Shown in pieces: positions 1 through 39,533 of a stretch of DNA of 39,533 nucleotides. The first letter of the stretch is position 1, and each line of letters opens with the position of its first letter. The notes under the pieces were generated by a model. It searched no databases. It was not told the origin of the DNA and saw only the letters and a list, made by a program, of their open reading frames with translations. The stretch lies in contig JAISTQ010000041.1 in the NCBI GenBank assembly GCA_031272505.1, positions 1 through 39,533 of the forward strand. The letters run 5' to 3'. The position numbers and the translations under genes were made by a program. Source of the stretch: Propionibacteriaceae bacterium. Lineage in GTDB: Bacteria > Actinomycetota > Actinomycetes > Propionibacteriales > Propionibacteriaceae.

Positions 1-2556
1 CGCGTCATAGAAATCAACCTTGACGCTGTTAGGAGCCCACTTCGCATACAGAATCAAATTAGAACCCGGCATCTCCTCAGTAGCGAAATCGAACGGCAGG
101 CAGTTGGGGTTGCTCGACGGGTTGTCGACGCACCAGCCCTCGAAGCTGTAGCCGGTGTTGGTGAGCGTGGTGGTCGGCTCGTAGCTGGTCAACGGGGCGC
201 CCAACTGGACTCCGGTCACGCTTGGAATGGTCTGGTTCACGCCGGTGATGTACGAGATGTTGAACGAGTTGCGGGTGTAGAGGAAGTAGGCGTACTGCAA
301 CTTGTCGGTGTTGGCGCCGGTGCCCGTGGAACTCGTGGTGTGCTGGGTGCTGTTGGCGTGGTCGGCGATGCCGTCGGTGTCGTTGCCCGCCAGCGCGGTG
401 TGCAGCGTGGTGGTGTTGCCGTTGGTGTAGACGGGCGTCACACCCTCGAACTGGCGCGTCTGGCACTTCTGGAAGCCGGTTTGCTGCCCGGCCTCGACCA
501 TCTGCAGCACCCAGAGCTTGTTGTCATACACGATGTACTGCCGATGCGCGGTGCCATTGGCGTCCATGATCTCGGTGGAGGTGTCGGAGAAGTTCGGCAC
601 GGTAGCCATGTTGATGGAAGCGTACTCGGCCGCGGTGGCTTCGAAGTAGTACAGGCGCGCGATCGGAATCACGGCGCTGTCCGTAGACCACTCCGGAGAC
701 ATGGTGACGGTGCCGCCACCGGCCTCGGCGGCTGTGGCTAACACGTCCGACACCTCGAATTGGATCGAGTGCGGGGTCTGCGATCCGTTGCCGATCCACC
801 AACCAAACTGGTTCCAGCCGCTGGGGTGGGTCACCGATCCAATCGCCGGCCAGACGGTGGAAATGTCCTCTCCCCATTTCGCGGTGAACGAATAGAGCAC
901 GTTCGCGTTCGCCGTGCCCGGCCGCTGGTACTCGACGCCCCCCATGGTCAGGTAGGCGTTGGGTTGCTGCGCGGTGTTGTAGTTCGGATAGTCCGGGTTG
1001 GTGTTGTTCACCGACTGCTTGTTACCGTGTACGTCAAACTGGAACGTGTAGACGGTGCGCTTGAAATACACGTTTACGACGGTGGTGCCGTCACCAGCCA
1101 GGTTCGGCGCCGCCACCCAGGACAGGGTGAAGAAGTCCGGGAAGGGCAGCAGCGTGTCCAAAGCGGCCTGCTCGGCGGTGGTGAAGCAGTCGGTGAGGGT
1201 CGCGCTGGTGCAAGACATCGAGGTACCCGCCAGCTTCGCCAGGTTGGTGTCGGTGTCATAGACGGTCGTGGTGTCCAGGAATTCGTAGTTCGTCGCGGTG
1301 GTGCCCGGATCGCCGATCACACCCTTCTTCTCGCCCCAGTAGACGACGGTGTAGCCGACCGGCTTGGCTTCCCAGATCGCGTACAGCATGGTGTCGGCGG
1401 TGACCGGCGTGGTGAAACTCCAAGCGTCGGTCGCGCAAGAGGTGGCGGCAGCGTTAGCCGTCCAACAGCCGAAATCGTAACCCGTGCGGGTGGGGCTGGT
1501 CGGCTCAGCGACCGCGGTGTTGTAAACCGGCAGCTTCGGCGCGACATAGGTGCCGCCACGCGAATCAAACGTCACCACCCTGGTGGACGCCCACTTCGGC
1601 TTGATAATGAGATCATGGTTGGGCATCTCAGAGGAACCGAAGACGACATCGCCGCCGTAATAGCCCGAAGCGGCGTCCTCTTCCCAGCCGACAATCCGGT
1701 CCCCCTCATTCGGAGGGGATTCCATCAGCAGGTCGATGACAGCCTGGGTCGGCCCCGCGTAGGTGTCCCCCACGGCGACCCGGCGGGTCAGCAGCACAGT
1801 GCCGCTACCATCCGAGAAAGACAACAGCCAACGGTCATCGAACACCGCATACAAAGTGACATCGCCCGTGACCGTGTCCGCGTTCACCGTGCCATCGAAA
1901 GCCCAGAACTTATCACGCGTATAGAACTCGAAATCATGATCCGGATGCGCCGGATTGTAGACCGACCAGCCCCGGAAAGTGACATACCCGGTAGGCACCG
2001 TCGGATGGATCGGCTCCACCACAGTACTGCCAATCGTGACAGTCTGCGGGGCATACCCGGTGACAAAATACTCGTCAGTGTTGTTCAACATAAAAGTAAC
2101 CGTGCCCGTCGCCGGCGCCGCAAGGCGCGTCCGAGGCACGCTAGCCACCGACGGCGTCGGAGACACACTCGTCTCCGGTGCCGGGGCCGGCTCATCCGCC
2201 TCCTCTTCGGGCAGCGCGGCCGTCTCCGGGATGGCCGAAACCACCGGCTCGGCCGTCTCGCTCGGCTCCGGATCCGCCGAAACGCTGGGCTCCACGGTGA
2301 CGGTGGGCTCCGGTGCCTCGGGAGTCTCCGCTGCCGGTGGGGCAGTGGCCGCCACAGTTGGCAAGGCGGTATCCTCCGCGGCAGGCTCAGCCGTGGCCTC
2401 CGGTGTGGTTTCCGCGACCGGCGGCGCCTTCGCCTCGATCGTGGATACTGCTGCGGCTGGAGTGCTCTCCAACTCGGTGTCTTCGCCCCAGGCTGGCGCT
2501 GCCATTGACAGCAAAACCGCCAGCGAAACTGAAAGTGCGTATGCCCGTTTTCTCAT
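1..2556 (-). CDS. Secreted Listeria-Bacteroides-repeat (InlB B-repeat) surface protein, 3' end cut off
   Basis: The frame is open from the ATG at 2556 to the window edge (852 codons) and runs off before any stop. A GGAGAGGTGA Shine-Dalgarno precedes the start. Residues 1-26 form a signal peptide (basic MRKR, hydrophobic core, AWG). Residues 30-150 are a Pro/Ala/Glu/Thr-rich stalk. Listeria-Bacteroides repeats follow at about 153-240, 327-397 and 765-843, each with a GY-x-F-x-GW/CW core and a closing LYAxF or LYAxW strand; a fourth begins at the edge. The section between repeats two and three is Thr/Asn/Tyr-rich. Such repeats occur in internalin-like and other cell-surface adhesins. The missing C-terminus would probably hold the wall or membrane anchor. 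The ligand cannot be inferred. Frame and family are clear; the adhesin role is inference. Confidence 0.88.
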   Translation of the reverse strand, partial: MRKRAYALSVSLAVLLSMAAPAWGEDTELESTPAAAVSTIEAKAPPVAETTPEATAEPAAEDTALPTVAATAPPAAETPEAPEPTVTVEPSVSADPEPSETAEPVVSAIPETAALPEEEADEPAPAPETSVSPTPSVASVPRTRLAAPATGTVTFMLNNTDEYFVTGYAPQTVTIGSTVVEPIHPTVPTGYVTFRGWSVYNPAHPDHDFEFYTRDKFWAFDGTVNADTVTGDVTLYAVFDDRWLLSFSDGSGTVLLTRRVAVGDTYAGPTQAVIDLLMESPPNEGDRIVGWEEDAASGYYGGDVVFGSSEMPNHDLIIKPKWASTRVVTFDSRGGTYVAPKLPVYNTAVAEPTSPTRTGYDFGCWTANAAATSCATDAWSFTTPVTADTMLYAIWEAKPVGYTVVYWGEKKGVIGDPGTTATNYEFLDTTTVYDTDTNLAKLAGTSMSCTSATLTDCFTTAEQAALDTLLPFPDFFTLSWVAAPNLAGDGTTVVNVYFKRTVYTFQFDVHGNKQSVNNTNPDYPNYNTAQQPNAYLTMGGVEYQRPGTANANVLYSFTAKWGEDISTVWPAIGSVTHPSGWNQFGWWIGNGSQTPHSIQFEVSDVLATAAEAGGGTVTMSPEWSTDSAVIPIARLYYFEATAAEYASINMATVPNFSDTSTEIMDANGTAHRQYIVYDNKLWVLQMVEAGQQTGFQKCQTRQFEGVTPVYTNGNTTTLHTALAGNDTDGIADHANSTQHTTSSTGTGANTDKLQYAYFLYTRNSFNISYITGVNQTIPSVTGVQLGAPLTSYEPTTTLTNTGYSFEGWCVDNPSSNPNCLPFDFATEEMPGSNLILYAKWAPNSVKVDFYDA

Positions 2557-2703
2557 GGTCACCTCTCCCGTAACCGCGCCAGCTTGACTCCCCACTCCCA
2601 AACGGGCGCTTCCCTTGCGTGAAGTTTATCGTTAGTTTGCGTAAGATTGCTAGTCCGGGGCGGAAAATGAGATGATATCGAGGGCTTTTTTACCTCGGCC
2701 GTT

Positions 2704-2743
2704 AAAAAAACCCTGGCCCACCGATATTTGGCGGATCAGGGTT
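2704..2743 (-). terminator. Second of two tandem intrinsic terminators
   Basis: On the minus strand AACCCTG pairs with CAGGGTT. The inner arms extend the stem with two wobble pairs, and a run of T (A at 2704-2710 on the plus strand) follows. It lies just beyond the first terminator, so it acts as a backup for the secreted-protein gene. Confidence 0.8.
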
Positions 2744-2780
2744 AAAAAACTCGCCCTGCCTCACTTGGAGACAGGGCGAG
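2744..2780 (-). terminator. First intrinsic terminator of the secreted-protein gene
   Basis: A perfect 9-bp stem, CTCGCCCTG (2750-2758) against CAGGGCGAG (2772-2780), has a 13-base loop and is followed on the minus strand by six T. It starts 11 bases after the stop codon of the gene ending at 2792. Confidence 0.9.
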
Positions 2781-2791
2781 AAGCTATGCGG

Positions 2792-3844
2792 CTACTTGAC
2801 CTTCACCTTCAGGACGTTGGTGGTGGCCTTCTTGTAGTTGCCTGCGGGAGTGAAGACTACTTTGAGCTTAATCGTCTTCTTGCGAGATTCGCTTCCCGGA
2901 CGCCATGAGAGTGTGTGAGTCTTAGCCTCCTTCGTGAAGCACAGGGAATACTTGACCTTCGAACCGTAGTACACCTTGGCGCAACCATTGACTTTTTGGT
3001 TGAGCTTGATTTTGTAGGTGTTGTACTTGCTGTACTTAGGTGTCTTGGTGCCAGTGAGCTTTGCCGTCAGCTTCTTGGAGAACAAGCCGAACTCGGCGGA
3101 AGCCGCGTTGGTGTACTCGTCGCCTGCCCAATAGAGCCGGATCGTCTGGGCCACACCGGGCTTCGTGGTCTTGTACGAGAAGGAGTGGAGGAAGGTGTAG
3201 ATGGTGTCAGAGTTCACCCAACCAGATGACCCTTTCTTCTGCAGCGCCACGGCGATCGACGGGGAGGTAGATCCCGGATAACCGGTGATTGAGTAAGTCC
3301 CCGAGACAGTTCCACTGTCATTCGTCACTGAGTATTGGTAGTTTACGAATGCAAGCTGAATAGGCACTTTGTTGACATTGACGGTGTACTCGCCCGAGTA
3401 GAACTTTGACCCTGAGCAGACGAACTCGACGCGGTAGACGTAAGTGCCGCCAGGCATCTTGGGCGTGGAGTAGGTGGAGCTGTACTCTTCCAAAATGTTG
3501 AACTCAGCGCCTTTGGTGCCGGAGTCAGTGGTGAAGATCACTGCGCCAAGGTAGTTGCCACCTGATGCATCGACCCAGGTGCCGTTACTGAGCCGCTGGA
3601 GGTAGGCGCTGCAGGAACCAGTAGATCCGACACCTGAATAGGTTATGGTCATTGGGACGTTCCAAGTGCCGGGTGTGACTTGGCCGGTGGCATCTCCGGA
3701 AAAATCGGAGTTGATGGTGATGGCTGCGACAGTGGGCGGCGAGACCGAGATGGTGATCGCCGCTTGGGCCGGTGTGACGCCGACCGCCAAGGTACCGGCG
3801 GCAAGGCAGAGGGCGACTGCCACGCTCGTGATCCTGGATTTCAT
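2792..3844 (-). CDS. Small secreted protein of unknown function, Lys/Tyr-rich C-terminus
   Basis: This encodes 350 residues. The start is the ATG at 3844, because AAAGGGGAAC lies directly upstream and a typical signal peptide follows (MKSR, hydrophobic core, cleavage after AQA at about residue 28). The longer in-frame ORF up to 4045 has no signal peptide at its start and was not used. The mature part is rich in Ser, Thr, Gly and Tyr and looks like beta-sandwich repeats. Cys pairs sit in the first half and again near LNQKVNGCAKVYY; the tail is strongly basic and ends KVKVK. No catalytic motif or sortase signal is visible. Base composition is visibly less GC-rich than in neighbouring genes, which may mean transfer or relaxed selection. 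The gene lies upstream of, and on the same strand as, the repeat protein ending the window, but strong terminators separate them. Function unknown. Confidence 0.8.
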   Translation of the reverse strand: MKSRITSVAVALCLAAGTLAVGVTPAQAAITISVSPPTVAAITINSDFSGDATGQVTPGTWNVPMTITYSGVGSTGSCSAYLQRLSNGTWVDASGGNYLGAVIFTTDSGTKGAEFNILEEYSSTYSTPKMPGGTYVYRVEFVCSGSKFYSGEYTVNVNKVPIQLAFVNYQYSVTNDSGTVSGTYSITGYPGSTSPSIAVALQKKGSSGWVNSDTIYTFLHSFSYKTTKPGVAQTIRLYWAGDEYTNAASAEFGLFSKKLTAKLTGTKTPKYSKYNTYKIKLNQKVNGCAKVYYGSKVKYSLCFTKEAKTHTLSWRPGSESRKKTIKLKVVFTPAGNYKKATTNVLKVKVK

Positions 3845-3924
3845 TTTGTTCCCCTTTCGATACTGAGATCTGAAGTTTGTATGTTGCTGCTGGGACAGGA
3901 CGACCAGCGCGAGAGCAACAGATG

Positions 3925-3954
3925 AGAATAACCTACCGCAGCTCGGCAAGGCAA
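3925..3954 (-). promoter_or_regulatory. Promoter of the small secreted-protein gene
   Basis: On the minus strand TTGCCT (3954-3949) and TATTCT (3930-3925) are 18 bases apart, a fair sigma-70-like match. The start codon is about 80 bases downstream. Confidence 0.4.
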
Positions 3955-4157
3955 ATCGACCTTCTCGTTTTTGACCAAGCAATTGTTCATCTGGCCCCCC
4001 TTTCCAGCACTCCCCATTCAACCACACCTCATCTCCCCCCGCCATGGGTCCAATTCCCCATCCGTACTAAACCCTGCTCCACCGAGTAGGCGTGAGCGGT
4101 ACCCTCGGACAGTGCTGTCACGGATTCGCTGCCAGCACCCCTGGCAAGCATTAACTA

Positions 4158-4200
4158 AACAAGCCTCAACAAGCCTAACAAGACCTCAAAAGGCCTCAAC
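4158..4200. repeat. Four imperfect tandem units of 9-11 bases
   Basis: Successive units read AACAAGCCTC, AACAAGCCT, AACAAGACCTC and AAAAGGCCTC, followed by AAC. They lie in the gene-poor gap between divergent genes. Confidence 0.6.
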
Positions 4201-4375
4201 AGTTTTATATTTGCGGCTCTTCGCCGTCACTGTCACTGGTGGGGCAGCTACCAGTCGGGCCTCCGGGAAGCGTTGAGTTCCCCGCCGCTGAGCTACCTGC
4301 CAACTAAAGTACCGGGCGTCGCGCACTAGTATGTGAGGTGACAGGTAGGTTGCAAGAAACGACAAAGGAGTAACC

Positions 4376-4912
4376 ATGAGTGATCCACGCGACGATTTCC
4401 GCGCGGCTTTGGATTGGGCGGTCGCGAAGGCTGCGGCCGTCACGCCTGCGCAGTTGGAGATTGACAGCCCGAATGCCGGTTGGACGGTGCGGCAGCTACT
4501 TGAGCATGTCATCGGGTCGGCCGGCTTCATCGTCACCGCTTTCGGCGGCACCCCGCCGGACGCTTCGGGTGACGATCCGGTCGCCGATTTCGCCCAGGCC
4601 GCCCAAGCCGCGCGCGAGGCTATTGCTGACGACGCAGGGCTTGCCCGCGAGGTGGATTGGGTTTCCGGCAAGATTCCGGCGGCGGCGCTGCTCGGCATCT
4701 TCACCCCGGAATTCTTGGTACACGGCTGGGACATCGCCTCGGTGACCGGCCAAGAAGCAGAGGCGCCGGCCGCCTTGGCCGAACGGGTGCTGCAGCTGGC
4801 CAAGGTGGGCGTCCCCGCCGAAGGACGCAATCCGCAAGCCTTCGGCCCGGTGGTGGAAGCCCCAGCCGGCTCCGGCCCGACCCGCCAACTCGCCGCCTGG
4901 CTCGGCCGCTGA
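4376..4912 (+). CDS. TIGR03086-family metal-binding protein (mycothiol/DinB-like fold)
   Basis: This encodes 178 residues. AAAGGAGTAACC precedes the ATG, a strong Shine-Dalgarno. The pattern fits the TIGR03086 / mycothiol-maleylpyruvate-isomerase N-domain group: a helical bundle with WTVRQLLEHV around residues 36-45 (His44), FLVHGWD around 113-119 (His116), and the usual ending QLAAWLGR. Members are small cytosolic actinobacterial proteins of the DinB/YfiT superfamily, thought to bind a divalent metal through such His residues and to work in thiol-linked reactions; the substrate here cannot be told. It stands alone, converging on groL. Family assignment is good; catalysis is inference. Confidence 0.85.
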   Translation: MSDPRDDFRAALDWAVAKAAAVTPAQLEIDSPNAGWTVRQLLEHVIGSAGFIVTAFGGTPPDASGDDPVADFAQAAQAAREAIADDAGLAREVDWVSGKIPAAALLGIFTPEFLVHGWDIASVTGQEAEAPAALAERVLQLAKVGVPAEGRNPQAFGPVVEAPAGSGPTRQLAAWLGR

Positions 4913-4979
4913 TCTTTGGTGCCGCCGCTTCCCCGCCGCCCCACCGAACCGCCAAGCCCGCCCAGTATGAGGTGAGACA

Positions 4980-5005
4980 CAAAGGCTCCGACCGGAGTCG
5001 GAGCC
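4980..5005 (-). terminator. Terminator downstream of groL
   Basis: The perfect stem GGCTCCGAC (4984-4992) / GTCGGAGCC (4997-5005) has a four-base loop and is followed on the minus strand by TTTGTGT. It lies 20 bases past the groL stop and, being symmetrical, may also stop the converging gene. Confidence 0.75.
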
Positions 5006-5025
5006 AAGTGCTGGTGGAAAGACTC

Positions 5026-6702
<1,677 letters not shown>

Positions 6703-6710
6703 CTCTATTT

Positions 6711-6737
6711 TTAGCACTCTTTGGCCACGAGTGACAA
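6711..6737 (-). promoter_or_regulatory. CIRCE operator 2, groL-distal
   Basis: TTAGCACTC (6711-6719), nine bases, then GAGTGACAA (6729-6737): the left arm is perfect and the right arm has two mismatches. It lies eight bases upstream of operator 1 on the groL side-to-distal axis, giving a tandem HrcA-binding region. Confidence 0.8.
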
Positions 6738-6773
6738 GTGAATCGCGAAACTCGCGCGGGATTCGGGCGGAAC

Positions 6774-7058
6774 CTACACAGTGACGCGCAGCGAGAGCTT
6801 GCGGGCGGAGCGTTCCTGCTGCCGCGAGTGGCGGAGCCGACGCAGGCGTTTCACCAGCAGCGGATCGTAGGCGAGCGCGGCCTCGGTGTCGATCAGCGAG
6901 TTGAGCTGCTGGTAGTAGCGCACCGAGGAGAAGCCGAACTGCTCGGCGATCTCCGCCTCTTTGCTGCCGGGCAGTGACCACCAGGACTTCTCAAAATCGA
7001 GGATGCGGCGATCCACCTCGCTGAGTTCCAGGGCGGCGCTCGGGGCCAACTGCGTCAT
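6774..7058 (-). CDS. DUF3263 family protein
   Basis: This encodes 94 residues. The core [16 protein letters not shown] (about 12-28), the helix-turn-helix-like [20 protein letters not shown] and the conserved [16 protein letters not shown] stretch match the actinobacterial DUF3263 family. It is a short, basic, probably cytosolic and possibly DNA-binding protein; no experimental function is known to me. It is transcribed towards groL and divergently from manA, but groL has its own heat-shock operators. No Shine-Dalgarno precedes the ATG; a -10 hexamer six bases upstream suggests a leaderless mRNA. Confidence 0.88.
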
Positions 7059-7070
7059 ACGTCAAGCATA
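7059..7070 (-). promoter_or_regulatory. -10 element TATGCT of the DUF3263 gene (leaderless)
   Basis: TATGCT occupies 7070-7065 and is followed by six bases (TGACGT) and then the ATG, so transcription should begin at the A of the start codon. Confidence 0.6.
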
Positions 7071-7092
7071 GCTCGCAAATCACATCGGTGTA

Positions 7093-7108
7093 ATTCGTTT
7101 TGACGAAT
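7093..7108. promoter_or_regulatory. Perfect palindrome between divergent DUF3263 and manA
   Basis: ATTCGT, four bases, ACGAAT. It is centred about 30 bases upstream of the DUF3263 -10 and about 45 bases before the manA -10. It is a candidate operator; the binding protein is unknown. Confidence 0.35.
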
Positions 7109-7144
7109 GAGCCGGGTCGACCAGGGGATTCCCGCAGCGGGCTT

Positions 7145-7180
7145 TAGAATCAACACCGAGTTCGGTAAGCTGAGGTGTTG
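7145..7180 (+). promoter_or_regulatory. manA -10 and start-site inverted repeat
   Basis: A TAGAAT hexamer (7145-7150) is directly followed by CAACACC (7151-7157), 16 bases, and GGTGTTG (7174-7180), a perfect 7-bp inverted repeat. It would straddle or immediately follow the transcription start and could be an operator or a 5' leader hairpin. Confidence 0.45.
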
Positions 7181-7210
7181 CTTTGCCCAACATCAGGAAA
7201 GAGGGAGTCC

Positions 7211-8401
7211 ATGCTGCGACTGTCCGGCGCTCCACAGCGATTCGCGTGGGGGACGGTTGACGCTATCCCGAAACTGATCAACCAGCCTTCCGACGGGCAA
7301 CCTTACGCCGAGTATTGGCTGGGCGCCTACCCGCTCGCCCCGGCGGTTTCCGACGCGGGCCCGCTGCACGAGTACATCGCCGCGAATCCGCAGGTGCTGG
7401 GCCGCAAATCCGAGCTTTCCTTCGGGGCGCAATTGCCTTTCTTAATGAAGGTGCTCTCCGCCGCCCACCCGCTCTCGCTGCAAGCGCATCCGGATCGCGG
7501 GCTGGCTGTGGAGGGCTATGCCCGGGAGAACGCGCTCGGCATCCCGCTGGACGATCCGAGCCGCAGCTACAAAGACGCCTGGCCGAAGCCGGAGCTGTTG
7601 GTGGCGGTCTCCCCGTTCGAGACGTTGACGGGCTTCCGCCCGCCGGAGCAGACGGCCGAGCTTTTTGAGGGCCTGGGGCTCAACCGGGATCTCGCCAGCG
7701 TGATCGGCCCGCTGCGCGAACGCAAGGGCGCGGCCGCCATCGCCGAAGTGTTCCTGGACGCGCTCTCATTGAATGGGGATCGGCAGCACTTGATGGACGT
7801 CAGCGCCGCCGCCTTCGTCAAACACGTCAAAGACCCGGGCCCGGTGGGAGAGTTCGCGCGCACCGCGTTGCGGCTGGACGACGTCTTCCCCGGCGACGGG
7901 GCGATCCTCGCCGCCCTGCTGCTCAACCGGATCACGCTCCGCCCTGGCGAGGCGGTCTTCATCAAGCCGGGCACCATGCACGTACACCTGAGCGGCACCG
8001 GCGTCGAGGTGATGGCGAATTCCGACAACGTGGTCCGCGGTGGGTTGACGCGCAAGCACATCGACGTCACCGAGTTGGTGAGAGTCGTCGATTTCGAGCC
8101 GGTCACCCCGCAGATCATCCAGCCGGAGCTGGTGGAGCCGGGGGTAGAGACGTACCCCGTCGACGTCGAGGAGTTCACCGTCTGGCGGTTGCAATTGTCC
8201 CCCGATTATGGCCGGGTGACGCTTCCGGGCGAAGGCTCGGCGCGCATCCTCTTCGTGGTGGCGGGCAGCGCTTCGGTGAGCACTGGCCCGGAAACCAATA
8301 CGCTGGCGCACGGGGAGGCGGTCTTCCTCGGGGCTGACGAGACGGACGTGCGGATCAGCGGCGACGCCACCGCCTTTGTCTCCGCTTCCGGGCTGCGTTG
8401 A
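7211..8401 (+). CDS. manA: Mannose-6-phosphate isomerase, class I
   Basis: This 396-residue enzyme interconverts mannose 6-phosphate and fructose 6-phosphate, feeding mannose into glycolysis or supplying precursors for mannosylated glycans and GDP-mannose. The zinc-binding set of type I isomerases is visible: Q91 and H93 in SLQAHPD, E128 in KPEL, and the later His in TMHVH. VMANSDNVVRGGLT and the cupin-like C-terminal part are also typical. The start is the ATG at 7211 because AGGAAAGAGGGAG lies just upstream; an in-frame ATG at 7175 lacks such a site. It converges on the glutamate dehydrogenase gene with only 11 bases between stops. Cytosolic. Confidence 0.95.
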   Translation: MLRLSGAPQRFAWGTVDAIPKLINQPSDGQPYAEYWLGAYPLAPAVSDAGPLHEYIAANPQVLGRKSELSFGAQLPFLMKVLSAAHPLSLQAHPDRGLAVEGYARENALGIPLDDPSRSYKDAWPKPELLVAVSPFETLTGFRPPEQTAELFEGLGLNRDLASVIGPLRERKGAAAIAEVFLDALSLNGDRQHLMDVSAAAFVKHVKDPGPVGEFARTALRLDDVFPGDGAILAALLLNRITLRPGEAVFIKPGTMHVHLSGTGVEVMANSDNVVRGGLTRKHIDVTELVRVVDFEPVTPQIIQPELVEPGVETYPVDVEEFTVWRLQLSPDYGRVTLPGEGSARILFVVAGSASVSTGPETNTLAHGEAVFLGADETDVRISGDATAFVSASGLR

Positions 8402-8412
8402 GTACGTTAGCG

Positions 8413-11400
8413 TCAGTGCGCGGCGAGTAGCGCGCGGACTTGGCCGAGGCCGACGCTCATCCGCGCCAAATCCGGCGGTTCTTCACTCAAAGCCCGCAGG
8501 ATCTTGATGCGGTCTTCGACGCCTGGGTTGGCATCCCGCCATGCCCGCACCACCGCGTCCGGATCCCCGATGCGCTCAATCCCGGCTTCGTGGACCGCCC
8601 GGATGGTGAGTTCCACCTGGGCGGACAGCAGCTCGTCGCGTAGCGCCGCCCGGCTCATCGCCTCCCAACGATCCCGCCGCGGCAACTGGTAAACCTTCTG
8701 GCCCAGCGCGTCCAAGTGCAGCAACTCGACCAGCCTGAAGTGGACGGCGGTCACCGCCACCGGATCGACCTCCAGCCGGCGGGCGGCCGCCACGATTCCG
8801 AGCGCGAAATGCGAATACCCGGCCACCGCCATCGACGTCGCCAACTCCTCCGGAGCGCCCTGGGTCAGCCAACGTTGCTCCTTGCGTTCCACATGGCCGC
8901 TTTGACCCTCCGTCAGCAGCCCGCGCATCGCCTGGCGCACCAGGGCGACCGGCTCGGCGAACTCCGCCACCGCCGCCTTGATGTCCAGCGGCGTGCGCCG
9001 GTTGTGCAGCAGCCAGCGGGTGGCCCGCTCCACCATCCGGCGCAGCTCCAGCCGCAGCTCGGTGGAAAGCTGATCGTCCAGCCCGGACATCCGGCGCAGC
9101 AGTACCTCGGCCAAGCCCACCTGGTAGATCGAGCGGGCGGCCAACTGGGCGCGCACCACATCGGCGATTCCGGCGCCGGTCTCCGAGGAGAGCCGGTAGA
9201 ACGCGGTGATGCCCTGCGAATCCACGAACCGGTTCACCGCCACCGTGGTGATGATCTCGCGGGCCAGCCGGTGCCCCGGCATCAGCGCCGCAAAACGATC
9301 CTTGAGCTGTTCGGGGAAATACTCGGTGAGCCGATCCGCGAGGTACGGGTCTTCCGGCAGGTCGGTGGAGAGCATCCAGGATTTCAAGGCGATCTTGGTA
9401 TACGCCAGCAGCACCGCCAACTCCGGACGGGTGAGCCCCCGGCCTTCCTCCAGCCGCTGCTTCAGCTCCAACTCGCTGGGCAGCCCCTCCAGCTCCCGAT
9501 CCAAGATGCCGTCCGCCTCAAGCTGGCTCATCCAGGCGGAATGCTGCCCGACCATCCCCACCGCGCGCACCCCGGCATTCGAGAGCGCCAGGTTCTGGGC
9601 CTCGTTGTGGCGCAGCACCCGGATCGCGATGTCGTCGGTCATGGTGGCCAAGAGGGCTTCCCGCTCCTCAGCGGGCAGCTCGCCGGCGCCGATCACGTCC
9701 GCCAGCAGGATCTTGATGTTCACCTCATGGTCGGAGGTGTCCACCCCGGCCGAGTTGTCGATGAAGTCGGTGTTGATGGCTCCGCCCGCCGCCGCATACT
9801 CGATCCGTCCAGCCTGCGTCCAGCCCAGGTTTCCGCCTTCGACGGCGGCGCGCGCCCGCACTTGGCAGCCGTCCACCCGCACCGCGTCGTTGGCCTTGTC
9901 GCCAGCGTCCGCGTGGCTCTCCCAGCTGGCTTTCACCAGGGTGCCGATGCCCCCGTTGTAGAGCAGATCGACTGGGGCTTGCAGGATCGCGTGGATCAGT
10001 TCTGACGGCGTGAGCGCAGCTCGGCTTTCCAACCCCAGGGCGGCCTGCACTTCCGGGGTGATCGGGATGGATTTGGCCGAACGCGGATAGACGCCGCCGC
10101 CCGCCGAAATCAACTCCGGGTGGTAATCCGCCCATGACGAACGGGGCAGCTCAAACAGCCGCCGCCGCTCCGCGAAACTCGCCGCCGCGTCCGGATTCGG
10201 ATCGAGGAAGATGTCCCGGTGGTCGAAGGCGGCCACCAGCCGAATGTGCTCGCTGAGCAGCATCCCGTTGCCAAACACGTCACCGCTCATGTCCCCGATG
10301 CCCACCACCGTGAAATCGGTGGTCTGCGGATCGAGGCCCAGCTCGGCGAAATGCCGTTTCGTCGATTCCCAGGCGCCGCGCGCGGTGATCCCCATCGCCT
10401 TGTGGTCGTAGCCGGCCGAACCGCCGGAGGCGAAGGCGTCCCCCAGCCAGAAACCGTGATCCAACGCCACCTGGTTGGCGATGTCGGAGAAGGTGGCCGT
10501 ACCCTTGTCGGCCGCCACCACCAGGTAGGGATCGTCACCGTCGAAACACCGCACCCGCGCGGGTGGCACCACCTGTCCGGCGGCGTAATTGTCGGTCACC
10601 GAGAGCAGCGCCGCCACGAAGGAGCGATAGCAGGCCACCCCCTCGGCCAGCCAGGCCGCCCGGTCGTCATTGTCGGGCAACTGCTGCGGGACGAAACCGC
10701 CCTTGGCGCCCACCGGCACGATCACCGTGTTCTTGACGGTCTGGGCTTTCGCCAGCGACAACACCTCGGTGCGGAAATCCTCAGCGCGATCCGACCAGCG
10801 CAAGCCGCCGCGGGCCACCGGCCCGAAACGCAGATGCACGCCATGGACGCGCGGTGAATACACCGAGATCTCCGCCATCGGACGCGGCTGCGGCAGCAGC
10901 TCCAACTCGCGTGAGGCGATCTTGTAGGCCAACGCCGGACGGATGCCATACTCGTCGTCACGGGTCCAGTCCACCTCGAAGGCGTTGGTGCGCTTGCAAG
11001 CCTTGATGAAGGCCACAAAATGCCGCAGGATGCGATCGGCGTCCAGGCTGGTCACTTGCTCGATTCCGGCAGCCACCGCATTGATGGCGTCGGCGTCCCC
11101 CGGCCCGTCCGGATCGAACTTGGCCCGGAAGGCCGCCACCAGCCCGGCGGTCAACTGCGGGTTCGCCTCCAACGCGGAGGCCATGTACGCCTGCGAGTAA
11201 CCGACTCTCGCCTGCTTGAGGTAGCGGGAGATGCCGCGCAGCCAGACGACTTCCTCCCACTCCAATCCAGCGGTGAGCACCAGCCGGTTCAGCGGGCCGG
11301 ATTCGCACCAGCCCCGATAGGAGGCGTTGAAGGCCGCGATCAGCCGTTGGCGGCTGGCCGCCTCCCCGTCAAAACTGGCTGGCAGCCGCAGCCCGAAATC

Positions 11401-13173
11401 GTAAACCCAGGCTGGACGGCCGCGCACGGTCACCGTGAAGGGCTGTTCTTCGACGACGTCCGCGCCCAACTGCGCCAGGTGCGGCAACACCTCGTGCAAG
11501 TCCAACTCCGCGAAGGTGTACACCTTGAAGCGTTCCAGGTTCCCATGCGGCTCCAGCACGTATTCCAGATCGTCCTCGGCGTCGAGTCGGTTGAGCACGT
11601 CCATGTCGCGCACCGCGGTCTCCGGCGGGATCACCTCCTGGTAGGCCTCGGAGAACTCGATGCCCCGGCCTTCGGCGGGCCGATCCGTCAATTGGGCCAT
11701 CACCCGGTCATCCCAGGTGACCACCGCCTCATTGGCCAACTCCTGCAGCCGCGCCTCGTTGACGCTGCTGGGCGCGTTCGGCCCGAGCTTCACCACATAG
11801 AACAGCCGGGTGAGCACCGCCTCGGAGACCGAGGTGGTGTAATCCAACTCCTCCCCGCCCAGCTCTTCGAGCAGGATCGCGGAGATCTTCGAGCGGGATT
11901 TGGTGGTGTAGCGGTCACGCGGCAGATATACCAGCACCGAGGCGAACTGGCCGTAGCGGTCCCGCCGCAGATAGACCCGCACCAGGCGTCGATCCCGAAG
12001 CTGCGAAATCGCGGTGACGATGGGTGCCAGCTCGGCGGTGGAGGCGTCGAACAGCTCGTCGCGCGGGTAGTCGGCGATCACCCGCACCAGCGCGTTCCAG
12101 CCATACGAGCCTTCCGGATAGCCCGAACCAAGCAGCAACTCCCGGGCCTTGGCCGCCAGCACCGGGATGTGCGGGACCGACTCCTCGTAGGCGGAGGCGG
12201 CGAAGAGGCCCAGGAAACGGTGTTCGCCGATCAACTCGCCGGTGGGGCTGTAGGCGCGCACCCCGATGTAATCGGTGTACACCGGGCGGTAGACGGGCGA
12301 GCGTTGCGGATGCTTGGTGACCGCCAACACGTGCTTTGAACCGGGCAGCGGGACGGCATGGAAGCCCGACAGCGACGCGGGCGACGGATTGCCGCGCTGG
12401 ATGCCAAGGCCGGTCTGCGGGACGGGGGTGAAACTGTCGCCTTCGACGGCGAACTCTTGATACCCCAGGAAGATGAAATTGTCGGGCAGCCAGGAAAGCA
12501 GCTCGCGGGCGTTGGTCAACTCGGTCTCCGGAACCGCCGCCTGGTTCTCGGCGAGCAACTGCCGGGCCTGCTCCAGCCGCTGCAGCATCTCGCCCCAGTC
12601 GTCCACCACCAGCCGGACGGCCTGCAGCGCGCCCTTCACTCCGGCGAGCAAAGCCGGCGCGCCCGACTCCGCGCTCTCACCCAGCGACGGATACACCTCC
12701 AGGCTGAGCCACGATTCGCTGCTGGCGGCCAGCCGGTCGAACCCGTCCGCCACCCCGAGCAGCTTGCCCGACTCGTCGCGCCGCACCCGCAACTGCGGAT
12801 GTTCCAGGTTGCGCAGCTCCCAACCCAGGCGGCGCAACTCCATCGTCACGGTGTCCACCAGGAACGGCCGGTCCGTGGTGACCAACTGCACCAGCGTCGA
12901 TCCGGCAATGGTGACCAGCTCGCCGGCACCGGTTTCCGGGGTGACGATCTGCACCAGATCCTCGCCGCCGATGCGCTGCGCTCCCAGTTTGACGTGGGCA
13001 GCCACCTGGGCGGCCACCTGGAAGGGGTCGGGGTGGTACGAGTCGTCCTCGGAGAGGTGTTGCAAATAGGCGCCCACGAACTGGGCCCAGTCGGCATCCG
13101 GGATGATTCCCGGGTTGTGGGCGAGGCAGGCGGCGGAAATTTCAGGCAGACGGACGCTGACGGGTTCAGTCAC
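8413..13173 (-). CDS. gdh: NAD-dependent glutamate dehydrogenase, large type
   Basis: This 1586-residue protein belongs to the large (about 180 kDa) bacterial NAD-specific glutamate dehydrogenases, which deaminate glutamate to 2-oxoglutarate and ammonia, mainly in glutamate catabolism. The first half is the long regulatory region with ACT-like segments. The catalytic core begins near residue 780 with RGGLRWSDR, EDFRTEVLSL and QTVKNTVIVPVGAKGG, followed by the nucleotide-binding GIGDMSGDVFGNGM. A helical C-terminal domain completes the family length. Its start is GTG without a Shine-Dalgarno, but with TAGGCT exactly six bases upstream, so a leaderless mRNA is likely. It lies behind dapC on the same strand but has its own promoter and a hairpin in between. 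Confidence 0.96.
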   Translation of the reverse strand: MTEPVSVRLPEISAACLAHNPGIIPDADWAQFVGAYLQHLSEDDSYHPDPFQVAAQVAAHVKLGAQRIGGEDLVQIVTPETGAGELVTIAGSTLVQLVTTDRPFLVDTVTMELRRLGWELRNLEHPQLRVRRDESGKLLGVADGFDRLAASSESWLSLEVYPSLGESAESGAPALLAGVKGALQAVRLVVDDWGEMLQRLEQARQLLAENQAAVPETELTNARELLSWLPDNFIFLGYQEFAVEGDSFTPVPQTGLGIQRGNPSPASLSGFHAVPLPGSKHVLAVTKHPQRSPVYRPVYTDYIGVRAYSPTGELIGEHRFLGLFAASAYEESVPHIPVLAAKARELLLGSGYPEGSYGWNALVRVIADYPRDELFDASTAELAPIVTAISQLRDRRLVRVYLRRDRYGQFASVLVYLPRDRYTTKSRSKISAILLEELGGEELDYTTSVSEAVLTRLFYVVKLGPNAPSSVNEARLQELANEAVVTWDDRVMAQLTDRPAEGRGIEFSEAYQEVIPPETAVRDMDVLNRLDAEDDLEYVLEPHGNLERFKVYTFAELDLHEVLPHLAQLGADVVEEQPFTVTVRGRPAWVYDFGLRLPASFDGEAASRQRLIAAFNASYRGWCESGPLNRLVLTAGLEWEEVVWLRGISRYLKQARVGYSQAYMASALEANPQLTAGLVAAFRAKFDPDGPGDADAINAVAAGIEQVTSLDADRILRHFVAFIKACKRTNAFEVDWTRDDEYGIRPALAYKIASRELELLPQPRPMAEISVYSPRVHGVHLRFGPVARGGLRWSDRAEDFRTEVLSLAKAQTVKNTVIVPVGAKGGFVPQQLPDNDDRAAWLAEGVACYRSFVAALLSVTDNYAAGQVVPPARVRCFDGDDPYLVVAADKGTATFSDIANQVALDHGFWLGDAFASGGSAGYDHKAMGITARGAWESTKRHFAELGLDPQTTDFTVVGIGDMSGDVFGNGMLLSEHIRLVAAFDHRDIFLDPNPDAAASFAERRRLFELPRSSWADYHPELISAGGGVYPRSAKSIPITPEVQAALGLESRAALTPSELIHAILQAPVDLLYNGGIGTLVKASWESHADAGDKANDAVRVDGCQVRARAAVEGGNLGWTQAGRIEYAAAGGAINTDFIDNSAGVDTSDHEVNIKILLADVIGAGELPAEEREALLATMTDDIAIRVLRHNEAQNLALSNAGVRAVGMVGQHSAWMSQLEADGILDRELEGLPSELELKQRLEEGRGLTRPELAVLLAYTKIALKSWMLSTDLPEDPYLADRLTEYFPEQLKDRFAALMPGHRLAREIITTVAVNRFVDSQGITAFYRLSSETGAGIADVVRAQLAARSIYQVGLAEVLLRRMSGLDDQLSTELRLELRRMVERATRWLLHNRRTPLDIKAAVAEFAEPVALVRQAMRGLLTEGQSGHVERKEQRWLTQGAPEELATSMAVAGYSHFALGIVAAARRLEVDPVAVTAVHFRLVELLHLDALGQKVYQLPRRDRWEAMSRAALRDELLSAQVELTIRAVHEAGIERIGDPDAVVRAWRDANPGVEDRIKILRALSEEPPDLARMSVGLGQVRALLAAH

Positions 13174-13185
13174 GGGACTAGCCTA
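13174..13185 (-). promoter_or_regulatory. -10 element TAGGCT of gdh (leaderless)
   Basis: TAGGCT (13185-13180), then AGTCCC, then GTG. No purine-rich ribosome site lies between the promoter and the start. Confidence 0.6.
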
Positions 13186-13283
13186 GTTCGGCTGGACGGG
13201 CGCTTGGGTGATTTGGGGTGGGGAGGTATAACTGAAATTGAGTTGTAACTTTTACTCGGCGTTTTAGCTGAGGAGCAACTCGC

Positions 13284-13325
13284 GCAACGGCCGCCGGAGA
13301 GGGGTACTCCGTGAGCGGCCGTTGC
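13284..13325 (-). terminator. Strong hairpin after dapC
   Basis: An 11-bp perfect stem, GCAACGGCCGC / GCGGCCGTTGC, has an inner GGAG/CTCC pairing in its 20-base loop. It begins three bases after the dapC stop. There is no T run, so it would be a T-less GC-rich terminator or an mRNA 3' stabiliser. Confidence 0.6.
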
Positions 13326-13328
13326 AAT

Positions 13329-14408
13329 TTAAGTAGTCAACCGTCGGGCCGCCGCCTCGATCTGGGCGTCGGTGGCCGTCAACGCGATCCGGACGTGTGA
13401 TTCGGGCGTGGTGGTGTAGAAAGCCCCCGGCGCGGCCAGGATGCCAAGATCCGCCAACCAGCCGATGGTCTCCCAGCAGTCTTTCCCTTGGGTGGCCCAC
13501 AGGTAGAGCGAGCCTTCGGAAGCGTCAATCCGCAGCCCGGCGGCTTCCAATGCCGGACGGAGCACCGCCCGGCGGCTGGCGTAGCGTTCGCGTTGGGTGA
13601 GCACATGGGCGTCGTCATCCAAAAGCGCCCGCATCACCGCCTGGGTGGGAGTGGGCAACATCATCCCGAGGTGCTTGCGGATCTGGAGCTGCGCTTGTAC
13701 CAGCGTCTCGTCACCGGCGACAAACCCCGCCCGGAAGCCCGCCGCGTTGGAACGCTTGGAGAGCGAATGGATGGCCAGCAAACCCGCTGCCGAGCCGTCA
13801 TTCACCGCCGGATCCAACACCGAGACTGGTTCGGCCTCCCAGCCGAACTCGCCGTAGCATTCGTCCGCGGCCAAGACCGCCCCACACTCGCGGGCCACCG
13901 TGATCCACGCGCGGGTCTGGGTAGCCGTCAAGATGCGGCCATGCGGATTCGCGGGCGAGTTGATCCAGATCAGCTTCGGCCGGGCCGCCAAAGCCGTTTC
14001 GGGATCGTCGGTGGCCAAGGTGCGCGCACCTACGGCCCGGGCGCCGACGTCGTAGGTGGGATAAGCCAGGGCGGGGAAGACAACAGTGTCTTCCACGCCG
14101 AGAGAGAGCGTAGTGGGCAACCAGGCAACTAGTTCTTTCGTCCCAATCACTGGGAGAATTTGTTTTTCGTTTGTCTCAGCATTCCAGCGCCGCGCCAGGT
14201 AGTTGATGATCGAGAGCCGCAACTCCGGGGTCCCCCAGACCTGCGGGTAGCCATGGGCGTCAGCGGCCTGGGCCAGCGCCTGCTGGGCGAACTCCGGGGT
14301 GGGATCGACGGGCGTGCCGACGGACAGGTCGATCAGGCCGTCCGGATGCGCGCGCGCCCGCGCTTGGTAAGGGGCAAGTGAATCCCAAGGGAAAGGTGGA
14401 AGCTGCAT
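13329..14408 (-). CDS. dapC: N-succinyldiaminopimelate aminotransferase
   Basis: This 359-residue fold-type I PLP aminotransferase makes succinyl-diaminopimelate from its keto precursor in the lysine and peptidoglycan-crosslink pathway. It shows the substrate/cofactor motif SPANPHG, ADECYGEFGW around the PLP-ring aspartate, and the Schiff-base lysine in HSLSKRSNAAG. FPWDSLAPY at the N-terminus and the Asp/Glu-rich spacing fit actinobacterial DapC. It follows fdxA by six bases, the conserved actinobacterial fdxA-dapC pair, and is probably translated from the same transcript, since no Shine-Dalgarno is seen before its ATG. A related class I aminotransferase of other specificity is possible but less likely in this context. 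Confidence 0.9.
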   Translation of the reverse strand: MQLPPFPWDSLAPYQARARAHPDGLIDLSVGTPVDPTPEFAQQALAQAADAHGYPQVWGTPELRLSIINYLARRWNAETNEKQILPVIGTKELVAWLPTTLSLGVEDTVVFPALAYPTYDVGARAVGARTLATDDPETALAARPKLIWINSPANPHGRILTATQTRAWITVARECGAVLAADECYGEFGWEAEPVSVLDPAVNDGSAAGLLAIHSLSKRSNAAGFRAGFVAGDETLVQAQLQIRKHLGMMLPTPTQAVMRALLDDDAHVLTQRERYASRRAVLRPALEAAGLRIDASEGSLYLWATQGKDCWETIGWLADLGILAAPGAFYTTTPESHVRIALTATDAQIEAAARRLTT

Positions 14409-14414
14409 GTAGCG

Positions 14415-14729
14415 CTACTGCGGCGGCAGCTCGGCGATCAGCGGGTGATCGAAATCGAATTTCCCGGAACGGGCGGCGCCGCCGGGGGAGCCGATGCTCT
14501 CGAAGAACTCGGCGTTGATGGCCACGTACTGTTCCGCGTCTTCGGGGACATCGTCTTCGTAGAAGATGGCTTCCGTCGGGCAGACCGGCTCGCAGGCGCC
14601 GCAATCGACGCATTCGTCCGGGTGAATATAAAGGGTGCGCTCACCCTCGTAGATACAGTCTACGGGGCATTCCTCCACGCAGGCCTTGTCCTTGACGTCA
14701 ACGCACGGCAACGTGATTACGTACGTCAT
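14415..14729 (-). CDS. fdxA: 7Fe ferredoxin (3Fe-4S/4Fe-4S)
   Basis: This 104-residue soluble electron carrier has cysteines at positions 9, 17, 21, 25, 40, 43, 46 and 50. By comparison with the Azotobacter FdI pattern, C9, C17 and C50 would hold the 3Fe-4S cluster and C21, C40, C43 and C46 the 4Fe-4S cluster, leaving C25 free. The acidic C-terminal extension is usual for the actinobacterial FdxA form. The ATG is preceded by AGGAGGG. It leads the fdxA-dapC pair. Confidence 0.96.
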   Translation of the reverse strand: MTYVITLPCVDVKDKACVEECPVDCIYEGERTLYIHPDECVDCGACEPVCPTEAIFYEDDVPEDAEQYVAINAEFFESIGSPGGAARSGKFDFDHPLIAELPPQ

Positions 14730-14759
14730 GTCCCTCCTAAACGATTACCCAGTGCCCCT

Positions 14760-14765
14760 AGCGTA
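14760..14765 (-). promoter_or_regulatory. Possible -10 element of fdxA-dapC
   Basis: TACGCT reads leftward 30 bases before the fdxA ATG, leaving room for a short leader with the AGGAGGG site. No good -35 was seen. Confidence 0.35.
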
Positions 14766-14854
14766 CCGCATTTCCACTATTTGGGCGTCTCGGATTGGTT
14801 CCTTTCTCAACTGCTGGTCAAGAGAGCGCCACCAACTGAATCGGCAAAATCCCA

Positions 14855-16570
14855 TCATTTGGGCTTTTTGCCGCAGACCACCTTCGCCAACGTGTTGTAC
14901 GACCACTTGAAATTCTCGGTCTTCACCAGCGTCTTGCCCTCGTAGAAGAGCCGCTTGTACTTGACGTCAAAGCCGCTCATCGGGCTCTGGGCTACGCAGC
15001 TCTTCGATTCGTTGTACTGGGTCGGCCCCGGCGAGCGATAGTTTGAGGTGACGGGTTTGGAGGCCTTCACGGTGTATTTCTTCGTCGACCAGACCCGTAC
15101 CGTGATCGAGCCCTGCCGCCCGGTGGAACCGGTGATCCACGCCTGCAGCAGTACCCCGTACTCGGTGTCGTTCTGGAATTTCATGTCCACGCTCTTCCAA
15201 TCCAAGGTGGCCTCCCGGCCCATCGGATAGCGGGAGAAATAGAGCGAGTGCGGCTTGTGGTAGATGTCCTTCAGCCCGGCGAAGAAGATGGCGTTGAAGG
15301 TGGTGGTGGTGGCCTGCGAGATGCCGCCGCCATAGATGTTCGGGTCGATCTTGCCGTTGGCGATGCCGCCGCCCTTCATCCAGCCGGCCTGCGGGGTGCG
15401 CTCGCCCAGGGTGGCGTTCATGGAGAACTCCTCGCCGGGTGCCAGGAAGGTGCCGTTGATCAGCTTCGCGGCCTTGCCGATGTTGTTGTAGCGGTAGGCG
15501 CTGCCGGGGAAGTAGGTGGTGAACTCGCCGGTGATCTCCTTGACGCCCATCGCCTCCGCGGCGGCCTTGTCGAACGCGGCCGGCCGTTCGGCGATCCCGA
15601 CGCTCACCGCGTGCACCACCTGGCCGTTCTCGTCCAGCAATTCGTCAGCCAACTCGTCGGTGTCGATGCCTTCGCCGTCTTTGGCGTCGACGATCTTCGG
15701 CTTGTCGGATTTCTTCTGCCCGATGGTGATCTTGGCGTCCACCGGCGGCTCCAACCCGATCTCCTCAAGCTGTTTGTCGAGGGCTTCGCCCAGTTTTTGG
15801 GCGTCAAAATGCGGGACGAGCTTGTCGCCCACCTTGGAGAAGGTGAGGGTGGCGGCGACGTCCTCGGGCGCGATGGTGACCTCGCCCTTGTCGCCCACCT
15901 GGACGCGAATCGGCTCCCGGATGGCTGGCTTGGCGACATCCTCGGCGGTTTGCTCGGCGGTCGCGGTGGTGATGTCGGGGGTAACAGTGTGTTGGACGGC
16001 GGAGGCTACCTCGCCCTTCAGATAGGCCGCCTTGATCGCGTCCACGGTGCCCGCCACGTCCACCTGCAACCCGTCCGCGCCGGGGGTGATCTGCGGCTCC
16101 CCGGCCACATACGCCAAGGACGCGTCTTTGGATTCGGTGTCCACGTCGGCGGCCAGCGCCGTCACCTTGGCTTTCAAGGCCGCGTCGTCCATGGTGACGG
16201 TGGCGTCCAGCTTGTTGCCCCCAAAGAGGGTGAGCATGATGTCGGCCGGATTCCAGCTATATCGCCCGCCGCCGGCCAGCAGCACCGACTGGTCATAGTC
16301 GATCCCCATGCCCAACTCGGTGGGGCTCAATTCCACCTGCTTGCCGCCGATGGTGAGGGTGATCGGGGCGGAGGCCTTCGCGGCGAGGGCCGATTCCAGC
16401 TTCTCGGCCGCCGCCTCGCGCGTCAATCCGCCCACGGCCACATCCGAGATGACGGTGTTGCGCGGCAGCAGATCCGCGGCCAGGTAGTATCCGGCGACGT
16501 ACGCGCCGCCCACCACTGCCAGCGTCCCACCCACGATGAGCACCGCGGTGCGCAAACCATGACCTGCCAA
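14855..16570 (-). CDS. VanW-family cell-wall protein with peptidoglycan-binding-like repeats
   Basis: This encodes 571 residues from a TTG start at 16570. AAAAGGAG ends five bases before that TTG, and the probable transcription start lies inside the alternative longer frame (TTG at 16588), so the shorter start is preferred. An N-terminal membrane anchor covers about residues 5-27, leaving the rest outside the cell. Two PG-binding-4-like domains (VGGLTREAAAEKLE and the related later repeat) precede a VanW domain around residues 340-490 with TYFPGS, GEEFSMN, GGGISQATTT and HSLYFSRYPMG. VanW proteins occur near cell-wall genes but their chemistry is unsettled; L,D-transpeptidase partners share the same N-terminal repeats. 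A divergent LacI-type gene lies upstream. The vancomycin name is historical and does not imply resistance here. Confidence 0.9.
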   Translation of the reverse strand: MAGHGLRTAVLIVGGTLAVVGGAYVAGYYLAADLLPRNTVISDVAVGGLTREAAAEKLESALAAKASAPITLTIGGKQVELSPTELGMGIDYDQSVLLAGGGRYSWNPADIMLTLFGGNKLDATVTMDDAALKAKVTALAADVDTESKDASLAYVAGEPQITPGADGLQVDVAGTVDAIKAAYLKGEVASAVQHTVTPDITTATAEQTAEDVAKPAIREPIRVQVGDKGEVTIAPEDVAATLTFSKVGDKLVPHFDAQKLGEALDKQLEEIGLEPPVDAKITIGQKKSDKPKIVDAKDGEGIDTDELADELLDENGQVVHAVSVGIAERPAAFDKAAAEAMGVKEITGEFTTYFPGSAYRYNNIGKAAKLINGTFLAPGEEFSMNATLGERTPQAGWMKGGGIANGKIDPNIYGGGISQATTTTFNAIFFAGLKDIYHKPHSLYFSRYPMGREATLDWKSVDMKFQNDTEYGVLLQAWITGSTGRQGSITVRVWSTKKYTVKASKPVTSNYRSPGPTQYNESKSCVAQSPMSGFDVKYKRLFYEGKTLVKTENFKWSYNTLAKVVCGKKPK

Positions 16571-16588
16571 GACAACTCCTTTTCGCAA

Positions 16589-16594
16589 ATTCTA
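16589..16594 (-). promoter_or_regulatory. -10 element TAGAAT of the VanW gene
   Basis: TAGAAT predicts transcription start near 16582, inside codon 3 of the longest frame. This supports the TTG start at 16570 with its AAAAGGAG site. Confidence 0.55.
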
Positions 16595-16768
16595 ACTTAA
16601 GGGAACTGTCCAAGCGGGAGGTGGAGGCGGCCCTCGTCGATTCCAAACTGCGTAGAAAACCTTTCAGGCTTTTCATCGCTATTTCGTCCGTTCTCAGCAG
16701 GCCATTAGCGGAGGATTATTCTGGACGGAAGGCTTGCGGTATCGTGCTTCGGGCGGTAGCCTTAGAAA

Positions 16769-16788
16769 AGTTTTCGAGGAGTTTTCGA
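16769..16788 (+). repeat. 11-base tandem repeat in the lacI-type leader
   Basis: AGTTTTCGA occurs at 16769-16777 and 16780-16788, one helical turn apart. Each copy is followed by an AGG-rich stretch, so the Shine-Dalgarno is effectively doubled. It lies within 30 bases of the regulator's start codon. Confidence 0.5.
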
Positions 16789-16797
16789 AGGAGAAAC

Positions 16798-17835
16798 ATG
16801 GCAATGCCTTCCTCACATGCAACGCTCACGTTAGTGGCCCGCCAGGCGAAGGTATCGCTGGCCACCGCCTCCAAAGTACTCAATGGACGCTCCGGCGTCA
16901 GCGAGGAGACCCGCGAGCGGGTGCGCCGCGCGATGCGCGAGCTGGGCTACCGGCCCACCACCACCCGCGCCGATGTGCCCGGCTCCACCGTCACCCGGAT
17001 CACCGTGATCACCTCCGAGATCGATTCGTCGATGTATTACCCGGAGGTTTTGCAGACGATGCTGCAAACTGCCGACGAGCACGACATGCAGGTGATCATC
17101 CGCCTGGTCGGCGAGGTGGACACCGAGGATCCGGACGCGGTGAACGCTTGGGCGCAATCCCTGCTCGGCGGTGGCTCCCAGGGTGCCGTCTTCATCACCT
17201 GCAATCTCACCGAGCAGCAGATCCGGGCCTGCGAGAAGGTCGGGCTGCCGTTGGTGGGCATCGATTGCTACACCTTGCTGGATGCCGGCATCACCTCGAT
17301 TTCGGCGAACAACTTCTCCGGCGGTTACGCGGCCGCGCAGCACCTGATGAGCCTGGGGCACACCCGGATCGGCCTGATCATCGGTTCGCAGACGTCCACC
17401 TTCGCCCGCGAGCGGGCTTATGGTTTCCGCGCGGCGCTGTTGGATCGCGGCCATACCCTGCCCGAGGAGATGGTCTTCCATGGCCACTTCAATTTTGAGA
17501 CCGGGGCGCTTGGCGGCGATTATTTCCTCAGCATGGACGAGCCGCCCACCGCCATCGCGGCGAACTGCGATTCGGCGGCCGTCGGTTTGATGGATTCGGC
17601 GCGCAAGCTCGGGGTGCGCATCCCGCAGGATCTCTCCATCGTCGGCTTTGACGACACCAAGCTCTCGCAGTGGACGACGCCGCAGCTCACCACCGTCAAC
17701 CAGCCGCTGGCCGAGATCGCCCGGATGGGCATCCGCACCATCCGCAAGCTGATCCGCGGTGAGGAGCCGGATTCCGCCCACGTGCAGTTGGCCACCCGGC
17801 TGGTAGTGCGCGGGTCCACCGCCCCGATCGGATAG
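16798..17835 (+). CDS. LacI/GalR-family transcriptional regulator
   Basis: This encodes 345 residues from the ATG at 16798, with AAGGAG upstream; the in-frame extension to 16621 has no such signal. The N-terminal helix-turn-helix (about residues 9-52) reads LTLVARQAKVSLATASKVLN, then the hinge-proximal RRAMRELGYRP. A periplasmic-binding-protein-like effector domain follows, with VGIDCYT, RIGLIIG and SIVGFDDTKLSQWTTPQLTTV. Such proteins usually repress sugar-use genes until a sugar or sugar phosphate binds. No transport or sugar operon adjoins it, so its target is not given by context; candidates are itself, the divergent VanW gene, or the kinase-aldolase set 13 kb away. Confidence 0.92.
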   Translation: MAMPSSHATLTLVARQAKVSLATASKVLNGRSGVSEETRERVRRAMRELGYRPTTTRADVPGSTVTRITVITSEIDSSMYYPEVLQTMLQTADEHDMQVIIRLVGEVDTEDPDAVNAWAQSLLGGGSQGAVFITCNLTEQQIRACEKVGLPLVGIDCYTLLDAGITSISANNFSGGYAAAQHLMSLGHTRIGLIIGSQTSTFARERAYGFRAALLDRGHTLPEEMVFHGHFNFETGALGGDYFLSMDEPPTAIAANCDSAAVGLMDSARKLGVRIPQDLSIVGFDDTKLSQWTTPQLTTVNQPLAEIARMGIRTIRKLIRGEEPDSAHVQLATRLVVRGSTAPIG

Positions 17836-17855
17836 CTGTGCGTATAGCGGCGCGG

Positions 17856-18548
17856 TCAGTTTTTCGGGCTGTACGGATTCTTGGAGTTGACGCTCTGGGC
17901 GGCTGAATTCCGGCGGCGAGTATGCCGGATTTCGACGCCGCCGAAGAGCGCCACTCCCTTGATAGTAATCCGCGGCATCCCGGCGCGCGGCGGAACCAGA
18001 TTTCTCGAATCGATGCCACCGAAGACACCGGACGCCTCGTTGACCACCTCGGTGCCCTCCGGCACGATGATGGTGATCCCGCCAAAGCACGCGCAGACGT
18101 TGATCCGCAACTCGGAGGCGGTGAGCCGGGCTTGAGTGAGATCCAAATCGATGCCCCCGAAGGCCGCAATCGCCGAGGTGGTGGGCCGGACCGTCCAATA
18201 CCCGGAGCGGTCATTCCCGCCGAACACCGCCACCACCGAATCCGTCACCGGTTCGCCCGGCGCCAACGGTTGGATGCCCTGAACCGCAGCCGCCCCGGTA
18301 CTTGCCGCCGTGGGCGTGTCCGCGATCAGATCACGGGTCAGCGGAATCAGATCGTCAAAAACTTGCGCCGCGCGCGCCTGGTCGATGCGCTCATCGCGCT
18401 CCGAGAGCAACAGCCGTCCCTCCGCAAAAGCGGAGTTCAACAGGCCGATCACATGCTCCCGATCACCATCCGTCACCGGCAGATCGCCGCCCACCGCCGG
18501 CCCAACATCCAGCGGCTCTTCCAGCGGCTCTTCTTGCTCAACACTCAT
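17856..18548 (-). CDS. DUF1707 protein with LiaF-like C-terminal domain
   Basis: This encodes 230 residues. The N-terminal DUF1707 (SHOCT-like) domain covers about residues 23-75, with VTDGDREHVIGLLNSAFAEG and LSERDERIDQARAA. After a linker, the C-terminal half has the repeated VFGG/AFGGI/CFGGITIIVPEG pattern of the LiaF-like envelope-stress domain. No membrane segment is evident, so it probably acts at the inner face of the membrane or in the cytosol. Such proteins are thought to sense or modulate cell-envelope stress, but the mechanism is unknown. The ATG at 18548 is chosen over TTG at 18554 because TAGGAT lies exactly six bases before it, giving a leaderless start. It converges on the LacI-type gene with 20 bases between stops. 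Confidence 0.87.
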   Translation of the reverse strand: MSVEQEEPLEEPLDVGPAVGGDLPVTDGDREHVIGLLNSAFAEGRLLLSERDERIDQARAAQVFDDLIPLTRDLIADTPTAASTGAAAVQGIQPLAPGEPVTDSVVAVFGGNDRSGYWTVRPTTSAIAAFGGIDLDLTQARLTASELRINVCACFGGITIIVPEGTEVVNEASGVFGGIDSRNLVPPRAGMPRITIKGVALFGGVEIRHTRRRNSAAQSVNSKNPYSPKN

Positions 18549-18560
18549 ACCCAAATCCTA
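18549..18560 (-). promoter_or_regulatory. -10 element TAGGAT of the DUF1707 gene (leaderless)
   Basis: TAGGAT (18560-18555), six bases, ATG. A G-rich block abuts it upstream. Confidence 0.6.
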
Positions 18561-18563
18561 GAA

Positions 18564-18600
18564 CCCCCTCACCCCTCCCTCCACCCAATCCCCCCACCCC
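18564..18600 (-). promoter_or_regulatory. G-quadruplex-forming motif at the DUF1707 promoter
   Basis: The minus strand carries six G runs of 3-6 bases separated by loops of 1-4 bases. It begins three bases upstream of the -10 and fills the -35 region. The G-rich strand is the coding strand. A folded quadruplex could alter promoter opening. Confidence 0.6.
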
Positions 18601-18933
18601 AAGGGAACACCGGGTGACAACCCTGACCTCAACTTCAGTTGAATCGAAGAGCCCAGGCGCTTTCACCCGTGGTTGCTCTGCCCCTTGCAGTCCACAAACC
18701 GTAGAATTTGTGCTCGTGGTCCAGCCCCCGTTGTACCGTGATGAGTTCTTGTAGTTACACGCGCGAAAAAGTGCAAGAACTCAAATATGAACGCCGATTC
18801 TCCTCCACCCCACGCCCTTTCGCCCGCGCCAGCACCCCTTCACGATGGCACGCCCCGATTCGCGGGCCCGACCTCTCCCCATGGCTTGCCAGCGGCCCGC
18901 GTTGTTTTCTGAAAATCTAAAAGCGGTGAGCGG
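18601..18933. other. Non-coding gap with hairpins between same-strand genes
   Basis: With the promoter and G-rich block, this makes a 385-base gap downstream of the DUF2510 gene and upstream of the DUF1707 gene. It contains the inverted repeat at 18742-18783 and an 8-bp stem CGCGGGCC (18861-18868) / GGCCCGCG (18894-18901), the latter a possible weak terminator of the DUF2510 gene. No supportable gene was seen. Confidence 0.55.
18742..18783. repeat. 10-bp perfect inverted repeat, 22-base loop
   Basis: TGAGTTCTTG (18742-18751) pairs with CAAGAACTCA (18774-18783). The loop contains CAC...GTG, which could extend pairing. No T run follows on either strand, so it is not an ordinary intrinsic terminator. 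It may be a dispersed intergenic hairpin element. Confidence 0.65.
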
Positions 18934-19872
18934 CTACTCGTCAACTTGCAAGGAAGCGATTGCAGCTTCGACGCCGGGTTCAGCCTCCGGAAAGTTGTTG
19001 GGTACTGAAGTGTAGAAGAGCGACCAGCGGGTGTCGCTGGTGGGGATGACGAATACTTTCACCTGCTCGCCGGTTGCTTCGAGGCCTACGGCAGAGAAGG
19101 TGATGGTGGCGTCGACCATCCAGCCGGTGTGCCCGGAGACGGTATGCGCTGCCCCGGTTTGGGTAGCCACGGTGATTTCATTGTCGTGATAGAACTCTCC
19201 GATGATGCACTGAAAGAGCAACTCCGCACCCTGCTGCGGGGAGGCGAACCCGTCGCCAACCGCAAGCTCGCCGATCAATACCGACGCACCCCAGTCGTGA
19301 TACCCGTCGTACCCGTATTCGTTGATATACCATTGCCCGCCGACCAGATAGCTGTACGCAGCCCGACTGTCCCAGGTGACTCCCTCCCACGGGGAAGGGA
19401 GCTTTTCATAGCTCATCAGCCCGCCATAGACGCGTCCGCCCTCCTCACGGGGTTTGAGTTCATCATTGGTCTCCGGGATCTTCGGGCAAGTGTCCACTGA
19501 CGGCGTCCCGATTGGATTCGAGCCCCCCGCGCCCGTCCAGTTGCCAGGGTTTGCGACAACGAACCAGATGCCTACCGCAAGCACCAGCACTACGGCGACC
19601 AGCACAATCCACCATGCCTTCGAAGACTTCGGCTGCTGGTAGTACTCCGGATAGGCGCTCACCGGTGCCGCATTCGGGTTGACGTTCCGCACCAGATAAT
19701 TCGCCGCTTGGGGTGGGGGAGTGTAAACCGGAGCCGGTTGCTGCGCTGGGCCGCTCACCGGTTGCCCGGCCGGGGGATTGTTGGTGACCGCCGTCGTCCA
19801 CGCGGCGCCGTCCCAATACCGGAATAGCCCCGGCATTCCGGCTGGATCTGGATACCACCCCGCCTGCTGCAT
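18934..19872 (-). CDS. DUF2510 single-pass membrane protein
   Basis: This encodes 312 residues from the ATG at 19872, which immediately gives the conserved DUF2510 motif GWYPDPAG...RYWDGAAWT (about 5-30), usually found at the cytosolic N-terminus of actinobacterial membrane proteins. A Pro/Gln-rich linker follows, then one membrane span (AWWIVLVAVVLVLAVGIWFV) near residues 85-105. An extracellular domain of about 200 residues follows with no known motif; it has three Cys (in DTCPK and LLFQC among others) and many aromatics. The longer frame to 19917 would start next to the tRNA and lacks start signals. TAGGAT lies seven bases before the ATG. Function unknown; membrane topology is inferred. 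Confidence 0.8.
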   Translation of the reverse strand: MQQAGWYPDPAGMPGLFRYWDGAAWTTAVTNNPPAGQPVSGPAQQPAPVYTPPPQAANYLVRNVNPNAAPVSAYPEYYQQPKSSKAWWIVLVAVVLVLAVGIWFVVANPGNWTGAGGSNPIGTPSVDTCPKIPETNDELKPREEGGRVYGGLMSYEKLPSPWEGVTWDSRAAYSYLVGGQWYINEYGYDGYHDWGASVLIGELAVGDGFASPQQGAELLFQCIIGEFYHDNEITVATQTGAAHTVSGHTGWMVDATITFSAVGLEATGEQVKVFVIPTSDTRWSLFYTSVPNNFPEAEPGVEAAIASLQVDE

Positions 19873-19885
19873 ATCCCCCATCCTA
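19873..19885 (-). promoter_or_regulatory. -10 element TAGGAT of the DUF2510 gene
   Basis: TAGGAT (19885-19880), seven bases (GGGGGAT), then ATG. The G-run is too close to the ATG to be a good ribosome site, so leaderless starting is the simpler reading. Confidence 0.5.
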
Positions 19886-19924
19886 TACGCGTTCCCCGGC
19901 ATCAATCGGCGCGCCAAGGGCGAG

Positions 19925-20017
19925 TGGCGGAGGCAGTGGGATTCGAACCCACGTGGGGATTCAACATCCCCTCCCGCTTAGCAGGCGGGCGCCATAGGCC
20001 GACTAGGCGATGCCTCC
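19925..20017 (-). tRNA. tRNA-Ser (anticodon GCU)
   Basis: The acceptor arms GGAGGCA (5' end at 20017) and TGCCTCC pair perfectly, with discriminator G and encoded CCA (19925-19928). The D-arm has the CCTAGTCGGCCTA form of class II serine tRNAs. The anticodon stem CCCGC/GCGGG encloses a loop with GCT. A long variable arm (GGGGATGTT...CCCC) and the T-loop GTTCGAATCC complete the 93-base gene. It reads AGU/AGC codons. Confidence 0.97.
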
Positions 20018-20029
20018 GGGCGTTCGTAT

Positions 20030-20059
20030 AGCCTACCTGTGCGGATCGGGGTTCGGCAA
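20030..20059 (-). promoter_or_regulatory. Promoter of tRNA-Ser
   Basis: TTGCCG (20059-20054), 18 bases, TAGGCT (20035-20030), 12 bases before the mature tRNA 5' end. Confidence 0.5.
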
Positions 20060-20064
20060 GGCGA

Positions 20065-20076
20065 TACCATTTGAGC
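20065..20076 (+). promoter_or_regulatory. -10 element TACCAT of the PfpI-family gene
   Basis: TACCAT (20065-20070), six bases (TTGAGC), ATG. No Shine-Dalgarno is visible. It is back to back with the tRNA promoter. Confidence 0.55.
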
Positions 20077-20616
20077 ATGGCAGATATTTCGGGAAAGAAA
20101 GTGGCGTTTTTGCTCAAACGCGGGTTCGAGCAGCCGGAGTTGACGGAGCCGTGGGCGGTGGTTGAGTCGGCCGGGGGCACGCCGGTGTTGGTGTCCGAAG
20201 AATATGGCACGATCACCGGGCTGATCCACGATTGGGATCGCGGGGATGACTTCAAGGTTGACGTCACGCTCGACGACGCCGATCCGGCTGATTATGACGC
20301 GCTGGTGCTGCCCGGCGGCACCCTGAACGCCGACAAGATCCGCACCAACGAGTTGGCTCAAGCCTTCGTCAAACACTTTTTTGAGACGAACAAGCCGGTG
20401 GCCTCGATTTGCCACGGCCCATGGATTTTAATCGAGATCGGCGCGGTGAAAGGCCGCACCATGACGTCCACCACCCGCATCCGCACCGACTTGGTAAATG
20501 CCGGGGCGACTTGGGTGGACGAGGAAGTCGTGGTCGACGGCAACCTGATCACCAGCCGGTCGCCACGGGACGTCGCCGCCTTCAACGCGGCCTTGATTTC
20601 CGCTTTAGAATCCTGA
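20077..20616 (+). CDS. PfpI/DJ-1 superfamily protein (class I glutamine amidotransferase-like)
   Basis: This encodes 179 residues, the normal size for one-domain PfpI-type proteins. The nucleophile-elbow Cys112-His113 in ASICHGPW and the upstream acidic pair in FEQPELTEP (E18 or E21) give the expected active-site layout. VLPGG (77-81) and the closing TSRSPRDVAAFN are family hallmarks. Members have been assigned as intracellular proteases, deglycases for glyoxal-modified proteins, or general stress proteins; the sequence does not decide which. Cytosolic, no signal peptide. It is monocistronic: divergent from tRNA-Ser and followed by the surface-protein gene, which has its own Shine-Dalgarno. 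Confidence 0.92.
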   Translation: MADISGKKVAFLLKRGFEQPELTEPWAVVESAGGTPVLVSEEYGTITGLIHDWDRGDDFKVDVTLDDADPADYDALVLPGGTLNADKIRTNELAQAFVKHFFETNKPVASICHGPWILIEIGAVKGRTMTSTTRIRTDLVNAGATWVDEEVVVDGNLITSRSPRDVAAFNAALISALES

Positions 20617-20724
20617 CGATCAAAGTGCTTTGCCCGGCGGTTTGTGCTAACTTACCGTCAGGTGAGGGGACGCCTTGGGAGCATTGGCTATGCTTTCAGG
20701 GTTGAGGTTTTGCGGGAGGTAGCC

Positions 20725-22485
20725 ATGTCCGTGCGAAAAGCTCTTATCGCGGCGTCGTCTTTATTCATCGTGCTTACTTGCGTGCACCCGATCTCGGCCA
20801 CCGCCGAGGGGGAGCGGCTCACCGAGGGCACCTTGCACCAGTTCTTCCCGGATGCCGGGCTGGCCCAGGCCGTCTATGACCGGATCGTCGAGGAAGAGGG
20901 GTACGTCACCCAGTGCTATGACCGCGAGGCCGAAGAAGCGGCCGACGGCGATCCGGACACCGATTTCGTGTGCACCATGGAGCATTGGTACGTGCCCACC
21001 AGCATCGACGTGGGCGTAGTGCAGGCCAGCGAGTTGGCGGCTTTCAACGGCTCCTTCCATGCGCCTGGCTACGGCATCAAGGACATCACCGGCATCAACT
21101 ACATCCATGTCGGCAACGGCCGCTTCCCGACTCTGAACCTGGAGAACAACGAGATCACCGCCATCCCCGACGGCGTCTTCGACGGGATGACGGACGTGTA
21201 CTCGCTCGGCTTGACGGGCAACCCGATCACCAAGCTGCAGGCGGGCGTCTTTGACGGACTCACCGGGCTTTTCCGGGTCATTATCCAGGGCAACCAGGAC
21301 GAGGACGGCAACGCGATTGGCAAGCTGGAGACCGTCGAGCCGGGAGCCTTCCGGAACATGACGAACCTGGCCTGGGTGGATCTCTCCTACAACCAGCTTT
21401 CCAGCCTGGAACCGGACACCTTCGTGGGGATGCACGGCAGCATCTCGATCAACCTGGGCTACAACAAGCTCACCGAACTGCCCGCCGCGCTGTTCGCCGA
21501 CATCCCGGAGTTGATGCTGAGCCTGAACGTCACTGGCAACCAGCTCACCGGTTTCCCGAACGGCCTCTTCGCGGCCGTCGAAGCGCCGGATCTGATCAAC
21601 TTGCAGTTCAACAACAACGCCATCTACGACATCTCGAACCTGCCCGAAGGCATGTGGTACCCCGAAGGGACGGGCCAAAAAGTCGTCCGCACCTTCTACG
21701 CGAACCAGCCGCTGGCTGGCACCCAGACTTTCACCCCCACCGCCGACCAGGTGATCATCAAGGGCTACACCTCGGGCGTCGAGGCGGGGCATCCGAGCTA
21801 TGACGGCACCAGCATCACCGCCGTCTTTTCCGACAAGGGGGAGTACCTGGAAGGTGAGATCGGCCCGATCGCCACTGAAGATGGCTCGCTGCAGATCGAA
21901 TCGTACAAGGTGCGCCTGGTGCGCTTCCCGTCGCTCGCCCCGAAAGAGGTGGAGGTGCCGGTCGGTTCCACCATCTCCATCAAGCCCGAGTTGGGCGCGC
22001 TGCTGGACGGCTACACCGCCAAGCTCTCCTACGAAGTCATCGAAGGGGCGTCGAATATCTCCGTGGACGCCAACGGCCAGGTGCTCGGCATGGTTTCCGG
22101 CTCCTCCGCGAAGGTTCGCGTCACGTTGACGACGCTGGAAGACCCGTCGCTGCTGCGTTCCGTCGAGTACGTGGTCACCGTGCCCGAACGCACCGAGAGC
22201 ACCGCCAGCCCGACGCCGAGCAGCACCAGTTCCACCACTGCGACTCCCTCGCCCAGCAGCGATCTGGACGATATCGACCCCGCAGACGATGACACCGAGT
22301 CGTGCATCCCCGCAGACGAGTACGACGAAGAGACCGACACCGGAGTGCCCTGCGTCACCGTCAATACTGACGGGGATGATGACGACACACTCGCCGTCAC
22401 TGGCGCCGCCGACTCCAACTGGGCCTACCTCGGCTTCGCCGTGGTGCTCATTGGCGCTGGCGCGGTTGCCTTGCGTCGCCGCTAA
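20725..22485 (+). CDS. Leucine-rich-repeat surface protein with LAVTG sortase signal
   Basis: This encodes 586 residues from the ATG at 20725 (GGGAGGT upstream; the in-frame extension to 20644 lacks a signal peptide). The signal peptide covers about 1-28 (VRKALIAASSLFIVL, ending SATA). Leucine-rich repeats span about 130-305, with eukaryotic-looking units such as LENNEITAIPDGVFDGM and LSYNQLSSLEPDTF. A BIG2-like Ig domain follows at about 405-487 (EVPVGSTISIKPEL...VVTVPE). A Ser/Thr/Pro linker and an Asp/Glu-rich stretch lead to LAVTG (556-560), a hydrophobic span and a terminal RRR. LAXTG rather than LPXTG is the signal favoured by class E sortases of high-GC Gram-positives. It is likely wall-anchored, for binding or adhesion (inference). 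Its stop overlaps the stop of idsA by three bases or so in the opposite direction. Confidence 0.9.
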   Translation: MSVRKALIAASSLFIVLTCVHPISATAEGERLTEGTLHQFFPDAGLAQAVYDRIVEEEGYVTQCYDREAEEAADGDPDTDFVCTMEHWYVPTSIDVGVVQASELAAFNGSFHAPGYGIKDITGINYIHVGNGRFPTLNLENNEITAIPDGVFDGMTDVYSLGLTGNPITKLQAGVFDGLTGLFRVIIQGNQDEDGNAIGKLETVEPGAFRNMTNLAWVDLSYNQLSSLEPDTFVGMHGSISINLGYNKLTELPAALFADIPELMLSLNVTGNQLTGFPNGLFAAVEAPDLINLQFNNNAIYDISNLPEGMWYPEGTGQKVVRTFYANQPLAGTQTFTPTADQVIIKGYTSGVEAGHPSYDGTSITAVFSDKGEYLEGEIGPIATEDGSLQIESYKVRLVRFPSLAPKEVEVPVGSTISIKPELGALLDGYTAKLSYEVIEGASNISVDANGQVLGMVSGSSAKVRVTLTTLEDPSLLRSVEYVVTVPERTESTASPTPSSTSSTTATPSPSSDLDDIDPADDDTESCIPADEYDEETDTGVPCVTVNTDGDDDDTLAVTGAADSNWAYLGFAVVLIGAGAVALRRR

Positions 22486-23558
22486 TCGCTGCGGATGGTG
22501 ATTTGGGTGGTGAGGGTCTGCAGGGCCTGGTTGGCGATGGGGGTGATTTGGAGGGATTCCAAGGCTTGCAGGGCGGTGGCGCGCGCCGATTCGATGTCGG
22601 TTTCGGTGGCGGCCAAGGCGCCGGAATCGGTGATCAGCTGACGGAGTTCGGCAAGCTCGGTGACGGAGAGTTCGGGCTGGTCGAAGAGTTGCTGGAAGCG
22701 GGCGCGGGCTGCCGGGCTGGCGAGTTCGAGGGTGTGGGCGACCAGTTTCGTCAGTTTCCCTTCGCGCAGGTCGTCGGCGGTGGGCTTGCCCGTCACCCCT
22801 TCGTCGCCAAACACGCCGAGGATGTCGTCACGGTATTGGAAAGCCCGGCCCAAGGCGGAGCCGAACTCGTCGAACTGCCGCAGCACAGTGCCGTCCGCCC
22901 GCGCCAACGCGGCACCCAACTGCAGCGGCTGGGTGATGGTGTAGCGGGAGGTCTTGTATTCGACGACCTTCTCGATGGCGGCGGCGTCGGCGGCCAGCAG
23001 ATCGAGGTACTGCCCGGCGTTCACTTCGGTGCGGATGTCGCTCAAAATCAGCAACGCGCCCTCAAAGGCGGTCTTCGGGAGCTGGACCCGTTCCACCATC
23101 TCGGCCGACCAACTCCACAGCAGGTTGCCCAGCAGGATCGCGCTCCCGGTGCCGAAAGCGGTGGCGTCCCCACTCAAACCCCGCTGCTGATGCAGCGCGG
23201 CAAACTCGCGGTGGACGGTGGGCGCGCCCCGGCGCAACGCGGAAGAATCCATCACGTCGTCGTGCACCAGCGCGCTGGCGTGCAGCAACTCCAGAGAGGC
23301 GGCGATGGCCGTCAACCAGTTCGGGACGGCGCGTTGCCCGTCGGCCAGCCCGACTGCCGCCCAGCCCCAAATACAGCAGGCCGCCCGAATCCGCTTGCCG
23401 CCACTGGTGAGCCGTTCGGCGGCGGCGATCAGCGGCTCGAACTCAGCGTCGATGTCGAGCAGTTGCGCCCGTTTGATCCGCAGGAACAGCGTGATCGCCT
23501 GCTGCACCTCGCGTTTCAAATCGGCGCTAATCGGCTGGGCTGGGTCTAGCTCGAACAC
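22482..23558 (-). CDS. idsA: Polyprenyl (geranylgeranyl-type) diphosphate synthase
   Basis: This 358-residue all-helical trans-prenyltransferase condenses isopentenyl diphosphate with an allylic diphosphate to give C20-range or longer prenyl chains for menaquinone, carotenoids or other isoprenoids. The first Asp-rich motif is HDDVMD (99-104), followed by RRGAPTVH. The second region reads QYRDDILGVFGD, the DDxxG form common in actinobacterial IdsA-like enzymes, and GKRIRA (54-59) binds substrate phosphate. Chain length cannot be fixed from sequence alone. The start is a GTG with TAGGTT six bases upstream and no ribosome site. It is divergent from metF across only 22 bases, and its 3' end overlaps the convergent surface-protein gene. 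Confidence 0.9.
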   Translation of the reverse strand: MFELDPAQPISADLKREVQQAITLFLRIKRAQLLDIDAEFEPLIAAAERLTSGGKRIRAACCIWGWAAVGLADGQRAVPNWLTAIAASLELLHASALVHDDVMDSSALRRGAPTVHREFAALHQQRGLSGDATAFGTGSAILLGNLLWSWSAEMVERVQLPKTAFEGALLILSDIRTEVNAGQYLDLLAADAAAIEKVVEYKTSRYTITQPLQLGAALARADGTVLRQFDEFGSALGRAFQYRDDILGVFGDEGVTGKPTADDLREGKLTKLVAHTLELASPAARARFQQLFDQPELSVTELAELRQLITDSGALAATETDIESARATALQALESLQITPIANQALQTLTTQITIRSD

Positions 23559-23570
23559 AGTCTTAACCTA
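23559..23570 (-). promoter_or_regulatory. -10 element TAGGTT of idsA
   Basis: TAGGTT (23570-23565), six bases (AAGACT), GTG. Its first two bases are shared with the metF -10 on the other strand. Confidence 0.65.
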
Positions 23571-23580
23571 CACTTAGCCC
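23569..23580 (+). promoter_or_regulatory. -10 element TACACT of metF
   Basis: TACACT (23569-23574), six bases (TAGCCC), ATG. The -35 region lies inside the idsA coding sequence. Confidence 0.65.
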
Positions 23581-24447
23581 ATGCCCACAATTGCGCAGTT
23601 GCTGGCGGAACCAGATCGCAAGACGATGTCTTTTGAGTTTTTCCCGCCCAAAGACGCCGCTGCCTTGGCGCAGTTGGAACAGGCGATCAAGGAGTTGGAG
23701 GGGCTGGGCCCGGATTTCATCTCGGTCACCTACGGGGCTTCGGGCTCCACCCGCGAGCGCACCATCGCGGCGACGGCTTTCATTCAGGAGCAGACCAGCG
23801 TGCAGACGATGGGGCATCTGACGTGTGTGTCTCAGTCGGTCGCGGAGATCGAAGGGGCGTTGCAGGCTTACCGGCAGGCTGGGGTGCGGCACATCTTGGC
23901 GCTGCGCGGCGATCCGCCGGGCGGGCCGACGGCTCCCTGGGTGCGCCACCCGGATGGCCTCGACAACGCCACCGAGCTAGTGCGGTTGGTGAAAGCGGCG
24001 GGGGATTTCTGTGTCGGCGTCGCCGCCTTTCCCGACGCCCACCCCGAGCATCACGACTTCGAGCTTGACGCCCGCATCCTCGCCGACAAACAGGCCGCCG
24101 GGGCCGAGTTCGCCGTCACCCAGCTCTTCTTCGGGGCCCACAAGTACTTCGAACTGGTAGCGCGGCTCCGCGCCCACGGCTGCACCCTGCCGGTGATTCC
24201 CGGCATCATGCCGATCACCAACGTCAGCCAGATCGAACGCTTCGCCGACCTCTCCGGCGCGGCCCTCCCCGCCGACCTCGTCTCCCGCCTCCAAGCCGTC
24301 CAAGACGACCGTGCCGCCGTCCGCGCCATCGGCATCGAGACCGCCGTCACCCTCTGCCGCGAACTCCTCGCCGGCGGCGCCCCCGGCCTGCACTTCTTCA
24401 CCCAGAACCGCTCCGCCGCCACCGCCGAAATCATGACCGCCCTGTAG
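23581..24447 (+). CDS. metF: 5,10-methylenetetrahydrofolate reductase
   Basis: This 288-residue FAD-containing TIM-barrel enzyme reduces methylene-tetrahydrofolate to methyl-tetrahydrofolate, the methyl donor for methionine synthase. Diagnostic motifs are SFEFFPPK (17-24) with the catalytic Glu, FISVTYGASG, THLTC-type GHLTCV (79-84 region), ILALRGDPP, and FFVTQ-like FAVTQLFF. The C-terminal GIETAVTLCRELL and PGLHFFTQNR complete the domain. The pairing with a prenyl synthase gene in divergent orientation is a recurrent actinobacterial arrangement. It converges on the HelD gene over a short repeat-containing spacer. No Shine-Dalgarno is seen; start geometry is leaderless. Confidence 0.95.
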   Translation: MPTIAQLLAEPDRKTMSFEFFPPKDAAALAQLEQAIKELEGLGPDFISVTYGASGSTRERTIAATAFIQEQTSVQTMGHLTCVSQSVAEIEGALQAYRQAGVRHILALRGDPPGGPTAPWVRHPDGLDNATELVRLVKAAGDFCVGVAAFPDAHPEHHDFELDARILADKQAAGAEFAVTQLFFGAHKYFELVARLRAHGCTLPVIPGIMPITNVSQIERFADLSGAALPADLVSRLQAVQDDRAAVRAIGIETAVTLCRELLAGGAPGLHFFTQNRSAATAEIMTAL

Positions 24448-24453
24448 CGGGAG

Positions 24454-24511
24454 TTGTCCTCGCTCCGTTTCGCTCGGCGCGGCTCCGCGAAATTGTCCTC
24501 GCTTCGCTCGG
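24454..24511. repeat. Direct repeat in the metF-helD spacer
   Basis: TTGTCCTCGCT followed by a CG-rich TTCGCTCGG-type ending occurs at 24454-24477 and, five bases shorter, at 24493-24511. It sits between convergent genes, where terminators would be expected. No clear T-tailed hairpin was found. Confidence 0.45.
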
Positions 24512-24562
24512 GCACCCTTGGTCCTCCCTAATGCCTCCGGCATGGTCGGACTGGATCCCCGA

Positions 24563-26719
24563 TCACCGCCAGGAGCCGGGGGTGTTGAGGTCGAGGGTGA
24601 CGAGGCGTTGGGTGGGGCGGGTGAGGCAGACGTAGAGGAGGCGGATGCCGGCGGCGGTGTTTTCGGTGATTTCGTCGGGGGAGACGACGATGACGGCGTC
24701 GAACTCCAGGCCTTTGGAATCCAGCGGGGTGACCATGGTGGCGCGGGGATCGGTGTCGATGCCGGGGAGGGCCTTTTCGACTTCGTACCAGCGGGAGGGC
24801 GGGACGATCACGCCGATGGTCCCTTCGACGGCGTCGCGCATCCGGGCGAGCTGGGCGGAGACGGCGTCACCCAAATCCGCTTCGGGCGTCACCAAGAGTT
24901 CGGGCTCGATGCCGGTGGTACGGACGGCCTCGGGCAGATCGGCGTCCGGGAAGGACGAGATGATCAGTGTGCGGGCCAAGTTGAAGACCTCGGCGGGGGA
25001 GCGGTAGTTCTTGGTCAGCTTGAAGCTGCGCCGGGGGGCGGAACCGCCGAGTTCCGCGAGCACCTTCTGGCTCTCCAGCGGATCCGACCAACTGCTCTGC
25101 GCGGGGTCGCCGACGATGGTCCAGGAGGCCTGCGGGCCACGGCGCCGCAACATCCGCCACTGCATCGGCGAGAGGTCTTGGGCTTCATCGACGAGCACGT
25201 GCGCGTAGGTGCGCTGCGGCGGCTCATCCGGATCAATGTCGCGCTTGTCGGTGAGCAGGTCGGCGGTGGTGACCAACTCGCTGACTTCCGAATCAACCGG
25301 CAGGAAGACCAGATCGGCGGGCTCGGCGTCCTCGTCAATCACCGGGCCGAGCAACTCGGCCAACTCGTCCAGCAAGGCGGTGTCCGCCACCGACCAGTCC
25401 GGCGCGGCGAAGCTCTCGATCAGGATGCGCTGCTCGTCCACGTCGAGCAGATCCCGTCCCACCTGGGTGACTACCTTCGGCTCTTGCAGCCGGGCCAGCA
25501 CCTGCGTCGGGGTGAGCATCGGCCACCAGGATTGGAAGAACATCCGGTAGGAGGCAGACGACGTCACCAAATCTTCGAACTGCGGCACGGGGACATCCAA
25601 CTCCGGCGGCAGTTTGACGTACAGCGCCTCCAGCACGGCCGCCTCGGCAGCCGCGCGGCCGACATTGGCGGGCATCCGCGTCAACACGTCCCGGCGAATC
25701 CGGGAAAGCTCGGCAACGTCCAACGTCAACACCGTGCCCTTTACGGTGACCCGCAGTTGGCTGGCGGCCTCGTCCATCAGCGGCAGCGAAACCAACCTTT
25801 TGAGCAGCGCCACCATCCGCAGGCTGCCCTTGATGGTGGCCGCTTCCCGGTCGTCTTGGCGGGTGGATTCCAGCCCGATGACGTCTTGGGCCACCTGACC
25901 GATCGCCCGCAGCGTCACCGAATCCTCGCCCAGCGAGGGCAGCACCCGCTCGATGTAGTTCAAGAACCGGGCGGTGGGCCCGACCACCAGGATGCCGCCG
26001 TTCTCGAAGCGGCGCCGATTCGAGTACAGCAGGTAGGCGGCCCGGTGCAGCGCCACCACCGTCTTGCCGGTGCCCGGTCCGCCGGAGATGATCGTCATCC
26101 CGCTGTAGTCCGCCCGGATCGCCTCGTCCTGTTCGGCCTGGATGGTGGCCACGATGTCGCGCATCTGGGTGCCGCGCGAGCGGGTGATCGCCGCCAGCAG
26201 CGCCCCCTCGCCCACGATTGTCAACCCGGCCCCCGCCTTGGCGTCCAGCAGATCGTCCTCGATGCCGATCACCACATCGCGCCGGGTGCGCAACACCCGC
26301 CGCCGGGCCACCCCCATCGGGTGGGTGCCGGTGGCCCGATAGAACGGCTCGGCCGCCTTGGCCCGCCAGTCGATCACCAGCGGCTCATACTCCTCGTCGC
26401 GCACCCCGATCCGGCCGATATAGCGAATCTCCTGATCGGCCAAGTCCAGCCGTCCGAACACCAAGCCCTCATGCTCGCTCTCCAGCACCGAAAGCCGCTT
26501 GGCGGCCTGGAAGGCGAAAGCGTCACGCTCGAACAGCGAGGTGAAATCCTCTTCGCGGATGCGGCTCTCCCGATCCGACAGGTAGATGGATTGGCCGCGC
26601 TGGGCCGCGGTGCGCGCGTTCGCGGTGGCGTCCGCGAGGTAGTGATACACCAGATCCACATGCGCCTGCTCGATGGCAAGCTCGCGCTCCAGTGGGGTGC
26701 TCCGCTTTTTTTGTCCCAT
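24563..26719 (-). CDS. helD: HelD/HelR-type RNA polymerase-recycling ATPase (UvrD superfamily)
   Basis: This encodes 718 residues. Like actinobacterial HelD proteins, it has a coiled, charged N-terminal part (about 1-90, ERELAIEQAHVDLVYHYL) that in relatives inserts into RNA polymerase. The helicase-like core has Walker A GGPGTGKT (213-220), Walker B/motif II LVDEAQDLSPMQW, motif III-like VGDPAQSSW, motif V SKGLEFDAVIVV and motif VI YVCLTRPTQ. Relatives use ATP to free stalled or drug-blocked polymerase, and some protect against rifamycins. A plain UvrD DNA helicase is less likely given the N-terminus and length. The start ATG has AGAGGCAGGT upstream and a good promoter overlapping the preceding gene's stop codon. 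Confidence 0.9.
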   Translation of the reverse strand: MGQKKRSTPLERELAIEQAHVDLVYHYLADATANARTAAQRGQSIYLSDRESRIREEDFTSLFERDAFAFQAAKRLSVLESEHEGLVFGRLDLADQEIRYIGRIGVRDEEYEPLVIDWRAKAAEPFYRATGTHPMGVARRRVLRTRRDVVIGIEDDLLDAKAGAGLTIVGEGALLAAITRSRGTQMRDIVATIQAEQDEAIRADYSGMTIISGGPGTGKTVVALHRAAYLLYSNRRRFENGGILVVGPTARFLNYIERVLPSLGEDSVTLRAIGQVAQDVIGLESTRQDDREAATIKGSLRMVALLKRLVSLPLMDEAASQLRVTVKGTVLTLDVAELSRIRRDVLTRMPANVGRAAAEAAVLEALYVKLPPELDVPVPQFEDLVTSSASYRMFFQSWWPMLTPTQVLARLQEPKVVTQVGRDLLDVDEQRILIESFAAPDWSVADTALLDELAELLGPVIDEDAEPADLVFLPVDSEVSELVTTADLLTDKRDIDPDEPPQRTYAHVLVDEAQDLSPMQWRMLRRRGPQASWTIVGDPAQSSWSDPLESQKVLAELGGSAPRRSFKLTKNYRSPAEVFNLARTLIISSFPDADLPEAVRTTGIEPELLVTPEADLGDAVSAQLARMRDAVEGTIGVIVPPSRWYEVEKALPGIDTDPRATMVTPLDSKGLEFDAVIVVSPDEITENTAAGIRLLYVCLTRPTQRLVTLDLNTPGSWR

Positions 26720-26748
26720 ACCTGCCTCTGGAAAAAGACCGAAGGACC

Positions 26749-26777
26749 ATTTTACTCTGACAATGCGCTGCTTACAA
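26749..26777 (-). promoter_or_regulatory. Promoter of the helD gene
   Basis: TTGTAA (26777-26772), 17 bases, TAAAAT (26754-26749), the best -35/-10 pair in the window. The -35 contains the stop codon of the upstream EamA gene. It leaves a leader of about 20 bases with the Shine-Dalgarno. Confidence 0.65.
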
Positions 26778-27608
26778 TGAAATCAAAACCACACCGGTGA
26801 GCGTGATGGCGACGCCGAGGATCTGCAGCCAGGTGAGCCGCTCCTTCAGGAAGCAGAAGGCCAGCAGCGCGGTGACCGCCGGATACAGCCCGGAGAGGAC
26901 GGCGGCGAGCGCCAACTGCCCGGACGAGGTGGCGTAGGTGAAGCCGAGATAGCCGATCGCGTCAATGCACCCCAAAGCGGCGATGACGCCAAACGTCCGC
27001 CCGCCCAGGCGCAAGGAGGGGCGGCTGCACAAGATGATCACGGTGGCGGTGACCGCCGAGCCGAAGCGGGAGAAGAGCGTGGAATAGACCGGCGATTCGA
27101 AGGAGCCATGGGCGAGGATCACGATGCCGATGCCGAAAGTCAACGCGGAGGCGATGGCCAGCCAGATCGGCTTGAAGCTGCGCGGGGTTGACGCCGAAGC
27201 CGGACTCGGCGAGAGCGACACCAGCACGATTCCGCTCAGGCAGCTCAGGATGCCGACGGCCTGCAGCGCGGTGATCGGCTCGCCCGCGCAAACTCCCCAG
27301 AGCACCGGCACAACCGCGCAGGAGCTGACGATCGGGGCCACCACCCCGAGTCGGCCCACCGTCATCGCCCGATACATGAACCAGGCTCCCAACAGCGCCG
27401 TCACCCCGGAAATCGAACCGAGCGAGATGGAGGCCCAGCCGGGCGCCTCGGGCTGCGCGATCAGGATGGTGAGCAGCACCACCGCGATGCCCGTCACCTG
27501 CGAAAAACCAGCCACCGCAATCGCCGAAACCCGGCGCGAAAGCGTGCCGCCCAGGAAATCGCCGATTCCCCAAGCCAGCGAGGCAATTAACGCAACGAAG
27601 GCACTCAC
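26772..27608 (-). CDS. EamA-family (DMT superfamily) transporter
   Basis: This encodes 278 residues from a GTG at 27608. About ten membrane helices fall in two similar halves: the first begins ALIASLAWGIGDFLGG, the second FKPIWLAIASALTFGIGIVIL. The second half ends in the typical FLKERLTWLQILGVAITLTGVVLI. EamA proteins export small metabolites such as amino acids, sugars or purines; the substrate cannot be read from sequence. The longer frame to 27668 would cross the divergent MFS gene start and lacks a signal, while TAGGGT seven bases before the GTG supports the shorter, leaderless form. It is divergent from the MFS transporter across 39 bases. Confidence 0.88.
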   Translation of the reverse strand: MSAFVALIASLAWGIGDFLGGTLSRRVSAIAVAGFSQVTGIAVVLLTILIAQPEAPGWASISLGSISGVTALLGAWFMYRAMTVGRLGVVAPIVSSCAVVPVLWGVCAGEPITALQAVGILSCLSGIVLVSLSPSPASASTPRSFKPIWLAIASALTFGIGIVILAHGSFESPVYSTLFSRFGSAVTATVIILCSRPSLRLGGRTFGVIAALGCIDAIGYLGFTYATSSGQLALAAVLSGLYPAVTALLAFCFLKERLTWLQILGVAITLTGVVLISL

Positions 27609-27621
27609 GAGCGCAACCCTA
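27609..27621 (-). promoter_or_regulatory. -10 element TAGGGT of the EamA gene
   Basis: TAGGGT (27621-27616), seven bases (TGCGCTC), GTG. Confidence 0.5.
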
Positions 27622-27647
27622 CCGGATGTGCGAGAATTGACAGTTGT

Positions 27648-28877
27648 ATGACTTCTGACGCCTTGCAATTGCTACGCGAGCGGAACTTCACCACACTATT
27701 CGTGGCGCGGACGCTCGCGCTTTTGGCGTTGGCTTTTGCGCCGGTGGCCTTGGCATTTGGGGTTTTACGGCTGCCCGGTGGCGACGAGGTGATGCTCTCG
27801 ATCATCATGGCCTGCCAGTTGGGCCCGAATGTGATCCTGATGCTCTTCGGCGGGGTGATCGCGGATCGGATGCCGCGGGCCGGGGTGATCGCCGCTGGAG
27901 AGACCCTGAACGGCGTCTGCTGGCTCGGCATCGGCTTGATGATGTACGTCGAGATCACTCCGCTGTGGGGTATGTGCGGCTTGGCGGCGCTTTCCGGGAT
28001 CGCGGGCACGGTGGTCTACCCGGCGTTGGCGGGCATCATCCCGGACATGGTGAAGCCCGACCAGCTCACCCAGGCGAACTCTTGGATGCAAGGGGCGGCG
28101 GCGACGTCAAGGCTGCTCGGTGTGGTGGCGGCAGGCGCGGTCGTCGAGTTCTGTGGGGCAGGCGTGGCGCTGATCGGCACCGGTGCCGCCTATTTGGTTT
28201 CCGCGGTAATGACGGCCACGCTGCCGAAAAAGTCCACTTTGGCGGATCGCGCCGAGTCGATGCTGAAGCAGCTCAAGGATGGCTGGGGCGAGTTCCGCAG
28301 CCGCGAATGGCTCTGGGTGGTGGTGGTCTGCTGGGGGCTGATGTACTTCTTCTTCTCCGGCATGGTCGGGGTGGTCGGCCCATTCATCGCGGAGAAATGG
28401 CTGGGCGGCCCGTTGATCTGGTCGTACATCATGGGCGGCGAGGCGGTCGGCGCGATCATCGGCGTGGTGGTGGCCATGTATTGGCGGCCCAAACACCCGA
28501 TCTTCGTCGGGATGACATTGTCGTTGACGATGTGCTTGCCCGGCATTCTGATGGCAAGCTGGTCGCCGATCTGGATCATCGTGGTCGCCGCGATCCCGAT
28601 GGGCTTCGGCTTGGAGATTTTCAGCGTCTATTGGATGACGACGATGCAACTGGAGGTGCCGCAAGAGTCGCTGGCCAAGGTGGCCGCCTATGACGCCTTC
28701 GGCTCCATCGTCTTCGGCCCGTTGGGGCTGATCCTGGCCGGCCCCGCGATCAAATGGCTGGGCGCGCACGAGGTAATGTTGTACTCGTCCGTTGTCTGTG
28801 TGGTGATAATTAGTCTTGGCCTGCTTTCCAAGGGCCTGCGCACGATCTCACCGAATTGGGATGGACAAAATGGATGA
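27648..28877 (+). CDS. Major facilitator superfamily transporter
   Basis: This encodes 409 residues with about twelve predicted membrane helices. FGGVIADRMPR after the second helix is the MFS motif A loop (G-x-x-x-D-R). Conserved stretches such as VVYPALAGIIPDMV, QANSWMQGAAATSRLLG and FEIFSVYW-like LEIFSVYWMTT resemble the EntS/TetA-like drug and siderophore exporters (MFS-3-type). Substrate unknown. No convincing Shine-Dalgarno and no TANNNT at six or seven bases; a GAGAAT hexamer ten bases upstream is a possible -10. Its last codons overlap the start of the phosphotransferase-like gene, suggesting translational coupling. Confidence 0.9.
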   Translation: MTSDALQLLRERNFTTLFVARTLALLALAFAPVALAFGVLRLPGGDEVMLSIIMACQLGPNVILMLFGGVIADRMPRAGVIAAGETLNGVCWLGIGLMMYVEITPLWGMCGLAALSGIAGTVVYPALAGIIPDMVKPDQLTQANSWMQGAAATSRLLGVVAAGAVVEFCGAGVALIGTGAAYLVSAVMTATLPKKSTLADRAESMLKQLKDGWGEFRSREWLWVVVVCWGLMYFFFSGMVGVVGPFIAEKWLGGPLIWSYIMGGEAVGAIIGVVVAMYWRPKHPIFVGMTLSLTMCLPGILMASWSPIWIIVVAAIPMGFGLEIFSVYWMTTMQLEVPQESLAKVAAYDAFGSIVFGPLGLILAGPAIKWLGAHEVMLYSSVVCVVIISLGLLSKGLRTISPNWDGQNG

Positions 28878-29760
28878 TTCTCCGGCACTGCTGCACTGGG
28901 TGCGCTCCACGGCCGCCATCCAAGACCCCAGGGTGGACGCGGACACCCCCGTCTCCCGGATGCTGATCCCCGACGTGGTCACCCGGCCGCAGCGCCCCGA
29001 GCACTCCAAAGTTTTCATTTGCGGCGGCGTGGTGGTGAAGCTGCACGAGCAGGGGACGAAACGTTCCGAGTTGGCGAACCGGCTGCAAGCCGTCGATTCG
29101 CTCGCCATGGAGCGCATCTGGCTGCTCCCGCTCAGCCCGCGCCCGCTGCCCGCCCCGAACGAGCAGTTGGCCACCATTTGGCCGCGCGCCACCCTCGTCT
29201 CTTCGGTGGAGAACCCGCCTTGGGAGGACGCGGCGGAGTTGTTGGCGAAGCTGCACCTGGCGGACGTCAAAGCGCTCCCGAAGCTGCCCACCCATGGCGG
29301 TTTGGCCCGTTTCGAGCGGGCGGTGAAGGCCGCCCGAGGCATTTCTTCGGAGCCGTGGCTGGCCCCTTTGGGCGCCGAGCTGTACCACAAACTGCGTAAG
29401 CCGGCGGTGAAGCTGCCGGTGCATGGGGCTTGGCATCTGGGCCAGTTGGGCCATCCGCTGCTCTCCCGCCCGTGGCGGCTGCTCGATCCGGACGATCTGG
29501 GCCTGGGTGATCCGGCTTGGGATCTGGCCCGTCCGGCGGCGCTCTATTCGGCGGGGAAGCTCTCCGGCCTGGATTGGGCCCGCTTCGTGAACGCCTACCG
29601 CGCGGCTGGCGGCCCAGCCGTCCCCGAGAAGGGCGACCCGTGGCCCGCGCTTGCCGACGCCGCCCAAGCCACCCTCTTCATCTCGGCCGTCCACGCGTTG
29701 ACGAACATCGGCTCCCACTCGGCGGAAACCACCCAGACCTTCCTCGCCGCGCTGCGTTAA
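28870..29760 (+). CDS. Aminoglycoside-phosphotransferase-fold protein lacking the catalytic Asp
   Basis: This encodes 296 residues from the ATG at 28870, chosen because GGGATGG lies five bases upstream; an ATG nine bases earlier has none. The C-terminal half matches the APH/choline-kinase fold: LLAKLHLADV, the catalytic-loop equivalent VHGAWHLGQ (184-192), and the metal-binding LLDPDDLGLGDPAWDLARPA (204-223). Relatives have HGDW at the loop, with Asp as the catalytic base; here residue 187 is Ala (GCT at 29428). The DPDD and GDPAWDLA motifs are intact. The N-terminal half lacks a clear kinase Gly-loop, though VVVKLHE may be the beta-3 Lys strand. It may bind nucleotide or substrate without transfer. 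It overlaps the MFS gene by eight bases, so a link with transport is plausible. Confidence 0.82.
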   Translation: MDDSPALLHWVRSTAAIQDPRVDADTPVSRMLIPDVVTRPQRPEHSKVFICGGVVVKLHEQGTKRSELANRLQAVDSLAMERIWLLPLSPRPLPAPNEQLATIWPRATLVSSVENPPWEDAAELLAKLHLADVKALPKLPTHGGLARFERAVKAARGISSEPWLAPLGAELYHKLRKPAVKLPVHGAWHLGQLGHPLLSRPWRLLDPDDLGLGDPAWDLARPAALYSAGKLSGLDWARFVNAYRAAGGPAVPEKGDPWPALADAAQATLFISAVHALTNIGSHSAETTQTFLAALR

Positions 29761-29828
29761 GTGTCGTCAACGATGTCAGCGTGTTCGGATGGGGTCGTTG
29801 GGTAGGCGAGAATCGGTGGATCAGGGCT

Positions 29829-29834
29829 TAGACT
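29829..29834 (+). promoter_or_regulatory. Possible -10 element of the kinase-aldolase genes
   Basis: TAGACT lies 29 bases before the GTG start, leaving a short leader with GAGGAAGGA. No good -35 was found. Confidence 0.35.
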
Positions 29835-29863
29835 AGACGGGTCTGAAGAGGAAGGACGAAGCG

Positions 29864-30841
29864 GTGTTTCGCATCAGCGTGGCTGGGCACCTGTGTGTGG
29901 ATTTGGTGCCCGCGTTGCCTGCCAACGCGCGGTTGGCGCCGGGGCAGTTGATTCAGGTGGGGGCGTTGGATGTGCGGCTGGGCGGCTGCGTGGCGAACAC
30001 CGGGCTGTGGCTGCTGCGGCTGGGCGGGAGCGCATCGCCATATGAGGTGCGCCTCCAAGGCGTGGTGGGGGATGACGAGTTGGGCGCGATCGCGGCGCAA
30101 ATGCTGGGCGACGCGGCCGACCTGCACGTTTTGGAGGGGGCGACGACGTCATACTCCATCGTGTTGGAGCCCGGAGGCGCGGATCGGACGTTCTGGCATC
30201 ACACCGGGGCGAACTCGCTGTTCGACCCCGAAAACGTGGGCGTGGATGCCGATCTGCTGCATTTCGGCTATCCGCCGCTGCTGCCGCTGGCCATCGAGGC
30301 GGACGGGGTGCCGCTGCGCGACCTGTTCGCCCGCGCGAAACAGGCCGGGGTGACGACCTCGCTGGATCTAGCCGTCGTCGATCCGGATGCCGAGGTGGGG
30401 CAGTTGGATTGGTCCGCGATCCTGCACCACGTGCTCACCTTCACCGATGTGATCAGCCCCAGTTATGACGATTTGGCTTCCATGTACCGGCTGGAGGAGC
30501 CCGCCAGTTTGGCCGGGGCGGCCGAGCTGGCCAAGGAACTGATCGCCTCTGGGGCGGGCATCGCCATGGTGACCGCCGGGGCCCAAGGTTTTGCATTGCG
30601 GACGGGCAGTCGAGCCCGCCTGGCCGCGGGTGGCCGGGTCGTCAGCCCGCTGGCCGAAGCCTGGGCGGATCTGAACCTGACGCTCCCGCCGCTCCCCGTT
30701 GACGACATCGTCACCTCGACGGGCGCGGGAGACGCCGCCACCGCCGGGCTGCTGCACGCGTTGGCTTCCGGGTTGGCTCCGGACGCCGCCACCCAAGCCA
30801 TCCGCCAAGCCGCCGCCGACAAACTGATTGGAGCCGCCTGA
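29864..30841 (+). CDS. PfkB-family sugar kinase
   Basis: This encodes 325 residues from GTG, with GAGGAAGGAC as ribosome site. The ribokinase/PfkB fold is shown by the N-terminal VAGHLCVDLVP, the LGGCVANTGLWLLRLG segment (about 39-54) and the C-terminal signature STGAGDAATAGLLHAL, with catalytic Asp290 in GAGD. It phosphorylates a sugar or sugar phosphate with ATP. Coupled to a class II aldolase, the likely options are a ketose-phosphate kinase (fructose-1-phosphate or tagatose-6-phosphate type) or a deoxygluconate-type kinase, as in inositol breakdown; the sequence does not decide. The aldolase start codon overlaps its stop (TGATG), a firm sign of coupled translation. Confidence 0.9.
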   Translation: MFRISVAGHLCVDLVPALPANARLAPGQLIQVGALDVRLGGCVANTGLWLLRLGGSASPYEVRLQGVVGDDELGAIAAQMLGDAADLHVLEGATTSYSIVLEPGGADRTFWHHTGANSLFDPENVGVDADLLHFGYPPLLPLAIEADGVPLRDLFARAKQAGVTTSLDLAVVDPDAEVGQLDWSAILHHVLTFTDVISPSYDDLASMYRLEEPASLAGAAELAKELIASGAGIAMVTAGAQGFALRTGSRARLAAGGRVVSPLAEAWADLNLTLPPLPVDDIVTSTGAGDAATAGLLHALASGLAPDAATQAIRQAAADKLIGAA

Positions 30842-31698
30842 TGCCCATCGCCAACGCCGCGGAACTCGCCGCCACCGCCCGTCAAAACGGCCAAGCGGTC
30901 GGGGCCTTCAACGTCACTGACATTGAGATCACCCGCGGGGTGGTGCTGGCGGCCGAGCAGTTGGGTGTCCCGGTGATCGTCGAATATGCCGAGGTGCACG
31001 GCAAGTACGTGCCGCTGGAGATCATCGGGCCGGTGATGCTCGCGGTGGCCGCGCAGGCCCGCGTGCCCGTCGGCGTGCACTACGACCACGGCGAGGATTT
31101 CGAGCAGATCAAGCGGGCGATTGAGCTGGGCTTCACCTCGGTGATGATTGACGCCTCGCACCTGCCCTATGCCGAGAACGTGGCGCGCACCCAGGAAGTA
31201 GTCCGCTACGCGCACGCCCGCGCGGTGGCCGTGGAGGCCGAATTGGGCACCATGACGCGCGAGGGCGGTTCCCCTGACGACGTCGACTACGCGTCGCTGT
31301 CCGACGGCTATACCGTGCCCGCCCAGGCTGCCCAGTTCGTCAACGAGACGGGCGTGGATCTGCTCGCGGTGGCTTTCGGGACGGTCCATGGCGTCTACAC
31401 GCAGACGCCCACGCTGGATTTCGAGCGGCTCGCCGCTATCAACGCCGTGGCCGGGGTGCCGCTGGTGATGCACGGCGGCTCCGGGCTGAGCGACGCCGAA
31501 TACCGCGCCGCGATCCAGGCGGGCATCGCGAAGATCAACTACTACTCCACGATGGCCTATAACGTCGCCGGGGCCGTCAAGTCGCGGCTGAACACCGAGA
31601 CCGCCCAGACGTACATCTGCGACGTCTCCGCCTGGGAGACCGAGCTGGTCCGTCAAGACGCGTTGGCCAAACTCGCGGTTTTCGCGGGCCGGTCGTAG
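30841..31698 (+). CDS. Class II (zinc) ketose-bisphosphate aldolase
   Basis: This encodes 285 residues, a typical short GatY/KbaY/IolJ-size class II aldolase. The expected metal and catalytic residues are present: catalytic Asp82 and zinc ligand His83 in HYDHGEDF, Glu134 in VEAELGT, His183 in FGTVHGVY and His211 in MHGGSG, the last with the glycine phosphate loop. It cleaves a ketose bisphosphate (fructose-, tagatose- or 5-keto-type) into dihydroxyacetone phosphate and an aldehyde. Its ATG overlaps the kinase stop codon by one base, so the two work as kinase then aldolase. The aldo/keto reductase downstream has its own promoter. Cytosolic. Confidence 0.92.
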   Translation: MPIANAAELAATARQNGQAVGAFNVTDIEITRGVVLAAEQLGVPVIVEYAEVHGKYVPLEIIGPVMLAVAAQARVPVGVHYDHGEDFEQIKRAIELGFTSVMIDASHLPYAENVARTQEVVRYAHARAVAVEAELGTMTREGGSPDDVDYASLSDGYTVPAQAAQFVNETGVDLLAVAFGTVHGVYTQTPTLDFERLAAINAVAGVPLVMHGGSGLSDAEYRAAIQAGIAKINYYSTMAYNVAGAVKSRLNTETAQTYICDVSAWETELVRQDALAKLAVFAGRS

Positions 31699-31714
31699 CG
31701 GGCGGCAGTGCTGC

Positions 31715-31726
31715 TAATCTCAACAC
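31715..31726 (+). promoter_or_regulatory. -10 element TAATCT of the aldo/keto reductase gene
   Basis: TAATCT (31715-31720), six bases (CAACAC), ATG. It uncouples this gene from the kinase-aldolase pair. Confidence 0.6.
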
Positions 31727-32560
31727 ATGAGTATTCCTAGCTATACCCTCAATGACGGGCTGGAGATCCCGGCCATTGGGCTGGGCACCTACAAACTGCG
31801 CGGCTTCGCGGGCCGCAATTCCATTCTGTCGGGGCTGGAGTTGGGCTATCGGCTCATCGACTCGGCCTTCAACTACGACAACGAGGGGATCGTGGGGGCG
31901 GCCGTGCAGCTTTCGGCCGTGCCGCGCGACGAGATCATCGTGGCCACCAAACTGCCGGGCCGCTACCACCAGTACGATCTGGCGCTGGCCGCCATCGAGG
32001 AGTCGCTGCTGCGGATGCGGCTGGATTACATCGACCTGATGCTGATCCACTGGCCGAATCCGATCACCGGCCTTTACGTGGAGGCTTGGGAGGCCTTGGT
32101 GGAGGCGCAGGCGCGCGGGCTGGTCCGCTCGGTCGGGGTTTGCAACTTCCTGCCCGAGCACGTGGAGAAGGTCGTGGCGGCCACCTCCGTCACCCCGTCG
32201 ATCAACCAGATCGAGCGCCATCCGTTCTTCCCGCAGTTCGAGCATGTCGCCTGGGACAGCGCCCACGGCATCCGGAACCAGGCGTGGTCACCGCTGCTGC
32301 GCGGCGCCATCGAGGCCGAAGCGCCGATCATCGCCGAGATCGCCCAAGCCTATGGCAAGACCCCAGCCCAGCTCATCCTCGCCTGGCACGTCCACTCCGG
32401 CGTCATCCCCATTCCGAAGGCCGCCTCGGCCGCCCGGCAAGCCGAGAACCTCGACGTCTTCTTCGACCTCTCCGAGGCTGACTTCGCCGCCATCAACGCG
32501 CTAGCCCGCCCGGATCGCCGCCTCATCCTGGAGGGCCCAGACACCCACGAAGAGATGTAA
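31727..32560 (+). CDS. Aldo/keto reductase (2,5-diketogluconate-reductase type)
   Basis: This encodes 277 residues. The catalytic tetrad is complete: Asp45 and Tyr50 in RLIDSAFNYDNE, Lys75 in VATKLPG and His108 in MLIHWP. The (beta/alpha)8 NADPH-binding end has AYGKTPAQLILAWHV and IPIPKAASAARQAENL, the family's phosphate-binding stretch. It reduces aldehydes or ketones, often sugar derivatives or toxic aldehydes, using NADPH. The position after a sugar kinase and aldolase hints at sugar or aldehyde metabolism, but the own promoter leaves this open. Cytosolic. Confidence 0.93.
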   Translation: MSIPSYTLNDGLEIPAIGLGTYKLRGFAGRNSILSGLELGYRLIDSAFNYDNEGIVGAAVQLSAVPRDEIIVATKLPGRYHQYDLALAAIEESLLRMRLDYIDLMLIHWPNPITGLYVEAWEALVEAQARGLVRSVGVCNFLPEHVEKVVAATSVTPSINQIERHPFFPQFEHVAWDSAHGIRNQAWSPLLRGAIEAEAPIIAEIAQAYGKTPAQLILAWHVHSGVIPIPKAASAARQAENLDVFFDLSEADFAAINALARPDRRLILEGPDTHEEM

Positions 32561-32586
32561 CGCCCGCGCAAAAACACCTGAGTGGT

Positions 32587-32598
32587 TATGATGGCCGG
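32587..32598 (+). promoter_or_regulatory. -10 element TATGAT of the ABC transporter genes
   Basis: TATGAT (32587-32592) is one mismatch from TATAAT. Six bases (GGCCGG) then lead to the GTG. Confidence 0.6.
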
Positions 32599-33300
32599 GT
32601 GAGTGAGACTGTTATCTCGGCCGGTGTGCAAGTCACCAAGGTATATGGGGTGGGCGAAGCCGCAGTGGTGGCTTTGGACGCGTTGTCGATTGAGTTCGCC
32701 GCTGGCGGATTCTATGCGATCATGGGCCCTTCGGGCTCTGGGAAGTCGACGTTGATGCACTGCCTCGCGGGGCTGGATTCCCCTACCAGCGGGCAGGTGT
32801 ATCTGGCGGGCATCGAGTTGACGGCGCTCCCCGAAAAGGAACTGACGAAGGTGCGGCGCGAGCAAATCGGCTTCATCTTCCAGTCGTTCAACCTGATCCC
32901 CACGTTGACGGCCGCGCAGAACATCACGCTGCCGTTGGAGTTGGCGGGCAAGCAGCCCGATCCGGCCCACTACGCTTCGGTCATCGAGTCGTTGGGGTTG
33001 GGCGAGCGGCTCAAGCATCTGCCCAGCCAGCTTTCCGGAGGCCAACAGCAGCGGGTGGCCATCGCCCGCGCGTTGCTGCCGCGTCCGGCCGTCATCTTCG
33101 CCGACGAGCCGACGGGCGCGCTGGATTCGGCGAACAGCCTGCAACTGCTCAATTACCTGCGCACCTGCGTCACCAACCTGGGGCAGACCATCGTGATGGT
33201 CACCCATGATCCGAATGCAGCCGCTTTCGCGGATCGGACTTTCCACCTTTCCGACGGGCGGATCCAAACCGTCCAGGATCGGGAGGCGCCGCGTGTTTAA
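32599..33300 (+). CDS. ABC transporter ATP-binding protein (MacB/LolD type)
   Basis: This encodes 233 residues from GTG. It has Walker [10 protein letters not shown] (43-51), the Q-loop [10 protein letters not shown], signature LSGGQQQR, Walker [13 protein letters not shown] and the switch His in [27 protein letters not shown] after Walker A is typical of the ATPase partners of FtsX-like permeases. It powers the permease whose start overlaps its last eight bases. Such pairs act in mechanotransmission or export of peptides, lipids or antibiotics rather than uptake. Leaderless start geometry. Confidence 0.95.
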
Positions 33301-34696
33301 GCTCTCCCTGCGCGAGATCCGCTTCCACCCGAGCCGTTACTTGGCCACCGTGATCGCCGTCGGCCTGTCCGTCGGCTTCCTGGTGCTGGTCTCGGTCTAT
33401 ACCGCCACCGAAGGCGCCGCCCAGGGGATGGAGGGCATCGCCGTCGACGCCACCAAGTGGCTGCTCTGGACGTTCGCGGGCATCGCCGCGCTCACCGGCA
33501 TCATGGTGATCTCGAACACCTTCACCATCCTGCTCACCCAGCGGCAACGCCAACTCGGGCTGCTGCGCGCCATCGGGGCCACCACCGGGCAGGTGCTGCT
33601 GGCCACCGGCATCGAGGCGCTGCTGATCGGGCTGATCGGCGATCTGCTCGGCCTGGTGCTGGGCATCTCTTTGGGTGCGGCGTTCGCCGGTTTCACCGGA
33701 GCGCTCGCCAATGGGCTGGTGATCGGCTGGAGCGAAATCTACCTCGAGCTGTTCCTTGGTTTGTTGTTGACGCTGATTGCCGCCATCGCCCCCTGTCTGC
33801 GGGCCGCCCACGTGGCGCCCATGGCGGCACTGCAAGTGGTGCCGACGGCCACCGCCCGCAAGTTCGGCGTGATCGCGCGCAGCATCGTGGCCGGGCTCTT
33901 TGCCTTGGTGGGCATCGTGATGGTGCTGCCGGTGTTCTCGTTCAACCAGAACGCGCTGCTCTTCGCGGTGGCCGCTTCCTTCTGCTTCGCCGTCACCTTG
34001 CTGGTGGCCGCGCCGCTCTATTTGAAGCCGATCCTGTGGCTGCTCGCCAAGCTCGTCAGCCCGCTCAGCCCGGTGGTTCGGCTTGCCGCCGGGAACGTGA
34101 TCCGCAACCCGCGCCGCACCACCGCCACCGCCACCGCGCTGTTGCTCGCCGTCACCATCATCATCACCCTGCAAGTCGGGGTGACCAGCGGTCGTGAGTT
34201 CGTGATTGAGGAGTTGAGCAAGCGGGTCGGCTCCGATCCGATGCTGATCCAGGCCATCAATCAAGCCTTCGACGCGTTGCTGATCGGGGCGACCGCGTTG
34301 ACGGCGGTGGCCGTGCTCATCGCGCTCGTCGGCGTCGCCAACACCCTGATCCTCTCGGTAATCGAGCGCACCCGCGAGAACGCGCTGCTCCGCGCCCTCG
34401 GCCTGCAGACCGGCCAGCTCAAAAAGATGATGCTGATCGAGGCGCTGCTGATCGCCGTGGTGGGCGCCGTCGTCGGCATCCTCGCCGGCCTGTTTTTCGC
34501 CTGGCTCGGCGTCACCGCCATCGCCAACATGCTCGCTTTCGACCTCGGCCACGGCATCGACATCCCGCTGCGCACTGACTGGCTCTACACCGTCGGCCTG
34601 ATCGCCGCCTGCGCCCTCGCCGCCGCCCTCGCCTCCATCATCCCGGGCCGCCGCGCCGCCAAAGCCTCCCCCGTCGAAGCCCTCGCCGTCGTGTAG
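33293..34696 (+). CDS. FtsX-like ABC permease with two core domains and trimmed ectodomains
   Basis: This encodes 467 residues from the GTG at 33293 (GGGAGG seven bases upstream, inside the ATPase gene). Two FtsX cores are visible: the first with MVISNTFTILLTQRQRQLGLLRAIGA (about 70-95) and the second with VANTLILSVIERTRENALLRALGL near 345-370. Each is preceded by a single helix after a juxtamembrane basic segment (REIRFHPSRYL; NVIRNPRRTTAT). In the usual actinobacterial double-FtsX permeases, each unit carries a large MacB-like extracellular domain; here only short loops of about 20-50 residues replace them. About eight membrane helices remain. A complete ATPase partner suggests it is functional. 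Substrate unknown. Confidence 0.9.
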   Translation: MFKLSLREIRFHPSRYLATVIAVGLSVGFLVLVSVYTATEGAAQGMEGIAVDATKWLLWTFAGIAALTGIMVISNTFTILLTQRQRQLGLLRAIGATTGQVLLATGIEALLIGLIGDLLGLVLGISLGAAFAGFTGALANGLVIGWSEIYLELFLGLLLTLIAAIAPCLRAAHVAPMAALQVVPTATARKFGVIARSIVAGLFALVGIVMVLPVFSFNQNALLFAVAASFCFAVTLLVAAPLYLKPILWLLAKLVSPLSPVVRLAAGNVIRNPRRTTATATALLLAVTIIITLQVGVTSGREFVIEELSKRVGSDPMLIQAINQAFDALLIGATALTAVAVLIALVGVANTLILSVIERTRENALLRALGLQTGQLKKMMLIEALLIAVVGAVVGILAGLFFAWLGVTAIANMLAFDLGHGIDIPLRTDWLYTVGLIAACALAAALASIIPGRRAAKASPVEALAVV

Positions 34697-34704
34697 ACGC
34701 AGCA

Positions 34705-34755
34705 AGCATGGCCCCTGACGGCCCGCGTTGGGCGAAGGGGCTGTGCGCGGGGGCC
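34705..34755. terminator. GC-rich hairpins between convergent genes
   Basis: GCCCCT (34711-34716) pairs with AGGGGC (34736-34741), and an alternative stem with GGGCCGT-type arms overlaps it. It separates the convergent permease and CoA-transferase genes. It lacks a T run on either strand, so strength is uncertain. Confidence 0.4.
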
Positions 34756-34761
34756 GTTGGG

Positions 34762-36270
34762 TTATAGGGCCATGGTGCCGGTCTCGAGGAAGCGGGAGTG
34801 GAAGCTCAGCGCCTCGGTGAGGATGTGCGGCGTGTGTTGGCTGTTGGCCGACTTGACGGCGCGCTCGAAGTAATCGAGGAGGATGGGCTTGTAATCCGGG
34901 TGGGCGCAATTCTCGATGATGACTTTGGCGCGCTGCTGCGGGCCGAGGCCGCGGATGTCCGCCAGGCCCTGCTCGGTGATGATGACGTGAGTGTCGTGCT
35001 CGGTGTGGTCGTGATGCGAGACCATCGGGACGATGGCCGAGATCGCGCCGCCCTTGGCCGTCGACGGGGTGACGAAGGCGGAGATGTAGGCGTTCCGGGT
35101 GAAATCGCCGGAGCCGCCGATGCCGTTCTGCATCTTCGAGCCCATGATGTGGGTGGAGTTCACGTTGCCGTAGATATCGGCCTCGATCAGGCCGTTGCTA
35201 GCCAGCACGCCCAGGCGGCGGATCGGCTCGGGGTGGTTCGAGATGTCCTGCTGGCGCAGCACGATGGACTTCGCGTAGAAGGCCGCGTTGTCGTTCATCT
35301 TGTGCGCGTAATCCGGGCCGAGCGAGAAGGCGGTGGCCGAGGCGGCGACCAGCTTGCCCGCGTCAATCAGGTCGATCATGCCGTCCTGGATGACCTCGGT
35401 GTACGAGGTGAGATTCTCGAACGGGCCTTCCAATAGGCCGGAGAGCACCGCGTTGGCGATGTTGCCCACGCCGGATTGCAGCGGCAGCAGGTTCTTGGGC
35501 AAGCGGCCCTTGCTGACCTCGTGCTCCAGGAACTCGAGGTAGTAGCCGGCGATCTTCTTCGAATCTTCGTCAAGTGGCTTGAACGGGGTGTTGCGATCCG
35601 GGGAATCCGTCTCCACCACGGCGACGACCTTGTCGAACGGAATCTCGTAGTACGACTGGCCGATGCGCTGGCCGGCGGAAGTGATCGGGATCGGGGTGCG
35701 ATCCGGGGGCAGGGCGACGCCGTACCAGATGTCGTGCATCCCTTCCAGGCCCATGGACATCCAGGAGTTGACCTCCAGGATGATGAAATCTGCCGCCTCC
35801 ATCCAGGAGACGTTGTTGCCAACCGACGACGACGGGATCAGCAGGCCGTCCTTGGTGATGGCCGTCAACTCGATGATGGCGCAATCCATCTTGCCGTAGT
35901 GCCCAGCGAGCACCTGCGGGCCGGAATGCGAGAGATGGGCGTCCACATAGGTGGTGGTGCCGTCATTGATGCGGTTGCGCATCGACGGATCAGACTGGTA
36001 GGGCATCCGCAGCTTCATGCCGTAGACATCCGAGAGCGAGCCGTCCAACTCCGGGGCGGTGGAAGCGCCGGTGAAGATACCCACCTGGAACTCCTCGCCA
36101 CGCTCGTGGGCTGCGGCGATCTGCTGCGCCAGCGCCACCGGCACCGCCTTCGGGTATCCCGATCCGGTGAAGCCGCTCACGCCGACATTCATCCCATTCT
36201 TGATGAGCTTCGCGGCATCCTCCGCGCTCATCAGCTTGCTGCGCCACTTCTTCTTGGCCACGCGCGTCAT
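34762..36270 (-). CDS. Acetyl-CoA hydrolase / succinyl-CoA:acetate CoA-transferase family
   Basis: This encodes 502 residues, full length for the Cat1/AarC/Ach1 class I CoA-transferases. The N-terminal SAEDAAKLIKNGMNVGVSGF and TGASTAPELDG segments bind CoA. LQSGVGNIANAVLSGL and SYTEVIQDG carry the oxyanion loop and the likely catalytic Glu. The C-terminal GSGDFTRNAYIS and VIITEQGLADIRGL are family hallmarks. The reaction moves CoA from succinyl-CoA to acetate or propionate (or the reverse), saving ATP in fermentation or acetate overflow. Whether acetate or propionate is preferred cannot be read from sequence. ATG with AGGAGAG upstream. It follows the DUF1015 gene by 47 bases. Confidence 0.93.
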   Translation of the reverse strand: MTRVAKKKWRSKLMSAEDAAKLIKNGMNVGVSGFTGSGYPKAVPVALAQQIAAAHERGEEFQVGIFTGASTAPELDGSLSDVYGMKLRMPYQSDPSMRNRINDGTTTYVDAHLSHSGPQVLAGHYGKMDCAIIELTAITKDGLLIPSSSVGNNVSWMEAADFIILEVNSWMSMGLEGMHDIWYGVALPPDRTPIPITSAGQRIGQSYYEIPFDKVVAVVETDSPDRNTPFKPLDEDSKKIAGYYLEFLEHEVSKGRLPKNLLPLQSGVGNIANAVLSGLLEGPFENLTSYTEVIQDGMIDLIDAGKLVAASATAFSLGPDYAHKMNDNAAFYAKSIVLRQQDISNHPEPIRRLGVLASNGLIEADIYGNVNSTHIMGSKMQNGIGGSGDFTRNAYISAFVTPSTAKGGAISAIVPMVSHHDHTEHDTHVIITEQGLADIRGLGPQQRAKVIIENCAHPDYKPILLDYFERAVKSANSQHTPHILTEALSFHSRFLETGTMAL

Positions 36271-36317
36271 TTTGCTCTCCTGTGTTCGGTTGACTGCAAG
36301 GTAATAGCGTAGTGCAT

Positions 36318-37565
36318 TCAGAGCGCGGCAGTCGGCCGGATTACGAAGCCGGTGCGCAACTTCGGGGTGAAAAATGTGGACTTCGGCGGCATCAGCAAAC
36401 CCTCGCGGGCGGTGCGCTTGATCTCCGCGATTGACGTCGGACGAATCAGCACCCCGGCGGTGTACGCCCCGGAAGCCACGGCGGCCCGCATTTCGGCCAG
36501 GCCGTGCTGGTAGCTCACCGTCAGATTCGAGTCGTGCGGATCGGCGGCGATGGGAGCCAGCGCGTGCTCCAAGTAAGCGCCGTCCAGGGCGCGCACCCCG
36601 TCGAACGCGTCATCTTTGGGCGTCATCCATTCGGCGGTGCCGTCCGGATGCAGGAAGACCAGGCGGCCCAGGCGGGTCATCTGCGCCAACGTTTCGCCGG
36701 TGAGCTCGGCGTGCAAAGGCGTGAAGTCGAAGCACGCGGCGAACACCCCGCGCAGGTGCTCCAGGCAGATGCCCGAGTACAGCCGGTGGATCGCCTCGAT
36801 GGAAAGCTGCTCGTCAATCAGTTCGTTGACGAACGTGAGCGTGTATTCCGCCTCGGTGTCCGTCCGACCGCTGCCCGCGCGCACCTCGTCGCGATAGAAA
36901 CGGGAGACGGCGTAGCGGTGGTGCCCGTCGGCGATCAGCACGTCGTCGGCGGCGAGGATCTGCGCGATCTCGGCGATGCGCTGCGGATCAGATACCCGTT
37001 CGACCGAATGCGTCACCCCGGCCACCTCCAGCGATCCCAACGGCTCACCCGGAGCGGACAGCGCCGCCGTCAACCCGGAAGCCAGGCTCAACCCCCAGAC
37101 CGGGGAGAGGTTGGTGGCCGTCGCCCGCGTCAAATCCAAACGGTCAGACTTCGCCTTCGGGGTGGTCCGCTCGTGGGGGAGCACCCCGCCCGCGCCTTCG
37201 TCAACCACTTCGAGGCCGCCGAGCACCCCGACGATCTCGCGGGCCGCGCCCGTGGCGTCGGTGAAAGCCATCCGGTAGATGGTGAAGCTGGGCGTCGCGT
37301 CTTGTACCAGCACCCCGGCAGCCAGCCACTGCCGCAGCAGCGAAGCCGCCTGCGCATAGGCGTCCGCCTCCGCCGCGACCTGCTGGCCGGGCGCGGACAG
37401 ATCGCCGCCAGCGGGGAGGTCGATCCAGACGATGTTGTGCGGATCCAGCGCCTTGTAGTAATCGATGTCGGCATCGGAGAGCACGTCGTAGGGGGGAGCG
37501 ATCACCGCGTCGTAATCGGTGCCGGGGGCGTAGCGGATCGCGCGGAACGGTTCAAATTTTGGCAT
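36318..37565 (-). CDS. DUF1015 family protein
   Basis: This encodes 415 residues from the second of two close ATGs (37565), because TAGGCT lies exactly six bases before it; the first ATG (37571) touches that hexamer. The family pattern is clear: an N-terminal IAPPYDVLSDADIDYY (23-38), PHNIVWIDLP, DRLDLTRAT (141-149) and DGHHRYAVSRFYRDE (213-227). The DGHHR motif resembles that of the ParB/SerK-type fold, in which some members are small-molecule kinases, so a phosphotransfer role is conceivable but unproven. Cytosolic. It sits between a cation exporter and a CoA-transferase on the same strand. Confidence 0.92.
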   Translation of the reverse strand: MPKFEPFRAIRYAPGTDYDAVIAPPYDVLSDADIDYYKALDPHNIVWIDLPAGGDLSAPGQQVAAEADAYAQAASLLRQWLAAGVLVQDATPSFTIYRMAFTDATGAAREIVGVLGGLEVVDEGAGGVLPHERTTPKAKSDRLDLTRATATNLSPVWGLSLASGLTAALSAPGEPLGSLEVAGVTHSVERVSDPQRIAEIAQILAADDVLIADGHHRYAVSRFYRDEVRAGSGRTDTEAEYTLTFVNELIDEQLSIEAIHRLYSGICLEHLRGVFAACFDFTPLHAELTGETLAQMTRLGRLVFLHPDGTAEWMTPKDDAFDGVRALDGAYLEHALAPIAADPHDSNLTVSYQHGLAEMRAAVASGAYTAGVLIRPTSIAEIKRTAREGLLMPPKSTFFTPKLRTGFVIRPTAAL

Positions 37566-37577
37566 AGGCATAGCCTA
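37566..37577 (-). promoter_or_regulatory. -10 element TAGGCT of the DUF1015 gene
   Basis: TAGGCT (37577-37572), six bases, ATG. The first three bases are the TAG stop codon of the upstream cation-exporter gene. Confidence 0.6.
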
Positions 37578-38459
37578 CTGGGCTGGCTCAATGTGGACGT
37601 AGGTAGTGGCATCTTCCAGCGTTTCGGCCACCCGGTCTTCGACCAGATCGGCGACGTCATGGGAACGCCGCACCGACCAATCACCGGGCACTTCGAGCGT
37701 CACATAGACGAACCGCTGACGGCCCGATTCGCGGGTGCGCAGGCTGGTGAGCGCCACCTGCTGCTCGCTGGCGAGCTGATCCAAGGCGGCGGTGAGCTGG
37801 GCCACGTCCTCGGGCGGCAAGGCGGCGTCCAGCAGCCCCACGAAGGAGCGGCGCAGCAGCCGGATGCCGGTGATCAAAATGTTCAAGCCCACCAGGATCG
37901 CGATCACCGGATCCAGCCAGACCCAGCCGGAGAGCATCACCAGCAGCATCGCGGCGAGCACCCCGGCCGAGGTGATCACGTCGGTCATCAGGTGGCGTCC
38001 GTCCGCCTCCAAGGTGATCGAGCGCTCCCGTTTGCCGACCCGGATCAGGTACCAGCCCGTCCCCAGGTTGAAGATGGACGCCGAGAGCGAGAGCAGCAGG
38101 CCCCAGGAGAGGTTTTCGAGTTCGCTGGGATACAGGAACCGCTGCACCGCGGAATAGATGATGCCGACGGCGGCCACGAAGATCATCAGGCCTTCGGCCG
38201 CGGCGGAGAGGTATTCGGCCTTGCCATGGCCGAAATCGTGGTCGGAGTCGGCGGGCCGGGCGGCCACGATCATCGCCCAGATCGCGATCAGGGCGGCGGC
38301 CAGGTTGACGGTGGATTCCAGCGCGTCCGACCACAAGCCCACCGAGTTGGTGAGCAGCGCGGCGACCAGCTTGATCGTCAAGGTGACGATGGCGGTGGCC
38401 ACCGAGAGCCACAGGTATTTGAGCAGGCTCTGGGAATGATGGTGGGAGCCGGAATGCAT
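37575..38459 (-). CDS. Cation diffusion facilitator (zinc/iron-type efflux)
   Basis: This encodes 294 residues with six membrane helices and a C-terminal cytosolic domain of about 85 residues. The metal-site motifs are present: SDALES in helix 2, HDFGHGKAEYL after helix 2-3, and DGRHLMTDV in helix 5. The N-terminal MHSGSHHHS is His-rich and may bind metal. The family exports Zn, Fe, Mn, Co or Cd by proton exchange; helix-2 S/D and helix-5 H/D fit the FieF/zinc-like subgroup, but selectivity is not certain. Six bases follow the Pro-rich membrane gene, so the two are probably cotranscribed; only weak ribosome signal. Confidence 0.93.
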   Translation of the reverse strand: MHSGSHHHSQSLLKYLWLSVATAIVTLTIKLVAALLTNSVGLWSDALESTVNLAAALIAIWAMIVAARPADSDHDFGHGKAEYLSAAAEGLMIFVAAVGIIYSAVQRFLYPSELENLSWGLLLSLSASIFNLGTGWYLIRVGKRERSITLEADGRHLMTDVITSAGVLAAMLLVMLSGWVWLDPVIAILVGLNILITGIRLLRRSFVGLLDAALPPEDVAQLTAALDQLASEQQVALTSLRTRESGRQRFVYVTLEVPGDWSVRRSHDVADLVEDRVAETLEDATTYVHIEPAQ

Positions 38460-38465
38460 GGCAGC

Positions 38466-39395
38466 CTACCGGGTGATGTCCGGGCGTTCGTGGTTGGCCA
38501 AGGCCCGCCAGACGATGATCCAAAGCGTCCAAGGCAGGATGCAGCAAGCGATCTGGCTGACGCCGTTCACCGACTCCCAGGCCATCGAGAGACCGAAGTA
38601 ATACGGACTACTGCTGAATAATGTCAAGGCAAACAACACCGCCAACGCGAACGGGACATAGAAGCAGATCAAGACGGCCTGCCGCCGGTAGCGGATTCGG
38701 AAACTGAGCCCGAAGGCCAGGATCAGCAACAGCCCGGAGAACCAGTTAAACGCGGCGCCGAGGATCAGCGAGATCAAGACGCCGGGGGTGACCGCGTCAA
38801 AGACCCGCATCGCGCCCACCCGGCCGCGCGGCGGAGCCCAGCCGGGGTAGGGGTAGTAGGAGTAGGGGACGCCACCGGGGGCCATCTGGGCGTTCCACTG
38901 CCCGGTCGACGGCGGGACGGGGGTCGGTTGGGCGGGCGGCTGGTTCCAGGTGCCCACGGACTGCCGCGTCTTGTACTTCGAATCGGCGGGCAGGATCACC
39001 TGCTGTGACGAATAGACGCGCGGGGCGGGCAACTGGGCCACCGAGGTCGGAATCGGGGCGGGCGGCGAGAGAATCGCCTCCGGCGTCGGCCCGAGCGGCT
39101 GTTTGGGCTCCCAGGTCTGGGTGCTGGAGGTGCCGACGGCCTCCCAGGCGGAGGTGCTCACCGAGGATTGGACGACGGAGAAGGGCTCAGCCGCATTGCG
39201 CCGCTCTTCCTTCGGCGGCAGGATCTCAGCCAGCGGTTTGAGCGGTTGTGGCAGCGAATAGCTGGGTGGCTGCGGCGGCGCGGGCGGAATGACGGGCGGT
39301 GGCTCGGCGGTCGACAGCGCGGGCGTGTCCGGGGCGTCGAAGCCGTCCGGACGCTCCACCGGCGCATATTCTGGCCCGTCCATCCAAGTCGCCAT
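38466..39395 (-). CDS. Pro-rich membrane protein of unknown function
   Basis: This encodes 309 residues from the ATG at 39395; longer and shorter in-frame starts (39428, 39383) lack the TAGACT hexamer found seven bases before 39395. Residues 1-195 are hydrophilic and very rich in Pro, Gln, Ser and Thr, with PPAPPQPPSYSLPQP and similar runs, a flexible cytosolic or extracellular tail. The last 110 residues hold three or four membrane helices (GVLISLILGAAFNWFSG; LLLILAFGLSF; VLICFYVPFALAVLFAL; IACCILPWTLWIIVW). No known domain is recognised. It leads a pair with the cation exporter. The tail composition resembles the DUF2510-type envelope proteins of actinobacteria, but the GWYPDP motif is absent. 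Confidence 0.78.
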   Translation of the reverse strand: MATWMDGPEYAPVERPDGFDAPDTPALSTAEPPPVIPPAPPQPPSYSLPQPLKPLAEILPPKEERRNAAEPFSVVQSSVSTSAWEAVGTSSTQTWEPKQPLGPTPEAILSPPAPIPTSVAQLPAPRVYSSQQVILPADSKYKTRQSVGTWNQPPAQPTPVPPSTGQWNAQMAPGGVPYSYYPYPGWAPPRGRVGAMRVFDAVTPGVLISLILGAAFNWFSGLLLILAFGLSFRIRYRRQAVLICFYVPFALAVLFALTLFSSSPYYFGLSMAWESVNGVSQIACCILPWTLWIIVWRALANHERPDITR

Positions 39396-39408
39396 ACCCC
39401 AAAGTCTA
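39396..39408 (-). promoter_or_regulatory. -10 element TAGACT of the Pro-rich membrane gene
   Basis: TAGACT (39408-39403), seven bases (TTGGGGT), ATG. Confidence 0.5.
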
Positions 39409-39424
39409 ACGCCAAAGAGTTGGT

Positions 39425-39533
39425 TCATAAGTCGGGTTCGTAGCGAGGATGGGCTATGGGAGCCGCATCGTAAGGCGGAAGGTCGCCTGGATACTGGTGG
39501 TATCCCGGCTGACCTGACAACGCCACGAGGTGG
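39425..39533 (-). CDS. C-terminal end of a Pro/Tyr/Gly-rich protein, cut by the window edge
   Basis: An open frame enters from the right edge on the minus strand and ends at TGA (39427-39425). Its 35 visible codons read LSGQPGYHQYPGDLPPYDA and then HPRYEPDL. The composition looks coding and low-complexity, like the tails of actinobacterial membrane or secreted proteins, but the length is too short to assign a family. It lies 29 bases upstream of the Pro-rich membrane gene and may be in the same cluster. Confidence 0.45.
   Translation of the reverse strand, partial: HLVALSGQPGYHQYPGDLPPYDAAPIAHPRYEPDL

Follow-up and report, generated by a model that had tools for sequence, protein, structure and literature searches.

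TANNNT boxes at leaderless-like starts in a Propionibacteriaceae genome and a predicted promoter core common to idsA and metF

The window, the whole stretch of DNA that was analysed (39,533 nucleotides), comes from a bacterium of the same family as Propionibacterium acnes. Leaderless mRNAs are common in Actinobacteria, as a preceding sequence-only reading of the window had noted, and have been mapped in P. acnes (PMC3848588) and in mycobacteria (PMC3898074, PMC4633059). That reading regarded the strict spacing between a TANNNT motif and the start codon as the standout feature. This cannot be upheld as a novelty, the spacing having been published for Actinobacteria in 2011: in the excerpted text of Zheng et al., TA-led genes have TANNNT some 12 bp ahead of the start, leaderless genes make up on average 19.2% of the genes (range 2.3-29.8), leaderless starts are linked to operon-proximal genes, and the initiation class shifts between orthologues (PMC3160421).

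The dRNA-seq study of P. acnes describes leaderless mRNAs with a TAnnnT -10 box and with ATG and GTG start codons located at mapped transcription starts; promoters of translation genes exhibit in addition a -35 box, GnTTnG (PMC3848588). For Mycobacterium tuberculosis and M. smegmatis, the excerpts report that 26% of the genes with a primary start site are leaderless, that TANNNT precedes a start flanked by a pyrimidine (C being the commonest base at -1) under an ATG/GTG rule, and that 71 of 97 expressed orthologues are likewise leaderless; tightly juxtaposed divergent promoters are called common there, and one divergent leaderless pair is displayed (PMC3898074, PMC4633059). No conserved -35 element is reported for M. 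tuberculosis (PMC3898074). In the bidirectional promoters of Escherichia coli that share a -10 element, a spacing of 18 between the two starts is the commonest, and 10 and 23 are also common (PMC12825309).

TANNNT boxes in the window and in the sampled genome

Each of the twelve starts listed by the sequence-only reading was inspected individually, and all twelve carry TANNNT at the claimed gap, nine at gap 6 and three at gap 7 (Table 1). We consider it very probable that these boxes act as the -10 elements of promoters of the housekeeping type, with the RNA starting at the codon and thus leaderless, and that idsA and metF share one promoter core. The polymerase would melt the box and begin the RNA at the purine of the ATG or GTG located 6-7 bases further on; an RNA beginning at this purine has no leader, and ribosomes would start at its 5'-terminal AUG or GUG without a Shine-Dalgarno sequence.

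Table 1. Candidate -10 boxes and the start codons that they precede
Feature	Coordinates	Strand	Start codon and gene	Gene assignment; leaderless-like orthologue loci
-10 box TATGCT	7065..7070	-	6 bases before ATG 7058, DUF3263 protein	orthologues 28/30
-10 box TAGGCT	13180..13185	-	6 bases before GTG 13173, NAD-glutamate dehydrogenase (GDH)	orthologues 1/29
-10 box TAGGAT	18555..18560	-	6 bases before ATG 18548, DUF1707/LiaF-like	Pfam
-10 box TAGGAT	19880..19885	-	7 bases before ATG 19872, DUF2510 protein	Pfam
-10 box TACCAT	20065..20070	+	6 bases before ATG 20077, DJ-1/PfpI	Pfam; orthologues 4/30
-10 box TAGGTT	23565..23570	-	6 bases before GTG 23558, polyprenyl synthetase, idsA-like	orthologues 28/30
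-10 box TACACT	23569..23574	+	6 bases before ATG 23581, metF (MTHFR)	orthologues 27/30
-10 box TAGGGT	27616..27621	-	7 bases before GTG 27608, EamA transporter	Pfam
-10 box TAATCT	31715..31720	+	6 bases before ATG 31727, aldo/keto reductase	orthologues 21/30
-10 box TATGAT	32587..32592	+	6 bases before GTG 32599, ABC ATPase	Pfam
-10 box TAGGCT	37572..37577	-	6 bases before ATG 37565, DUF1015	orthologues 28/29
-10 box TAGACT	39403..39408	-	7 bases before ATG 39395	
AACCTACACT, symmetric core ANNNTANNNT	23565..23574	.	idsA/metF -10 boxes overlapping	

The gene at 39395 had no match in a Pfam search. The TAG that opens the box of 37565 doubles as the stop codon of the cation-efflux gene lying upstream. 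The idea that the spacing settles several start codons survives in a softer form: the geometry favours 37565, which is backed by orthologues, and 18548 over longer open reading frames.

A genome-wide tally of TANNNT distances had been named as a check. This tally took in 841 kb of the genome lying beyond the window, with 628 called genes (30 of which were left out, being too close to the ends of their stretches): TANNNT occurs at gap 6 or 7 in 146 of 598 genes, compared with 7-21 of 598 at eleven other pairs of distances and about 16 of 598 expected by chance per two-distance bin. The excess at gap 8 is smaller than those at 6 and 7. The geometry is thus not a matter of chance at genome scale. 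The class of starts is supported as proposed; the proposed share of a third of the genes is too high, being about 24% in the sampled genome, which is usual for this bacterium's group. Of the 29 genes called within the window, 12 have the geometry (Fisher p = 0.049 for the comparison with the outside), this twelve being made up of eleven of the listed starts and a doubtful match at 3541. The start at 19872 was missed by the window scan because the gene caller, a simple one that shortens the 5' ends of genes, truncated that gene.

Among seven groups of candidate codons near gene 5' ends, the peak is found only at ATG (64+24 of 637 candidates at gaps 6 and 7, respectively) and GTG (40+20 of 798). 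The other groups are TTG (4+2 of 541), CTG (3+1 of 671), ATC/ATT (3+4 of 753), ACG/AAG (5+6 of 901) and GTC/GTT (1+5 of 823). We rejected the avoidance of TTG as a special leaderless rule, since starts with a Shine-Dalgarno core show no enrichment of TTG either (17/536); TTG may just be an uncommon start codon in the sampled genome.

Conservation and surroundings of the starts

Seven starts (7058, 13173, 20077, 23558, 23581, 31727 and 37565) were compared with their orthologues, each set consisting of the 30 best-scoring loci found on searching 60 genomes, a non-random choice that counts the window's own locus; one locus at a contig edge was dropped for each of DUF1015 and GDH. The geometry is kept by the orthologues of five of the seven. 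Leaderless-like loci number 2/30 and 0/30 for two Shine-Dalgarno control genes, ferredoxin and cpn60. A Shine-Dalgarno core replaces the geometry in 6/30 aldo/keto reductase loci, and candidates with such a core also lie near the starts in 4/30 metF and 3/30 DUF3263 loci. In a named genome collection, the metF geometry is present at 6 of the 8 nearest actinobacterial loci versus 2 of the 72 other rows.

The two remaining starts, GDH 13173 and PfpI 20077, are those for which a chance TANNNT in front of a truly leadered start has to be considered first. The GDH geometry is confined to the window's own locus, relatives more often exhibit a Shine-Dalgarno core (20/29 for GDH, 16/30 for PfpI), and the chance expectation given above allows for some such matches. 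On the other side, neither start in the window has a Shine-Dalgarno core of at least 5 bases, PfpI is leaderless-like in three other loci, and GDH has no other candidate start within the scanned range. That some of the listed starts are chance matches appears unlikely, though the probability is by no means negligible.

The base at -1 bears on where the RNA begins. Of 160 leaderless-like starts, 127 have a pyrimidine there, compared with 99 of 198 Shine-Dalgarno candidates (p about 8e-9) and with 80 of 166 candidates having TANNNT only at 9-30; A occupies the position in just 6 of the 160. Such a bias is expected if the purine of the codon is +1, a purine which was itself fixed beforehand by the choice of ATG and GTG. 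An RNA start displaced by 1-5 bases in either direction from the codon's first base, with very short leaders or other ends, would fit the use of both gaps 6 and 7 and the lesser excess at 8, and in the excerpted P. acnes data mapped starts fall on 50 annotated start codons, and 88 more codons lie within 10 bases downstream of one (PMC3848588). The narrowness of the peak, its restriction to ATG and GTG, and the composition at -1 nevertheless make such offset starts very improbable. No Shine-Dalgarno core of at least 5 bases was found at any of the 160 leaderless-like starts, which is not independent evidence because a motif at -12..-7 largely excludes such a core. A search for a -35 element with six simple patterns, including GnTTnG, gave no clear positional peak in 114 gap-6 starts.

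The geometry is concentrated at genes in need of their own promoter: it is present in 80 of 160 genes in divergent context versus 19 of 206 genes close behind a same-strand gene. In the window, 31727, 32599 and 37565 trail a same-strand gene by 28, 38 and 9 bases, respectively. As genes close behind a same-strand gene mostly lack the geometry, two classes of start, leaderless-like and Shine-Dalgarno, coexist as had been proposed. A role of TANNNT in translation, as a ribosome-binding element of another kind on the RNA rather than as a promoter, would suit its constant spacing from the start codon and the missing adjacent Shine-Dalgarno core, but was dropped as having almost no probability on account of the gene context and the -1 pyrimidine, which suits a transcription start, TANNNT being moreover the mapped -10 in the excerpted P. 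acnes (PMC3848588) and M. tuberculosis (PMC3898074) studies. The distance peak, the -1 pyrimidine, the promoter-needing context and the position conserved in five of seven starts all favour a -10 box that places the predicted transcription start at the first base of the codon.

The idsA/metF gap

The starts of idsA and metF are leaderless-like and back to back across an intergenic gap of 22 bp, and the two -10 boxes use one and the same central TA (23569-23570). The predicted transcription starts, 23558 (-) and 23581 (+), are 23 bp apart. Opposed, overlapping -10 boxes at this spacing are the geometry of bidirectional promoters with a shared -10 element, a class whose founding paper reportedly appeared in 2021, and predict transcription both ways. 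The pair thus seems to fire in both directions from one shared promoter core; as the boxes overlap on one TA, polymerase would be loaded on this single 10-bp core towards either gene, but only towards one of them at any moment. A consensus promoter scanner returned no promoter at 23300-23800.

Relatives mostly exhibit a wider arrangement. From 60 loci, 3 without a match to one of the genes, 6 non-divergent ones and 3 without the geometry on one side were removed; in 38 of the 48 rows left, in which some genomes are counted twice, the two leaderless-like starts are 48-58 bases apart. The shared-TA form was found in the window species (gap 22) and in two genomes of one other genus, from another family (gap 23). 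Matches to the shared-TA pattern in relatives have open frames of at least 100 codons on both sides in 11 of 30 fetched loci, an open frame being no proof of a gene. An enrichment of close divergent pairs by local motif counts alone was set aside: 8 pairs of gap 17-24 versus 5.9 per block shuffle is unconvincing without gene context, and called genes flank both sides in only two of the eight, the window pair and one other (L046).

The leaderless phenomenon itself is already published, and the shared TA of idsA/metF is the less ordinary part. In open-licence literature searched by title and opening of the abstract, no report of shared-TA leaderless pairs was found among the matches listed, nor any of -10 boxes embedded in stop codons, for which the best 8 of 68 matches were considered. 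We tentatively raise a broader idea, itself rather doubtful, that leaderless starts allow high-GC genomes, in which TA is scarce, to use it more than once: one TA would serve two divergent -10 boxes (idsA/metF, arisen at least two times), a -10 box would take its TA from the TAG or TAA stop codon of the preceding gene (37565 and six others), and idsA/metF would be an obligate either/or switch between a gene of isoprenoid-chain and one of one-carbon metabolism, with no leader on either side.

Leaderless starts can thus be read from the sequence of an unmapped Propionibacteriaceae-like genome, which helps to mend start codons misplaced by longest-ORF rules. The shared-TA gap, at which another family seems to have arrived independently, offers a small natural test of leaderless firing from a single 22-bp gap and bears on whether sharing couples the two genes.

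Comparison with known systems

The starts described here resemble the set of Zheng et al. in the position of TANNNT, the high-GC actinobacterial setting, an apparent operon-proximal tendency and the changes of class between orthologues; divergent pairs sharing a -10, found here, are not described in the excerpts of that paper (PMC3160421). With P. acnes they have in common the TAnnnT -10 box and the use of ATG and GTG, with GTG making up 29% there and 65 of 160 leaderless-like candidates here; the starts are measured and a -35 box is described there, whereas here the starts are predicted and no -35 box was seen (PMC3848588). The likeness to mycobacteria extends to TANNNT, the lack of a conserved -35, the -1 pyrimidine and the ATG/GTG starts, but the excerpted mycobacterial texts describe no TA common to two divergent leaderless genes (PMC3898074, PMC4633059). 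Like the E. coli bidirectional promoters, idsA/metF exhibits predicted starts at a common spacing, 23 bp; leaders are not discussed in the E. coli excerpts, while here each of the two predicted RNAs begins at a start codon, and the promoter core would therefore lie inside the 22-bp intergenic gap (PMC12825309).

Frequency of the TANNNT spacing and evidence for start-codon transcription

The twelve TANNNT positions claimed by the sequence-only reading are exact, the box ending 6 bases before the start codon in nine cases and 7 bases in three. For the rest of the genome (2.23 Mb, 67 contigs), we sampled 56 stretches, 880,820 bases with the window and about 841 kb without it, in which a simple codon-usage caller found 657 genes; of these, 628 belong to the sample beyond the window. 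Among candidate codons around the 5' ends of the 628, TANNNT at a gap of 6 or 7 precedes 88 of 637 candidate ATG codons and 60 of 798 candidate GTG codons, against 6/541 for TTG, 4/671 for CTG, and 7/753, 11/901 and 6/823 for ATC/ATT, ACG/AAG and GTC/GTT. Deep in the gene interiors of the sampled genome, no such peak was found ahead of ATG or GTG. The proposed distance tally shows its peak at 6/7: of 598 genes outside the window, 146 have the spacing, whereas each of eleven other distance pairs accounts for 7 to 21. After subtraction of about 16 chance matches, slightly more than one fifth of the genes exhibit the geometry. The window is somewhat enriched (12 of 29 called genes, p = 0.049), which is the source of the figure "a third of the genes"; that proportion is high for the genome sample. 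The observation of leaderless-like starts as such was true and well read, and leaderless starts with TANNNT are already a known phenomenon. Their strict spacing, presented as the outstanding point, is ordinary for the phylum: TANNNT is reported about 12 bp before starts, in 19.2% of actinobacterial genes on average (PMC3160421).

Three further tests concern whether transcription begins at the codon: the base at -1, the position of the neighbouring gene and a -35 signal. A pyrimidine occupies position -1 in 127 of 160 leaderless-like starts, 12 of them from the window (91/114 at gap 6, 36/46 at gap 7). The comparison sets give 99/198 for starts with a Shine-Dalgarno core, 80/166 for those with TANNNT only 9-30 bases away and 430/1143 for those with neither signal. 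With the window rows removed, the figures are 117/148 for leaderless-like and 92/188 for Shine-Dalgarno starts. GTG accounts for 65 of the 160 leaderless-like starts versus 45 of 198 Shine-Dalgarno candidates (p = 0.0003). The geometry goes with genes needing their own promoter: window included, it is found in 80/160 genes whose upstream neighbour lies on the other strand, while for genes whose upstream neighbour shares their strand the figures are 22/108 at distances above 150 bases, 29/121 at 40-150 bases and 19/206 below 40 bases. Six -35 patterns scanned over 114 starts yielded no clear positional peak.

Conservation in related genomes

Searches across 60 related genomes supplied 30 loci each (the window's own included) for comparing seven of the twelve starts with their orthologues, and these loci were examined for TANNNT at gap 6/7 ahead of an in-frame ATG/GTG close to the aligned start. 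The geometry is kept in metF (27/30), idsA (28/30), DUF3263 (28/30), DUF1015 (28/29) and the aldo/keto reductase (21/30, with a Shine-Dalgarno core instead in 6). Ferredoxin and cpn60, the controls, whose window genes have Shine-Dalgarno starts, exhibit it in 2/30 and 0/30 loci, and the core in 25 and 27. It is not conserved in GDH (1/29, the window only; core in 20/29) or PfpI (4/30; core in 16). From this non-conservation, these two starts would represent either a class change in the window lineage or else chance matches; a change of this kind is visible for ferredoxin in two relatives. In the named collection, the nearest record is a Propionibacteriaceae MAG (70% identity in metF), and the window is accordingly treated as a member of that family. 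The metF geometry occurs there in 6 of the 8 nearest actinobacterial loci and in 2 of the 72 remaining rows; these 72 are mostly from other phyla but include one acidimicrobial and one solirubrobacterial row.

The divergent idsA/metF pair

The idsA-like and metF starts are separated by 22 bases, and their -10 boxes overlap on a single TA within a symmetric core, AACCTACACT.

Coordinates of the features discussed, in the window
Feature	Position	Strand	-10 box or sequence
idsA-like GTG start	23558	-	TAGGTT
metF ATG start	23581	+	TACACT
TA shared by the two boxes	23569-23570		
Inverted repeat upstream of DUF3263	7078-7095	+	AATCACATCGGTGTAATT (as read on the plus strand)
-10 box of DUF1015 (start 37565)	37572-37577		
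Region of lower G+C	1-2700		

Of 60 loci of relatives (some genomes counted twice), 48 have the two genes facing apart and both of them carrying the geometry; in 38 of the 48, a distance of 48-58 bases separates the starts and each start has a box to itself. A shared TA, at 23 bases, is seen again in L028 and L039, two genomes that belong to a single genus of another family, with open frames of 302 codons for metF and 347/348 for idsA. Judging from its distribution, the compact form seems to have had two or more separate origins. Two loci from Propionibacteriaceae MAGs (L388, L389) have idsA upstream of metF on the same strand, and in L035 and L036 the genes are not divergent; metF lacks TANNNT at 6/7 in all four. 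In L029 the genes are also not divergent, yet metF retains it.

The genome sample contains 80 divergent neighbour pairs; in 21 both genes show the geometry, and two of these 21 have a gap of 22. Across 60 genomes, the strict shared-TA pattern was counted 93 times versus 30 for a backward control, and 6 versus 0 times in the window's genome; 11 of 30 fetched loci have open frames of at least 100 codons on both sides. A near-perfect palindrome, TGTCAAYCTAGRTTGACA, makes the pattern in three genomes (loci L239 of G056 and L241 of G044, and G041:C1:4839316-4839343), and may be an operator covering the -10 box. A similar 76-codon frame adjoins it in L239 and L241, the two fetched. Among the papers listed by the literature searches, none reported leaderless starts using a single shared TA both ways, which is weak evidence of absence. 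The shared-TA pair is the part that deserves experiment.

Other promoter features and comparison with known systems

The first three bases of the DUF1015 -10 box are the TAG stop of the preceding cation-efflux gene. In the sample, 41 starts have a stop codon on their own strand no more than 60 bases away, and in seven of them, this one included, the box begins with that stop, a number that cannot be called more than expected because stop codons guarantee a TA in GC-rich DNA. The most frequent stop-to-start gap is 9 bases (6/41). Among the papers listed by the literature searches, none dealt with -10 boxes built from stop codons, again weak evidence.

The near-perfect inverted repeat upstream of DUF3263, at about -37 to -20 in the -35/spacer region, looks like an operator, perhaps an autoregulatory one. 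By eye and uncounted, most of the 28 leaderless-like DUF3263 orthologues have a similar upstream repeat. Of 60 genomes, 53 contain matches to a related 14-base pattern, with no genome having more than 5; one copy (L295) stands ahead of a different small gene. The region of lower G+C (0.598 across the first 4 kb) contains a 582-codon open frame with no Pfam match, not called by the coding model.

Leaderless mRNAs have been mapped in Propionibacterium acnes (PMC3848588), and gene finders allowing for such starts exist (PMC9581028). Actinobacterial orthologues are reported to switch initiation class with distance, and a relation to operons is described (PMC3160421). In mycobacteria, an ATG/GTG rule is reported, and 71 of 97 expressed orthologues were leaderless too (PMC4633059). 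For M. tuberculosis, PMC3898074 reports leaderless transcripts for 26% of the genes that have a primary start site, closely juxtaposed divergent promoters and no conserved -35, in line with the lack of a clear -35 peak here; its GTG frequencies are similar in both start classes, whereas the sampled genome favours GTG in leaderless-like starts. P. acnes differs in a -35 box, GnTTnG, reported in translation-gene promoters (PMC3848588), for which the scan of the 114 starts gave no clear peak. Among E. coli bidirectional promoters, a spacing of 18 bp is reported as commonest, with 10 and 23 bp also common (PMC12825309); the predicted transcription starts of idsA and metF are 23 bp apart.
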